Positions 1 to 52,837 of a stretch of DNA of 52,837 nucleotides are shown here, one piece after another. The DNA lies in assembly GCF_002923755.1 (NCBI RefSeq), contig NZ_PGFZ01000016.1, positions 1 to 52,837 on the forward strand, written 5' to 3'. The notes below the pieces were generated by a model. That model worked only from the letters and a program-made list of their open reading frames with translations, was not told the origin of the DNA and did no database searches. Source of the DNA: Methylovulum psychrotolerans (GTDB taxonomy: Bacteria > Pseudomonadota > Gammaproteobacteria > Methylococcales > Methylomonadaceae). Each line of letters opens with the position of its first letter. The stretch's first letter is position 1. The translations under genes were made by a program, and so were the position numbers.

Positions 1-10
1 AAGGCCGACC

Positions 11-259
11 GTAAGGATTCCTTCGTAAATGCGTAAAGTCGCCCGGAACCCCGCGTCAAACCTAGAATCTAAGCGCAATTCCATAGACTACAGAGGTGAA
101 TAGCAGTAATCTGTATCAATTGAACCATCCACGCAAAATACCCCTGTAACCCGCATTCTACCTGTAAAAAATAGTGGTCAGTTTAAAGTAAGCTTCAATT
201 GGGACGAAGATTTTGCATTAAAGATTTCTGACTTTACTCATTTACGAAGGAATCCTTAC
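11..259. repeat. MITE-like element with 21-bp terminal inverted repeats
   Basis: A perfect 21-base inverted repeat is formed by 11-31 and 239-259; the outer end reads GTAAGGATTCCTTCG. The interior has no convincing open frame. The ends share GTAAGGATTC with the elements at 1642 and 19509, so this is a relative in the same non-autonomous family. The element may begin a few bases further left (ggccgacc), close to the window edge. Confidence 0.7.
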
Positions 260-550
260 CATCAGCCTTGCAGGTGTTGAATTATTCGATGAATACCATA
301 AATTACAGCTTATTTAATAAGAAAAGACATAGGAATATTAGGCCTTTTTATCTAATCTTCCTTATTGTGTAAACGTTCGTTTTTTCTATGCTTTTTGAGC
401 TACTGAGTAATGATGGTTAAGGCTTCCCAAAAAATGGCAGGTTAACAGGGTTAAAATTGGGAAGCCTGAAATGGCATAAGGCCACGCCGTCTGTGGCTTT
501 TCAATAAATCCTATGGGACTTTAGTGTCGTTTGTTTAAATGCACCCCATT
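260..550. other. non-coding stretch with two hairpins
   Basis: No credible gene is visible. A perfect 10-base stem pairs 421-430 with 457-466 (GGCTTCCCAA and its complement). A second, shorter stem (GCCAC/GTGGC) lies at about 483-499. Both are downstream of the minus-strand lipoprotein gene ending at 551 and could end its transcription, but neither has a proper U-tract on that strand. Confidence 0.35.
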
Positions 551-1588
551 CTATGGAATGCTTGCGATTTTCTGTTTTAACGTGTCAGTCCTTTCATTTG
601 TCATGGCTGCCATGCAATATAGCTTAATAGTTTCCTGCACAATGCTATTATCGGGTTCTTCGATTGAAGCTTTACGTTCACACTCATTTTCTCGTTGCTT
701 TAACCATTTTCTTTGTTCTGACAAAAGTACCGCTCTAGTGTTTTTTGTTGCGGACTTCCAAACAATGTTGATTTGTTTGTTTGCCTCATCAAGCGCGTCT
801 TTGGCCTTGTATTTTGCCACTTCTTGTTGTTGCATTTGGTTATTATCCGCAGACTGTTCTGGTGCTATAACGGCTTGTTTGGCGAGCAAATCTTGTTTAA
901 GTTGGTCGGCCTCTTGTTTTTCCTGCAATGCACTAAGCCTTTCTGCTTCTAGTTTAGAAGCCTCCGCCTCTTGTTTTAAATTCTCGACTTCTTGTTTTTC
1001 TTGCGCATTTTGCCGAATTTGTTCAGCTTTTTTCACTTCTAATATTGGTTTTAGTAACGCAGAAGAGGCAATGTCATTAAGTAAACTGACCCATAATGTA
1101 TTTTCTGATTCAACGTATAATTCTTTGCCATCATCAGTAGGTTGTACGCTATATTCAAAATCTTTTTTAGTAAACACATTGATATTGTTATCTATATCAA
1201 GCTCTCTTGCGTCTTCTGAAATTTTGGACTTATTTTGAAGCCCTTTGGCTTGGTCGGCATCAGCAAGCATACTGGCAGGAATTGTGACTTTTAATACACC
1301 GCTACAAAATTTTTTACTGCTATTTGGATCTTCTTTTGTCGTTCTGACACTTTCAACAGCGATTTGTAACTGCCCTAATGAAGCCCTGATTTTTGCCTTA
1401 TCGAAAATAAATTCGCCAGTATCGGTATATTTTTCGTCTGATGTCTTTTTTTCAACGGCATCAATAATTGTCTGGCTGATTAACGTATAAGCCGCCTCAG
1501 ATGAACAACTTGCTTCGGGCGTTTGTTTATCGCAAGCTGATAACAGCAAACTTGAGAGTAATAAGGGTGTTAAGTGTTTTATATTCAT
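551..1588 (-). CDS. lipoprotein with coiled coil and LprI-like C-terminal domain
   Basis: The 345-residue protein starts with a lipoprotein signal peptide ending in the lipobox LLSAC, so the mature protein should begin at Cys19 and be membrane anchored. Residues of about 190-255 are rich in E, K, Q and A with heptad-like spacing and probably form a coiled coil. The last 80 residues (from about LDEANKQIN, with QRKWLKQRENEC and a later CMAAMTNERTDTL) match the DUF1311/LprI pattern, in which two cysteines and a QR.WL..R motif are typical. LprI of mycobacteria is a lysozyme inhibitor; that function cannot be assumed here. It stands alone, with a truncated repeat upstream. The middle region (about residues 25-190) is unassigned. 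Confidence 0.8.
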   Translation of the reverse strand: MNIKHLTPLLLSSLLLSACDKQTPEASCSSEAAYTLISQTIIDAVEKKTSDEKYTDTGEFIFDKAKIRASLGQLQIAVESVRTTKEDPNSSKKFCSGVLKVTIPASMLADADQAKGLQNKSKISEDARELDIDNNINVFTKKDFEYSVQPTDDGKELYVESENTLWVSLLNDIASSALLKPILEVKKAEQIRQNAQEKQEVENLKQEAEASKLEAERLSALQEKQEADQLKQDLLAKQAVIAPEQSADNNQMQQQEVAKYKAKDALDEANKQINIVWKSATKNTRAVLLSEQRKWLKQRENECERKASIEEPDNSIVQETIKLYCMAAMTNERTDTLKQKIASIP

Positions 1589-1641
1589 GATTAAAATCGA
1601 CGGTTAGAAAATTGACAGATGTTTCGATACATATAGGCTGC

Positions 1642-1741
1642 CCGTAAGGATTCGTGCGTAAATGGATAGTAGCGGCCTGCAACACGCATATCACCTACAA
1701 TCACGCCGTTTTAACCGCACTATGAATACATATCCATTTAC
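1642..1741. repeat. truncated copy of the GTAAGGATTC MITE
   Basis: Bases 1642-1724 align over their whole length, with a few substitutions and one small gap, to the left part of the element at 19509 (CCGTAAGGATTCGTGCGTA then GCCGTTTTAACCGCACTATG). At 1732-1741 there is only a stump of the right terminal repeat (ATCCATTTAC). This is therefore a deleted copy of about 100 bases lying just upstream of the lipoprotein gene. Confidence 0.65.
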
Positions 1742-1841
1742 TTGAGCTTGTCTTGTCATATAAAATTGGTATTTATTGTGTTTTGTGTTCTAATTTTTTA
1801 GGTTGTTGTAGAAGTATAGCACGAGAGATTAAGGCCATCAT

Positions 1842-2570
1842 TTAAACAAACCTAACTTCAACCATCTCATTGAGCCGTTTGCGCCTCAATTCCCAATCTT
1901 TCATGACAGCCGCCAGCAAGCGATAAAATGCCCGGCTATGGTTATGTTCTTGCAAATGGCACAGCTCATGGGTGATGACATAATCGATGCAATCCTTCGG
2001 GGCGGCGATCAGTTCGGGGTTGAGGATAATATGGCCTTGGCTGGTGCAACTGCCCCAACGCTTGGGCATAAAGCGCAATTGGAAGCCTTGGTCATGCGCA
2101 ATGCCCAGCTTGGCAACTTGTTTCAGGCACACGTCATAACGCTCTAAGAAAACCGTGTTCGCCCTCAGCCGATACCAGTTTTGTAGCAATGCCTTAACCT
2201 TTCCGGTATTGTTGGGGTCAACCGTCACGACGGCCAACCGGCCATAGGAAAGCCTGACCTGTTCAGCCTCCCCATGAAGGATAAGCAACCGGTATTGCCT
2301 GCCCAAATAACGGTGCGTTTCGCCGGAAACGTATTGCCGGGGCGGTAAAACGGGCGGATAGGCCGCAAACTGCCTTTGCTGCTTAAAAATCCACGCGGCG
2401 TTTTTTTTGACCTTGGCGGCAATCGCTTCCGCACTGGCCGTCATCGGCGCATCAACCACCACCGCCCCATCGGGATAAACATGAATGGCCAAGGTTTTGC
2501 GGTCGCACGCGTTGACGGCATAAACAATTTCCGTCTCGCCAAACCACAACGATTGCGCAAGCCTACCCAT
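1842..2570 (-). CDS. YgjP-type (DUF45) metallopeptidase-like protein
   Basis: The 242-residue protein carries the zincin signature VITHELCHLQEHNHS near residue 200, giving two zinc-binding histidines and the catalytic glutamate. Before it is the family-typical RWGSCTSQGHIILNPELI. This is the YgjP/SprT-like DUF45 family, whose genes often neighbour hsdR; no substrate is known. Its ATG shares one base with the hsdR stop (TAATG at 2568-2572), so the two are translationally coupled. This makes it the last gene of the restriction operon. The full family length is present and no catalytic residue is missing. Confidence 0.88.
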   Translation of the reverse strand: MGRLAQSLWFGETEIVYAVNACDRKTLAIHVYPDGAVVVDAPMTASAEAIAAKVKKNAAWIFKQQRQFAAYPPVLPPRQYVSGETHRYLGRQYRLLILHGEAEQVRLSYGRLAVVTVDPNNTGKVKALLQNWYRLRANTVFLERYDVCLKQVAKLGIAHDQGFQLRFMPKRWGSCTSQGHIILNPELIAAPKDCIDYVITHELCHLQEHNHSRAFYRLLAAVMKDWELRRKRLNEMVEVRFV

Positions 2571-5500
2571 TAACCATCCCGCCGCTCGGCGATAGCCAGC
2601 ACCTGCGTGGTGATACGCTCGATAGACTCCAAGCCCATTGCCAGTTCATAGCGGCCTTTCAAGCTGTAGAGATAGTCTTCCAGCTCATTCAGCATCTGGT
2701 TTTTAATGTCCTGATTCTTCGTCCAATCGCGGATTTTATGTTCGCGGATAATCTCGTCAAGGCGCACGGCGGTTTCGGCGGCAAAGCGTTCCGGCGTATA
2801 GCCCGCCACCGCATAATTTGCCAACGGCTCCTGGATGACACCGTAATAGGCTTTCGCCTCATCGCGGTTACTTAACATGTCCGGCAGGGTAGAAGCCGTT
2901 TTGCCGCGCACCGCATCTAACGTGCCGTACATCCGCTCCAGATAGTCTTTGTCAGACAGCCGCTTCGCCCGGTGTTCGGCAATCGCCTCATCAATCAGTT
3001 CGGAGAGGCGTTTATACAACGCCGGGTCTTCTTCCATCTTCTCGGTGATGGTCTTTTTTAGCCGCGAGGCAATCGCATCGGCTTTGGCGGCATCGCCTTC
3101 AATCGAGGCAATCTCTTTGTCAAATGCGTCCAAGGCAAACACATTCACCGGGGCAATGAGCTGCTTGACCGCATCGGCTCCGATGTACTTATTGACCATA
3201 TTGCGGATTTGCTGCTCATAAGACGAATAATCCACCGACTCGCCATAACGTTGCTTGACCGCCTGCCTGAGATTGAGGAAATATTTCAGATCATCCTTAT
3301 AACGGGCGATACGCTGTACGGGTGTGTCATCCTGAAACTTGGCGTTGGCTAAAGCCAATTGCAGGGTTTTGGCAAATACCCACACGCGCTCATAAAACGG
3401 CTGCCGCCGATCTTCCGGCTCCAAATGCCGTTGCATGGCCTCCAAATCCTTAAGGTTGCCCACCGCCTTAAATACCTCCCAAACATTGGTATGGCGTTGC
3501 GGCAACAGCTTAATCTCCTCAGCGACATCGGTCAGCGTGCCTGCAATGTCTTCGGGGTCAAAGCCCTCGTTTTCCAAGGCGGCATAAGTGTCGATGGCTT
3601 CGTTCAGTTCACCGAAAATGCCCCGATAATCGATCACCAAACCAAAGTCCTTGCCATCAAACAAACGGTTGACGCGGGCAATCGCCTGCAAAATGTTATG
3701 CTCCTTCAAACGTTTATCCAGATACAACACACTGTTGCGCGGCGCATCAAACCCCGTCAGCAACTTATCCACCACAATCAGGATTTCCGGCTCATCGGAA
3801 TGCTTAAACGCCTTAATGATGCTGGTTTGATATTTTTCATCACTGCCATATTTCGCCATCATCGCCTTCCAGAACACTTGCACATCCTGCAACGTGTCTT
3901 CATCGACCGCCTGATTGCCTTCGCGGGTGTCGGGCGGCGAAATCACCACCTCCGCCGCCACCTCGCCAAATTCATCGAAATATTTCTTATAACGCAACGC
4001 CATTGCCTTGCTGGACACGGCCAGTTGGCCTTTTTTGCCCGTGCCCCTGAACGTGGTTTTAAAATGCTGGCCGATGTCGTAGGCAATTTCCGCAATCCGC
4101 TGGTCAGATTTGCTCAACTCCTCCTCGCGGCGGAACTTCTGCTTTAAATCGGCTTTTTGTTTCGGCGTTAGGCCGTCAGTAATGCGCTCGAACCATTTAT
4201 CAATCTGCGCCTGGTCGCCGTGCAATTCGCTCACACGGCCTTCATACAACAGCGGCGCGACCGCGCCATCCGCCACCGCCTGGTTCATCGTATATTTATG
4301 GATAAAGCCGCCGAACTTCTTGGCCGTGGTCTGCTCTTTTTTCAGCAACGGCGTGCCGGTAAAACCGATATAACAGGCATTCGGGAAGACATTCTGCATC
4401 TTGGCATGGGAAACCCCGTATTGCGAACGGTGCGACTCATCCACCAAAACAAAAATATTGCTGCTGGTGTCGCAGATTTTGCGCTTGCGGCTGGCCGACT
4501 CAAACTTGTCGATAATCGTCGTGATAATGCTGGCCTTATTATGCTCAATCAGCTCCAACAAATGTTCGCCCGTCTTGGCTTGCACCACCGGCTTGCCGCA
4601 GGCATGGAAGGTCTTATAAATCTGGTCATCCAAATCCACCCGATCCGTGACCAAGACAATCTTAGGATTCTGAATATCGGTGGCTAACACCAAAGCCTTG
4701 GCGAGCATCACCATCGTCAGCGATTTGCCGGAACCGGTGGTATGCCAAATCACCCCGCCCGGCCTGGGGCTGTCGCCTTTGCGTTGCGTCACCTTCGCTA
4801 AGGTTGCCGCCACCGCAAAATACTGCTGATAACGGCAGACTTTCTTTTCTTTGTTGTCGAACACAATGTACTGGTAAACCAATTCCAGCAACCGCGCCGG
4901 CCTTAATAGGCTATGGATGGCTTGGTCTTGCGGCGACGGCTGGCATTGCCCGGATTGCCACAGCGTTTCCAGCGTCCGGCGTTGCCGATCATCACGCTCG
5001 GCAAACAACCGGGCTTTAAACGCCCCATCGGCTGGCTGATTGACTAAGGCCTGCAAGGCTTGTTCCTGCGCGTCTGGGTCTTCTTCTTTCCAGATCGCCC
5101 AAAACTTGGCGGGCGTACCTGTGGTGGCGTACAGGGCTTTGTTTTGGCTTACCGACAACAACACTTGCGCGTAAGTAAACAGCTCTGGAATCTCATCATG
5201 ACGTTGATTACGCAACTGCTGGCTGATGCCCTGCTCAACGGCATCTTTTAAATCCGGGCGTTTGCACTCGATTACCGCCAACGGAATGCCGTTCACAAAC
5301 AAGACAATATCCGGCCTACGGGTTTGCTTGCTGTTGCGCCGCTCCAGGACAAACTCATCACAAACGTGATAGACATTATTTTCTGGCCGCTGCCAGTCGA
5401 TATATCGCAGGGAAAAGCTCTTGGTATAACCGTCAATGGTTTGCTCCAGGCTTTTGCCCAAGGTCAGCAAATCGTAAACCTGTTCGCTGGTGTTCATCAG

Positions 5501-5764
5501 GCTATCGAAAGGAATATCCGCCAACGCCCGCACCGCTTTTTGGATGTTGCCGTCGCTAAACGGATAGCGTTGGCCTTTGAAAGTGATCGTGTTCTGTTTT
5601 TGCAGTTGGGCTTTCAACACGCTTTCCAAAATCAGCTTGGAAGTGCGTCCACCGCGCAAGGCGATATTTTCGGAAGGGGAAAGATACTGGTAGCCCAGCT
5701 TGTTCAACAAGGTGACGGCAGGCAACAGCGAGGACAAGTCTTCCAGATAGTCGTAAGCAGGCAT
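2570..5764 (-). CDS. hsdR: type I restriction enzyme R subunit
   Basis: This 1064-residue protein is the ATP-dependent translocating endonuclease subunit of a type I R-M complex. Seen in order are an N-terminal PD-(D/E)xK nuclease region (PDIVLFVNGIPLAVIECKRP, about residues 150-170), Walker A HTTGSGKSL near 343, and a DEAD-like box DESHRSQYG near 443. A helicase domain 2 follows (VVDKLLTGFDAP, ARVNR), then a long helical C-terminal region that would contact HsdM. The length is normal for the family and no break is seen. GAAGGG sits at a good distance before the ATG. It is separated from hsdM and hsdS by an IS630 insertion, so expression must come from the 5765-5876 region, from the IS, or by read-through. 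Confidence 0.95.
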   Translation of the reverse strand: MPAYDYLEDLSSLLPAVTLLNKLGYQYLSPSENIALRGGRTSKLILESVLKAQLQKQNTITFKGQRYPFSDGNIQKAVRALADIPFDSLMNTSEQVYDLLTLGKSLEQTIDGYTKSFSLRYIDWQRPENNVYHVCDEFVLERRNSKQTRRPDIVLFVNGIPLAVIECKRPDLKDAVEQGISQQLRNQRHDEIPELFTYAQVLLSVSQNKALYATTGTPAKFWAIWKEEDPDAQEQALQALVNQPADGAFKARLFAERDDRQRRTLETLWQSGQCQPSPQDQAIHSLLRPARLLELVYQYIVFDNKEKKVCRYQQYFAVAATLAKVTQRKGDSPRPGGVIWHTTGSGKSLTMVMLAKALVLATDIQNPKIVLVTDRVDLDDQIYKTFHACGKPVVQAKTGEHLLELIEHNKASIITTIIDKFESASRKRKICDTSSNIFVLVDESHRSQYGVSHAKMQNVFPNACYIGFTGTPLLKKEQTTAKKFGGFIHKYTMNQAVADGAVAPLLYEGRVSELHGDQAQIDKWFERITDGLTPKQKADLKQKFRREEELSKSDQRIAEIAYDIGQHFKTTFRGTGKKGQLAVSSKAMALRYKKYFDEFGEVAAEVVISPPDTREGNQAVDEDTLQDVQVFWKAMMAKYGSDEKYQTSIIKAFKHSDEPEILIVVDKLLTGFDAPRNSVLYLDKRLKEHNILQAIARVNRLFDGKDFGLVIDYRGIFGELNEAIDTYAALENEGFDPEDIAGTLTDVAEEIKLLPQRHTNVWEVFKAVGNLKDLEAMQRHLEPEDRRQPFYERVWVFAKTLQLALANAKFQDDTPVQRIARYKDDLKYFLNLRQAVKQRYGESVDYSSYEQQIRNMVNKYIGADAVKQLIAPVNVFALDAFDKEIASIEGDAAKADAIASRLKKTITEKMEEDPALYKRLSELIDEAIAEHRAKRLSDKDYLERMYGTLDAVRGKTASTLPDMLSNRDEAKAYYGVIQEPLANYAVAGYTPERFAAETAVRLDEIIREHKIRDWTKNQDIKNQMLNELEDYLYSLKGRYELAMGLESIERITTQVLAIAERRDG

Positions 5765-5876
5765 ATTTAACCCTTCGATTTTGTTACCCGTTGAAGTATA
5801 TGAAAAAGAGTAAATACAACCTAAAAAACCATGTATGGTTTATTAATAAGAAATATCATCAATATATATACTTCAA
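5765..5876. promoter_or_regulatory. hsdR upstream region with palindrome and inverted repeat
   Basis: A perfect palindrome, AAACCATGTATGGTTT, lies at 5826-5841, apart from its two-base centre. It is framed by an 11-base inverted repeat TTGAAGTATAT at 5791-5801 and its complement at 5866-5876. The outer copy resembles the IS630 ends, so it may be a solo IS end. The palindrome is well placed to be an operator for hsdR, but no regulator is identified and no convincing -35/-10 pair was found. Confidence 0.35.
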
Positions 5877-7014
5877 ACGCCCATAATTTGCGTTTTTTCA
5901 AACCTCTGGAAACGCAAAGTAAGCAAAGTGTCAAGGGCGGGCTTATGTTTTGAATGGGTCTGCTCCAGGCACTCTGTAATGGCGGCCTTGAAGGGGCCGA
6001 AGCTCGGGTAATAGGTGGAGTACAGGCATTCCTTTTTGACGAACCGCCATAACCGCTCGATCAGGTTCAGGTTGGGCGAATAGGGCGGCAAAAAGCACAG
6101 TTCGATTTGCAGGCGGATGGCCGTTTCGATGACAAGGGCGCATTTCTGGTAACGGGCATTGTCCAAAAACAGCGTGATGGGAATGCCGGGCTTCAGGTCG
6201 GCCAGTTTTTGCAGGAGAGCGCAGACCTCCTTCGAGGTGATGTAGGTGTCGTTGGTGACGGAAATGAGTTCATGGGTGATGGCGTTGAGGGCGCCAAGGA
6301 CGTTGAAGCGTTGCCGTCCGGCGGGGGCGGGGATGAACAGCCGTGCCGCCGACCACAGGAAACCGAGGAACGGCGCCAGCACGAAATGGGCGGCATCGAC
6401 GAAAAACACCGCCCTTTGTCCGGCACGCGCCTCGTCCAAGCGGGGTTCTAGGGTCTGTACGAGGTATTCCTCCTGCTTGTCGGGATCCGCCTTGGCGGGG
6501 ATCATGCCGATTTTTCGGCAACGCAGATGGAGTTTTTTTTTAGGAAGACCCCCACTTGGGTCCGGCCACGCCTGATGCCCGTCAAGGCTTCAATGTCATC
6601 CTGGGCTTTTTTAAGGGTGGCCGGCGGATGTTCCCTGAAATGGGCTTCGAGCGAAGCGGCATGGGCATCCGGGTCGCTGCCCAGCCGGTGGAAACGGACT
6701 GCCCTCAAGGCCTCAACCCCACCTTCCCGGTACAGCTCAAAGTAATCCCGCAGGGTGTTCTCGCACACGTCCACCAAGGCGGCAATCTGGGCATGGGGCA
6801 AGTTATGGCTTTTCAGCCACAGCGCCTCCATGCGCCGTTGGACGATCGGTACGGGATGGCTGTACCTTTCGTCCTTCAAAACGGATAGGGTGTCATGGGG
6901 GAATTCAAGCCGTACGGTCATGGCAAACCTCCTGCCGGGGAAGCGGGGCAAAATCAGGTGAAAATACAGGTATGGATAGTATAGCAAAAACTCACTTAAT
7001 GGCCGAGTTGAGTA
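5866..7014 (-). mobile_element. IS630-family insertion sequence
   Basis: The element holds one transposase spread over two frames. Its approximate ends are TATACTTCAAACGCC (from about 5867) on the left and the complement of TATACTCAACTCGGCC (7001-7016) on the right, both next to TA dinucleotides, as expected for a TA-targeting family. The exact borders are uncertain because the inverted repeats match imperfectly. It is inserted between the Abi_2 gene and hsdR and splits the restriction operon. Confidence 0.82.
5873..6987 (-). CDS. IS630-family transposase made by -1 frameshifting
   Basis: The upstream frame (6502-6987, 161 residues) carries the N-terminal helix-turn-helix region (QIAALVDVCENTLRDYFELY). 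The downstream frame (5873-6505) has the DDE catalytic domain: VFFVDAAHF for the first D, LFLDNARYQ for the second, and PPYSPNLNLIERLWRFVKKE for the last acidic residue. A run of nine A on the coding strand (6533-6541) contains an A AAA AAA slippery site. Slipping back by one base gives the in-family junction FLKKKLHLRCRKIG followed by MIPAKAD. Programmed frameshifting is known in this family, so the two frames are probably one functional enzyme rather than a pseudogene. Confidence 0.88.
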
Positions 7015-7214
7015 TAGTGTTAGGTGTTGGATTTTTCTGATGTGTTTTAGTAACCTGCCCTACTTAAGTTAACGTTTAAATTTGACATCCGCTTAAGCTT
7101 AATTGAAAATAGCCCCAACACGGCCTCTTTCGGCTTAGCTACTTTGATGGCTAAACTGCTAAGGGGTTTTTTATTGCCCGTCACTTTTGTTGTTCTTGGC
7201 AGTGCTTTTTAGGG

Positions 7215-8213
7215 CTACCAATCCCATTGTTCCCAGCCTTCTATCGCGCCCATACCTGCTAAGTTAAGTTCCAAATGCCGTAAATCAGGAAATTCTAACA
7301 GCAAGCTTTTCAATCGCTTTCCCCATTCAGAGCTTGGGTTGATAATGGTTAACAGATACTTGGCAATGCACAGCAACAAAAAAGGCCGGGCGAGGCTATG
7401 GGTATTGCCTTGACAGTGATCAATCCAGCTTACTTCCCCGGCATGGGGCAATTTCGGTTGGTCAACGATATTCCGGTTCCAAAGACGGCTATGGTGTGCA
7501 CAAACATTGCGCAGATAATTCAGGCTACGCAGCCAGGACGCAAAAATCCGGCCATTACTAGCCCCATATTTACTGGCTATCGCGTCTTGGTCGGCTTCTT
7601 TCATCCCGGCAAATAAAGTGGATAACGTTCCAAAATCCCAAATTTCACAGACAACCCAAATGGGCAAAGGAAAACCATATTTGGTTTTGTTATGCTTTAT
7701 AAAATCTTCTTTTGACCGGGAAATTAAAGCCGCTTGCTTGGTCAGCCATTGATGATGTCCGCTTAAACTGGTTTGCTCATCGAGCTTTTTTGCAAAACCT
7801 TCAAAAAACAAATCGGGATTGAGATACGCAAAGGGGTCTTGCTTGTCTAGCGAATGGGAAATATCGACCCGTAAACTAATCTCGATCCGTTCCAAGGCAT
7901 CCATAACCAGCAAGCGCAGTTTTTTATCAAAGACATACAGCTCGACGGCATTTTGAAAACTTGCCCCGGTTTTAAATTCATCCAGCACCATCCGGTCAGT
8001 TTTGCCGCGTTTGAATTTTTTCCCATCAGTTGTGGGCAACGGACAATAAAATCCGCTGCGTTCACGGAAGGGAAACCAATAACCGCTCAACCGATAATAG
8101 CCGATACGCTCAAGGTGGTGCAACGCTCTTGCCTCATCGGTGACCATCAGCCCCCGCCTGGTTAATTGATCCAATTGGTCTTGATAGCTTTTCCAAGGCT
8201 TGTCGTAAATCAT
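7215..8213 (-). CDS. Abi_2 family (AbiD/AbiF-like) protein, HEPN-type
   Basis: With the start at 8213 (MIYDKPWKSYQDQ) the protein has 332 residues, typical of the Abi_2 family (LERIGYYRLSGYWFPF near the N-terminus). Residues of about 236-242 read RNVCAHH, an R-x4-H arrangement matching the RNase motif of HEPN domains to which Abi_2 proteins are related. The likely role is abortive-infection RNA cleavage. The longer open frame to 8381 overlaps hsdS and looks non-genic. Start 8213 gives a one-base TAATG overlap with the hsdS stop, so expression is coupled to the restriction operon. What triggers it, and whether HsdS has any part in that, is unknown. Confidence 0.85.
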   Translation of the reverse strand: MIYDKPWKSYQDQLDQLTRRGLMVTDEARALHHLERIGYYRLSGYWFPFRERSGFYCPLPTTDGKKFKRGKTDRMVLDEFKTGASFQNAVELYVFDKKLRLLVMDALERIEISLRVDISHSLDKQDPFAYLNPDLFFEGFAKKLDEQTSLSGHHQWLTKQAALISRSKEDFIKHNKTKYGFPLPIWVVCEIWDFGTLSTLFAGMKEADQDAIASKYGASNGRIFASWLRSLNYLRNVCAHHSRLWNRNIVDQPKLPHAGEVSWIDHCQGNTHSLARPFLLLCIAKYLLTIINPSSEWGKRLKSLLLEFPDLRHLELNLAGMGAIEGWEQWDW

Positions 8214-9436
8214 TAGGCCGCCTCTGCTATCATGACCCGCTTCTTGCCGGTCAAAAGCTGCTGCATCAGGGCTTTTTTCTGTTGTTTTAGGGCGGTGAGC
8301 TGATTTTGGTGGACTTGTATTTCTTGGTCTGCGGTAGAGAGGGTTGCGGCGATTTTTTGTTGTTCTGGAAGAGTCGGACACAAAATGAATAATCCTTTTA
8401 CATCAGAAGAATTAATAGCAGGATAGTTTGATCCAACAACTAAAGAGTTAATCTGAAAAGTAATATGATTGCTAAATATATAATGAAAGATATAGTCATA
8501 CGAATAACCTGCTTCTGCTGTAATCGTTGAAAAACCAGTAGATGCAATGTAAGGATAGCCGCCATTATCGGCTATTTTTGCAAATCCCTGCAAATTTGGG
8601 CGAACCGTAGCAATGATGATGTCACAAGGGTAAACAACACGTCTGGCTCGTGAAGGTGCGTCTTTGAAAGTAAACGTTTTCAATTGATTATTTATTTTCC
8701 CTGCTTGTACATCAGATAAGGAAATGTATTTGAATTTGTAATTTGGATCGGTTGCATTGCTCAGGTTTTTAGCATCAATTTTTCCAATTTCCCCCAAGTG
8801 CTTGAGGTTCAATTTTTCATCAAACCCAGCAAACCGCTTCTTGCCAGTCAAAAGCTGCTGCATCAGGGCTTTTTTGCGCTTTTGCTTGGCGGCAATCAAC
8901 GCTTCCAGTTTTTCAATGGCTTTATCCCAAGTGGAAAGGATTTGGGCGATTTTTTGTTGTTCGGGGAGTGGGGGCATTTTTAAAATTATTTCACTACAAT
9001 CTGGAACGCGAACATGTGCAACTGTTCCGCCATTACTAAAATCTTCAATTTGCTTTTGACAATAAAGGCTTTGCAACGAATACAAAATGAACAGGTTATT
9101 ACTTTTTAATGGGTGTGCACGATACATGACTGTGCGTTGCCCAAGAAAAACACCACTTGCATCTTCAAGAATCCCAATTTCACCCACGGGAGCTTCACGG
9201 GTAAAAATCAAATCGCCATTTTCAAGATTTCCTCGACGAGTCCATATTTTGTAAGTTTCTTTAGTTACATAACGGACATTTTTTGTATCGACACGACCAT
9301 GACGAACATTCGTTGTCCGAATCATTTTATAGGGTGTTTCGTAATCAACGACTGCCGCGGTCTTATTTACACAATCGACAATGCAACTACATATTTCTTT
9401 AATTGGGACAAGTTTCCAACCCTCAGGCAACCGCAT
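8213..9436 (-). CDS. hsdS: type I restriction-modification specificity subunit S
   Basis: The 407-residue protein has the usual two target-recognition domains. Each is followed by a near-identical conserved helix: LPEQQKIAQILSTWDKAIE then KKALMQQLLTGKKR at about residues 155-205, and LPEQQKIAATLSTADQEIQ then KKALMQQLLTGKKR at the end. This gives the protein its two-fold symmetry and lets it bind two HsdM copies and a bipartite DNA site. AAGGAG lies before the ATG. A vestigial 13-codon frame overlaps its start. Coding of the two recognition domains is AT-richer than the rest, as is common for exchanged TRDs. The sequence recognised cannot be read from the protein. Confidence 0.94.
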   Translation of the reverse strand: MRLPEGWKLVPIKEICSCIVDCVNKTAAVVDYETPYKMIRTTNVRHGRVDTKNVRYVTKETYKIWTRRGNLENGDLIFTREAPVGEIGILEDASGVFLGQRTVMYRAHPLKSNNLFILYSLQSLYCQKQIEDFSNGGTVAHVRVPDCSEIILKMPPLPEQQKIAQILSTWDKAIEKLEALIAAKQKRKKALMQQLLTGKKRFAGFDEKLNLKHLGEIGKIDAKNLSNATDPNYKFKYISLSDVQAGKINNQLKTFTFKDAPSRARRVVYPCDIIIATVRPNLQGFAKIADNGGYPYIASTGFSTITAEAGYSYDYIFHYIFSNHITFQINSLVVGSNYPAINSSDVKGLFILCPTLPEQQKIAATLSTADQEIQVHQNQLTALKQQKKALMQQLLTGKKRVMIAEAA

Positions 9437-9464
9437 AACCCAACTCCTTAAAAGCCTTATTCAT
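9423..9464 (-). pseudogene. 13-codon mini-ORF resembling an hsdM C-terminal tail
   Basis: A short frame, MNKAFKELGYAVA, starts at 9464 with GGGGGA upstream and stops at 9423, overlapping the hsdS start by 14 bases. HsdM in this operon ends RELGYGR and overlaps the next gene through the same bases, GAGTTGGGTTATG. The mini-ORF therefore looks like a leftover of the original hsdM 3' end that was coupled to hsdS before the DUF1016 gene came between them. It could still serve for translational coupling. Confidence 0.5.
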
Positions 9465-9496
9465 GAGCGTTCCCCCAAAATTTTGCTTTTAACCGT

Positions 9497-10531
9497 TTAT
9501 TGTCCATCATTATGACCCAATTGTTGTTGCACGATGCGCCGTTCCCGTTCCAGCTCTTGTTTAAGCTCCGCTTCCGTGGGCAGATAGGGTAGGTATTTGG
9601 CGGCAAACAGTTGTTGGCTGTCGGCCAACACCGAATATTTCGCAACGGCTTCGCTGGTTTCGCTGCATAAAATCAGGCCGATGGTCGGATTGTCATCATC
9701 GTCTTTTTTATGTTGGTCATACATGCGCACATAACCGTCCATTTGCCCGACATCCTGATAAGTCAATTTGCCCAATTTAAGGTCAATCAGCAAAAAGCAT
9801 TTGAGTTTGAAGTTATAGAACACCAGGTCGATATAAAAGTCTTGGTCATCTGTCCTGATGCGCTGCTGGCGGGCAACAAAAGCAAACCCTTTGCCCAACT
9901 CCAATAAGAATTGCTGCAAATTATCAATTAAGCCTTGCTCCAATTCGCTTTCAAGAAACGTTTGTGAAGGCAGATTAAGAAAATCCAACACATAAGGGTC
10001 GCGTAGATAATCTTCTGGCCTACCCTGTAAAGGCAACGTTTTTTCTTGGGCTTCCTGCTCAACGGTCGCCCGATCTTGGCTGGCCAGCAACCGTTCATAA
10101 TAAAGCACACTGATTTGCCGCTCTAGTGCCCGCGCACTCCAGTTGTGTTCGATAGCTTCCTGCATATACCATGCACGGGCATTCAGCTTATCGACCCTCA
10201 GCAGAATCCGGTAATGCGTCCAACCCAATTCGAGACGCACTGCGTCTCGAATTGGAAAAGCCTGATAAAAACGCCGCATACTCCGTAAGTTACTGATGTC
10301 GAAACCTTTACCAAATTCATGGCTTAGTTTTTTGGCAAGCGATTCCAGTTGCTTTGTCCCGTAAGCGGCACGTTCCTGGCCTTGTTGTTCATGCTCGACA
10401 ATCAAATTCCCTATATGCCAATAGGTTTGCACCATGACGCTGTTAACCGATTGGTGGACTTTGGCTTTCGCCTGCTCAATGACTTGGCGGATATTGCCTA
10501 ATAATTCGGTGCTGATAATGTCATCGGCCAT
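9497..10531 (-). CDS. DUF1016/YhcG family PD-(D/E)xK nuclease-like protein
   Basis: The 344-residue protein has the two halves of the family. The N-terminal helical domain contains QTYWHIGNLIVEHEQQG and LGWTHYRILLRVD. The C-terminal nuclease-like domain contains DFYIDLVFYN and FLLIDLKLG (about residues 230-255), which supply the acidic and lysine residues expected of PD-(D/E)xK folds. YhcG-type genes are often found inside type I R-M operons, but their role is not settled. It begins 11 bases before the hsdM stop and is followed by hsdS after 60 bases. A 31-base palindrome lies within the coding sequence. Confidence 0.88.
   Translation of the reverse strand: MADDIISTELLGNIRQVIEQAKAKVHQSVNSVMVQTYWHIGNLIVEHEQQGQERAAYGTKQLESLAKKLSHEFGKGFDISNLRSMRRFYQAFPIRDAVRLELGWTHYRILLRVDKLNARAWYMQEAIEHNWSARALERQISVLYYERLLASQDRATVEQEAQEKTLPLQGRPEDYLRDPYVLDFLNLPSQTFLESELEQGLIDNLQQFLLELGKGFAFVARQQRIRTDDQDFYIDLVFYNFKLKCFLLIDLKLGKLTYQDVGQMDGYVRMYDQHKKDDDDNPTIGLILCSETSEAVAKYSVLADSQQLFAAKYLPYLPTEAELKQELERERRIVQQQLGHNDGQ
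10225..10255. repeat. 31-base perfect palindrome inside the DUF1016 gene
   Basis: Arms 10225-10239 and 10241-10255 are perfect complements around one central base; each arm contains AATTCGAGACGC or its reverse. On the coding strand it encodes IRDAVRLELGW, part of the conserved helical domain, so it is not a simple insertion that breaks the frame. In RNA it would be a very stable hairpin in the middle of the operon transcript. Confidence 0.85.
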
Positions 10532-12029
10532 AACCCAACTCTCGCAAATACCCCGCCATTTCCTGCTTCACTGCAACCAGTTCTATTTCCAACTGGTCAA
10601 TTTCGGTTTGTACTGCGTCAATATCAATCTCTGCCTCTTCGACAAAGGTATCGACATAGCGCGGGATGTTCAGGTTGAAATCATTGTCTTTGATGTCGTC
10701 AAAGCTGGCCAGATAAGCGTATTTATCGACCGTCTCCCTGGCCTGATAGGTGGCGACGATGTTATCAATGTCGGTTTGCCGTAGCCGGTTTTGGTTTTTA
10801 CCGTCCTGATAGGCGCGGCTGGCATCAATAAAGATGACGTTGGTATCGGGTTTGTTGCGCTTGAACACCAACACCGCCGCCGGAATGCCCGTACCGTAAA
10901 ACAGGTTGGACGGCAAGCCGATCACGGCATCGAGCAAATTTTCTTCAATCAGTTGCTGGCGTATTTTGCCTTCGCTGGCACCCCGGAACAGCACGCCATG
11001 CGGCACGACCACACCGACCCGCCCCGAATCTTTGGTGGTGGTTTCGATCATGTGGGTGATGAAGGCATAATCGCCTTTGGATTGCGGCGGCAAGCCGCGA
11101 TGGAAGCGTTGGTAAGCGTCGTTCCCGGCTTCCGCGTAGCCCCATTTGTCTAAGGAAAATGGCGGATTGGCGACCACAACCTCAAATTTCATGGTGGTGT
11201 CGTCTTCAATCAGCTTGGGGCTGCGGATGGTGTCGCCCCATTCGATGCGGGCGTTGTCCATGCCGTGCAGGAACATGTTCATTTTCGCCAATGCCCAGGT
11301 TGCGCCGGTGATTTCTTGGCCGTACAGGGCAAAGTCTTTGATGCCTTTTTTGAGCAATTGATTGCCGCATTTGATCAGCAAGGAACCGGAGCCGCAAGCC
11401 GGATCGGCAATACGTTCGCCCGCTTGGGGGTTGACCAGTTCGGCGACCAGTTCGGACACTTCGGCGGGGGTGTAAAACTCCCCGGCTTTTTTACCCGCTC
11501 CGGCGGCGAATTTAGCGATCAGGTATTCGTAGGCGTTGCCGATGACATCCAGATTGCCGACCCGCGAAGGGCGCAAATCCAGCTTGGTGTCGTGGAAATC
11601 TTCCAACAGCATTTTTAAACGGGTATTGCGGTCTTTGGTTTGCCCCAAATTGGCCTCGGAATTGAAATCAATATTTCTGAACACGCCGGCCAGCTTTTGT
11701 TTATTGGTTTCTTCGACATGCTCCAAGGCAATGTTAATAATCTCGCCGATATTGGCTTCGTTGCGCTGATTATAAAGCTCCTGAAAACTGCATCCTTTGG
11801 GCAGCACAAAACGCTCGCGCTGCATCCGGCGCAGGATCATGTCTTCATCATTGCCGTATTTTTCTTTTAGGCCTTCGTAGTGTTCCTGCCAGACATCGGA
11901 AATGTATTTTACAAACAGCATCACCAGAATGTAGTTTTTATACTCCGCCGCATCAACCGTGCCGCGAAAGGTGTCACAAGCCTTCCAGAGTATGCCGTTG
12001 ATTTCGTCCTGATTTATTTTCGTACTCAT
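10521..12029 (-). CDS. hsdM: type I restriction-modification N6-adenine methyltransferase
   Basis: The 502-residue protein is the modification subunit. It has the N-terminal helical domain (ILWKACDTFRGTVDAAEYKN), the SAM-binding motif ADPACGSGSLL at about residue 210, and the catalytic NPPF motif (VVANPPFSLDKWG) near residue 288. The GEFYTPAEVSELVAELV segment is typical of HsdM. Its ATG overlaps the upstream half-S gene by four bases (ATGA at 12026-12029), and its end overlaps the DUF1016 gene by 11 bases. It would methylate adenine at the site chosen by HsdS. All motifs are intact. Confidence 0.95.
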   Translation of the reverse strand: MSTKINQDEINGILWKACDTFRGTVDAAEYKNYILVMLFVKYISDVWQEHYEGLKEKYGNDEDMILRRMQRERFVLPKGCSFQELYNQRNEANIGEIINIALEHVEETNKQKLAGVFRNIDFNSEANLGQTKDRNTRLKMLLEDFHDTKLDLRPSRVGNLDVIGNAYEYLIAKFAAGAGKKAGEFYTPAEVSELVAELVNPQAGERIADPACGSGSLLIKCGNQLLKKGIKDFALYGQEITGATWALAKMNMFLHGMDNARIEWGDTIRSPKLIEDDTTMKFEVVVANPPFSLDKWGYAEAGNDAYQRFHRGLPPQSKGDYAFITHMIETTTKDSGRVGVVVPHGVLFRGASEGKIRQQLIEENLLDAVIGLPSNLFYGTGIPAAVLVFKRNKPDTNVIFIDASRAYQDGKNQNRLRQTDIDNIVATYQARETVDKYAYLASFDDIKDNDFNLNIPRYVDTFVEEAEIDIDAVQTEIDQLEIELVAVKQEMAGYLRELGYGR

Positions 12030-12616
12030 ACCCTATCACCTTGATACTGTTCCAATGTTTTCTCCAATAAGCCCTCTAAAAGCTGTTTCTTTTTTTCAAT
12101 CAGGCTCTCCAGCAAGGCCTTCTCTGTTAATCCGCAACAATGCGCTTTAACGATGCCCTGTTGCACAGCCAAGGGGGGCAAAACCACCGGTAACTCCTCA
12201 AGCACCTTACGGTTGACATAAGGTAATACCGTACCCGCAACCCGCTGGGAAAAGTAACGTTGTGCTTGGGTATGATTGATATACCATGCCAAATAGCCGG
12301 GCATCACATCCTGCGCATTATTGACCCTAATGACAAAAAAATGGGAACAGGCAACCGTACATTCCAAATCCTCATCCACCAGAACGGCAAAAATCCGGTA
12401 ACCACGGCCCACAAACAAAATATCCCCGCGCCGCAAATAATCCGGTTTCTTACGCCCCGTTAGACGGACATGATAAAGCTTGCCATTGTCGAGGCCTTTT
12501 TCAGGATCAACGTCTTTCATCTGCACAACGGCGACATCCCCATCCAAAGCGTTTTCGATGCTTTCACGAAAAGGATGCCCCGCTGTTAAGGAAGCCAACT
12601 GCCCTATGGTATTCAT
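12026..12616 (-). CDS. half-size HsdS-like specificity protein
   Basis: With the start at 12616 (MNTIGQLASLTAGHPFRES) the protein has 196 residues. It shows the layout of one target-recognition domain plus one spacer helix: TAGHPF near the start, KPDYLRRGDILFVGRGYR in the middle, then LPPLAVQQGIVKAHCCG and a K/L/E-rich helix. A normal HsdS has two such units. A longer frame to 12697 is open, but a good promoter lies inside that extension, so the shorter start is chosen. It is the first gene of the operon and overlaps hsdM by four bases. It could dimerise as a half-S subunit, act as a second specificity protein, or regulate the enzyme. Confidence 0.72.
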   Translation of the reverse strand: MNTIGQLASLTAGHPFRESIENALDGDVAVVQMKDVDPEKGLDNGKLYHVRLTGRKKPDYLRRGDILFVGRGYRIFAVLVDEDLECTVACSHFFVIRVNNAQDVMPGYLAWYINHTQAQRYFSQRVAGTVLPYVNRKVLEELPVVLPPLAVQQGIVKAHCCGLTEKALLESLIEKKKQLLEGLLEKTLEQYQGDRV

Positions 12617-12657
12617 TTTTTGTGCAATAATGTTTTTAATGCTGATATTCTGAAGCC

Positions 12658-12685
12658 ATTCTACAGAAAAAAGCCAATCCGTCAA
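12658..12685 (-). promoter_or_regulatory. sigma70-like promoter of the restriction operon
   Basis: Read on the minus strand, TTGACG (12685-12680) is followed after 16 bases by TAGAAT (12663-12658). Transcription would start near 12650 and leave a leader of about 35 bases before the ATG at 12616. The position supports the shorter start of the half-S gene. Confidence 0.55.
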
Positions 12686-12697
12686 TATTGAGCGCAT

Positions 12698-13093
12698 TAA
12701 AAAACAATATGCAAAAATATCAGCTCAAGCCATCGCAATCCCAGCTCACAAATCAATCGTGGTAGACAGTGAATGGGTAGCCCACATGCTCTCCAATGAC
12801 TTGCTGCGATTTCGTATCGCCTGCATTTTTACGGGGGGAGGGAAGTCAGTGAGTTAATGGCTAATGCGATTAGCCACCAATATTTTTCTCTTGCGGGTAA
12901 GCCATCCGAAAAAATGGCCAGTGATCAGGCCTCATAACACGCGATCGGCTTGTCTCATAAAGTGGAGTTTCCTTTACATATCCCAAGCCCCCCGCAAACC
13001 CGCATCCCACCGTGTAAACAATATCCTATTATCGGTTTATTTTACATGTGTTATGATAACCCTTAAAACTTAATTTACAATCAGGGGGCTATC
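12698..13093. other. intergenic stretch between restriction operon and recombinase
   Basis: No gene is convincing. A perfect 8-base stem with a 3-base loop (TGGCTAATGCGATTAGCCA) lies at 12858-12876. A short open stretch on the plus strand around 12765-12850 has no start or family resemblance and may be debris. AGGGGG just before 13094 is the ribosome-binding site of the recombinase gene. Confidence 0.4.
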
Positions 13094-13642
13094 ATGACAG
13101 GCCAACAGGTGGGCTATATCCGCGTCTCATCCGCACAACAAAATACGGACAGGCAATTGGCGGACATCAAACTGGACAAAACTTTTGAAGACAAGGTGTC
13201 GGCAAAAGACACCAGCCGTCCGCAACTACAGGCCTGCCTCAACCACCTCCGCGAAGGCGACACCTTGCATGTCCACAGCATTGACAGGTTGGCGAGGAAC
13301 TTGTTCGACCTCCAACAGATCGTCACCGACTTGGCAGGACAAGGGGTCTGCATCCATTTCCACAAAGAGAACATGGCGTTTTCCGGTGCGGCCAACCCGA
13401 TGCAAGAGCTGATGTTACAGATGCTGGGGGCTTTTGCGCAATTCGAACGGGCGTTGATTAAGGAACGGCAAAAAGAAGGCATTGAACAGTGCTGGAGCGA
13501 TCTAGGCAGCGACGACGACACGGACAATCTGCATATTTTCGGATTTCAGTGGCGTGACACCACCCCTGACGCTCTGGCATTCGAGCGGCTTATGCAGGAA
13601 GCCGTCCAGGTCATTGACGGGTGGATTGCAGGGCAATTTTAA
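13094..13642 (+). CDS. serine recombinase (resolvase/invertase) lacking the usual HTH
   Basis: The 182-residue protein has a complete N-terminal catalytic domain: VGYIRVSSAQQNTDRQ with the nucleophilic serine, IDRLARNLFDLQ, and LMLQMLGAFAQFERALIKERQKEG. After KEGIE the sequence departs from the family. Instead of a helix-turn-helix tail there are about 50 residues with an acidic stretch (DLGSDDDTDN) and a WRDTTPDALAFERLMQEA segment of no recognised family. A Shine-Dalgarno AGGGGG is present. It lies just upstream of a partition and replication module, where such enzymes usually resolve plasmid multimers. Whether it still binds DNA specifically is doubtful. Confidence 0.82.
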   Translation: MTGQQVGYIRVSSAQQNTDRQLADIKLDKTFEDKVSAKDTSRPQLQACLNHLREGDTLHVHSIDRLARNLFDLQQIVTDLAGQGVCIHFHKENMAFSGAANPMQELMLQMLGAFAQFERALIKERQKEGIEQCWSDLGSDDDTDNLHIFGFQWRDTTPDALAFERLMQEAVQVIDGWIAGQF

Positions 13643-13705
13643 CTGCCCCCTCGAAGCCCCTTCCCTGCTACGCTTTACAGCTCACCACAAGCATCCTTTC
13701 ACAAA

Positions 13706-13833
13706 ATCAAGATAGTTAAATATTTTGATATTAAAATATTTAACTATCTTGATATTTTGCTATCAAAATATTTTGTTTTCATGAAATCTTAATTTCTTGC
13801 TATCATGGTTTCAAACTATCACGAGGTTAAAAT
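13706..13833. promoter_or_regulatory. large inverted repeat and TATCA repeats: candidate partition site/operator
   Basis: A perfect 21-base inverted repeat pairs 13706-13726 with 13733-13753 around a 6-base loop. It is followed by degenerate TATCA-type motifs (TTGCTATCAAAAT, TTGCTATCATGG, AACTATCACGAGG) up to the ribosome-binding site of the next gene. The AT-rich repeat cluster directly before a small DNA-binding-like gene and a parA is the usual place for a centromere and autoregulatory operator. Confidence 0.55.
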
Positions 13834-14124
13834 ATGAAAAAACGCCATGACGTTGACGAACTCGCCAAGCAATTGACAACTGCCGCCGCGACCCCTTTAC
13901 ATAAAAGTACACCAGTAGCCGCACCGCCACCGGAAATCATTGACCCACCTGTACCATCTGCGCAGAAAAAGAAGCAAAAAAGCGATGCGATACCAGTATT
14001 TTTGCGACTTCCAGCCGCAATGTATAAACATTATGATGATATTGCCATCGCACGCACCAAGGAGACGGGGCGGGGGGTTTCGGTGCAACAAGTCATTATT
14101 GAACAGTTGGAGAGCGTCCAATGA
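13834..14124 (+). CDS. small ParG/RHH-like centromere-binding protein candidate
   Basis: The 96-residue protein has a flexible, basic and proline-rich N-terminal half (residues 1-52) and a C-terminal half, IPVFLRLPAAMYKHYDDIA followed by VSVQQVIIEQLE. The latter fits a ribbon-helix-helix fold: a short beta strand and two helices. It overlaps the ParA-like gene by four bases (ATGA). This arrangement matches small partition cassettes in which the second partner is an RHH protein that binds upstream repeats and represses the operon. The family assignment comes from shape and context, not a clear sequence signature. Confidence 0.6.
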   Translation: MKKRHDVDELAKQLTTAAATPLHKSTPVAAPPPEIIDPPVPSAQKKKQKSDAIPVFLRLPAAMYKHYDDIAIARTKETGRGVSVQQVIIEQLESVQ

Positions 14125-14762
14125 GCAAATTTGTTTATTTAGGGGGACAGAAGGGCGGCACAACCAAAACCACGACAGCGCACTTGCTCTGCCTTGGGGC
14201 CATTTTGCGTGGCGAACCCGCCGCCTATGTCTTAACCGACCCAAACCGTCAGATCAAATCAGAAGGCCGCCCTTACGCTGTTTTAGATGGGCGTGATCCG
14301 CACAAACTCGCGCAGATCATCACAGCAAGCTACAACACACAAAACGGCTGGCTAATCGTTGACGGCGGAGGCAACCGCCCCGCTTTCGATGAAAAGTTAA
14401 CCGAGCAGGCAGATTTATGTATTCTGCCGTTTCGCGCCTCGGAGGAAGATTTAGACACTATCGCACTCGATATGCGATCCTTACCGTATGCTGTGGCGTG
14501 GCCTTCCGCATGGCCGACCAATCGCCACGCCCAAAAGGCCGCGCAGTATTTTATTGATGGGCTGGAAAAGGCTTTTCCATTGCGGGTTATCACGAAGCCG
14601 ATTTTCTTTGTCAATTCTGCCGCCGAGTTGCTGGCCGCTTCGCTCGATTCCCCATCAACCCCCGTGCGGAACGCCGCCCGCCGCGCTTTTAACCTGATGG
14701 CCGAAAATTATGATACCCATACCAAACCGCAACAAGAACACGATTTAAAAGCAGTAGCATGA
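14121..14762 (+). CDS. ParA-like partition ATPase
   Basis: The 213-residue protein begins with a deviant Walker A motif, GGQKGGTTKTTTA, at residues 8-20, with the signature lysine of the ParA/MinD class. The switch region WLIVDGGGNRPAF near residue 75 corresponds to Walker A'. It is short, without an N-terminal DNA-binding domain, as in type Ib partition ATPases. ParA proteins form ATP-dependent patches on the nucleoid that position plasmid copies. It is coupled to the small gene before it and overlaps or abuts the replication gene after it. The switch motif is GGGNRPAF rather than the usual D..., so hydrolysis might be altered. Confidence 0.8.
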   Translation: MSKFVYLGGQKGGTTKTTTAHLLCLGAILRGEPAAYVLTDPNRQIKSEGRPYAVLDGRDPHKLAQIITASYNTQNGWLIVDGGGNRPAFDEKLTEQADLCILPFRASEEDLDTIALDMRSLPYAVAWPSAWPTNRHAQKAAQYFIDGLEKAFPLRVITKPIFFVNSAAELLAASLDSPSTPVRNAARRAFNLMAENYDTHTKPQQEHDLKAVA

Positions 14763-14779
14763 AGAGGGAAGGGGAAGTG

Positions 14780-15910
14780 ATGACTGATACAGCCAAAAAG
14801 AAACCACTCCGAAAAACAGTTAAGCCCGTTCCTTCCGAGGCTTTCAAAAATCAGCAACTTAACCTATTTCAAACGTTTCTCGGTGAAAAGGACGAGCTTT
14901 CAAATGCCGTTGATCTTTGGGACAATACCCCGCGCTTTTCAATATCTCGCAGAAAACAAGAAAAATTGAGGCTGGCTGGCGGATTTTTACCCATCAGCAC
15001 AATAAATTTTCAATATCGTAGATTCCCCTTCACAGCAGACATACGACCAGCACGGTTTAAGTTATACGGACAAGACGGCAAACCAACAGGCGAAACCATT
15101 GAGTATTATCCCAGTGCGCGGGAAGAACTGATAGAACACGCCTTGCGGAAACTCGCCGTTGAAGAACAAGCGGGGTATTTCGATAAGCCAGATTTTCGCT
15201 CCGGTTGCCGCTTTTCTCTCCACCAACTCCGTACCCATCTGATCGAGCAAGGCCATTCCTTGCGTTACGATGAATTGATCGAAGGGCTGGAAATTTTGGC
15301 TCTCAGCAGTATTGAGATCAAAGGGGAAGGCGATCAAGAAGACATAACAGGTAGCGGAAATTATATAACCTTGGTTGCTCGGGTTAATCGCAAAGACATT
15401 AAAGCAGACCCCGATTCAAAATGGTTAGTGCAGTTTCATCCACTGATAACAGACAGCATCCAAAAAGTAACCTATCGGCAATTCAACTATAAACGCCTAA
15501 TGAATTGCCGAACTCAGCTTGCCCGCTGGCTTATCGGCCAACTCGTGCTGAAATACACAAATGCCTCGCTTACAAACACTTTCGATATGAAATACAGCAC
15601 CATCAAGCGCGATAGTGCTTTACTGGAAAGCTATACACGCGGACGCGACGCAATCGCCGCGCTTGATGGTGCATGGGCTGAAGTAAAAGCGTTAGGCGTA
15701 TTGACTAGCTTTAGAAAGGCGGAACAACGGAGCGGTCGCGCAAAGCTGGAAGATGTTATTTACACATTGCATCCATCCGTAGAATTTGCCGCCGAACAAA
15801 AAGCTGCAAACCGCCGCCAAAATGACGACCGAACCAAGAACAACACGGCGCAACAACAAACACTTGAATTATTTATGGATCAACCTAAGTCAACGCGCAA
15901 AATAACGTAG
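14780..15910 (+). CDS. plasmid-type replication initiator protein
   Basis: The 376-residue protein (383 if read from the ATGA overlap at 14759) is chosen to start at 14780 because AGGGGAAG lies just before that ATG. It has no membrane segments and shows alternating helical and strand segments such as FSLHQLRTHLIEQGHSLRYDELIEGLEILALS, described only by region here (about residues 130-165). It also has a basic region around NYKRLMNCRTQLARWL, in keeping with the paired winged-helix domains of iteron-binding Rep proteins. The exact Rep family is not recognised. The main support is context: it follows parA and is directly followed by a DnaA box and eight iterons. Confidence 0.72.
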   Translation: MTDTAKKKPLRKTVKPVPSEAFKNQQLNLFQTFLGEKDELSNAVDLWDNTPRFSISRRKQEKLRLAGGFLPISTINFQYRRFPFTADIRPARFKLYGQDGKPTGETIEYYPSAREELIEHALRKLAVEEQAGYFDKPDFRSGCRFSLHQLRTHLIEQGHSLRYDELIEGLEILALSSIEIKGEGDQEDITGSGNYITLVARVNRKDIKADPDSKWLVQFHPLITDSIQKVTYRQFNYKRLMNCRTQLARWLIGQLVLKYTNASLTNTFDMKYSTIKRDSALLESYTRGRDAIAALDGAWAEVKALGVLTSFRKAEQRSGRAKLEDVIYTLHPSVEFAAEQKAANRRQNDDRTKNNTAQQQTLELFMDQPKSTRKIT

Positions 15911-15912
15911 CC

Positions 15913-16330
15913 TGTGGATAAGTTTGATAAAAAGAAAAAAAGGCAGGTGGAATAGGTCGCGGGTCAGGGCTTTTTGCAGGTGGAATAGGTCGCGGGTCGC
16001 AGGTGGAATAGGTCGCGGGTCGCATTTTTCCAGGTGGAATAGGTCGCGGGTGAAGCTTTCCGGCAGGTGGAATAGGTCGCGGGTCGCCAAAAAAGCAGGT
16101 GGAATAGGTCGCGGGTCGCCAAAAAAGCAGGTGGAATAGGTCGCGGGTCAGATTTTTGACTAAAAATCACCCTCAAAAAAGCACTTCTTACATCAAAAAA
16201 TGCCTACTTTCTCACCATTCGCAGGTGGAATAGGTCGCGCTTCATTTTGTTATCAAATTGATTTAATTAAAAAAAAAAGCACTATTTTTCTTCTTATTCT
16301 TTTATTCTTTTATTTATTCTTTTCTTACTC
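15913..16330. other. iteron-type replication origin
   Basis: A perfect DnaA box, TGTGGATAA, lies at 15913-15921 just after the rep stop. Then come eight iterons (15944-16239), and then an AT-rich stretch at about 16241-16330 suited to strand opening. The order of rep, DnaA box, iterons and AT-rich segment is the standard design of an iteron plasmid origin. Confidence 0.75.
15944..16239 (+). repeat. eight direct repeats (iterons)
   Basis: The unit is 22 bases with core GGTGGAATAGGTCGCGGGTC. Copies start at 15944, 15977, 16000, 16031, 16064, 16096, 16128 and 16222. The fourth lacks the last base and the eighth (16222-16239) is cut to its first 18. Spacing is mostly 31-33 bases, about three helical turns, so bound initiators would face the same side; one gap is 23 and the last 94. 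Confidence 0.93.
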
Positions 16331-16729
16331 GTGCAACGGCTTATGGATAAATCAAAACAAAGCTGACAAATTTCCGATAACCAAGCATACAACGTCCGTA
16401 CAGAAAAACAGTAGCCTGTAAAAAACCAAGGCTCCCGCCCTACATAATCACCATCCCTGGGGATTGCTCCGGTTGGGCTGATTTTTAATAAAACGAGGAA
16501 TATACAAATCATTTTTTGCAAGACCCCTAAAAGCCCCATAAACAGGCCAAGGAAGCGAAAAAGCATTTTTAAGCTAGAGACGTAGCCACAGACACGGAAA
16601 AAGCCGCAGGCGAGCAAAAATTACGGCAAATATTCAATATTTTTCTATCTTGTCTGGCTGATCGCCAACCATTAGGCTTTAACTCTTGGAAAGGAAGCCT
16701 GCATTGTTACCAAGCAAAACAGCCTGCTT
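16331..16729. other. non-coding stretch after the origin
   Basis: No gene is supported. An open frame of 107 codons on the minus strand (16294-16617) lacks a ribosome-binding site and family features, and its end is low-complexity AT-rich sequence, so it is not called. Confidence 0.4.
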
Positions 16730-17011
16730 GGGGTTAATTAACCAAAAGAACGGTTTGTCCTGAGGCACCTCTGGATCCCTTGGTATCAGTGGCTTACAGA
16801 CGAAATACCGATTTTAAAACAGGCAATAAAATAATTTGTAACACATTGAATGTTAAGAACATCGATTCTGTTTTAAAATTCATGTTCGGATGAACATGCC
16901 GCCGCTTCATTTCCTCTATGGCTGAAACATTCACGCGTCAGCTTTTTTTCTGGCAGCCAGGATTCTATAGACGGTAGCCTCACCGATATTGGGGTACGAC
17001 AACGATTCCTT
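16730..17011 (-). mobile_element. degraded Tn3-family end plus resolvase tail
   Basis: Bases 16730-16900 start GGGGTTAATTAACCAAAAGAACGG in two runs and are clearly homologous to 20387-20560 (shared CAAAAGAACGGTTTGTCCTGA and CTTGGTATCAGTGGCTTACAG). The latter holds a Tn3 transposase C-terminus. Next to it, on the minus strand, 16931-17011 encodes SYPNIGEATVYRILAARK and a stop, the HTH tail of a serine recombinase. Both are fragments without starts. Confidence 0.6.
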
Positions 17012-17417
17012 AATTTTGAGGCCATAAAATTTTAAGCCTATTGCAATTCATGGCGTTGTAAATGTTACGTCCATTTTCTTGAAAGTTGTGCAACGAAACT
17101 CAACTCCATTTTCATGTTTGGTACTTTGATTTCGTATATGAATTTTATGGTATGAAAAATGGCTTTAAATCTGCCAAAATCTGGTTTTTTTGGCCAATAA
17201 GCTTCAGTACCAAAAATACGTTCGTTTTTTTGATCATGGTAAATAGGCTATACCCATAAAATACATATCTTGCGGTCGATGATCTGCCCGATTTTCATTT
17301 GCGGATAATTTGAGCTCAAGCCAATGGAATGCAAGCTGGAGTCGATAAATGCGAGCCCGCCCGATTTCAATTGCAAGCCGTTACACTTAGGAGGATCATC
17401 CGGCTATCAATAAAATC
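17012..17417. other. gene-free stretch with one open fragment
   Basis: On the minus strand, from about 17400 to 17245, a frame is open for some 50 codons (GGLAFIDSSLHSIGLSSNYP in the middle). It has no start and is probably a worn transposase piece, but the family was not recognised. The rest is AT-rich with nothing clear. Confidence 0.3.
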
Positions 17418-17516
17418 CTCTATAATGGATTTTAATAAATGAAAGCCTACCTTAACCAATAAACTCTATTATGGTAGTTTTTAATTGACACGATCAGGCA
17501 TTGCCTCTATAAATCC
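17418..17516 (+). promoter_or_regulatory. candidate HipB operators
   Basis: Three similar motifs precede hipB: CTCTATAATGG at 17418, CTCTATTATGG at 17464 and CTCTATAAATCC at 17505. Spacings are 46 and 41 bases, about four helical turns. HipB proteins repress their own operon by binding several upstream sites. The motif here differs from the E. coli one. Confidence 0.4.
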
Positions 17517-17532
17517 AGTATTGGAGGTTTAT

Positions 17533-17832
17533 ATGAAGCGTGTCATCCCTACGGCCTTTCCTGCCGACCCTTGTCTTGACAACCCGGCCACCTTGGGTGC
17601 GGCGATCCGTGCCGCCCGCACCCAAGCGGGTATGCGCCAAGTCGATGCGGCCTTAAGCATTGGTGTTGCCTTGCAGACTTTGATTGATATTGAAACCGGC
17701 CAACCAGGAGTCAGTATCGGTAAAATCCTGCAAGTGGCGCAAGGCTTGGGCGTGTCGCTGTTCGTCTTGCCGCCGTCACAACGCGATAATGCCCGTCGGC
17801 GTTTGGCTGACCTGACCCAGCCGCCACTATGA
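17533..17832 (+). CDS. hipB: HipB-like antitoxin / XRE-family regulator
   Basis: Starting at the ATG at 17533, which follows GGAGGT, the protein has 99 residues. An XRE-type helix-turn-helix spans about residues 20-75 (LGAAIRAARTQAGMRQVDAA then QTLIDIETGQPGVSIGKIL). The longer open frame from 17485 has no ribosome-binding site. It overlaps hipA by four bases (ATGA). Its expected role is to bind and neutralise HipA and repress the operon. Confidence 0.85.
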   Translation: MKRVIPTAFPADPCLDNPATLGAAIRAARTQAGMRQVDAALSIGVALQTLIDIETGQPGVSIGKILQVAQGLGVSLFVLPPSQRDNARRRLADLTQPPL

Positions 17833-19166
17833 AGCTGGATGTGACAGTCAACGGGGATTTGCTCGGTTGGCTCAGCCTAGACAGCGCTAGCGGCCTGTTT
17901 GCTTTTGCTTATGCACCGGATTGGCTGGCAAAAGACATCCGCTTCCCGTTAAGCCCGGCCTTGCCTTTAGATGCCGGAGCGATCCCACTCGAACAACACA
18001 GCGCTACTGTCCGGCAGTTTTTCCAGAATTTGTTGCCGGAAGGCCAGGCACTGGATGATGCGGCGCAAGCCAACAAAGTGTCGAAATCCAATCTGATGGG
18101 TTTGCTGATCGCCTTGGGGCAAGAAACCGCCGGGGCGTTGTCGCTCAGCTTGGCTGATCCGCCATTGCTCGCCCACCGGGAAACCACAAAACGCTTGCTC
18201 AGCCGGGATGAATTGTCCGAACGCATCCGCTCCCGCCCGCAAGAGGCGTTCACGGTCTGGGACGGCAAAGTCCGGCTGTCGATTGCCGGACACCAGGACA
18301 AGATTGCCGTGCTGGAAGAAAACCAGTGCTGGTATCTGGTCGACGGCGACCGCTTGGCTTCTACCCATATCCTCAAACCCGAACCACTACGCACCCGCCT
18401 GCAAGGCATGACCAGCAATGAACTGGCTTGTATGCGGCTGGCTCAGACCGTGGGTTTGCCGACGGCGGACATCCGCTTGGAATGGCTACCCGAACCTGTG
18501 GTGCTAATCTGCCGCTTTGACCGGATCAGCAAAGCCGATGGCGTGCAGCGGCTCCACTGCATAGATAGTTGCCAAGCCTTAGGGTTCGGTGTCAGCATGA
18601 AATATGAGCGCCCTTATGGCGATAGTCGGGATGTGCAACATCTGCGCGATGGCGCGTCTTTGCCCAAGTTGTTTGCCTTATTGACCCACGCCAGTTCAAA
18701 ACCCGCCATCGACCGCTTGGCCTTGTTGCATTGGGCGATCTTCCAGGTTTTGATAGGCAATACCGATGCCCATGGCAAAAACCTGTCGTTCTTTATGGAC
18801 GCAGGCGGCTTGAGCTTGGCGCCGGCCTATGATTTAGTGTGTTGTTTGCTCTATGCCGGAGACGGCATTTCCGATACCTTGGCGATGGCTATTGGCGACA
18901 ATTTTAACCCTACCACATTGACGGCGTATGACTGGGCGTTGATGGCCTACGAATGCCAGCTCAATCCCAAACTGGTCAGCCGTGAATTAAAACAACTGGC
19001 GGACAACATTTGCAGCGTCTGGCCGAGGTTGCAGAACGATCTATTGGAATCCGGGGCCAATCCATCTGTGTTGGAGGGGATAGGGGATATTATTTTGCAG
19101 CAATGCGGTAATGCACAAAAGCTTGTGGCTGAAATCCCGAAAGTTTCTCGTGACTTGCTGAAGTGA
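17829..19166 (+). CDS. hipA: HipA-type serine/threonine kinase toxin
   Basis: The 445-residue protein has the N-terminal HipA domain (LSPALPLDAGAIPLEQH and FFQNLLPEGQALD) and the HipA_C kinase domain. The catalytic loop GNTDAHGKN lies near residue 312 and is followed by the metal-binding APAYDLV. Known HipA toxins phosphorylate aminoacyl-tRNA synthetases such as GltX and bring about persistence. The length is normal and all catalytic residues are present, so the toxin is probably active. Beside a plasmid-type replicon it would also serve as an addiction module. Confidence 0.92.
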   Translation: MKLDVTVNGDLLGWLSLDSASGLFAFAYAPDWLAKDIRFPLSPALPLDAGAIPLEQHSATVRQFFQNLLPEGQALDDAAQANKVSKSNLMGLLIALGQETAGALSLSLADPPLLAHRETTKRLLSRDELSERIRSRPQEAFTVWDGKVRLSIAGHQDKIAVLEENQCWYLVDGDRLASTHILKPEPLRTRLQGMTSNELACMRLAQTVGLPTADIRLEWLPEPVVLICRFDRISKADGVQRLHCIDSCQALGFGVSMKYERPYGDSRDVQHLRDGASLPKLFALLTHASSKPAIDRLALLHWAIFQVLIGNTDAHGKNLSFFMDAGGLSLAPAYDLVCCLLYAGDGISDTLAMAIGDNFNPTTLTAYDWALMAYECQLNPKLVSRELKQLADNICSVWPRLQNDLLESGANPSVLEGIGDIILQQCGNAQKLVAEIPKVSRDLLK

Positions 19167-19425
19167 AAAAAGGCGGCGCGAGGGGTTTTCATGCTGATGG
19201 CGGCCTGGACGAACGTTCTGTTCAGTTTGCAAATTCCGTTACGATACTGGAATGTAAAATAGTCAAATCAGCCAATTTGGGAATTGGTAAACGTTGGGTA
19301 GCTGAATGTTTCAGAACGGCCAGGAGCAGGCGGTCGCGGCCGACGGCTTTCGAGTAGGCTGCTTGGCAGACCCCATTTTTACCTACTGCGCCAGTTAGCG
19401 ATTTAGCTGAATAATCAGGGAGACC

Positions 19426-19886
19426 ATGAACATGAAAAATGAAATAGCGATAGACAAAAATGCAGTCGCCCGTGCAGTCCGTATGCCCCTTCAGGCCTAC
19501 TAGACCGACCGTAAGGATTCGTGCGTAGATTGATAGTAGTGGCCCGCATCCCGCCTACAATCCTGCCGTTTTAACCGCACTATGTAGTCCGAAACCGAAC
19601 GGTTTCGGACAGGCCTTTTTGTGGTGTACGAAAGTAGGCTAAATGTATTTCGTACACCTGCTATAGTTCGTACATCCCTTTCGGACAGATTGAATTGGTC
19701 TTTTGTTTAGACCTAATACTGCTCAACTATCAATTTACGCACGAATCCTTACGGTAGGCCAAATATGGCGATGTAAACAGCGCATGTTATGGACTTTTGC
19801 CGCATGAATTGTTTAAGCAAGTGAAGAGCAAGCTTGATGATGTCATAAACAGACGGTTGATAAAGCTTGTTCCGAGAACCGAATAA
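19426..19886 (+). pseudogene. small gene split by a MITE
   Basis: A frame starts at 19426 (MNMKNEIAIDKNAVARAV) and runs into a stop at 19501, where the element of 19503-19760 begins. Immediately after the element, from 19758, an open frame in keeping with the same gene runs to the stop at 19884-19886 (AKYGDVNSACYGLLPHEL, then KLDDVINRRLIKLVPRTE). Removing the element at a TA would join LQAY to AKYG and restore a protein of about 68 residues. The family is not recognised. The original position, with no overlap to hipA, suggests an independent small gene. Confidence 0.6.
19503..19760. repeat. complete MITE with 29-bp inverted repeats
   Basis: Terminal repeats 19509-19537 and 19726-19754 are complementary with one mismatch; the end is CCGTAAGGATTCGTGCGTA. 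The element is about 250 bases and carries no gene. An internal hairpin, GTCCGAAACC and GGTTTCGGAC, lies at about 19587-19610. It belongs to the same family as the truncated copy at 1642 and, more distantly, the one at 11. TA next to each end fits a Tc1/IS630-type mobiliser. Confidence 0.85.
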
Positions 19887-19889
19887 AGC

Positions 19890-20024
19890 TTATTTTTCTA
19901 ACCACCTGTAAAGCGTCCGCTGTGAAACGCCTAGGGATTTTGCCACAATGTCGTGGTGTCCGCCTTGCTCTATAAGTTTGCGGGCATGGGCGATTTGTTG
20001 GGGATAATTAACCAATTTTTCCCC
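19890..20024 (-). pseudogene. serine recombinase C-terminal HTH fragment
   Basis: On the minus strand the frame reads EKLVNYPQQIAHARKLIEQG, then HHDIVAKSLGVSQRTLYRWL and a stop at 19890. This is the DNA-binding tail of a resolvase/invertase (helix-turn-helix with SLGVSQRTLYRWL). There is no catalytic domain upstream. It may have once belonged to one of the headless recombinases of this region. Confidence 0.6.
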
Positions 20025-20386
20025 CTATTCAAACCAGTTAACTATTTTTGCCCTTCATCCATCGCCAATTTTGGCGATGGATGAAGGGTGATTTTTCGGC
20101 TAACCCAAGCCATTAAAAAGCATACAAAACCGAGGATTCTCACCGCTTGGTCGGGCAAACAGCCCCCGGCACGCAAAGCGGGAACAATACACAACGGCAA
20201 CCCTGCCTTTTTTACGGCCCATGAAGGGAAAAGGAAAGCCCTAAAAAAACTTAAGCGTCATCAGAACCGGCATCCTGTCGGCGGGCAACGGAAAAGCCTT
20301 CCCCGCATCCGGCGGCGGCACTGACGGCAGCGTTTGGCCGGCCTGAGCCAGCAATTGCGCCAACAGGCGGCTCCCGCAATCAATAA
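20025..20386. other. gene-free stretch
   Basis: A 78-codon open frame at 20088-20324 is rich in K and R, has no family features and is not called. A palindromic run ATCGCCAATTTTGGCGAT lies at 20058-20075. Nothing else is supported. Confidence 0.35.
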
Positions 20387-20399
20387 GGGGTTATTTAAC

Positions 20400-20666
20400 C
20401 AAAAGAACGGTTTGTCCTGAGCGCACCCTGAAGCCCTTGGTATCAGTGGCTTACAGCCGAAATATCGGTTTCAATGTCGACGATAAACTGTTTGATAACC
20501 TATTGAATAGTAGGCATATCTGCCCTGTTGTAAAATTCATACTTACCAATGAAATTGATATGCTGCCAGGCAACCGTTGAAAACCGGAGTATCTGTTTTG
20601 CCATTTCAGGGTTATCGCATAAAGCGCGTAGATTTCCTCTTGGGTCAAAATGGTCAGCCGTGCCAT
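20400..20666 (-). pseudogene. Tn3-family transposase, internally deleted
   Basis: The frame begins MARLTILTQEEIYALYAI at 20666, the usual start of Tn3 TnpA proteins with a DUF4158 N-terminus. Within about 20 codons it shifts to a frame reading DNPEMAKQILRFSTVAWQHI then NFIGKYEF, which is the conserved C-terminal end of such transposases. Nearly 900 residues are therefore missing. Further stops follow before the inverted-repeat end at 20387. Confidence 0.65.
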
Positions 20667-20748
20667 GCGTTATTTTATTGGTCGTGCGGATTGTGATGGC
20701 GGCTAAAGCGGGCTTTCTGGCCGGCCGGGCTTATCATTAGGGCAAGGC

Positions 20749-20789
20749 CCATTGATAGGTGAAATAAGGCCCCAAAAGCCTATCAATGG
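20749..20789. promoter_or_regulatory. res-like inverted repeat
   Basis: CCATTGATAGG at 20749-20759 and its perfect complement at 20779-20789 lie between the divergent tnpA and resolvase starts, where the resolution site of Tn3 elements is found. It probably represents one resolvase subsite. Confidence 0.5.
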
Positions 20790-20850
20790 CATCTGTTTTA
20801 ATTTATGATCGGCACTCTATCACAACATCTATGGCTCTTGTGAGCGGAAA

Positions 20851-21327
20851 ATGATCATTGGATACGCCAGAACCTCCTCCGCGGAACAAATGGCCGGACT
20901 TGAGTCCCAGCTTAAGGAGTTTGAGGCCGCCCATTGCGAAAAAATTTATAGGGAACAGGTGTCATCGGTTGCCGTCCGCGTGCAGCTTGAATCGGCGTTG
21001 GAATTTGTACGGGAGGGGGACGTGTTGGTCGTGACCAAACTCGACCGCCTTGCCAGGTCAGTGGGCGACCTGATGGCGACCGTCAAAACGCTTGAGGAAA
21101 AAGGGGTTGGCTTGCATATTCTAAATCTTGGGATGGACACACAGACCCCAACCGGAAAGCTCATGCTGTCTGTCCTGGGCGGTGTCGCCCAATTCGAGCG
21201 CGAAATGATGCTGGAACGGCAGAAAGAAGGTGTCGCCAAAGCCAAAACGGCCGGTAAGTACAAAGGCCGCAAGCCAGTGCCGGATGACCTGCGTGAAAAA
21301 GTCGTTTCCCTCGCTGCGGAAGGATAG
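20851..21327 (+). CDS. Tn3-type resolvase, C-terminally truncated
   Basis: The 158-residue protein has a complete catalytic domain: MIIGYARTSSAEQ with the active serine, TKLDRLARSVGDLMATV, and GVAQFEREMMLERQKEG. It continues into the linker KTAGKYKGRKPVPDDLREKV. It then stops at AAEG, where the helix-turn-helix should follow, a few bases before the MITE at 21336. It is therefore a truncated enzyme, probably inactive in specific recombination. The Tn3 remnant around it identifies it as a transposon resolvase. Confidence 0.82.
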   Translation: MIIGYARTSSAEQMAGLESQLKEFEAAHCEKIYREQVSSVAVRVQLESALEFVREGDVLVVTKLDRLARSVGDLMATVKTLEEKGVGLHILNLGMDTQTPTGKLMLSVLGGVAQFEREMMLERQKEGVAKAKTAGKYKGRKPVPDDLREKVVSLAAEG

Positions 21328-21335
21328 GTAAAAAC

Positions 21336-21594
21336 GGGGTTTGAAGTCCATTGGTACGAAAACGTACGTTAGCATCTAAAGTAAGTGGCAATGTTTTATA
21401 AGTGTCTAATAAATTACAAGTTTATGGACATAAATTTGCACTAATAAATCATGTCTACTAAATCGTTTTTCACCAGATTAATAAACAATCTGTCTATTAA
21501 TCGATTTAAGAGACAGATTCACCCATGTTTTTTGCTATAAAAGTCAATAATTTTGCTTAGCGTACGTTTTCGTACCACTGGACTTCAATCCCCC
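21336..21594. repeat. second MITE family, about 260 bp
   Basis: Terminal repeats 21341-21374 and 21554-21587 match as inverted copies with one substitution and one indel; the outer part is TTGAAGTCCANTGGTACGAA. G-runs just outside (GGGG at 21336, CCCCC at 21590) may be part of the ends. The interior is AT-rich without genes. It separates the truncated resolvase from a transposase fragment, each cut near an element end. Confidence 0.82.
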
Positions 21595-21595
21595 A

Positions 21596-22015
21596 AAACG
21601 TTTTGTGGTCGCCCTCAAATATGAGGGCGAAACCGGCTACCGCTATCTGGTGGCCACCGATATGACATGGCGTGCGTTGGACATCCTCCAAACCTACTCG
21701 CTGCGGTGGCTTGTGGAAGTTTTTTTCGAGGACTGGAAGCTTTATGAAGGTTGGGGGCGGGAGGCCAAACAATTGGACGAAGAGGGGTCAAGCAGGGGCC
21801 TGATCCTGAGTCTGTTGTTTGACCACTGCCTCCTCCTTCACCCCGAGCAGACGGCCCGCTTAAAAAACCAACTGCCCGCGCATACCGTCGGCAGCCTGCA
21901 AAGGAAATCACAGATGGACGTGTTGTTGGCCTTTATCAAAAGGGCATTGGAACACCCCGACCCCGCCGGGATGCTCAACAGTTTGACCCAAATGATAGGG
22001 GACGTGTTTAACTGA
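21596..22015 (+). pseudogene. IS4-superfamily transposase C-terminal fragment
   Basis: About 139 codons are open from the MITE edge. They contain YSLRWLVEVFFEDWK, which fits the Y-x2-R-x3-E-x6-K signature of IS4 transposases and supplies the last catalytic glutamate. The first two catalytic aspartates are missing, since the frame is cut by the MITE at its 5' side. The end LTQMIGDVFN and stop look intact. Confidence 0.75.
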
Positions 22016-22245
22016 TGCCTTCCGAAAAGCACCTTGCCGGCAGGGATTTGGGGCGGATGGAAACAACCCCTTCACTAAAGTATAGGGCTGCCGGATGACC
22101 GCTTGAAAGCGGTCTGGGCGAATGTTAAAAACTTGATGATCGAGTATAAGGCATTAAATTTAACATAATCAATGTTATGCGAAGCATTTTAGGCCGCAAC
22201 CGTTGCCGCTTTATCTGATGGGTTTTAAGGTAAATAGGTGGAGCA
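22016..22245. other. short intergenic stretch with hairpin
   Basis: GACCGCTTGAAAGCGGTC at 22097-22114 is an 8-base stem with a 2-base loop and no T-run. Nothing else is seen. Confidence 0.35.
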
Positions 22246-22653
22246 TCAGTTTTTATAGCCGTCTTCGTTGGGGTCGTAAATGATCTCGTGAACTTTAAAA
22301 TGTACGCCCCCCATTCCTGCCCCCGTATAAACAATGCGTCCTAAGCCCTTATAAAAATCTTCCATGCGCATCACATCGCCGCCGAAATAAAAAGGCACAA
22401 AGGCTTTTCCGGTTGCATGGCTTCCGGTGTCCGTAGGCTCTCCTATTAAATCATGGACTTGCCTGTACGGCATTCCGACTTTTACTTTAGCGAACGGGCT
22501 GTTTGACGGGATATTGACGGCGGTCTGCGAAGCCGCACTGTTGCCGGCGGGCAGGGTGTTGCTTTGGGTATTGGTTTTGCTGCCTGAAGAGGCGCAAGCC
22601 GTTATGATGCCGACCAATAAGAACAGATTAATTCTAAGTAGTGTATTACGCAT
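22246..22653 (-). CDS. BamE/SmpA-like small lipoprotein
   Basis: The 135-residue protein has a signal peptide and the lipobox ITAC, placing the lipidated cysteine at about residue 20. After a low-complexity linker rich in S, T and N comes FAKVKVGMPYRQVHDLIGEP, the typical first helix and strand of BamE/SmpA-type domains. The rest (GKAFVPFYFGGDVMRMEDFY) is less conserved. BamE itself is part of the outer-membrane assembly machine; this protein is probably only a fold relative. It lies downstream of a larger lipoprotein gene in the same direction. Confidence 0.75.
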   Translation of the reverse strand: MRNTLLRINLFLLVGIITACASSGSKTNTQSNTLPAGNSAASQTAVNIPSNSPFAKVKVGMPYRQVHDLIGEPTDTGSHATGKAFVPFYFGGDVMRMEDFYKGLGRIVYTGAGMGGVHFKVHEIIYDPNEDGYKN

Positions 22654-22708
22654 GATATTTTCCTTTTATGGGATAAATTTGGCTCATTGCCGAACACAAT
22701 AGTAACGG

Positions 22709-24616
22709 TTAACGTACTTTTGTCAATAATTCGGCATCGATACGGCAGCCCCCCATTTCTGGATGGTCGATGGTATCTTGTTCAAAGTCGCGGTAGCTGG
22801 GTGACTGGAACGCAATACGGTTAATTTTGCCGCCCGAAAACTCAAATTCCATAGCGCCGCCCTTGGCGCGCGGGCCGCCTGCCTGGGTGGTGAACAGCAG
22901 TATGCCAGCGTTCGCCGTTGGTTTGCCCATCTGTTCCGGGATAATCCTGGCGCAACTGAATTCGTTGAAAGCCAAACCTAAAAACACTTGTACTAGCTGA
23001 TGGGCCGTAATAATTATGCCTTCGCCGGGAATGGGGGGGGGGAGTGGCGCTGAGGGTGCTATTGTCACTGCGTTGGTGGCGGCTTCTGGATTTTGTGTCG
23101 GCTCCGATGTCGGCGCGGCAGGGGCCGCAGGTTGCTGCAACAGTTTTTCCAGGCCAAAATCGCCGAGATGATTTTGCAACAGCACCGTACCATCGCCTTT
23201 TCCGGCGGTGGTTAATAGCGGGTATATCTGGCTTTCCATTTTCGCCTGGTTAGTATTTTTTAGTACGGTGAGAAGTTGGCGTTCAATGGATTTAAGCGGC
23301 ATGAAGAACTGTTCTTTCTTTTGGCTGGAATCGCCCATCTGCGCCCAATCGGATTCCGTGTTGACGGGCAGCCCCATAGCTTTCATTGCGGCAATGTCGT
23401 CGGAGATCAGGCAAGCGCCAAAATTGTTGCGGCGGTAGTTTTGCAGGGTTTTGGTGTTGACGGATTCGGCTTGCGCTTTTTGTGCCGGGATGTTGTAGTT
23501 TTTCCAATCGGCACTGTTTAAGAGAAAGTAGTAAATATACGCGTTACGGTCGAATTTATTAAATCCCAGGTCTTTCATGACCACTTTTATTTTGCGGCAA
23601 TTGACTTGTACATCTTCGTAATCGTTCCAGTTTGGCTGCAAATTAGGTTTTTCGGGGTGCTTGGACTGTTCGATCACTTGTTGCAGTTTGATGTCGCCTG
23701 TCGCCGATTTCATCGGTGATTGGCTGATTTCCATCCAGGAAACATCGCGTGCATCAGGTAAGCCGTCGGCTTTTGTCCTTAGCAACAAAGAGGGGGTAAT
23801 TTCTGGGTAAACCCTTAATTCGCCGATAGGTTTGATGTCTTCATTCAGTGGGTTAACGCCGCCTTCAGTGACCGCATTAACTTTAAATGCGGTTTCCTTG
23901 AGCGTGCCGCTTTTATCGGTGTAGCTCACAAAGGCGGGTAAGGAGTGGGTTTCCGCACTTTGGTTTGCGGGCGGCGTTACCGCTTGTGAGGCTGGAGTTT
24001 GTTGGCTTGTGTTGAGCAATTGGCCCGTAAACTGGCCCAACACGGCAACGCCCAAACCCACCCCGGTGAATGCCAGTAAGCTGCTGGCCGCTGTGGTTTT
24101 GCTGACCAACCCGGCCACATCGACATCGCTATTGGCGCTAGAATAAAGGCTGTAGTCCACTTGGGTTTCTGTACCCGAATCTAAGCGCATCCAAGGGGTT
24201 AAGTTTTGCTTTTTGGCCTCGAATTTAAAATTGCATTTTCCGGTTGTGGACTGGTAAGAATAGCCGACAGCTTCGGTATCCAGTTTTAGGATGCTGTTTC
24301 GGACGTTAAAAATCAGCGCTGACGACAAATCATTTTTGCTAAAAGACGCGATTAAGCTGTTACATCCGCTTTTTAAGGCGGTGTCGCCTTTAAAAGCAAA
24401 TTCGGCAATCAGCTTTACATAATAATCGTCGCCGTCTATGGAAGGAAAATTAGGCAAGGCCTGAAACGGGCGCGTCTTAGTCGCTTGTGCGGCCTTAGGG
24501 TCGCCCTCATCGGTACTGGGATAATTGACGGCAAGTTGTCTGGTTGGCGCGCACCCTGCCAATAGGGCGCTAATGCAGAAACTGAGAGGCAAGAAACGGC
24601 TGTATGGGATCGTCAT
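22709..24616 (-). CDS. large lipoprotein of unknown function
   Basis: With the start at 24616 (MTIPYSRFLPLSF) the protein has 635 residues and a lipobox LLAGC, so it is membrane anchored. A glycine/alanine-rich hydrophobic stretch, LLAFTGVGLGVAVLGQFTGQ, lies at about residues 175-200. A P- and A-rich linker occurs near residue 540, and a final domain follows with FNEFSCARIIPEQMG. No family is recognised. The coding strand has a run of ten C at 23042-23033, in the segment APLPPPIPGEG. Slippage there would shift the frame and remove the last 110 residues or so. Confidence 0.75.
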   Translation of the reverse strand: MTIPYSRFLPLSFCISALLAGCAPTRQLAVNYPSTDEGDPKAAQATKTRPFQALPNFPSIDGDDYYVKLIAEFAFKGDTALKSGCNSLIASFSKNDLSSALIFNVRNSILKLDTEAVGYSYQSTTGKCNFKFEAKKQNLTPWMRLDSGTETQVDYSLYSSANSDVDVAGLVSKTTAASSLLAFTGVGLGVAVLGQFTGQLLNTSQQTPASQAVTPPANQSAETHSLPAFVSYTDKSGTLKETAFKVNAVTEGGVNPLNEDIKPIGELRVYPEITPSLLLRTKADGLPDARDVSWMEISQSPMKSATGDIKLQQVIEQSKHPEKPNLQPNWNDYEDVQVNCRKIKVVMKDLGFNKFDRNAYIYYFLLNSADWKNYNIPAQKAQAESVNTKTLQNYRRNNFGACLISDDIAAMKAMGLPVNTESDWAQMGDSSQKKEQFFMPLKSIERQLLTVLKNTNQAKMESQIYPLLTTAGKGDGTVLLQNHLGDFGLEKLLQQPAAPAAPTSEPTQNPEAATNAVTIAPSAPLPPPIPGEGIIITAHQLVQVFLGLAFNEFSCARIIPEQMGKPTANAGILLFTTQAGGPRAKGGAMEFEFSGGKINRIAFQSPSYRDFEQDTIDHPEMGGCRIDAELLTKVR

Positions 24617-24772
24617 TTTTGGTAGCATGGTGTCAACTAAAATTAAACCAGCTTTTCTGGCTTCAAAGCCCATTTTGGGCCTGTGCGTTAATGTCAGCCC
24701 CTATAACAGGTATCTGCCAGAGAGTGGGTAAGATTGTGGTATGGTCAAGCAGGCACCCCCATCCCGGCTTTT

Positions 24773-24801
24773 CCTTTGCCAGGGGAAGCGGCTGGCAAAG
24801 G
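24773..24801. terminator. 10-bp hairpin after the pigment cluster
   Basis: CCTTTGCCAG (24773-24782) and CTGGCAAAGG (24792-24801) form a perfect stem with a 9-base loop, 40 bases beyond the last gene of the cluster. There is no clear U-run on the minus strand, so the terminator role is a guess. Confidence 0.35.
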
Positions 24802-24840
24802 GTTGAATTCACGGGGGTTAAAAAAACATCTCCCATCTGC

Positions 24841-26073
24841 CTAGGACAGGCAGCGTTTAAAAATAAGCGATGTGTTAATGCCGCCAAAGGCAAAATTGTT
24901 ACTCATCAGATATTCGCATTCCAGCAGACGCGTGGCCGCCGTTATATAGTCCAGTTCGGCGCACAGCGGGTCTATCGTGTCCAGGTTGGCGGTCGGGTGG
25001 AACCAGCCTTCGTTCATCATTTGTATTGCCGCCCATGCTTCAATGGCGCCGCACGCCCCCAAGGTATGCCCGGTATAACTTTTCATTGCACTGATGGGGA
25101 TGTTATGCCCAAAAACAGCCCCTGTCGCATGGCTTTCGGCAATATCGCCCAACTCGGTGGCCGTGCCGTGGGCGCTGACATAGCCTATGGCTTTGGCTGC
25201 CAAATCCGCGTCTTGAAGAGCCAGCTTCATGGCGGTTTGCATACTTTGGCAATCCGGTTTTGTAATGTGCAGGCCGTCGGAGTTGGTGCCGAAGCCGACG
25301 ACCTCGGCATAAATGGGTGCGCCTCGGCTAAGGGCGTAATCCCTTTCTTCGAGGATGAGGCTTGCCCCGCCCTCGCCAATGACCAGACCGTCGCGGTTTT
25401 TGTCGAAAGGTCTTGGGGTAAGGTGCGGCTCGTCGTTGCGTTGCGAGGTTGCAAATAACGTGTCGAAAATGGCAGGTTGGGAGGGGGACAATTCATCGCT
25501 GCCGCCCGCTATCATAATAGTTTGTATGCCGTGCTTAATGGTTTCATAAGCATAACCTAGCGCTTGGCTACTGGACGTGCAGGCGCTGGAGGTCGGGATA
25601 ATCCGTCCGGTAATGCCAAAATGCAGCCCGATATTGACCGGGCAGGTATGGCCCATCATGCGGATATAGGATGTCGCGTCCAAACTGCCTTTATCGCAGT
25701 TCAGCAGCATTTTGGTGAAATCTATCAGGCCGTCAAAGCTCCCGGAAGAGCTGCCGTAGGCAATGCCGACGCGGCCGCTTTTCAATATCGGGTCGGCCAA
25801 CAGCCCGGCATCTTGCAACGCCCGTTCGGTGACGTAGGTCGCCAGCATCGCCACCCGCCCCATGCCGCGTATTTGTTTACGCGAATAATGTTCCGGCCTG
25901 ACAAAGTTTGTGGGTGCCGCCAATTGGGTGTTAAGGCCTTTATATTTGCTCCAGTCGGGCATTTTTTGGATGCCTGTGGTCTGGGACTTGAGTTTTTCAG
26001 CCACGCAGGCCCAGTTGTCGCCCAATGGCGTAATCGCCGCCATGCCCGTAATGACTACCCGTTTCATCAGCAT
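24841..26073 (-). CDS. beta-ketoacyl-ACP synthase (aryl polyene type)
   Basis: The 410-residue KS has the full Cys-His-His set: SSACTSSSQALG with the cysteine near residue 165, VSAHGTATELGD and SYTGHTLGACGA. It would elongate the aryl-polyene chain by condensing malonyl-ACP. It corresponds to the terminal KS of aryl-polyene clusters (ApeR-like). Two ATGs compete, at 26073 and 26067. The second gives a TGATG overlap with the reductase stop and the typical start MKRVVITG. It is the last gene of the cluster. Confidence 0.9.
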   Translation of the reverse strand: MLMKRVVITGMAAITPLGDNWACVAEKLKSQTTGIQKMPDWSKYKGLNTQLAAPTNFVRPEHYSRKQIRGMGRVAMLATYVTERALQDAGLLADPILKSGRVGIAYGSSSGSFDGLIDFTKMLLNCDKGSLDATSYIRMMGHTCPVNIGLHFGITGRIIPTSSACTSSSQALGYAYETIKHGIQTIMIAGGSDELSPSQPAIFDTLFATSQRNDEPHLTPRPFDKNRDGLVIGEGGASLILEERDYALSRGAPIYAEVVGFGTNSDGLHITKPDCQSMQTAMKLALQDADLAAKAIGYVSAHGTATELGDIAESHATGAVFGHNIPISAMKSYTGHTLGACGAIEAWAAIQMMNEGWFHPTANLDTIDPLCAELDYITAATRLLECEYLMSNNFAFGGINTSLIFKRCLS

Positions 26074-26792
26074 AACCCCCCATTGACCGAAATGACTTGG
26101 CGGGTAATATAGGCGGCATCCTCGGACATTAAAAAGGCGACGGCGGCGGCGACTTCTTTGCCTGTCCCCGCCCGTCTTAGTGGGATCAGTTGTTTAATGT
26201 CTTCCAGCGGCAAGCCTTCCAGCATCTCGGTCTCAATCAGGCCGGGCGCAACGCAATTCACAGTGATATGGCGTTTTGCCAGTTCCAAGGCCAGCGCCTT
26301 GGTGGCGCCTATTATGCCGGCTTTGGCGGCGCTGTAATTGACTTGCCCGCGGTTGCCCATGAGGCCGGAAACCGAAGCCACAGTAACGATGCGTCCGGGT
26401 TTGCGCCGTTGGATCATGGGCATAACCAACGGTTTTAAGACATTGTAGAAGCCGTCCAAATTGGTTGCAATCACCGTATCCCAGTCGGTATCGGTCAATG
26501 CCGGAAACGCATTGTCGGCGGTGATGCCCGCATTGCAGACCACGCCGTAGTAAGCGCCGTGCAGGGCAATATCTTGTGTCAGCAAATCGGCGCATTGCTG
26601 GCGGTCGGCCAAGTCAAACTGTAAGACGCGGGCTTTTTGCCCCATTGCTGAAATGGCCTCTGCGACGGTTTCGGCTTCGGCTCTGCGGCTATGGCAATGG
26701 ACGGCAATATCGAAGCCTTTGTCAGCTAAGTACAAGGCTATCGCTTTGCCGATACCGCGGCTGGAACCTGTCACTAAAATGGTTTCACTCAT
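26067..26792 (-). CDS. 3-ketoacyl-ACP reductase, FabG-like
   Basis: This short-chain dehydrogenase has 241 residues from MSETILVTGSSRGIG. The NADPH site is TGSSRGIG, followed by NAG at about residue 90 and the catalytic YSAAKAG (SxxxnYxxxK) near residue 155. It reduces the beta-keto group in each polyene cycle, before the dehydratase. It lies between the dehydratase gene and the last KS and corresponds to ApeQ-like reductases. Confidence 0.93.
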   Translation of the reverse strand: MSETILVTGSSRGIGKAIALYLADKGFDIAVHCHSRRAEAETVAEAISAMGQKARVLQFDLADRQQCADLLTQDIALHGAYYGVVCNAGITADNAFPALTDTDWDTVIATNLDGFYNVLKPLVMPMIQRRKPGRIVTVASVSGLMGNRGQVNYSAAKAGIIGATKALALELAKRHITVNCVAPGLIETEMLEGLPLEDIKQLIPLRRAGTGKEVAAAVAFLMSEDAAYITRQVISVNGGLC

Positions 26793-26810
26793 TGTGCAAC
26801 ATCCGGCCAT

Positions 26811-27251
26811 CTATTCTGTAAGTACACGATTATGTTCTGATTGTGGTTGATAAACATTTAATTTGGCCTCGACCAACACGCCAGGTGCGGTAATTTTGCA
26901 ATCAAACACACCTAGCCCTTGTTCCTGTAATATTATTTTGACAGTCACCGTCAATAGCGACCCCATCAAGAAACTGCCTACGTTGCTGGTGTATAGGCGT
27001 GTCCCCAGTAAAAAGCCCAAGTAACTAGGCCGTTGCGCTATTTTATCCATCATCCCGCTGTGCGCCGATATGGTTTGCGCCATGTATTCTATGCCTACCA
27101 GCGCGGACACGGTGTCACCGTCGCCAAATAAGCCGTTGCTTTGGACAATGACCTCAGACACCATGGACTGCCCGTCAAAACTGACGATTTTATCTAACAG
27201 CATCATGCCGCCATCATGGGGCAATAATTCGCCCAGTGTATATCCTTTCAT
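26811..27251 (-). CDS. hotdog-fold dehydratase subunit (ApeP-like)
   Basis: The 146-residue protein starts with GELLPHDGGMMLLDKIVSFD, the opening of FabZ-like dehydratases. The acidic active-site helix is present (VGIEYMAQTISAH), but the GHFPG motif carrying the catalytic histidine is replaced by NGLFGDGD. The complementary histidine motif is found in the dehydratase domain fused to the acyl-AMP ligase at 48089. The two probably form a mixed dimer, as ApeI and ApeP do in known aryl-polyene systems. It overlaps the preceding KS by four bases. Confidence 0.88.
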   Translation of the reverse strand: MKGYTLGELLPHDGGMMLLDKIVSFDGQSMVSEVIVQSNGLFGDGDTVSALVGIEYMAQTISAHSGMMDKIAQRPSYLGFLLGTRLYTSNVGSFLMGSLLTVTVKIILQEQGLGVFDCKITAPGVLVEAKLNVYQPQSEHNRVLTE

Positions 27252-28432
27252 GTACGTGCTACGACAATGGATAGGTTATTGCCGCCAAAAGCAAAGGAAT
27301 TGCTTTGGCAGGCATTGATCTTACGTCCCAAATAGTGCCCTGGTTTGACGAAGTTGAGTTTTGCTAATGCCGGGTCGAATTCGTCGCCATTGATATTGGG
27401 CGGCAATTCCCCGGAAGGGTCGTCGGCGGTCAGTAACAGCCAACAAAACCCCAGTTCCAGAGCGGCGGCGGCCCCTAATGCGTGTCCGGTCATGCCTTTA
27501 GTCGAGCTGGCCGCTGTCCCGTCTGCAAAAACGTCAAACACGCTACGGCTTTCCATTGCGTCGTTCAATGGGGTGGCGGTGCCGTGCAGGTTGAGGTAAT
27601 CGATAGTGCCCGCCGCTTTTCCGGCTTCTTGCAAGGCCATGCGCATCGCTTTTATGACAGATTTGCCGTCAGGCGCCGGGGCGGAGAAATGGTATGCGTC
27701 ACTGCTCGCGCCGATGCCGGATAACTGCACCGGCCCCGCCTCTTTACTCATCACAAATAAGGCGGCGGCCTCCGCTATGTTGATGCCGTCCCGATTTAGG
27801 CCAAATGGCTTGCATAAGCCCGCCGCAACCGATTCTAAGGCGGCAAAGCCATGCACCGTGTAGCGGCACAAGCTGTCCGCCCCGCCGACGATGACCGCAT
27901 CGCATATATCTAAGGCCAGCAGGCGGCGTGCCGACACTAAAGCCCTGCCGCTGGATGAACAGGCCGTGGAAATCGCGTAAGCAGGCCCTGTAAGGCCTAA
28001 ATACGCCGCCAGAAAGTCGGCGCCGCCTGCCAACTGTTGTTGCTTATAATGAAATGCGTCCGGTTTATGCCCGTTTTGGGCGACCCCCGCCCAAGCCGAT
28101 TCGGTATTGCTAAGCCCGGAAGTGCTGGTGCCTATCACCACGCCGATCCGGTTTGCCCCAAAGCGGCGGATCATGCCATCTACCGTACCCTTAATTTGGT
28201 CGAGTGCGGCCAGCAACAGCCGATTATTGCGGCAATCATAGTAAACGTGGGCAGATGTATCGACCCTGGGTAAGTTTGCCTGCACTTCCCCGACATAAGC
28301 AGGCCTTTTGGCAAACAAACGCTCTGCCAGCACAAACCCGGTCTGGTCGCCTGCTAAAACGCGTTTGAGATTTTCTGTTTTAGAATCACCTAAAGGCGAT
28401 ACTATACCAAGGTCGTTCAGGTAAAACTTCAT
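27248..28432 (-). CDS. beta-ketoacyl-ACP synthase (ApeO-like)
   Basis: The 394-residue KS has the cysteine in STACSSSGRALVSA near residue 157 and the two histidines in LNLHGTATPLND and GMTGHALGAAAALE. This second active condensing enzyme is expected to pair with the chain-length-factor-like protein at 36726 or to perform the first condensations. It is followed directly by the dehydratase subunit and lies three bases after the halogenase-like gene. Confidence 0.9.
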   Translation of the reverse strand: MKFYLNDLGIVSPLGDSKTENLKRVLAGDQTGFVLAERLFAKRPAYVGEVQANLPRVDTSAHVYYDCRNNRLLLAALDQIKGTVDGMIRRFGANRIGVVIGTSTSGLSNTESAWAGVAQNGHKPDAFHYKQQQLAGGADFLAAYLGLTGPAYAISTACSSSGRALVSARRLLALDICDAVIVGGADSLCRYTVHGFAALESVAAGLCKPFGLNRDGINIAEAAALFVMSKEAGPVQLSGIGASSDAYHFSAPAPDGKSVIKAMRMALQEAGKAAGTIDYLNLHGTATPLNDAMESRSVFDVFADGTAASSTKGMTGHALGAAAALELGFCWLLLTADDPSGELPPNINGDEFDPALAKLNFVKPGHYLGRKINACQSNSFAFGGNNLSIVVART

Positions 28433-28435
28433 CCA

Positions 28436-29662
28436 TTAAGCCGTTATTCTGCAAAGTTCCACCAAGGTATTCAAGCGGTTTTGTGAATTTTTAACATAAG
28501 GGTTACGTTCGTCCCAAGCGTAACCCGCTAAAATAGAGCAGATCATGGCTTTAATGTTAGGCTGTTGTTGGTTGTAAAAAATCACATCCTGTAAACCGCC
28601 TTCGTACCATGATGTAACAAAAGTCCGAAACGTGTCCACACCTTTTTGTAACGGCTGGGCATAGTCACGTTGCCAATCGATTGCTTGGCCGTTAAATTGG
28701 CGGTCCAGTACGTCAGCGGCCAAACTCGCCGATTTCATCGCGATGGTCACACCCGAAGAAAACACCGGATCCAAAAATTCGCCGGCATTACCCAGCAAGG
28801 CGTAGCCTTTGCCGTGTAATGCGCTGACATTCGCGCTATAGCCTTTAATACCGTTAATGGGCGTGTCGTAAACGGCATTGGCCAGTAAGGCCGACAAATT
28901 AGGCTCTTCCGCCACTAAAGCGTGGAAAGCCTGTTGGTTATCTGCAAAGCCGTCGAATAAGCGGGGCTCCCCGACAATCCCTAAACTGCAACGGCCATTA
29001 CTAAACGGGATAAGCCAGTACCAAACGTCGGCCATTTTGGGATGGATGACGATGCTTATTTGTTTACGGTCATAATCTGCACCGCTAATCCGGTCTTCAA
29101 TATGGGTGAACAATGCCTGTCTGACCGGGAAGTTGGTCGGGCTTTCCAGATTTAACAAACGCGGCAACACCCTGCCAAAGCCGCTGGCATCTAAAACAAA
29201 ATCCGCTTCGGTTTGGTAGGTCGCCTTCTGTTCGTCGCATACGGTCAAAACGGGTTTTGCACCCGAAAAATCCGCGCCTAATACTTGGTGCTGCCATTGA
29301 ATGACCGTGCCTTGCGCTTGCGCCTCGGTAGCCAGCAAGGCATCAAAGCGATCCCGTTGCACCTGAAACGTCGTCTCAAAGCCAGGGCTAAATTTGTCGG
29401 CAAAATAAAATTCTGAGCGTTTGTCGCCGCATAAAAAATCGGCGCCGGTTTTTAACTGGAAACCGGCCTCAATAACCGCCTGTAACATCCCGGCTTCTTC
29501 AATGAATGCCATACACTGCGGCAACAGGCTTTCACCAATACTAAAACGCGGAAAGACTTCCCGCTCCAAGATAATGGCCTGATGGCCTTTTTTTTGCAAT
29601 AAAGCTGCCGCGATGCTGCCCGATGGCCCTGCCCCGATAATAATTACTTTTTTTTGATCCAT
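28436..29662 (-). CDS. flavin-dependent halogenase-like oxidoreductase 1
   Basis: From the ATG at 29662 the protein has 408 residues. It has the FAD motif IIIGAGPSGSIAA, then IGESLLPQC near residue 44, the lysine in LKTGADF near 69, and WYWLIP near 215. The WxWxIP motif and the lysine in K.GA.F are the hallmarks that separate flavin-dependent halogenases from plain monooxygenases. It may therefore halogenate the aryl head while it is bound to a carrier protein. An FADH2 supply from a separate reductase would be needed. It is headed by its own promoter-like TATAAT. Confidence 0.85.
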   Translation of the reverse strand: MDQKKVIIIGAGPSGSIAAALLQKKGHQAIILEREVFPRFSIGESLLPQCMAFIEEAGMLQAVIEAGFQLKTGADFLCGDKRSEFYFADKFSPGFETTFQVQRDRFDALLATEAQAQGTVIQWQHQVLGADFSGAKPVLTVCDEQKATYQTEADFVLDASGFGRVLPRLLNLESPTNFPVRQALFTHIEDRISGADYDRKQISIVIHPKMADVWYWLIPFSNGRCSLGIVGEPRLFDGFADNQQAFHALVAEEPNLSALLANAVYDTPINGIKGYSANVSALHGKGYALLGNAGEFLDPVFSSGVTIAMKSASLAADVLDRQFNGQAIDWQRDYAQPLQKGVDTFRTFVTSWYEGGLQDVIFYNQQQPNIKAMICSILAGYAWDERNPYVKNSQNRLNTLVELCRITA

Positions 29663-29734
29663 TATTGTCCGCACCGAGTAGTGGTATTACGTTTTTATAA
29701 AAATATTGTGCTTAAGTCCGGTGTATTAACGGCA

Positions 29735-29764
29735 AACACCTATTTTTAATAGGTTATGATTATA
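29735..29764 (-). promoter_or_regulatory. possible internal promoter and leader hairpin
   Basis: On the minus strand TATAAT occurs at 29764-29759 in the 140-base gap before the halogenase-like gene. It is followed in the leader by the hairpin ACCTATTTTTAATAGGT (29736-29752). No good -35 is present. The final five genes may be expressed separately from the rest. Confidence 0.35.
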
Positions 29765-29802
29765 GCGTACTTAGAAACACCGTCTCACTAAAAATTAAGC
29801 CC

Positions 29803-31233
29803 TTACCTTTTTACCTTGCCGCTTGCCGTGTGGTTTATTTGGGCCACCCTTTGCAAGTATTGCGGCACTTTATAGGTGGACAGCCGTTGTCGGCAAAATT
29901 GCAACAGCCCTTCCACATCCCATGCAGCCTGCTGTGTTAAGACCACCTCGGCACAAACCACTTCCCCAAACAAAGGATGCGCTTGCCCGAAAGCACGGCA
30001 GGCGACAATGTCAGGGTGCGTGCTTAATACCGCTTCGATCTCTTCAGGAAAAGCCTTGTTACCTGACACATTAATCATAGCCTTTTCGCGCCCGCAAATA
30101 GTGATGCGGCCATCACCCCCGCATACGGCAAGGTCGCCAGTTAAAAACCAACCTTGCCGCATGACTTCCCCGGCTGTTTGCCAAGGTTTTAGGTAAGCGT
30201 CAAATAAGCCTGGCCCACAAACGGCCAACCGCCCGATATGCCCGTCAGGTATCGGCAAGCCATTATCGTCCAGTACCGCCACATTAAAGCCATCGGTCGG
30301 AAAGCCTACACTGTGCGGGTCAGGTAGCCCGGTCAGGCTGTCCAATAATGGCAATCCGGCTTCAATAATGCCGTAGGCCTGGCTCACCGGTACCCGGAAA
30401 CGCCGGGTAAAAGCCTCGGCAATCGCGGGCGGTATGGCCGATGATGTGGAAATGGCCGCTTTAAGGGCGGGCATCAGCATCCCCGATGTATCCGCCGCCA
30501 ACAAACGGAAGTGCATGGGGGCGGCATACAGCAGGGTGGCGCGGTGTCGGTCGGCATCCTGAAGTAACGTGCTTGCCAATATATCTTTACAAACGATAAT
30601 TTTCGCCCCGACGCGGATATAAACCAAAATGCTGACCAAAAAATGAAATGCCATCGGCAAAACCCATAACACCGCGTCTTCAGAACTGAGCCGCAAAGCC
30701 TTGCTGGCGTGTTCGACCCGCGCCAAAATGCTGTGGTGCCTCAGCACGACCCCTTTGCTGTTCCCCGTCGTGCCTGAGGTATAACGGATAAAAGCCGCGT
30801 CTGGTAAGGGGGTCATCGCTTGGCCAGTGTCTGCGCCAGTCCAGGCAAAGCGTAATGTTTGCGCCGAAAAAGCTATCAGCAGGCTATTGCCCCCCGTTGG
30901 CATGACACCCGTTTGATCGTCCAATACGGCGTGTACGCCCGTATCCTGCAATAGTTGGGTTATTTCCGCCAATTTCAGTTGATGCGATAACGGTACGACC
31001 ACCGCGCCACATCCCAGCCCCGCTAACATGGCGGCGACAAAGGCGCGGCCATTGCGTCCCATAACCGCCAAGCCCAAGCCTTTGCTTATTCCCATTTGCA
31101 GCAACTGGGCTTTTAGGGTTTCCGTTTGCGCATATAATTCGTGATAACGCATCGTGCCATAGTCATCAACTAACGCCGGGCGGTCAGGCCAAGCCTGGGC
31201 GGCGGCTTCAAGTAACTGGTAGGCAGAATCCAT
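29803..31233 (-). CDS. acyl-AMP ligase (second adenylating enzyme)
   Basis: The 476-residue protein is an ANL-family ligase with the phosphate-binding loop RYTSGTTGNSKGVVL near residue 152, YGIIEAGLP, FLTGDLAV, and the terminal lysine region HTASGKVKR. It has no fused carrier. It sits with a free ACP (33819), a condensation-like acyltransferase and an FAD oxidoreductase. It most likely loads an aryl or amino acid onto that ACP. The substrate cannot be read from the sequence. Confidence 0.88.
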   Translation of the reverse strand: MDSAYQLLEAAAQAWPDRPALVDDYGTMRYHELYAQTETLKAQLLQMGISKGLGLAVMGRNGRAFVAAMLAGLGCGAVVVPLSHQLKLAEITQLLQDTGVHAVLDDQTGVMPTGGNSLLIAFSAQTLRFAWTGADTGQAMTPLPDAAFIRYTSGTTGNSKGVVLRHHSILARVEHASKALRLSSEDAVLWVLPMAFHFLVSILVYIRVGAKIIVCKDILASTLLQDADRHRATLLYAAPMHFRLLAADTSGMLMPALKAAISTSSAIPPAIAEAFTRRFRVPVSQAYGIIEAGLPLLDSLTGLPDPHSVGFPTDGFNVAVLDDNGLPIPDGHIGRLAVCGPGLFDAYLKPWQTAGEVMRQGWFLTGDLAVCGGDGRITICGREKAMINVSGNKAFPEEIEAVLSTHPDIVACRAFGQAHPLFGEVVCAEVVLTQQAAWDVEGLLQFCRQRLSTYKVPQYLQRVAQINHTASGKVKR

Positions 31234-31274
31234 AAAATGGCTACATTTAAAATAATTTAAAAAACAATGGCCTA

Positions 31275-32519
31275 CTATAAGTTTTTAGCCATAATTTGTC
31301 GGTGACGGATATTGTTAACGGCAGTTTGCCAGCCGCCTGTCGCGCTGAATTCGGCGGCCAACCCACCCGCCGCATAGCCTGTGCTTAAACAAGTGCCGAT
31401 CACACGCGCCGAGGCTATCGCCGCTTCTGTCGCCGATAAGCCCCGGCCTGCAAAAAAAAGATTGTCCAAATGGCAGGACACAAGCATTTTTGCCGTTATC
31501 CAATACGCGTCATCTATAGGAAAATAACGTAGCGTCGGTTTGCGGTCTTCCCCCCAATATTCGATAGGCCAAGCGCCGATAGCCACACCCGTGTCAGGTT
31601 TTCGGCAAGCCAGGACATGGTTTTCATCTAATAACGCGAGCCCTTGAGAGCGTTCATTGGTGCGTATACCCACTTCAGCCGCCATAGCCGTGATGCGTAA
31701 GTTTACCAAGGACGGTTCGTTGCGGCTCAGATAATCCACAATATTGCTGCTGCGTTCACGCGCCTCCAACTCATACTGGCTTAGGCAACCGATAGAGCCG
31801 TCGAACGGTACCGGCATCCCCAATTTGAGCAGCGTTTGGCCTTGGGCATTTGACCCCGGAATAATAGACAGGCGGTCGCAATACGGGTCTAAACATCCCG
31901 ATTGAATGCCCCGCTTAAGCCCGCGAATTAATGCTAAAGACAGTGCGTCAGGCGCTATCTCAGGCAAGCCGCTAACCTGAAACACCAACGCCCCGGCTTG
32001 GTAATGCGCTTGCCTTATCCTGTCCAGCCCCGCCAACAGGGAGATTTGGGCGCCGCCGCTGCAATCGACGACCGCCGCCGGATAAAGGCTCAGTATCTGC
32101 GCCGGGGTTTGGATGCGCAGCTCGCCTACCCGCTTTTGGCTCAGGCAAACGCCGCTAACGTAGCCTTGCAACACTATCCGCACCCCAGCCTGTTGTAGCC
32201 GCCTTACCGCCACGTGATGGAAGGCGGAAGGGCGGTAAGGCAAAAAATGTAAGCCTTCGCCAAAAGTGGCGACTTGGCTTTGGCTGGCCGTTTGCACCGC
32301 GTCGGCAAATTCCCGCGCAAACCCCTGCACGGCATATCGCGCCGTGGTCGGGTGGCGATAAAACAACCCGCAAATAGTCCCCACCAAGGCGGCAGTGGCC
32401 AAACCGCCAGTAAAACCGTGGCGTTCCACAAGGACAACATTAGCCCCCGCTTCCCCCGCCGCCACGGCAGCGGCAATACCGGCAGCCCCCGCGCCTATCA
32501 CCGCGACATCGCAGCGCAT
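31275..32519 (-). CDS. FAD-dependent oxidoreductase (FAD_oxidored type)
   Basis: The 414-residue protein begins with the Rossmann motif VAVIGAGAAGIAAAVAAGEA and a glutamate that binds the ribose (VLVERHGFTGG). A second FAD contact occurs at LFFAGRGLSATEAAIASAR near the end. It resembles FAD_oxidored-family enzymes, not the halogenases of this cluster: the WxWxIP motif is absent. It follows the acyltransferase after two bases, so the two are co-translated. The reaction is unknown; desaturation or oxidation of a carrier-bound unit is plausible. Confidence 0.8.
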   Translation of the reverse strand: MRCDVAVIGAGAAGIAAAVAAGEAGANVVLVERHGFTGGLATAALVGTICGLFYRHPTTARYAVQGFAREFADAVQTASQSQVATFGEGLHFLPYRPSAFHHVAVRRLQQAGVRIVLQGYVSGVCLSQKRVGELRIQTPAQILSLYPAAVVDCSGGAQISLLAGLDRIRQAHYQAGALVFQVSGLPEIAPDALSLALIRGLKRGIQSGCLDPYCDRLSIIPGSNAQGQTLLKLGMPVPFDGSIGCLSQYELEARERSSNIVDYLSRNEPSLVNLRITAMAAEVGIRTNERSQGLALLDENHVLACRKPDTGVAIGAWPIEYWGEDRKPTLRYFPIDDAYWITAKMLVSCHLDNLFFAGRGLSATEAAIASARVIGTCLSTGYAAGGLAAEFSATGGWQTAVNNIRHRQIMAKNL

Positions 32520-32521
32520 AC

Positions 32522-33826
32522 TTAGCCCTTATCACCCAGCAACACGCTATGCACCGTCGCCAACAACTGTTGCGCCTCAAATTCCGTGAGATCCGCGTGC
32601 ATATAAGACAACGTGATTTGCAACGCGCCTTGGTAACGGCTAAAAATAAAGGTCAGGCCGGGCGGGTACATATTGGGCGGATAATGGACAGCACCCTTGA
32701 CCGGTTGGCCGAACAACCCGGTAAAATCCTGCAATGAATCCCCGGTATCGGAATAAAAAAAACTCGCCATCAGCCCTTGGGTCGGGGCTTTTAACACGCG
32801 GCGATAGATAAAGCCCGGTAGCCGCCGCAAAAAATCCATCATAACGGTATAGTGTGCGGGGCTTTCGGCACGCATCAGCGCTTTCATTTGCGTCATTAAC
32901 TCCCCCGTCATGGCCGGCACGTCTTCTAAAATGGCCTTTGGCAGGCGATAAAAAAGAAAGCTGACCTGATTCCCCAAGATTGCCCCGGGCGCGCCCCGCT
33001 TGCGGCGGTCAACGGGAACCGGCACCAGCGCGTCACCGTCAATCTCCCCGCGTTTTTTCTGGACTTGTGCCACTGCATAAGTGGTGGCGGCCAGATAAAA
33101 CGCACTGGGTAAAAAGCCCGCGTCCAAGCGCTTGGCCTCTCCGTTAACCATAAGCGTTTGCTGGGGCGTGAACGACAGGACGCGGTAACACGCCTGCGGT
33201 TTGTCCAGATTGCTTTTATACAGCGACAATAAGGGCAAAGACGAGGTGTCGTAAAGGAATTGCTTCATATCCGAAGCAATCTTGCCCCGAACCTTTAGCG
33301 GCAGCTTAGGCTCTTCAGGCGCTACCCAGCTAGCTTGCCTTACGGCGGGCGGCATGCCTAAGTACCGGATAAACAGCTCGCCACCGTGCGCATCCATTAA
33401 GACATGGTGCCAAGTGAAAACCAACACCGACCCCGCATCACCTGACTGTAACAAATCAATTTTAAAGGGGGCTTGTTTTTTAATGTCCAGCCCTCCCGAC
33501 AATAGGCCGTCAGGTAGCTTACCGGAAGCCGCCAGCGGATATTCGCTCACGACCGGCATAGCCGCCTTGGGCTCATAAACCCATTGTGCCAAACTGAACG
33601 GCAGACCTTCACGCAAACGCAAGCGGCAAAGCCATTGATAAGCCGGACGCTGATCCAACTGTTGCTGTAAATCCGCCAGCGCCAGCCGTTCCGCCAACGT
33701 CACCACCAAAACGCAGACATTGCGTTTGCCGCTGGTTTGCCACATGAGCCTGTCCAACTGCAAACAGAAATAATCCGCCCCATTCAGGACGATATGTTCA
33801 GGCAAAGGGTTAGCGGTTTCAAGCAT
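32522..33826 (-). CDS. condensation-domain-like acyltransferase
   Basis: With the start at 33826 (MLETANPLPEH) the protein has 434 residues and overlaps the ACP gene by eight bases (ATGCTTGA). At about residue 139 it has FTWHHVLMDAHGGE, the HHxxxDx catalytic motif of condensation, PapA and WS/DGAT acyltransferases. No DFGWG motif was seen. Such free-standing enzymes make esters or amides from carrier-bound acids. Joining the polyene acid to an alcohol or amine made by this sub-cluster is one possibility. The usual aryl-polyene clusters do not need this gene. Confidence 0.8.
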   Translation of the reverse strand: MLETANPLPEHIVLNGADYFCLQLDRLMWQTSGKRNVCVLVVTLAERLALADLQQQLDQRPAYQWLCRLRLREGLPFSLAQWVYEPKAAMPVVSEYPLAASGKLPDGLLSGGLDIKKQAPFKIDLLQSGDAGSVLVFTWHHVLMDAHGGELFIRYLGMPPAVRQASWVAPEEPKLPLKVRGKIASDMKQFLYDTSSLPLLSLYKSNLDKPQACYRVLSFTPQQTLMVNGEAKRLDAGFLPSAFYLAATTYAVAQVQKKRGEIDGDALVPVPVDRRKRGAPGAILGNQVSFLFYRLPKAILEDVPAMTGELMTQMKALMRAESPAHYTVMMDFLRRLPGFIYRRVLKAPTQGLMASFFYSDTGDSLQDFTGLFGQPVKGAVHYPPNMYPPGLTFIFSRYQGALQITLSYMHADLTEFEAQQLLATVHSVLLGDKG

Positions 33827-34091
33827 GGCGGTTTTGCGCCAGCAAAACCACGCAACACCCGGCCAATGCCCCGGCACTGGCAATATTTTCGGGAGTCAAC
33901 GCTTCCGCCGGCAGTTCCAAGCCGAAACGGCGCTCAATAAACAACACCAATTCCATCAGTGCAAACGAATCCACACCGATTAACGACAAGGGGGTTTCAG
34001 GAGAAACAGCCACATCGCCCGCCAATACATTGGTGCGTAAAAATTCGCACAATTGGCTTTCTATGTCATCTTGGGTAGGGTTAGTGGTCAT
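33819..34091 (-). CDS. acyl carrier protein (third)
   Basis: The 90-residue protein has the phosphopantetheine attachment site in LIGVDSFALMELV (serine near residue 42). The motif is GVDS rather than the F-DSID of the other two ACPs, so it is probably a dedicated carrier for the second ligase. It is co-translated with the condensation-like acyltransferase. It is separated from its upstream cluster neighbours by the HNH nuclease gene. Confidence 0.88.
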   Translation of the reverse strand: MTTNPTQDDIESQLCEFLRTNVLAGDVAVSPETPLSLIGVDSFALMELVLFIERRFGLELPAEALTPENIASAGALAGCCVVLLAQNRHA

Positions 34092-34153
34092 TTCTCGTTT
34101 CTTTTAAAGTTATGTAAAGGGTAGTGCAATGGAACCTATGCAAGAAATTTAAG

Positions 34154-35056
34154 TTAGACGCGCCTCGGCCGAACAATGTTTACTAAATCTGCAATATTAA
34201 GCATAGGCTCAGTGCGATGAATAATTCGATGGCAATTTGAACATACAACCGCTAAGTCTTGTAATTCAGTCTTAACTACGCCATCAGATTTTGCTAGTTT
34301 CTTAAGGTGGTGAACTTCGCAAAAACCTTCTCCATATTTGCCATAGGTTACTGAAAAATCAAATTCGCAAACTTCACAACATAATTTTCCTGTTGCTTTT
34401 TGTGTGGATTCTTTTTTTGCCTTGACAAGTGCTGCATTTCGTTCACGCCTAAGATGTGCCGCTAGACGGGGATTGCCCTCAAAGCCAAATAAATAACCAT
34501 CAATATCAGGCAAGTAAAACTTATCGCCATTCTCAATCAGGTTTGTTACGGCGTTTACGGTTTTTTTATTTTCCTCTTTATCTGCGTACCAGACATGGCT
34601 TCGTCCAATACCGCCTTTAACACCACGTGGAATAGTAAGCTCCCGTTGTTCCACAGGAAGGAGTAGGGCTTTATCGGTCTGGGCTTTAATGCGATAGAAT
34701 TTCAATCGGTTGTTTTTCTGTAGTTTTGTAGGCGATTTTATTTTTTGAGGATAGCGATATACCGTAGCGTCTTTGTACCACCCTATAACGACAGTGCCGC
34801 TGCTATCTGAACTGGCTAACCAGACAACGGTTATTCCATCTATTGAGTTGTCATTTTTACTGGCACCTAGTCGTTCAATCCTTATTTGTTCTCCCTTAAG
34901 CTGTACATAGCCATATACAGTACCGTCAATATTGGTGAAATTGCAGACTTCCGACCCAACTGAATGTTGGTTGTATGCACCGCCCCGAACGATGGAATCA
35001 CCATCAATTCCATCGTAATTGTTCATCCAACCAACATTGCAAAATAATAACGTCAT
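34154..35056 (-). CDS. HNH endonuclease with N-terminal recognition domain
   Basis: The 300-residue protein ends with a zinc-type HNH domain: CEVCEFDF, FCEVHHLKKL and VVCSNCHRIIH, about residues 225-285. Its N-terminal 130 residues (LFCNVGWMNNYDGI, RIERLGASKNDNSIDGITVV) match those of McrA-like HNH nucleases, where this region probably reads modified DNA. It is AT-richer than its neighbours and has no role in pigment synthesis. It interrupts the cluster between the halogenase-like gene and the third ACP and is probably a defence gene that arrived later. Confidence 0.85.
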   Translation of the reverse strand: MTLLFCNVGWMNNYDGIDGDSIVRGGAYNQHSVGSEVCNFTNIDGTVYGYVQLKGEQIRIERLGASKNDNSIDGITVVWLASSDSSGTVVIGWYKDATVYRYPQKIKSPTKLQKNNRLKFYRIKAQTDKALLLPVEQRELTIPRGVKGGIGRSHVWYADKEENKKTVNAVTNLIENGDKFYLPDIDGYLFGFEGNPRLAAHLRRERNAALVKAKKESTQKATGKLCCEVCEFDFSVTYGKYGEGFCEVHHLKKLAKSDGVVKTELQDLAVVCSNCHRIIHRTEPMLNIADLVNIVRPRRV

Positions 35057-35127
35057 AGTAATCTCTAATGGCTCTATATGGGGTTCAAGGTCTTTTTGCC
35101 GTTAATAAATATAGCGACCATAAATCT

Positions 35128-35309
35128 ACCCGTCATTCCGGCAGGGATTGCCGGAATCCAGTTTACAGGGATGTGAACGATTGCAATTACGTCAAAAAAT
35201 AGATATTCGGCTATTTTTGACACATAAAAATTGCATAGATGCCATCCATGGCATCTGGATTCGCTTACGCGGTCTAACGGCTCCGGCAATCCCTGCCGGA
35301 ATGACGGGT
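35128..35309. repeat. 182-bp element with 27-bp perfect inverted repeats
   Basis: Bases 35128-35154 and 35283-35309 are perfect complements (end CCCGTCATTCCGGCAGGGAT). Each arm itself contains a small palindrome, CCGGCAGGGATTGCCGG. Similar CGTCATTCC-type repeats are widespread in proteobacteria. It lies just upstream of the HNH gene and carries no gene. The remaining stretch up to 35423 shows nothing else. Confidence 0.88.
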
Positions 35310-35423
35310 ATTTTAGAGGTTGCCATGCTTACTAACGCCTTACCGTACACCCTTAGCAAAAGACCCTGAAACACATATAGAGCCAACTTTTTTAATAAGG
35401 GGCCGTCATTTTAGCCAACACAC

Positions 35424-36665
35424 CTAGTTGATTTTATAACGTTCAGGACTCAGTCCTATTAGCGTGTACTTCACCAAGAAACGCAGCAAATTTAGGCAGA
35501 ATGGGTTGCTTGCCGCCGCACCGCTAAAAATCCGGCTGACACGGGCGCTGACCCAAGCCAGCAACCAGCGGGTGAAACGGTTGACGGGCATCGTTTGCCC
35601 GGCCTTAATGCTGCCCATCAAGCGGCCATCATAGTAATAGCTGACGATTTCAAACCACGCCGCCAAATGGCGGCGGGTGACCGTTTCGTAATCCGCCAAG
35701 GGTTTGTTGGCCAATAAAATGGCCGACAATTTCTTTGCGCTGTCCAGTGCGATTAACATGCCGCTGGAAAACACCGGGTCGACAAAGCCGCCCGCATCGC
35801 CCAACATGACCCAATTTTCACCGCATATCCTGTCCGAGATAGATTGGTAGTTCCTAAAGCACAACACCTCCGTTACCCGCTTGGCTTCGGGAGCCAAACG
35901 CCGTAGCACCGTATCGGTTTTTAATAGCTGCTCATATTGCTCTTCAGGCGTTTCCCCGTGTTGGAAGGCGTAAGCCTCCGGCACCACAAAGCCAAAAGAC
36001 ACCCGCCCCGGCAACGGGATGCGCCAACACCAACCTTGATCCATCCGGTCATTATGCACATACCCCGGATCGACCAATTCGGTTTTGTCCACATGGGCAA
36101 ACAGCGCGACATCTTGCCGTAACCCTTTTTGCATGGGGATATTGAGCAGCCTACCAATCAGATTGGCGCGGCCTGCGGCATCAACAATCAAATCCGGTTC
36201 TGCCGCATCCCAACAACCCGCCGCTGCGGCCAAGGATTGTGCATCGAATGTAAGCCAGTCAGTGTCGGCCACGCGGCTTAACTGCACATGATGCGCAATC
36301 AGTTTCGCGCCTGCCCGTTGCGCGGCGGCAAGTAAGGTCGCATTAAAGCGGTCCCTAGGGACATTATACGAATAAGACGGCAAGTCGCTGGGGGTGTCGG
36401 CAAAGCGGAACTCAAAGACTTCATCGGCATTGTAAGTGAAACAGGCGCCCGGTTTATACTGGCTATAACTGGCAACTTCCGCTTCCACATCCAATTCTTG
36501 CAATAAGGGGACGATCATAGGCACTAACGATTCCCCCACTAAAATAGACGCACGTTCCGGCATGGCGAAAATGGCTACCTTGCAGCCTTGGCGGCACAAA
36601 TGTATCGCTAAGGCACTGGATGCAGGGCCGCCGCCGATAATGGCGACATTTTTTATAGAAGGCAT
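35424..36665 (-). CDS. flavin-dependent halogenase-like oxidoreductase 2
   Basis: The 413-residue protein has the FAD motif VAIIGGGPASSALA, VGESLVPMI near residue 44, the lysine in QYKPGACF near 70, and GWCWRIPLPG near 212. It thus keeps the halogenase marks WxWxIP and the lysine, like the protein at 28436, but is clearly diverged from it. The first glycine motif is GGGPAS rather than GxGxxG. One of the two may brominate or chlorinate the aryl ring and the other another position, or one may have become an oxidase. Confidence 0.83.
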   Translation of the reverse strand: MPSIKNVAIIGGGPASSALAIHLCRQGCKVAIFAMPERASILVGESLVPMIVPLLQELDVEAEVASYSQYKPGACFTYNADEVFEFRFADTPSDLPSYSYNVPRDRFNATLLAAAQRAGAKLIAHHVQLSRVADTDWLTFDAQSLAAAAGCWDAAEPDLIVDAAGRANLIGRLLNIPMQKGLRQDVALFAHVDKTELVDPGYVHNDRMDQGWCWRIPLPGRVSFGFVVPEAYAFQHGETPEEQYEQLLKTDTVLRRLAPEAKRVTEVLCFRNYQSISDRICGENWVMLGDAGGFVDPVFSSGMLIALDSAKKLSAILLANKPLADYETVTRRHLAAWFEIVSYYYDGRLMGSIKAGQTMPVNRFTRWLLAWVSARVSRIFSGAAASNPFCLNLLRFLVKYTLIGLSPERYKIN

Positions 36666-36725
36666 GGTTATTCTCTTAAGCTGTGGAGGTTTTAGGCCGT
36701 TTATTCGCTTGGGCGACCCTAGGTA

Positions 36726-37463
36726 TCAGGTGATTTCGGCCAAGCTTGCCAACTTTTGCCAATGCCAAGTTTGTCTGGGCGTTGTAATCTGTAAACTGGT
36801 GTCCGCACCGGATAAGAAGGCTAGCAATAGGGGGAGCTGCACCGGCTGTTCACCTGCATAGCCGCATTGCCCATCACGTTTGAACTGCATCGCTTGCCCG
36901 TCACCGTCTTTACCGATAGCCAATACCAGCGCACTTGCGCTGTCGGCGCTCAAGCGAAACGGGGCGGCAGGATAAAAATCCGGTAGCGGTTCGTCGTAAA
37001 ACACCAGCAACACCTCCGCCGCACCTTCTTGCAGTAAGCCTAATGCCTCAAGGAACCCGGATCCCACACCATCCTCACCGGATGCCAAGACCGTGATTTC
37101 ACAGGTATTGCCGTAAACAATCGAGAACAGGCCGGCAATGGCATTGTGTACGGACAGGCTGAATGCCGTAGGCGAAATCTCCTCGCCCGCTTCAATCAAC
37201 TTAATCATTTCCAAAGACCTGCCCAATTCACCGTGTGTGGAACTAAACACCACGGGCGACTGGCTTTTTGTGCCGGCACATTGGCTAAGCGCGCAAAAAA
37301 CGGTTTTTGCCAACGGCGACAAACGCCGTTTTAAATGATTAGGGATAACGGACAAGAGGTTTTTTTGCGTTGCTGCCAATGCCATATCATCCGGTGCGGG
37401 TAATGGCGGCCAGGCCGCCCAAGCCTTTAAGACAAAACGTAAGCCCGGCGTGCTATCGGTCAT
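36726..37463 (-). CDS. ketosynthase-like chain length factor (ApeC-like)
   Basis: The 245-residue protein matches the short KS-like proteins of aryl-polyene clusters (Ketoacyl-synt_2): SSTHGELGRSLEMIKLI and SPTAFSLSVHNAIAGLFSI. Where a KS has its cysteine it reads VLASGEDG, so it cannot condense. It probably pairs with the KS at 27248 as an inactive partner that sets chain length. It overlaps the antiporter gene by four bases. Confidence 0.85.
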   Translation of the reverse strand: MTDSTPGLRFVLKAWAAWPPLPAPDDMALAATQKNLLSVIPNHLKRRLSPLAKTVFCALSQCAGTKSQSPVVFSSTHGELGRSLEMIKLIEAGEEISPTAFSLSVHNAIAGLFSIVYGNTCEITVLASGEDGVGSGFLEALGLLQEGAAEVLLVFYDEPLPDFYPAAPFRLSADSASALVLAIGKDGDGQAMQFKRDGQCGYAGEQPVQLPLLLAFLSGADTSLQITTPRQTWHWQKLASLAEIT

Positions 37464-38707
37464 GAAAACTGGCGGCCTTTATTCAACAAAGGTTTCAATA
37501 AGGCGCTGCTTAACAGTGTCGTCAAAAAGGCCATCAACACCAACGCCACAAAAATGCGCTGGTCAATCAGGTGATATTCTAAGGCCACCGATGCCAAAAT
37601 GATTTCTACCGCCCCCCGACAATTTAGGCCGACACCAACAGCCGCCGCCTCCCGCCAAGACATCCCGCCCAATTTTGCGCCCAAACCCGCACCGATAATT
37701 TTCCCCACGCAGGCAAGCGCAAAAATCAGCAGGCATAAAGGGCCATCAAATTGGCTGCTAAAATTCGCCTTAAGACCTACGGACACAAAATAAAGCGGCG
37801 CAAAAAAGTTGAGGGCAAACGGCTGGATGATCGCATTAATGGTTTTTTCCTGTTCGGGGTCGTGGCCTTGGCTGAGCGCCATCCCGACCAGAAACGCGCC
37901 GAAAATGGCGTGTATGCCAATATGTTCCGCCCCGACCGCCGCCAACATAATGAGCAAGGCAATAAAAGTCAACACGCCCCCCGGCCAGTTTTTGAACAGC
38001 CAGCCGCTTTTCAATATCGGGCGCAACAACCAGCGGCCTATCGCCAAAATCAGCAGTGCGTAGCCCAGCACCAAGGCCAACGCGGTAAAAACGTTTCCGC
38101 CCACGGTTTCGCGCCCAAAGTTGCGCAACAGGAACGCAAACAGCACCCAGCCGACCAAATCGTTAATCATCGCCGAGGTCATAATTGTCATGCCGACCCT
38201 GCTGCCCAGCAAATTCATTTCCATTAATATCCTGGCAATGATAGGCAACGCGGAAATGGCCAAAGCCGTCCCCATAAAGAGTGCCAGCAACAGGTTGTCA
38301 GTGGGCGGGGCGGCTTGCCCCCACAAGCTGGGGAACAGAAACACCATGCCAAAACCTAAGGCGAAGGGCAATACGCCGCCAAACAGGCTGGTAAATATAA
38401 TAGGCCATTTGCCGTTTCTAAAGTGGCTTAAGTTGACTTCCAACCCCGCCGCGAACATAAAAAACATCATCCCAACCTTCAGCAGGGTATCAATGCCCGT
38501 GGCAATCGTTTTGTCGGCCGGAAACAAGCCCGCATGAATGTCAGGGAAAACCGCGCCGAAAACAGTGGGGCCGAGCAGGATACCGCCGATGATTTCGCCT
38601 AGCACGACAGGTTGCCCCAGCCTTTTCATCACATAGCCGAATAGGCAAGCAACCGCCAACATCAGGCTAATTTGCACAAACAGGGTATGGAGCTGGGTAT
38701 GGTTCAT
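37460..38707 (-). CDS. CPA2-type cation/proton antiporter
   Basis: The 415-residue protein has about 12 membrane segments, with GYVMKRLGQPVVLGEIIGG, LGPTVFG, and SALPIIARILMEM followed by MINDLVGWVLFAFL. The last supplies the N-D pair expected in the ion-binding unwound helix. There is no C-terminal TrkA domain. It overlaps both neighbours by four bases (MMPL exporter and chain-length factor), so it is firmly part of the cluster. It is not a regular member of aryl-polyene clusters; a role in ion balance during export is only a guess. Confidence 0.88.
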   Translation of the reverse strand: MNHTQLHTLFVQISLMLAVACLFGYVMKRLGQPVVLGEIIGGILLGPTVFGAVFPDIHAGLFPADKTIATGIDTLLKVGMMFFMFAAGLEVNLSHFRNGKWPIIFTSLFGGVLPFALGFGMVFLFPSLWGQAAPPTDNLLLALFMGTALAISALPIIARILMEMNLLGSRVGMTIMTSAMINDLVGWVLFAFLLRNFGRETVGGNVFTALALVLGYALLILAIGRWLLRPILKSGWLFKNWPGGVLTFIALLIMLAAVGAEHIGIHAIFGAFLVGMALSQGHDPEQEKTINAIIQPFALNFFAPLYFVSVGLKANFSSQFDGPLCLLIFALACVGKIIGAGLGAKLGGMSWREAAAVGVGLNCRGAVEIILASVALEYHLIDQRIFVALVLMAFLTTLLSSALLKPLLNKGRQFS

Positions 38708-41013
38708 GTTATGGACGGCTGTTGAGGTTTAATAATGATTGGGCACAGCAAATACCCCAGCACCACGCCCAACACCACCACGCCCGACAAAATTCTGAGC
38801 GAGGTACTGTCCGACACCATCAGGCAGGCGAAAGCTAAGGCACTGGTCAGCATTGCCGCACCCATGGCTTGGTAAGTCAAAGCGCTGTCGCCGCCCCGGT
38901 TTTCCTGATAAAAAATACCGTAATCGACACAGATGGCGACCACCAACAAAAAACCCACCAAATGCAGAAAACTGATGGCAACCCCGGTAAATGACCAAAA
39001 CCCTAACACCATGACGGCGGCCAAAACCGCCGGCAACAAGGTTTGCGCGGTTTTAAACAGGCTTTTGTAACGACCCATCAGTAAGAGGAAGATGATGATT
39101 AACCCTACCGACAACAAGTGCTGCGCCCGCCCGGTAAAATCACGCATCATCGTGTTGAGCAAGTCGCGTTGGCTAAAATACCGCACACCTTCCTGATGCG
39201 CCAAGGCCGCTTTGACCGCGTCAGGATCGTGTCCTGACAACCAGATCATGATAAGGGTTTGGTCTTTGCCTTGAATGATGCGGTTATCGAGCCATTTTTT
39301 TACCGGGGTTGCCAGCACTTGCCCAAATGTCATGGGTTGGATAGAAGGATAATTAAAATACCCCAGCTTTTCAACCGACAACCCTTGTTGCGTTAAGGCA
39401 TGTTGCCAACGTAACAAGTTATCAGTGGTAAGATAATCCTGCAATACGTTCTGGTTAAGTTGTTGCTGATGTTGTGACAAAACCCAAGGATAAAGCCCGT
39501 AATAGCCGGTCAAATGCCGGGCTTGCTTAAGCGTGTCCAACACCTTATAAACCGCCTCGCTACGCCGCAAAGCCCCTTCGGCCGTACTATCAGTAACCAA
39601 TACGAAGCGTCCGGGTTCTATATTGGCCATACGTTCCCGAATACGCTGGTCATTTTGCTTAAGATAATCCAATTCGGGCGTTAACGCTTGCATGTCCGCC
39701 ATCCAATGCAACGATGAAACGCCAAACAGCGAGGCCACCGAGATGACTGCCGACACCGCCAATAACGCCGGCCTAAAGCGTTGGCAAAATACCGCCCACG
39801 CCCCTACGAACGGCACGTTCAACGGCCTATCCGTTTGGTTTTTCACCAACCCCGGCAACACGAACCGGGTCAGCAACAGGCTAACAATAATGCCGCTGGC
39901 CGCAAAAACAGCCACCTGTTTAAAGCCCGGATAACCCGATGCGCCTAACGCCATATACCCGATCAACGTGGTGATACCGCCCAACACCATACTGGGCCAT
40001 ATTTTGGCTATCACCGCCAACCTTTGGCCGGACTTAACGGTTTGGGCATGGGCGATGGCGTGCATGGGATAGTCGATACAAATCCCGACCAAGGTAGCGC
40101 CTATGGCAACCGTCATGCCATGCACATAACCAAATACCCCCTGTGTCGTAAGCATCGCCGCCAAAATGGCGATCAATAACATGGCGGACACCTGCAACAA
40201 TGCGGGGAATGAGCGGAAAACCACCAAAAACAAACTCAGTAAGCCGATAACGGATAACAGGCTGACCCATTGTATATCCCCTTGGATCAGCACTTGCGTC
40301 GCGACGGCAAATACCGGCACCCCGGTCATGGACAGCCGATAGTGGGCTGCCAAGACATGGTTAGGCTTATCAAGGCGGTTAAAAACATCATTAATGGCCT
40401 TTTGGATACGCTTTTGTTGCGGCACGTCCAAGCCTGACATCGCCGTTTCCAAAATTAGATTCCGATACGCCGCCGACCCGGCTTGCCGCCTAGGCATGTC
40501 CTGCGTTTTCACCGCATTTAACGTCAACAACAAGGGGTCTTGAAGCACCATTTTTTTAACTGCCGGGCCTTGTGGCGACAGTAAAGCCTCTTTCAGTAAC
40601 CCGGCGCGGGCCAGCAAGCCCGCTTCGGAAAAGAGCTCAGCCAACCCGTGTTGGTCATCTAGGCTATACCACGCGCCCGCATAAGGGCCGTACAACGCCA
40701 GCAAGGATTCCGGGGTTTCTGTATTGTCTTCCGGCGACCAAACCCCAGTCACACCGTCAATGGCTTTTAACTGGTTTTTCAGCGTTTGTATCAGCGCCGC
40801 CGGCACACCGTCCGGCTGCTGCGCATCAACGGCGAGCAGATAACGCCGCGATAAGACACCGGACTGCATTTCACTGGCCAGCAGGGTTTCTTCGGCATTG
40901 TCGCCGGCAATAATGAATGCCGACAGGTCGGTCTTGAAATTAACGCCCGCCATCACCGCCAATGCCAATAAGAGCGGCAGCAGATAAAAGCCCGTTGTGC
41001 GCCAGTTAAACAA
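38704..41013 (-). CDS. MMPL/RND-type exporter
   Basis: The 769-residue protein has the two-fold RND layout: one N-terminal membrane helix, a periplasmic domain, then a block of membrane helices (SVIGLLSLFLVVFRSFPALL and after), and the same again in the second half. GICIDYPMH and ICVDYGIFY carry the aspartates used for proton coupling in MMPL proteins. In aryl-polyene clusters this exporter moves the lipid-linked pigment towards the outer membrane. It is preceded directly by the LolA-like carrier and overlaps the antiporter by four bases. Confidence 0.93.
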   Translation of the reverse strand: MFNWRTTGFYLLPLLLALAVMAGVNFKTDLSAFIIAGDNAEETLLASEMQSGVLSRRYLLAVDAQQPDGVPAALIQTLKNQLKAIDGVTGVWSPEDNTETPESLLALYGPYAGAWYSLDDQHGLAELFSEAGLLARAGLLKEALLSPQGPAVKKMVLQDPLLLTLNAVKTQDMPRRQAGSAAYRNLILETAMSGLDVPQQKRIQKAINDVFNRLDKPNHVLAAHYRLSMTGVPVFAVATQVLIQGDIQWVSLLSVIGLLSLFLVVFRSFPALLQVSAMLLIAILAAMLTTQGVFGYVHGMTVAIGATLVGICIDYPMHAIAHAQTVKSGQRLAVIAKIWPSMVLGGITTLIGYMALGASGYPGFKQVAVFAASGIIVSLLLTRFVLPGLVKNQTDRPLNVPFVGAWAVFCQRFRPALLAVSAVISVASLFGVSSLHWMADMQALTPELDYLKQNDQRIRERMANIEPGRFVLVTDSTAEGALRRSEAVYKVLDTLKQARHLTGYYGLYPWVLSQHQQQLNQNVLQDYLTTDNLLRWQHALTQQGLSVEKLGYFNYPSIQPMTFGQVLATPVKKWLDNRIIQGKDQTLIMIWLSGHDPDAVKAALAHQEGVRYFSQRDLLNTMMRDFTGRAQHLLSVGLIIIFLLLMGRYKSLFKTAQTLLPAVLAAVMVLGFWSFTGVAISFLHLVGFLLVVAICVDYGIFYQENRGGDSALTYQAMGAAMLTSALAFACLMVSDSTSLRILSGVVVLGVVLGYLLCPIIIKPQQPSIT

Positions 41014-41014
41014 A

Positions 41015-41650
41015 TTATTCTCCGGCCAATTCTTGAAACAGGCCCGTTATGGCGGCATTGTTTTGGCCGCCGCCTGGGGTAGGCTGCAAGGTAAATTCAC
41101 TGCTGTCCCCTTCCTCTTGCAAGATAGTGATCTTATCGATTTGCCCGCCTGGCCGTCCCGAAACAAAAATTTTAGCGACGGTTCCTGCTTTTTGCTTAGG
41201 GGACAATTCCATCAGCCAATCCTGAGGATGGCTAGTAAAAACGATATGGTATACACTGCGTAACAATGCTTCGTCGGCGGTCACTAAAGCCTTAAATACG
41301 GTAAGCGGCGCATTTAATTCATTGCCGTCATTCAAATCTGCCTGATGCCGTTCACTTTTACCCGGATCAAAATAATAGGCTTGGTTCCCTTTAGCCCCCA
41401 TCAGTACCCGTTCGGGTTGCAGTTGTTCCCGAATCATCAGCTCCGGCGGCAACGCATACAAATAACCGCTGCCATGCCAAGGTTCCGCCATTAACTTCAG
41501 GTTTCGGGTTTCCTGATAAGCAACCCTAGACATGGGCTCGGATTTGAGTTTTTGCATTAATTTTAGCAGGGAATCTTCGGCATAAGCGTTGCCCATAGCC
41601 AGCAAAAATAAGGCAAACACACTAAAAACAATCGTGTTTGTTGTTCGCAT
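41015..41650 (-). CDS. LolA-like periplasmic carrier
   Basis: The 211-residue protein has a cleavable signal peptide (FALFLLAMGNAYA) and then a LolA-type sequence with YQETRNLKLMAEPWHGSGYL and LPPELMIREQLQPE, the unclosed barrel that holds lipids. It would shuttle the acylated pigment through the periplasm between the MMPL exporter and the outer membrane. Gaps to the genes on both sides are 0-1 base, which marks it as part of the export operon. Confidence 0.88.
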   Translation of the reverse strand: MRTTNTIVFSVFALFLLAMGNAYAEDSLLKLMQKLKSEPMSRVAYQETRNLKLMAEPWHGSGYLYALPPELMIREQLQPERVLMGAKGNQAYYFDPGKSERHQADLNDGNELNAPLTVFKALVTADEALLRSVYHIVFTSHPQDWLMELSPKQKAGTVAKIFVSGRPGGQIDKITILQEEGDSSEFTLQPTPGGGQNNAAITGLFQELAGE

Positions 41651-42295
41651 TTAACGTTCCTTCATTTCCAGAAAAACCTTTCGGCCATTAATAAACAGCG
41701 CTTTCATTGTTGTTACCGGATCCGGTATGCCTTGATGCAAAATACGGGGGCCAACAAAATAGATGCGCCGGTAAATATATTCCCCAATGCCCAACACGCC
41801 CATTAAAACGTAGATCAGCACACCATTGTACAAAGCCCACCAATAATCGGCTCCCGCCGTCGCCAGTAGTACGGACACCAAAGCATTGAAGGCAAAAAAA
41901 GCCGACCATACCCAACTCAGCCGTCGGCAATACCCGCTAATTGCGGGGGGGGATTCGGGAAATTGCAACAGCACCACCCGTTCAATAAAAGTCAGATCCT
42001 TCACGCCGAACAGCCCGCGGCTAAAAAAAACCATCAGTGCCAACTGCACCAACACGGGTAAAATCTTAGCCGTGACGCTCTGCACATAATAAGCCCCCAA
42101 CAACAAGGCCAGCGCAACAAGCATATTCAATACCCGTTTGGGCAATGTCCGGGCAAACCACGCCCGATGTAAAAAAACGCCCGAAAAGATCAATGGCGCC
42201 AACCAATCTATGCCGCTTTCCATCCCCTTATAAACCATATAAGGGTAACTGATAAACAAGATTGAGGCGGCAACGCCTTTAAGTACCGGCAACAT
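41651..42295 (-). CDS. COG4648-type membrane protein 1
   Basis: Read from the ATG at 42295 the protein has 214 residues; the open frame goes on to 42406, but that part overlaps the upstream lipoprotein gene. It has about six hydrophobic segments, with LFGVKDLTFIERVVLLQFPE and WWALYNGVLIYVLMG. It is a distant paralogue of the protein at 49791, with the same VWxxFFxxN and WW.LYNG..Y motifs. Eight C in a row occur in the segment ESPPAISG. Its function is unknown; such proteins are regular in aryl-polyene clusters. Confidence 0.8.
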   Translation of the reverse strand: MLPVLKGVAASILFISYPYMVYKGMESGIDWLAPLIFSGVFLHRAWFARTLPKRVLNMLVALALLLGAYYVQSVTAKILPVLVQLALMVFFSRGLFGVKDLTFIERVVLLQFPESPPAISGYCRRLSWVWSAFFAFNALVSVLLATAGADYWWALYNGVLIYVLMGVLGIGEYIYRRIYFVGPRILHQGIPDPVTTMKALFINGRKVFLEMKER

Positions 42296-42323
42296 CGCCG
42301 TTAATTTATAGGGGTAAGCCTGC

Positions 42324-42887
42324 TTAATCGATAATATCAGAGACCTTGCCGTCTTTAAAGTTAACGATAAACGTATTAAATTTATTCCGCCAGAACACCC
42401 ACGCATTGGCGCTCAAGTTCGGTGTCCGCGTGATCGGCGGATAACCGATGGCGGTCGTCACCGCTTTTTTGCCCATCCCTACGCTAACCGTGCCCTTATT
42501 GATGTTCTCTTTTTCCAAAGCACTGAATTGGTTCAGGTTGACTTGTTGCTTAGCGAACAATTTGCCAAATGCCTGCTGGGTAGTGTCGCCAGTATGCTTT
42601 TGTATATTTTTGACCACCACTTTTTGGCCGGGGTTGCCGATTTCTATATTGATGGTCGCATCATCAATGCCTAACAGCTTAATTTGGGTATTGACAGGGA
42701 CAGGGACACCCACTTGGTAATTGGTCGTCGGATAAATATTTTTTTCATAGTGCATAAAGACCTGGGTGTAATAAATACCGCCCTCTGTGATAGCAACACC
42801 TAATTCGTCCGCCTCTAGCTTTTTTTTGCAGGCCGCCAATGACAAACTGAGCATGATAACAATCATGCCGCGAAAAAATAGACGCAT
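42324..42887 (-). CDS. cluster-associated lipoprotein
   Basis: The 187-residue protein has a signal peptide with the lipobox LAAC (MIVIMLSLSLAACKKK) and is thus lipidated. The remaining part (GIYYTQVFMHYEKNIYPTTN, GYPPITRTPNL, FWRNKFNTFIVNF) ends like BamE-type lipoproteins, in which a conserved WxYW-like strand follows a G.P motif. It is the first gene of the export operon, with GAGGAG before its ATG and a promoter candidate just upstream. A role in outer-membrane delivery of the pigment is likely. Confidence 0.8.
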   Translation of the reverse strand: MRLFFRGMIVIMLSLSLAACKKKLEADELGVAITEGGIYYTQVFMHYEKNIYPTTNYQVGVPVPVNTQIKLLGIDDATINIEIGNPGQKVVVKNIQKHTGDTTQQAFGKLFAKQQVNLNQFSALEKENINKGTVSVGMGKKAVTTAIGYPPITRTPNLSANAWVFWRNKFNTFIVNFKDGKVSDIID

Positions 42888-42913
42888 CGCTTAACTCCTC
42901 TATAATTAACAAA

Positions 42914-42942
42914 ATAATATAAAATCAGCCGCTTATCGTTAA
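42914..42942 (-). promoter_or_regulatory. promoter candidate for the export operon
   Basis: On the minus strand TTAACG (42942-42937) is followed after 17 bases by TATTAT (42919-42914), within a 105-base AT-rich gap. The -35 is weak. It would drive the lipoprotein, membrane, LolA, MMPL and antiporter genes. Confidence 0.4.
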
Positions 42943-42992
42943 TAGGAACAGAGCGGAGCGACTGGCGTTGTCTTAAATCCCTTTCCGGGCGG

Positions 42993-44498
42993 TCATAAGA
43001 GCGCTTGCCATAATTCCGACGGCCTTTTTATGCCCAAAATGTGCTGTGCGGCCTGCATACCCGATATGCTCACGCCGTATATACCGCTACCAGGGGAACA
43101 CCAATGCCCGGCAAAATACAGGCCTGCCACAGGCGACGCATTTCTGATACGGACAGGGTCTATCTGGCAGGGTATGACATCCCAGCCATAGGCCGCGCCT
43201 TGGTAGTTCTGTGTGTAGCGGTGCAATGTGGCGGGCGACCCGCCTTCAATAAAATTAATATGTTGCTTTAAGTTAGGGATGTAGTCCGCGGCAATATCCA
43301 CAATACTATCCATATACCCCTGTTTAGCCTCTTGCCAGGAATCCTTAACGCTATAAGGCAACAACGCGGTCAACACCAGCAAATGTTCCCCAGCAGGGGC
43401 CAATCCCGGATCCAACAAAGTCGGTACTGTGATGCCTATCCAGTCCACTTTGCCATTGAGCGTTTGCGCAAAATTTCGGTCATGGTCAAAATCCCGATAA
43501 TAAAAGGATTCATGGGCCATATTCAACTGCACCAAATCCAAATCGGTCGCGATATAAACCACAAAAATGGACACGGAATGCTGCATTTTGTTAATCTTTT
43601 GCACATACCGTTCCGGGAAGTGCCGCTCGCCGACCAAATCGAAAACCGTTTGCCGCATATCGGCGTTGGCAACCACCACAGGCGCGTCGAACCGGGTGTC
43701 ATTAACCATAACGCCGGCCACTTGCTTGTCTTCAATAATGATTTTTCCGACAGGCGAACGCAGCCGCACAGTGCCGCCGTGCTGACGGATACCTTTAACT
43801 AAGGCATCGGCAAAATTTTGAAAGCCGCCCTTGCAATAGTATGAGCCGTCAGCCATATAACCCATCAGCATGGCCGCCCAATAAATAAAGGACAGCTTGG
43901 AAGGCGGCAACCCCAAATAAGGCCAATTGCTGGCAAAAACGCTGCATAATTGGGGGTCGTCGATATATTCTGCCATCACCTCGGCCAAGGTCGATTTGCG
44001 GTATTGGCATAAGGCGGGCACTAATCGGCTGGCGGTATCATAGTCCGTTAACGCCATTTCGCTGGCCAAGGCTATTTCTTCAGTGACTTGCAAACAAAGC
44101 CGCACTAAATTTGCCAAGCCTTGCCGTTGCAGGGGGTAATGCTTGGCCAGCGTATTGACAAACGCCGCTACCGACTGCGGCAAAGCACTGGCAAACCCCG
44201 GATAATAGACATGGCTGAACGGGTCGGCATTGATAAATTCAAGCTCATCGCCAACACCGAGCGCTTGTAGCAACTTATAAATGACTTGCCCGCCCTGATA
44301 CCCTGTAGGGCCGCAGCCGCTGACCAAATGCACGCCACCATCAAACTGGTACTTTTTCCGCTTGAAGCCATGGGCATAGCCGCCTGGGCGGTCATGAGCC
44401 TCCAACACCAGCACCGATTTACCAGCTTTGGCTAATAAAGCAGCACAGGTCAGGCCACCAATCCCGCTGCCGACAATGATAATATCGTAAGTATTCAA
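42993..44498 (-). CDS. CrtI/phytoene-dehydrogenase-like FAD oxidoreductase
   Basis: The 501-residue protein begins IIIVGSGIGGLTCAALLAKA, then VLEAHDRPGGYAHGF and FDGGVHLVSG. This is the N-terminal pattern of carotenoid desaturase, isomerase and retinol-saturase-like enzymes. The C-terminal FAD motif GLYFAGHWCSPGSGIYGVSI is present. It overlaps the thioesterase by four bases and is therefore in the pigment operon. It might isomerise, desaturate or saturate the polyene chain. Carotenoid genes are not otherwise present in the window. Confidence 0.88.
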   Translation of the reverse strand: MNTYDIIIVGSGIGGLTCAALLAKAGKSVLVLEAHDRPGGYAHGFKRKKYQFDGGVHLVSGCGPTGYQGGQVIYKLLQALGVGDELEFINADPFSHVYYPGFASALPQSVAAFVNTLAKHYPLQRQGLANLVRLCLQVTEEIALASEMALTDYDTASRLVPALCQYRKSTLAEVMAEYIDDPQLCSVFASNWPYLGLPPSKLSFIYWAAMLMGYMADGSYYCKGGFQNFADALVKGIRQHGGTVRLRSPVGKIIIEDKQVAGVMVNDTRFDAPVVVANADMRQTVFDLVGERHFPERYVQKINKMQHSVSIFVVYIATDLDLVQLNMAHESFYYRDFDHDRNFAQTLNGKVDWIGITVPTLLDPGLAPAGEHLLVLTALLPYSVKDSWQEAKQGYMDSIVDIAADYIPNLKQHINFIEGGSPATLHRYTQNYQGAAYGWDVIPCQIDPVRIRNASPVAGLYFAGHWCSPGSGIYGVSISGMQAAQHILGIKRPSELWQALL

Positions 44499-44917
44499 GA
44501 TTTTTCAAAACCTAATTTTTGCCATAATATCGCCGGGCTTTCATAACACATCTCACGGTTTGCCATATCGACGGCGACTTGAGAAGTGTAGCCGCGCGAT
44601 AACCGGACACCGGATACTTTATCAATAATTTGATAGTTAATTTTCAGGCGGTTTTGCCATTCGACCAGATCCGCCTGCACAATAATTTTTTGTCTGAAGA
44701 TAACCGGCTTAGCGTAGCGGATGCGCAAATCAATGACTGGCCAAGCATAGCCTGAATCCCGCATCGCCATGTAACCGTAGCCAATTTTGTCGAGCAAGTC
44801 GCACCGGGCAATTTCAAAATACTTGGCGTAATTGCCGTGCCAAACGATTTCGATTAAATCGACATCAAAAAACGGCACGTCAATTTCAGTCTCTGAGCTT
44901 ACAATGCTTTTATTCAT
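44495..44917 (-). CDS. hotdog-fold thioesterase (4HBT/YbgC-like)
   Basis: The 140-residue protein has the 4HBT active-site pattern: FFDVDLIEIVWHGNYAKYFE near residue 20, with the catalytic aspartate and an H-x-N-Y segment. In aryl-polyene clusters such a thioesterase (ApeK-like) frees or edits acyl-ACP intermediates. It overlaps the ammonia-lyase gene by eight bases and the CrtI-like gene by four. Confidence 0.9.
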   Translation of the reverse strand: MNKSIVSSETEIDVPFFDVDLIEIVWHGNYAKYFEIARCDLLDKIGYGYMAMRDSGYAWPVIDLRIRYAKPVIFRQKIIVQADLVEWQNRLKINYQIIDKVSGVRLSRGYTSQVAVDMANREMCYESPAILWQKLGFEKS

Positions 44918-46445
44918 ACAAACTCCAGTACTCGTCGCGTATCAGCCCCAAACATAAGCGCAATGGCTGTTCCAATGCCCGGTCGGATTCCAAAAAAGGC
45001 ACATGTTCCCTCACTTGGGATAGGGTCAGGCTGACATTGGCCCCCAACACCAGCGGTTGGCCTGCGCCCCGCAACTCAACCGCCTGAACGGCGGCGATCA
45101 ACGTCGCGGCCGCCACCTGCTCGGTCAACTCCAGCACCCGTATGCAATCACGCGCCGCAATAGTCCCCATGCTGACCTTATCTTGATTATGGCATTCTGT
45201 GGAACGGGAAAACACGCTCGCGGGCATGGTCAATTTCAGGGCTTCCGCCGTCCATGCGGAAACGGCAATCTGTACCGCCTTAAAGCCATGGTTCAACATG
45301 GCGTGTTCGGCTTTCGCCCCGGAAAGGTTGGCGGGCAAACCTTGATTAAATTTGGGGTCGACCAGTTGCGCCAATTGCCTGTCCATCAAATCGGCCAGAT
45401 TGGCCACGGCGGTTTTCATGCTGTCCATTGCAAAAGCGATATGGCCGCCGTAAAAATGCCCGCCATGCAACACCCGCCCGTTTTCGGCATCAATAATGGG
45501 GTTATCGTTGGCGCTATTGAGTTCATTTTCTATAAACTGGCGGAACCAAGGCAACGCGTCTTCCAATACCCCAATAATATGCGGCGCACAGCGCAAAGAA
45601 TAACGGTCCTGTAAACGGGTGTCATTGCGGCCAGTTAGCGCGGCAACCGGCAAATCGCCACGGATACGCCCCGCAACCTTAATCTGTCCGGCATGGGGTT
45701 TGACGCCGAACAGACGTTCGTCGAAATGCCCGGCATTGCCTTGCAGCGCAATCGAAACCAAGCTGGTGATGCGGGTGTTCAACTGCGCCAAATAAGCCGC
45801 CCGTTGATGCGCCAAACAAGCGAGGGCGGTCATGACCGCCGTCCCGTTCATAATCGCCAAACCTTCTTTTGGGTTTAACGTAAGCGGCGTAATGCACAAC
45901 GCCTTAAAAACGCTGGCCGCCGACCGGACTTGCCCCTGGTAACAAACCTCCCTTTCCCCCGCCAGCACCGCCGCCAGATAAGATAAGGGTGTCAAATCAC
46001 CGCTTGCACCGACCGAACCTTCTTGCGGGATTAACGGCAGGATGTCATGGTCGAGCAAACCGCTGATGCGCTCCAACAATGTATAACGTACCCCAGAAAA
46101 CCCTTGCGCCAGGCTATTGATACGCACCGCCATAATCGCCCGGGTTTGGGCGGGGTCAAAATGCGCGCCCAAGCCACAGCCATGAAACGTATAAAGATGC
46201 CGTGACAAGTCGGCGACATGCTCCATAGGGATAGACACGGTACAAGAATCGCCATAGCCCGTGGTGACACCGTAAACAAAACCCTCTTCACGCAATAAGG
46301 TATTGATAAACTCCGCACCCTTATTGATCCTCGCCTTAAAGAAGGCTGTATCGTCCAGCTTAAGGGACTTGGCTTGTTTGGCGATATGACAAATGTCTTC
46401 TATCGTTAACTGTCCGCCATCGACAAGCACCGTATTATTAGCCAT
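44910..46445 (-). CDS. aromatic amino acid (histidine/tyrosine/phenylalanine) ammonia-lyase
   Basis: From the ATG at 46445 the protein has 511 residues. It has the MIO-forming triad in GSVGASGDLTPLSYLA near residue 152 and the tyrosine loop VYGVTTGYGDS near residue 60. The substrate-selectivity region reads RHLYTFHGCGLG, where HAL has S-H, PAL F-L and TAL H-L; here the pair is F-H. It probably deaminates tyrosine or phenylalanine to give a cinnamate-type starter for the polyene. It overlaps the acyltransferase before it by eight bases. The substrate is not certain. Confidence 0.88.
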   Translation of the reverse strand: MANNTVLVDGGQLTIEDICHIAKQAKSLKLDDTAFFKARINKGAEFINTLLREEGFVYGVTTGYGDSCTVSIPMEHVADLSRHLYTFHGCGLGAHFDPAQTRAIMAVRINSLAQGFSGVRYTLLERISGLLDHDILPLIPQEGSVGASGDLTPLSYLAAVLAGEREVCYQGQVRSAASVFKALCITPLTLNPKEGLAIMNGTAVMTALACLAHQRAAYLAQLNTRITSLVSIALQGNAGHFDERLFGVKPHAGQIKVAGRIRGDLPVAALTGRNDTRLQDRYSLRCAPHIIGVLEDALPWFRQFIENELNSANDNPIIDAENGRVLHGGHFYGGHIAFAMDSMKTAVANLADLMDRQLAQLVDPKFNQGLPANLSGAKAEHAMLNHGFKAVQIAVSAWTAEALKLTMPASVFSRSTECHNQDKVSMGTIAARDCIRVLELTEQVAAATLIAAVQAVELRGAGQPLVLGANVSLTLSQVREHVPFLESDRALEQPLRLCLGLIRDEYWSLYE

Positions 46446-47361
46446 GGCCTTCCTGCCAAAAATCATAGAAATTGAACCATTGCAACGGCTCTTTCAAGCA
46501 ATAAGACTGTAGCCTGTCGGCATAGGCCTGAACATACTCTGTTATGGCGCCGTCCCGGTTTTTACGCGGCAAAACGATAGTGTCGCTAAAATGTTCGAAA
46601 TAAATGGTTTGGCAACGCTGATGTTTGAGACAAAACAACGTGTACACAGGACACTTAAGCAAAGATGCCAAAATGTAAGGCCCTTGCGGGAACAAAGCAG
46701 GATGGCCTAAAAAAACGGCGCTGGAAACGCGGTTTTGTCCGCCCACGGGTGTCCTGTCCGCCGCAATCACCACAATTTCCCCTGCATCAACCTTATCCAT
46801 CAACAGCATCGTAGTCGCGGCATTGATGTCGGTCACTTGAATCAAATGGACACGGCTAGATCCGGCCGCGCTGTTTAATAAGGCGTTAAATTTTTCGGCA
46901 TGGCGGGTATGCACCAATACATTGACGTTCACATCTTTGCGTAAACCGGCAATGGCGCGTAACACCTCTATATTGCCGAGATGGGAACCCAGCAACACCA
47001 AGCCTTGCCCGTTATCGACATGCCCAATAATGGCCTCCCGGCCTTTATAGCCAATGTCTTGGAGCGATATTGCCCCGCCCACAGCCGCCAACTTATCGAT
47101 AATGGCATTGGCAAAACTGAGAAAATGCCGATAGCTGTCATAATTTCCCCCTTGCAAACCCGCGTCCGGCAAATACGCCGCCACCTTTTCCAGATAGCGT
47201 CGGCTGGCTTGCCGCCCCGTCCGGTTTACCAACCAGTAGTAACTCACCACTGGATATAAAAAAAACTGTAACAGCCGCCTGCCAAACAACAGGTAAATCT
47301 TCAACAGCAGCTTCATGCCCCAAACAAAGCTGCTTTCTTCAATCTGCGCCCAATGGCTCAT
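46438..47361 (-). CDS. LpxL/HtrB-like lipid acyltransferase
   Basis: With the start at 47361 (MSHWAQIEESS) the protein has 307 residues and shares ATGA with the glycosyltransferase stop. A membrane-associated segment is followed by VLLGSHLGNIEVLR, the H-x4-E motif of the LpxL family, and VVIAADRTPVGGQ. It would add an acyl chain in the inner membrane; here perhaps it couples the polyene acyl to a lipid head. The longer frame to 47397 has no advantage. Confidence 0.88.
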   Translation of the reverse strand: MSHWAQIEESSFVWGMKLLLKIYLLFGRRLLQFFLYPVVSYYWLVNRTGRQASRRYLEKVAAYLPDAGLQGGNYDSYRHFLSFANAIIDKLAAVGGAISLQDIGYKGREAIIGHVDNGQGLVLLGSHLGNIEVLRAIAGLRKDVNVNVLVHTRHAEKFNALLNSAAGSSRVHLIQVTDINAATTMLLMDKVDAGEIVVIAADRTPVGGQNRVSSAVFLGHPALFPQGPYILASLLKCPVYTLFCLKHQRCQTIYFEHFSDTIVLPRKNRDGAITEYVQAYADRLQSYCLKEPLQWFNFYDFWQEGHG

Positions 47362-48092
47362 CGGATCCGCCTCGCCAAAATCCTGGGCAAGCGCCACAAC
47401 ATGCCAAAAAACAATTGCGCATGCTTTTTGGAAATCAGCAAATTGTCGTCCAGCATCCTGAAATGGGAAACGCCATCCAAAGGATAACGGACATCCGTAT
47501 CTATATTAACCACCCCAACACCATCCCAATGTAGGCGCACGGCAATTTCTATATCAAAATCCATACGCTGGCCCAAAGCCGTCGTTTGCACTATCTTACC
47601 GACAGCGGCAAGCGGATAGCACCGGAAACCGCACATCCCATCCCTAATATCGAAAGATAACGTATTAATCCAAATCCACAGATTAGTAAACTGCCGTCCA
47701 TACAGCCTTTTTTTAGAAGCGCTGCCATCAAAACGGGGCGCGCCCAAAATCAATTTATCGGGATTTGCCGCACTGGCGGACAGAAATAGGCGAATGTCGT
47801 CCAAACAGTGTTGGCCGTCAGCATCGATTTGGATAGCGTGGGTGAAACCCTTTGCCAAGGCCAACTGCAAACCCGTGATAACCGCCGCGCCTTTACCGCC
47901 ATTTTTCTCCCTCTCATGCAAAGTCAGCCAAGTGCTGTCCTGCGCGGCCAACCGCCTTAATTCCGCCCCACACGCCGCCGAACTGCCGTCATTAATTAAC
48001 AAACAAGGCAGCTTGAAAGGCCGCAACGCCTCCGTCACTTGGCCAATAGCCTCATGATGGTTATAAACCGGAATGACAATGCACGTTTTCAT
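47358..48092 (-). CDS. family 2 glycosyltransferase
   Basis: The 244-residue protein starts with TCIVIPVYNHHEAIG and has the donor-binding loop LLINDGSS, KNGGKGAA and the metal-binding DADGQH near residue 90. It is a GT-A enzyme of the dolichyl-phosphate mannosyltransferase type but without membrane helices. In aryl-polyene clusters a GT2 enzyme (in some species fused to the acyltransferase that follows here) makes the sugar part of the glycolipid carrying the pigment. It overlaps both neighbours by four bases. Confidence 0.9.
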   Translation of the reverse strand: MKTCIVIPVYNHHEAIGQVTEALRPFKLPCLLINDGSSAACGAELRRLAAQDSTWLTLHEREKNGGKGAAVITGLQLALAKGFTHAIQIDADGQHCLDDIRLFLSASAANPDKLILGAPRFDGSASKKRLYGRQFTNLWIWINTLSFDIRDGMCGFRCYPLAAVGKIVQTTALGQRMDFDIEIAVRLHWDGVGVVNIDTDVRYPLDGVSHFRMLDDNLLISKKHAQLFFGMLWRLPRILARRIR

Positions 48093-49801
48093 AGACTAGC
48101 CCCGTATAAAAGCCTGCCGGAACTATGCGACTCGATACGGGAACTAAAATCGAAATACAATTTGCCGCTGTCCGCATTCCAACTCAGATGCAAAATCAAT
48201 TCATCGTTAGGACGGATTATCTTTTTAAATTTGACAACTTCCATGGATAAAAACCCTTTGGCAATAGGAAAAAACAGCTTGCCATACTTTTCCGCCCAGA
48301 CCAACTGGGTAACACCCGGCAAAATCGGTTGGCCGGGAAAGTGCCCGGCAAAATACAACAAGCCCGCTTGCATACGCAAAGAAAGCTCCACAGCGCCGTC
48401 CTGTTGGCTGAGCAATTGCAGTTCTGGGAATATCCGTCTGTCCAAAGCCAACAAACCGACGATCATCTCATGATCGATTTTGCCTTGGGCTGACAAAGGC
48501 AAACTGTCCATAAACAGCCATTTTTTCGGCAGGACAAGATTTTCAAACGTATCAGACAAACGCATTTTCAGCTGTCCGATAACAGCGCCCCGCCCCTCTT
48601 GCCTTAAATGCCCCAACCCCTTGGCGGTTAAAACAATCAGAGCGGCAACCCGTACCCGCCCATCCCCAAAAAGGCGGCAATGCGCTTGATCCACCCAGTC
48701 TGACTGCTGTAAAGCCTGCTCCATTTCTGTCAGCGACAAACGCTTTTCTTCTATCTTTACGATGCGGTCATTTCGGCCTAACAGACAAAACCGCCCATCC
48801 TGATGCAGTTCTATCCTATCCTGCAACAAATAAGGCGGGGAGGGAGGCAAATAAGGGGATTGCAACAAATGCCGCTCGCCTATGGCCGTTATGCCGACAC
48901 CAGGAAAAGGCAACCAACGCCCTTCCGTCGCCGGCTCGCGCCAAGCGATGCCGCCCGTTTCTGAACTGCCGTAAATATCTATCGGTTTGGGGCCACCATG
49001 CGCGGCAATTTGCCTTGCGACATCCGCATCCAACATACCGCCGGAACTAAAAATGGCTTTTAAAAGACGCATTTCTGACCACGGTGTCAAATCTTCATCA
49101 AGCCTTTTTAACTGGGCGGGGCTAGCCACCCAATAGGACGGACATAAAGACCGCACTGCGGATTTTAACAACGACTCCGGGCTTAGATAGGTTTGGCTAT
49201 GGAAACAACGCCCGCCCGCCAACGGCCACAATACCCTGAACAACAAACCATAGATATGCTGATGGCTGACTGTCGCCAACACCTGGGATTGCGCCAAGCC
49301 TTCTCCCCACTGCCGTTCTAAAGTATCCACCTCAGTTTGCAACTGCCATAATTCCTTTTGGATAGCTTGCGGGTGGCCCGTAGAACCAGAGGTAAAAAAG
49401 GTTAATCGTGACTGCCGCAAATCCAATGGCACTAAAACCTGTGAGACCTCAGCCTCTGACTCAAACAATGGTTTCAGATGGCATGAAGGCCAATCGCCCA
49501 ACAAAGCGCAACCTTGCCGCATCAGCGTCTCAGCGGTCGCCGGCCTGTTGTTGGCGGCAACCCAAACCGCCTTGCCGGTATGCCATAAGGCAAACAGCGT
49601 GACGGCAAAAGGATAAGCCTCTTCATAATACAAGGCATAATCCGTCTGTGCTTGCCGCGCAAAAACCCCCGCCCTGTCCGCCACATCCTGGCAAAAACCG
49701 ATATGACTGATCTGTTGCCCTTGATAAAAAACGACCGGGGCCCTAGGGCTTAAGCCCAAAGCACATTCGGCAAGCGGTGTCGGTTTCAATTCATTGCTCA
49801 C
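48089..49801 (-). CDS. acyl-AMP ligase fused to a FabZ-like dehydratase domain
   Basis: From the GTG at 49801, which has AGGA nine bases before it, the protein has 570 residues; an ATG at 49834 is an alternative and would overlap the upstream gene by 44 bases. The N-terminal 450 residues form an ANL ligase (LTFFTSGSTGHPQAIQKE, YGSSETGGIAWRE, SAQGKIDHE with the terminal lysine). The last 100 residues are a hotdog dehydratase with GHFPGQPILPGV, containing the catalytic histidine. In many aryl-polyene clusters these are two genes (ApeH- and ApeI-like). The ligase would activate the aryl starter acid. Confidence 0.88.
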   Translation of the reverse strand: MSNELKPTPLAECALGLSPRAPVVFYQGQQISHIGFCQDVADRAGVFARQAQTDYALYYEEAYPFAVTLFALWHTGKAVWVAANNRPATAETLMRQGCALLGDWPSCHLKPLFESEAEVSQVLVPLDLRQSRLTFFTSGSTGHPQAIQKELWQLQTEVDTLERQWGEGLAQSQVLATVSHQHIYGLLFRVLWPLAGGRCFHSQTYLSPESLLKSAVRSLCPSYWVASPAQLKRLDEDLTPWSEMRLLKAIFSSGGMLDADVARQIAAHGGPKPIDIYGSSETGGIAWREPATEGRWLPFPGVGITAIGERHLLQSPYLPPSPPYLLQDRIELHQDGRFCLLGRNDRIVKIEEKRLSLTEMEQALQQSDWVDQAHCRLFGDGRVRVAALIVLTAKGLGHLRQEGRGAVIGQLKMRLSDTFENLVLPKKWLFMDSLPLSAQGKIDHEMIVGLLALDRRIFPELQLLSQQDGAVELSLRMQAGLLYFAGHFPGQPILPGVTQLVWAEKYGKLFFPIAKGFLSMEVVKFKKIIRPNDELILHLSWNADSGKLYFDFSSRIESHSSGRLLYGASL

Positions 49802-50333
49802 GCGCTTGCATCCTGATGCGGATAAGATATTCAATCCCCATTAACAAACCTATCAACATATAGGAAATGAAGCCATTGTAGAGGCTCCACCAGAAAAAAC
49901 TGCCCCATAACGCCGTGCCTGCGGCAATCAGGCCATTGACGATAAAAAACACACACCAAACTTGGGTTACTTTTCGGGTATGGATAACGCCTTGAGCCGA
50001 CAAATTAGGATCTTGCATCCTAGCCAAACGCTCAACAATAGGCGGCGGATATAACAAACTCAGCGCAAACAACAAGAAAAAACAAGCGTTCACCCCTACG
50101 GGATAAAGCCGCAAACCCAACGCACTATTTTGCCAAATGGCAAAAGCACAATATAAAACGCCAAAACCCATTAAAGGCCAGCCCAACTGCCTGTCCGCAG
50201 GGGACAAGAAAAAACGCGCCGTTAACACTACTAGCAACGCCAGAGCCATTTTCCAAGGCGCCAACACCTGAATACCCAAATAGACCGCCAAGGGATACAA
50301 CAACAAGGCGCAAGCCAAAATAACCCGAAGCAT
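49791..50333 (-). CDS. COG4648-type membrane protein 2
   Basis: The 180-residue protein has five to six hydrophobic segments (LACALLLYPLAVYLGIQVLA first). It has the motifs VWCVFFIVNGLIAAG and FWWSLYNGFISYMLIG shared with the protein at 41651. It is one base from the ACP gene and overlaps the ligase start. This is the usual position of the ApeG-like membrane protein. Its role is unknown. Confidence 0.85.
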   Translation of the reverse strand: MLRVILACALLLYPLAVYLGIQVLAPWKMALALLVVLTARFFLSPADRQLGWPLMGFGVLYCAFAIWQNSALGLRLYPVGVNACFFLLFALSLLYPPPIVERLARMQDPNLSAQGVIHTRKVTQVWCVFFIVNGLIAAGTALWGSFFWWSLYNGFISYMLIGLLMGIEYLIRIRMQAREQ

Positions 50334-50581
50334 CAGGGATTCATGATCCTGAATATAGACTCAACGACATCGCCCACCGTCCTAGCGGCTTTAAAATCCT
50401 CAAGCTTAAGCTCCCGTTGGGTAATTTCTTTCAGCTTCACTATCATGTCGACCGCATCAATACTGTCAAAATCCAAGTCTTCGTACAGACGGGCATCCAA
50501 CGTTACCTGCTCCGCCTCAATTTCAAACATCTCCAACATTATTTTATTGATAACGCCCAATATCTCATCGCGATCTTTCAT
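50333..50581 (-). CDS. acyl carrier protein (second)
   Basis: The 82-residue ACP has the attachment site DLDFDSIDAVDMIVKL with the serine near residue 40. It overlaps the next gene by one base. It carries the growing polyene or the aryl starter, as ApeF-like ACPs do. Confidence 0.92.
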   Translation of the reverse strand: MKDRDEILGVINKIMLEMFEIEAEQVTLDARLYEDLDFDSIDAVDMIVKLKEITQRELKLEDFKAARTVGDVVESIFRIMNP

Positions 50582-50594
50582 ACCACCCCCCGAT

Positions 50595-50870
50595 TCAAAT
50601 CCGTTTTAATTCAAGTTGTTTGGAATAAATAAAAGCGGCTAAATGGGAAACCGAAGCGAATATATCCTTAACGTTGTCGGCTTCCGCATCGATTTTGACA
50701 TCATATTTTTTTCTTATGGCCAAACCCAACTCCAAAGCATCAATTGAATCCAGCTCATAACCGCCACCAAACAAAGCCTCATGGCTATTAAAACTGGCAA
50801 CACTCAAATCCTCTAAAGACAAAGTGTCAATAATCATTTGCTTTAGCTCATTTTCCAAACTGCTACTCAT
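50595..50870 (-). CDS. acyl carrier protein (first)
   Basis: With the start at 50870 (MSSSLENELKQMI) the protein has 91 residues and an attachment site GGYELDSIDALELG near residue 40. It overlaps the acyltransferase gene by eight bases; the longer open frame to 50930 lies inside that gene and is rejected. It resembles ApeE-like ACPs. Confidence 0.9.
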   Translation of the reverse strand: MSSSLENELKQMIIDTLSLEDLSVASFNSHEALFGGGYELDSIDALELGLAIRKKYDVKIDAEADNVKDIFASVSHLAAFIYSKQLELKRI

Positions 50871-51633
50871 GTTTGCTCCGTTGTTGAGTAAAATAATCTT
50901 GTAAATAATGGTTGAAGCGGCGCACCGCAATGCTTTTTGGCGTTATTGCACGAAAATCATCCAGCACCATATCCTCGCCTACCGTCATCGACAAATGGAA
51001 CCGCCGCTCAGGTATTTGATACCATTTTTCCGCCTTCGTTAAGGTACTGGGGGAACAATGCAGCGTAACAGGTGTCACTATAGCATTAGCCTGCAATGCG
51101 ACCGCCGCCGCACCCCGTTGGAAATGGTATTCGGTATTGGGTACTGTCCGCGTACTTTCGGGGAAAATAATCATAATGCCGCCGGACATCAAATACGCCA
51201 CACAACGGTCGATCATCTGTTGGGGATCCTCATTACTGATATAACCGGCATTGATGATAGACCCTTTCATACAAGGGTTATGGCACAGCTTACTTTTAAC
51301 AATGCAGCTCGCATAAGGGATGCGGCTAAGCAAAAATACAATGTCGATCAAGGTCGGGTGGTTAGCCAAAATTAATTGGCCTGGCCGGTTCAGCCTCTCC
51401 AAGCCATTAACTTCATAAGTCATAATCCCGATCCGGTGCATCAAACCGATAAAAATGCCAAAGCTGTAATGCACACATTTTTGCGCCCGCCCCCTTTTCT
51501 TAAGAGGGCTACCAGGAATGGCGTTAAGTACAGGAAAAACCAGCACCCATAATAAAAAACCACCTATGCCAAAAACACTAAAGCTCAGACCCGTAGCAAA
51601 CAAACGCCAATAATAATCCAGTCGTTTTTTCAT
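50863..51633 (-). CDS. PlsC-like lysophospholipid acyltransferase
   Basis: The 256-residue protein has an N-terminal membrane segment (FSVFGIGGFLLWVLVFPVLN), the H-x4-D motif in ANHPTLIDIVFL near residue 92 and IFPESTRT near residue 160, which takes the place of the usual FPEGTR. It is the first gene of the cluster, as the ApeD-like acyltransferase is in known aryl-polyene operons. It probably prepares the lipid anchor. Confidence 0.9.
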   Translation of the reverse strand: MKKRLDYYWRLFATGLSFSVFGIGGFLLWVLVFPVLNAIPGSPLKKRGRAQKCVHYSFGIFIGLMHRIGIMTYEVNGLERLNRPGQLILANHPTLIDIVFLLSRIPYASCIVKSKLCHNPCMKGSIINAGYISNEDPQQMIDRCVAYLMSGGIMIIFPESTRTVPNTEYHFQRGAAAVALQANAIVTPVTLHCSPSTLTKAEKWYQIPERRFHLSMTVGEDMVLDDFRAITPKSIAVRRFNHYLQDYFTQQRSKHE

Positions 51634-51673
51634 TGTTGTCGTTTCCGATAAAAGCGTAGACCCTTTCAGTAGG

Positions 51674-51701
51674 CGTTTATTATTTTTGTAAGCTCAGTCA
51701 A
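51674..51701 (-). promoter_or_regulatory. promoter candidate for the pigment cluster
   Basis: On the minus strand TTGACT (51701-51696) is followed after 16 bases by TAAACG (51679-51674). This gives a leader of about 35 bases before the first gene. The -10 is poor, so an activator may be needed. Confidence 0.3.
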
Positions 51702-52519
51702 GCCGTCTGCATAAAGGATACACCCCAACACCAAAGCGTGTTTTAACCGCACCCACCGCCCTAACCACCATTAAAAATATCTTTTTATTTCAATACTATA
51801 CTAATAAATTCAATGCCACACGCCTTCCCATTAACAAGGGCGCAAGCGTCTTAGCCGCTACAGGTAAGGCCAAAGGAACACCCGCCCATGCCGCCCTTCG
51901 GCGACGCTCAGGAAACGGGGATTGGATGGCTTATGATTAATGGGCAGTTTTAGGCTGGAAGTAGGCGAATAAACCACAAAACCCCTTGTTTGTGGTTTGT
52001 CAGGGGGAGACTTTTGCCAAACCCTGTGGTTTTCAGGGCATGACACCATCCCCTTAACCAGCAGTTATACACTTGACGGTACGCCCCCGCCCCTATTTAT
52101 ATTTTTATGTATTATCGCTAATATCAAGTATTTTTGCGAAATATAATTACACTGCGCCAAAGAAAAACGATTTTAAAATTCAACATCCTGGCAAAACCCA
52201 ATTATCCGGGTTATCCAAAGGTGGCATTGTGAAAAACGTAACAAGCGCGCCAGGATTTTTCGCGAAAGCTAAAATGGGATCCATCCGATTTTAGCGGCGA
52301 AAAATTTTCCTGGCGATTATTGCCTTCGGCTGCCCGCCTTCGTCCTGCTCCGGCCGCGGTACACAACTCCCCTTCGGTACGCTGTGCACCACTGGTCTGC
52401 GCAAATGACTTGATGCCGTTTCGAGATGGCCTTGCATGTTGACTGCGCTTCCGCTCGCACTCCAACTCCGTCAACACGCCCGGCCTCTACGGCTACGCGG
52501 GGAGCCTCGTACACCGCTC
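51702..52519. other. gene-free stretch between the cluster and an IS6 element
   Basis: No supported gene. A hairpin with 10-base arms, AAACCACAAA (51971-51980) and TTTGTGGTTT (51989-51998), is present. From about 52310 to 52510 the sequence becomes GC-rich and has long open frames on the minus strand (52211-52477 and 52317-52601). They overlap each other and the IS end and match no family I recognise, so they are not called. Confidence 0.4.
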
Positions 52520-52837
52520 GGTTCTGTCGCAAACTTTCTAATTTTGGGGGATAATCCGCCAATTTTTGTTGCCAGACTATGAAGATCAGCTTTAAAGGCA
52601 CCCACTATCCGAAAGACGTTATCCTGCACGCGGTTTTCTTCTATGTCCGGTATGGCGTTTCCTACCGCAACCTGGAAGAAATTCTGGCGGAGCGCGGTGT
52701 CGCCGTGGACCATGCGACCCTGAACCGCTGGGTTGTCCGCTATTCGCCACTGATCGCTTTGGCGGCAAAAAGCCGCAAACGGACGGTTGCCGGCTCTTGG
52801 CGTATGGACGAGACGTACATCAAAATCAAAGGGGAAT
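52520..52837 (+). mobile_element. IS6-family insertion sequence, cut by the window end
   Basis: The left terminal repeat GGTTCTGTCGCAAA lies at 52520-52533, very close to the IS6-type end GGNNCTGTTGCAAA, followed 45 bases later by the transposase start. The other end is beyond the window. Confidence 0.85.
52579..52837 (+). CDS. IS6-family transposase, partial
   Basis: The frame begins MKISFKGTHYPKDVILHAVF and continues to the window edge for 86 codons. It has the helix-turn-helix segment YRNLEEILAERGVAVDHATL and the first catalytic aspartate in SWRMDETYIKIKG. The rest of the DDE domain is out of view. IS6 elements move by copy-in and leave direct copies that can mobilise what lies between. 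Confidence 0.9.
   Translation, partial: MKISFKGTHYPKDVILHAVFFYVRYGVSYRNLEEILAERGVAVDHATLNRWVVRYSPLIALAAKSRKRTVAGSWRMDETYIKIKGE

Follow-up and report, generated by a model that had tools for sequence, protein, structure and literature searches.

An aryl-polyene gene cluster of a Methylovulum-like methanotroph with a putative built-in module for a second acyl unit

Introduction

The locus studied here raises the question of whether an additional set of biosynthetic genes inside an aryl-polyene (APE) cluster serves the polyene or makes a product of its own. The window, which is the whole stretch of 52,837 nucleotides that was analysed, had been predicted to hold an APE cluster with two halogenase-type flavoproteins and a second ligase branch, following a hybrid of xanthomonadin and flexirubin logic. 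The cluster, the flavoproteins and the second branch were upheld, while the flexirubin logic was not. We consider, with moderate confidence, that the whole is best explained as an APE pigment cluster with a built-in, self-contained module for a second unit.

Results

Gene content of the cluster

We assigned 27 genes in 24841-51633, every one on the minus strand and most of them overlapping or separated by few bases; judged by its genes, this region is an APE cluster of a Methylovulum-like methanotroph. The gene positions of the original prediction were borne out, and its family assignments were consistent with the Pfam and NCBIfam results. The claimed APE core was confirmed by four NCBIfam models, of equivalog or subfamily rank, scoring over their curated cut-offs, namely those for the ApeR-like ketosynthase KS_R (24841..26073; NF006587, 664.5 vs 470), the ApeO-like ketosynthase KS_O (27248..28432; NF006618, 466.9 vs 407) and the core carrier proteins ACP1 (50595..50930; NF006617, 76.5 vs 70) and ACP2 (50333..50581; NF003757, 102.7 vs 65), both of which have a DS site. 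Pfam cut-offs were passed by the ApeP-like dehydratase (26811..27251; PF22817), the ApeI-like dehydratase, which is fused to an aryl acid ligase (48089..49834; PF00501 and PF22818), the LolA-like periplasmic carrier (41015..41650; PF19574) and the MMPL/RND-type exporter (38704..41013; PF03176). The top NCBIfam model for the ligase-dehydratase fusion was the 4-coumarate ligase TIGR02372, with a score under its cut-off. The active-site Cys was present in KS_R and KS_O and missing from the chain-length-factor-like KS-N (36726..37463; PF13723). Together with an ApeQ-like ketoreductase (26067..26810; PF13561), these genes make up a type II FAS-like set of ketosynthase (KS), chain-length factor (CLF), ketoreductase (KR), ApeP/ApeI dehydratases and dedicated ACPs.

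The LolA-like carrier and exporter were accompanied by a family 2 glycosyltransferase (GT2; 47358..48092; PF00535) and two lipid acyltransferases, one PlsC-type (50863..51633; PF01553) and one Lipid A-type (46438..47397; PF03279), and the gene set points to an aryl polyene as the end product. Further members were a 4HBT thioesterase (44495..44917; PF13279), a CrtI-like FAD oxidoreductase (42993..44498; TIGR02734, 186.8 bits, under the cut-off of 238), an ApeG-like membrane protein named from position, size and synteny (49791..50333), and a small putative lipoprotein (42324..42887) and a membrane protein (41651..42406), both conserved in the cluster by synteny; the last three had no family match. 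The genes listed in the original prediction were all present, but the list had missed an aromatic ammonia-lyase (44910..46466; PF00221, 545 bits), a CPA2-type Na+/H+ antiporter (37460..38707; PF00999, with TIGR00932 as top model under its cut-off) and an HNH gene (34154..35056; PF01844).

Two halogenase-type flavoproteins

Flavin-dependent halogenases carry four signature motifs: the GxGP nucleotide motif, a catalytic Lys, WxWxIP and FxxPxxSxG. All four were found in halA (28436..29674) and halB (35424..36665; PF04820), in agreement with the predicted pair of proteins with WxWxIP and the halogenase lysine. WxWxIP lies at residue 218 of halA and residue 212 of halB, and the Lys lies within QLKTGA and QYKPGA, respectively. 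The Lys, WxWxIP and FxxPxxSxG were kept in every orthologue row covering them (8 halA rows at at least 68% and 15 halB rows at at least 60%, some rows repeating one contig). A distant protein grouping with halB at 27% (L040) reads WIWHIA in place of WxWxIP. The closest solved relative of halA was 3nix (372 bits); those of halB were ChlB4, 5buk and PltA, which we take to be halogenases acting on carrier-bound substrates. Both flavoproteins had been placed beyond the core. This held for halB, which belongs to the second branch together with an FAD oxidoreductase (FADox), but not for halA, which is part of the core, lies 3 bases from KS_O and occurs at at least 60% in 70 of 301 genomes. The two proteins therefore probably act on different substrates.

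It is unlikely, though deserving of weight, that the two flavoproteins, despite their halogenase fold, work as hydroxylases or as oxygenases of another type and that the product carries no halogen. The top NCBIfam model for halB was the monooxygenase QhpG (112 bits, cut-off 240), ahead of the halogenase CmlS (95), and in the excerpted text of its source arcuflavin is proposed as non-brominated despite a gene annotated as halogenase in its cluster (PMC3949708). However, the top model for halA was CmlS itself (160.7 bits, under the cut-off of 900), and the Lys, WxWxIP and FxxPxxSxG are conserved, whereas the last two are missing from two further proteins of this genome that match the Trp_halogenase family.

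A five-gene cassette around a third carrier protein

The second branch is a cassette composed of halB-ACP3-Cond-FADox-lig2. Its carrier protein ACP3 (33819..34091; PF00550, DS site) is nearer to the ACP of the pyrrole-type module described below than to ACP1 or ACP2. Cond (32522..33829 from its ATG start, the longest ORF extending to 33883) is a stand-alone condensation-domain acyltransferase candidate with the site WHHVLMDA (WHHxLMDA), which is of the HHxxxDG type with Ala for Gly; HHxLxDA was retained across the cassette rows. Its Pfam Condensation match (16.6 bits) fell under the cut-off of 30.6, and membership of that family was not accepted on sequence. The structure model (pLDDT 86.9) shows a condensation fold and matched condensation domains, among them a surfactin C domain (Foldseek E 6e-19), so that by site and modelled fold Cond is a member of the condensation-domain superfamily. 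Cond might do more than acyl transfer, or something else, because the top TM-score among the 50 matches listed (0.73) belonged to a dehydratase of condensation fold, AzeD (8s6l).

FADox (31275..32519; PF12831, E 1.1e-60) gave a model of middling confidence (pLDDT 73.7). The AMP-forming ligase lig2 (29803..31233; PF00501/PF13193) had feruloyl-CoA synthetase as its closest solved structure, and neither lig2 nor FADox has a close relative that is characterised. At the position of the amino-acid Asp of A domains, which we presume to be Asp235 in the usual numbering, the cassette ligases read LPMA[FY]HF-LV in 9 of 9 aligned; all 14 rows of pyrrole-type ligases, which come from 13 contigs, read FDLSxFDL[FY]. 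Proline was rejected as the lig2 substrate on the missing Asp and on the absence from the window's genome, at E 1e-70, of a prolyl-carrier dehydrogenase of the acyl-CoA dehydrogenase family.

The HNH gene stands between halB and ACP3. The stretch 34092-35423 has a G+C of 0.41, and no HNH match occurred in the cassette stretches fetched from relatives; on these two observations the gene looks like an insertion and was rejected as a pathway member.

Distribution of the cassette and its sister module

A search with Cond as query located the cassette in 18 of the 301 Methylococcales genomes. Its five genes had one order in 14 of these, the remaining four being cut by contig ends. The predicted second branch, in which ligase, ACP and condensation-like transferase come together, thus travels as a unit, and the proposed linkage of the polyene to a second unit is therefore the best reading, although that product is deduced from the genes. 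In 12 of the 18 genomes the cassette lay in or against an APE cluster. These clusters fall into two kinds, with 8 and 4 genomes, and in the cassette tree the members from the first kind, that of the window, do not form one clade.

In related clusters, a homologous module occupies the same place beside halA, with a prolyl-type A domain and a dehydrogenase. The closest stand-alone solved relatives of this A domain were L-proline ligases, the dehydrogenase was closest to prolyl-ACP dehydrogenase, and some loci add a halogenase closest to 5bva (Bmp2); by these similarities the sister module is apparently a pyrrole-making set. Proline as ligase substrate does fit these sister modules. Prolyl-to-pyrrolyl carrier-protein modules are known as PltF/PltE/PltA, Bmp and RedM/RedW. 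Like them, the cassette combines a carrier protein, an AMP-forming ligase, flavin oxidation and a halogenase on one carrier-bound acid; unlike them, it has a ligase without the amino-acid Asp, a PF12831 oxidase instead of an acyl-CoA dehydrogenase, and an extra stand-alone condensation domain.

Among 23 genomes with halA at at least 69%, 22 had exactly one of the cassette (7) and the prolyl-type dehydrogenase (15), and none had both. The position is not strictly either-or, because, among the 10 cassette genomes that are not of the window's cluster kind, 9 had the dehydrogenase as well, and genome G144 has both modules inside one cluster. Of 34 clusters in which halA stands at 60-66%, 29 had neither module, which marks the module as dispensable.

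In our estimate it is improbable that the product of the cassette is a separate small molecule, such as a halogenated ester or acyl compound, unrelated to the polyene, and that only shared regulation or chance transfer accounts for the cassette's position at APE loci. The cassette does bring a ligase, a carrier and a transferase of its own but lacks an elongating KS, and three Methylothermaceae cassettes lack an APE core, one on a complete contig with 16 kb and 18 kb of fetched flanks (G067) and two as far as their contigs reach (G059, G087). Against this stand the 12 of 18 genomes with the cassette at an APE cluster and the pyrrole-type module, which is also in or beside APE genes at many, not all, of the 24 loci compared: eight (L042, L043, L059, L063, L064, L080, L081, L085) had no core gene beyond halA-type or PlsC-type, and L058 and L082 had accessory genes only.

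Proposed pathway and source of the aryl starter

The preferred reading of a polyene with a second unit draws on the gene families and catalytic motifs found, the fixed composition of the module, its several cluster contexts and the homologous prolyl/pyrrolyl-type module of sister clusters; from these we infer substrate, halogen, order of steps and acceptor. The ammonia-lyase would convert tyrosine or a related amino acid to a cinnamic-type acid, which the ligase-dehydratase fusion would place on a core ACP for polyene extension by KS/CLF, KR and dehydratases. The aryl end would probably be halogenated by halA, and the polyene would be attached to a lipid or sugar carrier and exported by the acyltransferases, GT2, LolA and MMPL proteins. 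In the module, lig2 would activate a carboxylic acid, most likely an aromatic one, that lacks an alpha-amino group, and put it on ACP3. There halB would halogenate and FADox oxidise it, and Cond would pass the finished acyl group on to the polyene conjugate, at a hydroxyl or amine.

The ammonia-lyase (44910-46466), which should supply the aryl starter, is probably of the tyrosine type. It has the MIO triad ASG and a His within the selectivity stretch, its best models were BagA/FevW tyrosine lyase (437) and histidine lyase (424), all under cut-off, and its closest solved structures were Tyr aminomutases. The FlxA-type tyrosine ammonia-lyase model NF053541 was not passed (340 bits, cut-off 700), and by this score the enzyme is a relative of FlxA and not an equivalog. 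No family of the XanB2-type chorismatase occurred among the cluster's proteins. The lyase was found in 13 of 13 tested genomes of the window's cluster kind (8 with the cassette, 5 with the pyrrole-type module) and in 0 of 14 others; in the five pyrrole-module genomes it was on a different contig or 22-59 kb from halA. Since it accompanies either module, the module seems not to replace the aryl starter, and a pyrrole or aryl unit as replacement starter is disfavoured. It is accordingly very improbable that the polyene KS receives a halogenated aryl acid from lig2 and ACP3 as an alternative starter, with no second unit, which the similarity of lig2 to aryl-acid ligases and of halB to halogenases presumed to act on carrier-bound rings would favour, because the lyase is retained and a starter route would make superfluous the condensation domain that, as the query, is in all cassettes with its active site kept.

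Possible interchangeable acyl caps

As a tentative extension, to which we give somewhat less than even chances, methanotroph APE pigments may be combinatorial two-part molecules with a common polyene core and interchangeable acyl caps, each module bringing its own carrier protein, stand-alone condensation domain, ligase, oxidase and sometimes halogenase. The cap would be a (halo)pyrrole-2-carboxyl group from proline in sister clusters and a halogenated aryl-type acid in the window, and clusters with both modules, as in G144, would give a doubly capped pigment. If capping with pyrrole or halogenated acids by a ligase-ACP-condensation module is real, some of the pigments that now carry no annotation but 'arylpolyene' are wrongly described, which may matter for the protection of methanotrophs from light and oxidants. 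The literature already contains halogenases from clusters of this sort and, with arcuflavin, a polyene hybrid. No description of interchangeable acyl modules on aryl polyenes was found in open-licence papers, which is weak evidence of absence; the same literature held nothing combining aryl polyene with prolyl and pyrrole, and only apparently unrelated titles for aryl polyene with pyrrole/halogenase or ammonia-lyase/halogenase.

Comparison with known systems

The ape set of the E. coli/Vibrio type comprises KS, CLF, KR, dehydratases, ACPs, ligase, thioesterase, GT2, acyltransferase, LolA and MMPL. This gene set, with the four models over cut-off, is common to the window's core, to which the window adds the antiporter, the CrtI-like protein, halA, the five-gene cassette and a starter from an in-cluster ammonia-lyase. 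The flexirubins of Bacteroidota use an ammonia-lyase starter, as the window appears to do, and require a dialkylresorcinol. The flexirubin comparison fails because the genome yielded no candidate for DarB, the KAS III-like dialkylresorcinol synthase: PF08545 had a single match (contig C34), presumably FabH, and PF00195 none; the FlxA model was not passed either. The closest solved relative of halA, 3nix, is from Cytophaga hutchinsonii, a further point of likeness to the flexirubin clusters of Bacteroidota.

Several clusters are described as having halogenase genes beside a KS/CLF pair, including that of xanthomonadin, a brominated aryl polyene with a chorismate-derived starter (excerpts of PMC3691225). 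The window shares the halogenase gene adjoining an unusual KS/CLF pair, and its second ligase-ACP-condensation module is not mentioned for xanthomonadin clusters in those excerpts. The arcuflavin (arc/dar) cluster of Azoarcus sp. BH72, as far as the excerpted account goes, uses a chorismatase for its aryl starter and a dialkylresorcinol as second unit (PMC3949708), whereas the window has an ammonia-lyase and no DarB candidate. According to the same excerpts, the arcuflavin cluster has a halogenase, an Na+/H+ antiporter, an N-terminal KS protein (KS-N), LolA and an exporter, all with counterparts in the window, and arcuflavin is a hybrid in which the polyene is joined to a second unit, as we propose for the window.

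Core genes and halogenase-type flavoproteins of the aryl-polyene cluster

The window is a single contig (C8) of a 5.19-Mb genome in which family PF02461 (methane/ammonia monooxygenase) is matched; we take the host to be a Methylovulum-like methanotroph, with G006 and G014 as relatives from its own genus. We assigned 27 genes to positions 24841-51633, all on the minus strand and the majority overlapping or spaced by tens of bases. Pfam and NCBIfam searches identified the aryl-polyene (APE) core families claimed in the original prediction, namely the ApeR- and ApeO-like ketosynthases (KS_R and KS_O), the chain-length-factor-like KS-N, a ketoreductase (KR), ApeP, two ACPs, a thioesterase, GT2, two acyltransferases, LolA, MMPL, and a fusion of an aryl ligase with an ApeI-like dehydratase, with four NCBIfam models exceeding their curated cut-offs on cluster proteins. 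Sequence inspection showed the active-site Cys in KS_R and KS_O and its absence from KS-N.

Two flavoproteins with WxWxIP and the halogenase lysine had also been claimed, and both motifs, together with FxxPxxSxG, were found in halA and halB. The two proteins share only 28% identity; halA belongs to the APE core and halB to a cassette of five genes, halB-ACP3-Cond-FADox-lig2, within the cluster. The motifs were kept in eight halA orthologue rows at at least 68% (five contigs) and in 15 halB orthologue rows at at least 60% wherever the rows cover them (some rows represent the same contig; three are truncated at the start, and in one of the three the lysine stretch is missing as well). In L040, which is related to halB at 27%, the motif reads WIWHIA, and WxWxIP and FxxPxxSxG were absent from the two other PF04820 matches of the window's genome. 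The closest solved structure to halA was a Cytophaga hutchinsonii flavoprotein (3nix, 372 bits), and those closest to halB were ChlB4 (121 bits), 5buk (117 bits) and PltA (108 bits), which we take to be halogenases of carrier-bound substrates. The best NCBIfam model for halB was the monooxygenase QhpG (112 bits vs a cut-off of 240), followed by the halogenase CmlS (95 bits). At the junction of halB and the carrier protein gene ACP3, a low-G+C HNH protein gene (34154-35056) is inserted; no HNH match was found in the relatives' stretches examined, and G285 (L070) has about 1.1 kb of DNA at the same place.

Predicted function of the cassette

The AMP-forming ligase lig2 kept the ligase motifs and the catalytic Lys, and its closest solved relative was a feruloyl-CoA synthetase. 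An alpha-amino acid is an unlikely substrate, judging from the alignment, because LPMA[FY]HF-LV replaces the aspartate signature in all nine cassette ligases aligned. The predicted model of Cond, a stand-alone condensation-domain protein, had the condensation-domain fold (pLDDT 86.9) and gave 324 matches in the PDB with E ≤ 0.001 (best 50 of 324 listed), and HHxLxDA was kept in the cassette rows. The model of the FAD oxidoreductase FADox was weaker (pLDDT 73.7), its structural matches being general FAD enzymes. The most economical reading is that the cassette is an acyl-cap module, in which an acyl group would be loaded first, then halogenated, then oxidised, and finally transferred.

Occurrence of the cassette in Methylococcales

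A Cond profile was searched against 301 Methylococcales genomes sampled evenly across the order. At E 1e-30, it matched 34 genomes, 18 of them genuine carriers of the cassette (E ≤ 1e-80) and the other 16 with distant homologues only. A named scan with Cond returned 10 orthologues at 45-79%, nine labelled as Methylococcales or a family or genus of that order and one merely as Gammaproteobacteria, one Nitrospirae locus at 29%, and seven more at 22-26%. In the Nitrospirae locus (L057:9974-11582), which lies in a KS/GT2/MMPL neighbourhood, the 28-29% Cond is followed by a gene with a FADox-like beginning (53% identity over 17% of the window protein).

The order halB-ACP3-Cond-FADox-lig2 was complete in 14 of the 18 cassette genomes, and contig ends interrupt the cassette in the remaining four (G238, G285, G087 and G299). 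In G014, lig2 is spread over three reading frames about 3 kb from FADox, and in G038 (L036/L054) a proline-type adenylation domain (FDLSVFDLF-type) directly follows lig2. The cassette lies in the window's kind of APE cluster in 8/18 genomes and in a clearly different one in 4/18 (KR 45%, GT2 about 40%, LolA 32-34% and MMPL about 50% vs the window, where present). No APE core was within reach in 3/18, judged on a complete contig for G067 and within the limits of contig ends for G059 and G087; G038, G285 and G299 (3/18) were assigned to none of these contexts. Maximum-likelihood analysis of a concatenation of four cassette proteins from the 18 genomes, some partial, grouped the four second-kind genomes in one clade (support 100) between two first-kind groups, the two decisive branches having supports of 79 and 84. 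This placement points to, but does not prove, transfer of the cassette between APE cluster kinds.

A sister module of the pyrrole type

The loci of the distant Cond homologues encode an ACP, a Cond protein and an AMP-forming enzyme; an acyl-CoA dehydrogenase-like protein comes next in most of them. The amino-acid adenylation signature FDLSxFDL[FY] was present in the AMP-forming enzyme of all 14 aligned rows (13 contigs). For the one enzyme searched, from L061, the closest stand-alone solved relatives were L-proline ligases (254 and 251 bits), and summed scores were higher for multi-domain peptide synthetases. The L061 dehydrogenase was closest to a prolyl-ACP dehydrogenase (204 bits); for three other dehydrogenases, the PigA and RedW models scored highest, below their own cut-offs. 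A halogenase follows the module in L059-L062, and the one searched (L061) was closest to the brominase Bmp2 (5bva, 229 bits). Judged by what is known of the PltF/PltE, RedM/RedW and Bmp enzymes, the sister module is a probable pyrrole-making set. It adjoins halA in G007, G016, G029 and G042, on the side where the window has its cassette and on the opposite strand, and G021 has only its ACP and Cond beside halA. Such proline-to-pyrrole type modules with a stand-alone condensation domain (L061:4177-9440, L060:9701-15011, L062, L059, L045, L076-L078 and others) occur within APE clusters or next to them in Methylococcales and Zetaproteobacteria; some loci have no APE core within reach.

The prolyl-type dehydrogenase was found in 88 of the 301 genomes at E 1e-70. 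Among 70 genomes with halA at at least 60% (four partial rows left out), the cassette occurred in 8 and the dehydrogenase in 22, never together, and 40 had neither (Fisher's exact P = 0.05, relatedness not taken into account). With halA at at least 69% (23 genomes), the counts were 7, 15 and 1 with neither. The dehydrogenase lay within 12 kb of halA in 13 of these 15 genomes and in 15 of all 22, but not in the other 7. A strict either-or rule is weakened, since the prolyl-type dehydrogenase was also found in nine of the ten remaining cassette genomes and G144 (L066 and L086) carries both modules in one APE cluster.

An aromatic ammonia-lyase accompanies either module

An aromatic ammonia-lyase (44910-46466, minus strand, 545 bits) was missing from the genes of the original prediction. 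It contains the MIO triad and, in the selectivity stretch, a His, presumably a feature of tyrosine- and histidine-type lyases; the extra Glu, which we take to mark histidine lyases, was not seen on inspection of the window's enzyme. The NCBIfam models that scored highest, those for the BagA/FevW tyrosine lyase (437 bits) and for histidine lyase (424 bits), both fell below cut-off, which leaves the tyrosine type a probable assignment. Of 27 genomes tested, 13 have the lyase, namely all eight with the cassette in the window's cluster kind and all five examined that have the pyrrole-type module next to halA (in these it lies on a different contig or at a distance of 22-59 kb from halA); it was not found in the other 14. 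As it is present alongside either module, the acyl module seems to add to the aryl starter, not to replace it.

Related clusters and flanking genes

In the open-licence literature, screened mostly by listing, we found neither the cassette nor a pyrrole module in APE clusters described. A xanthomonadin-dialkylresorcinol hybrid (arcuflavin) is already described in PMC3949708, with a halogenase and a Na+/H+ antiporter among the entries for the polyene cluster. Halogenase genes adjoin the KS/CLF pair in several clusters described in PMC3691225. According to PMC12810054, all Methylobacter analysed carry APE clusters, and Krause et al. 2025 is cited there on gammaproteobacterial methanotrophs in general.

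Beyond KS_R, at 22246-24673, lie two proteins with no family assignment (135 and 654 aa), and both also follow the cluster in G006; the larger follows it in G213 as well, and some distant APE loci contain homologues of the smaller. Type I restriction-modification genes (HsdR, HsdS and HsdM) and a YgjP-like metallopeptidase gene occupy 1842-12029 near the contig start, and a HipA-family protein (17829-19166) and a short serine-recombinase-like ORF (20851-21327) lie between them and the cluster.
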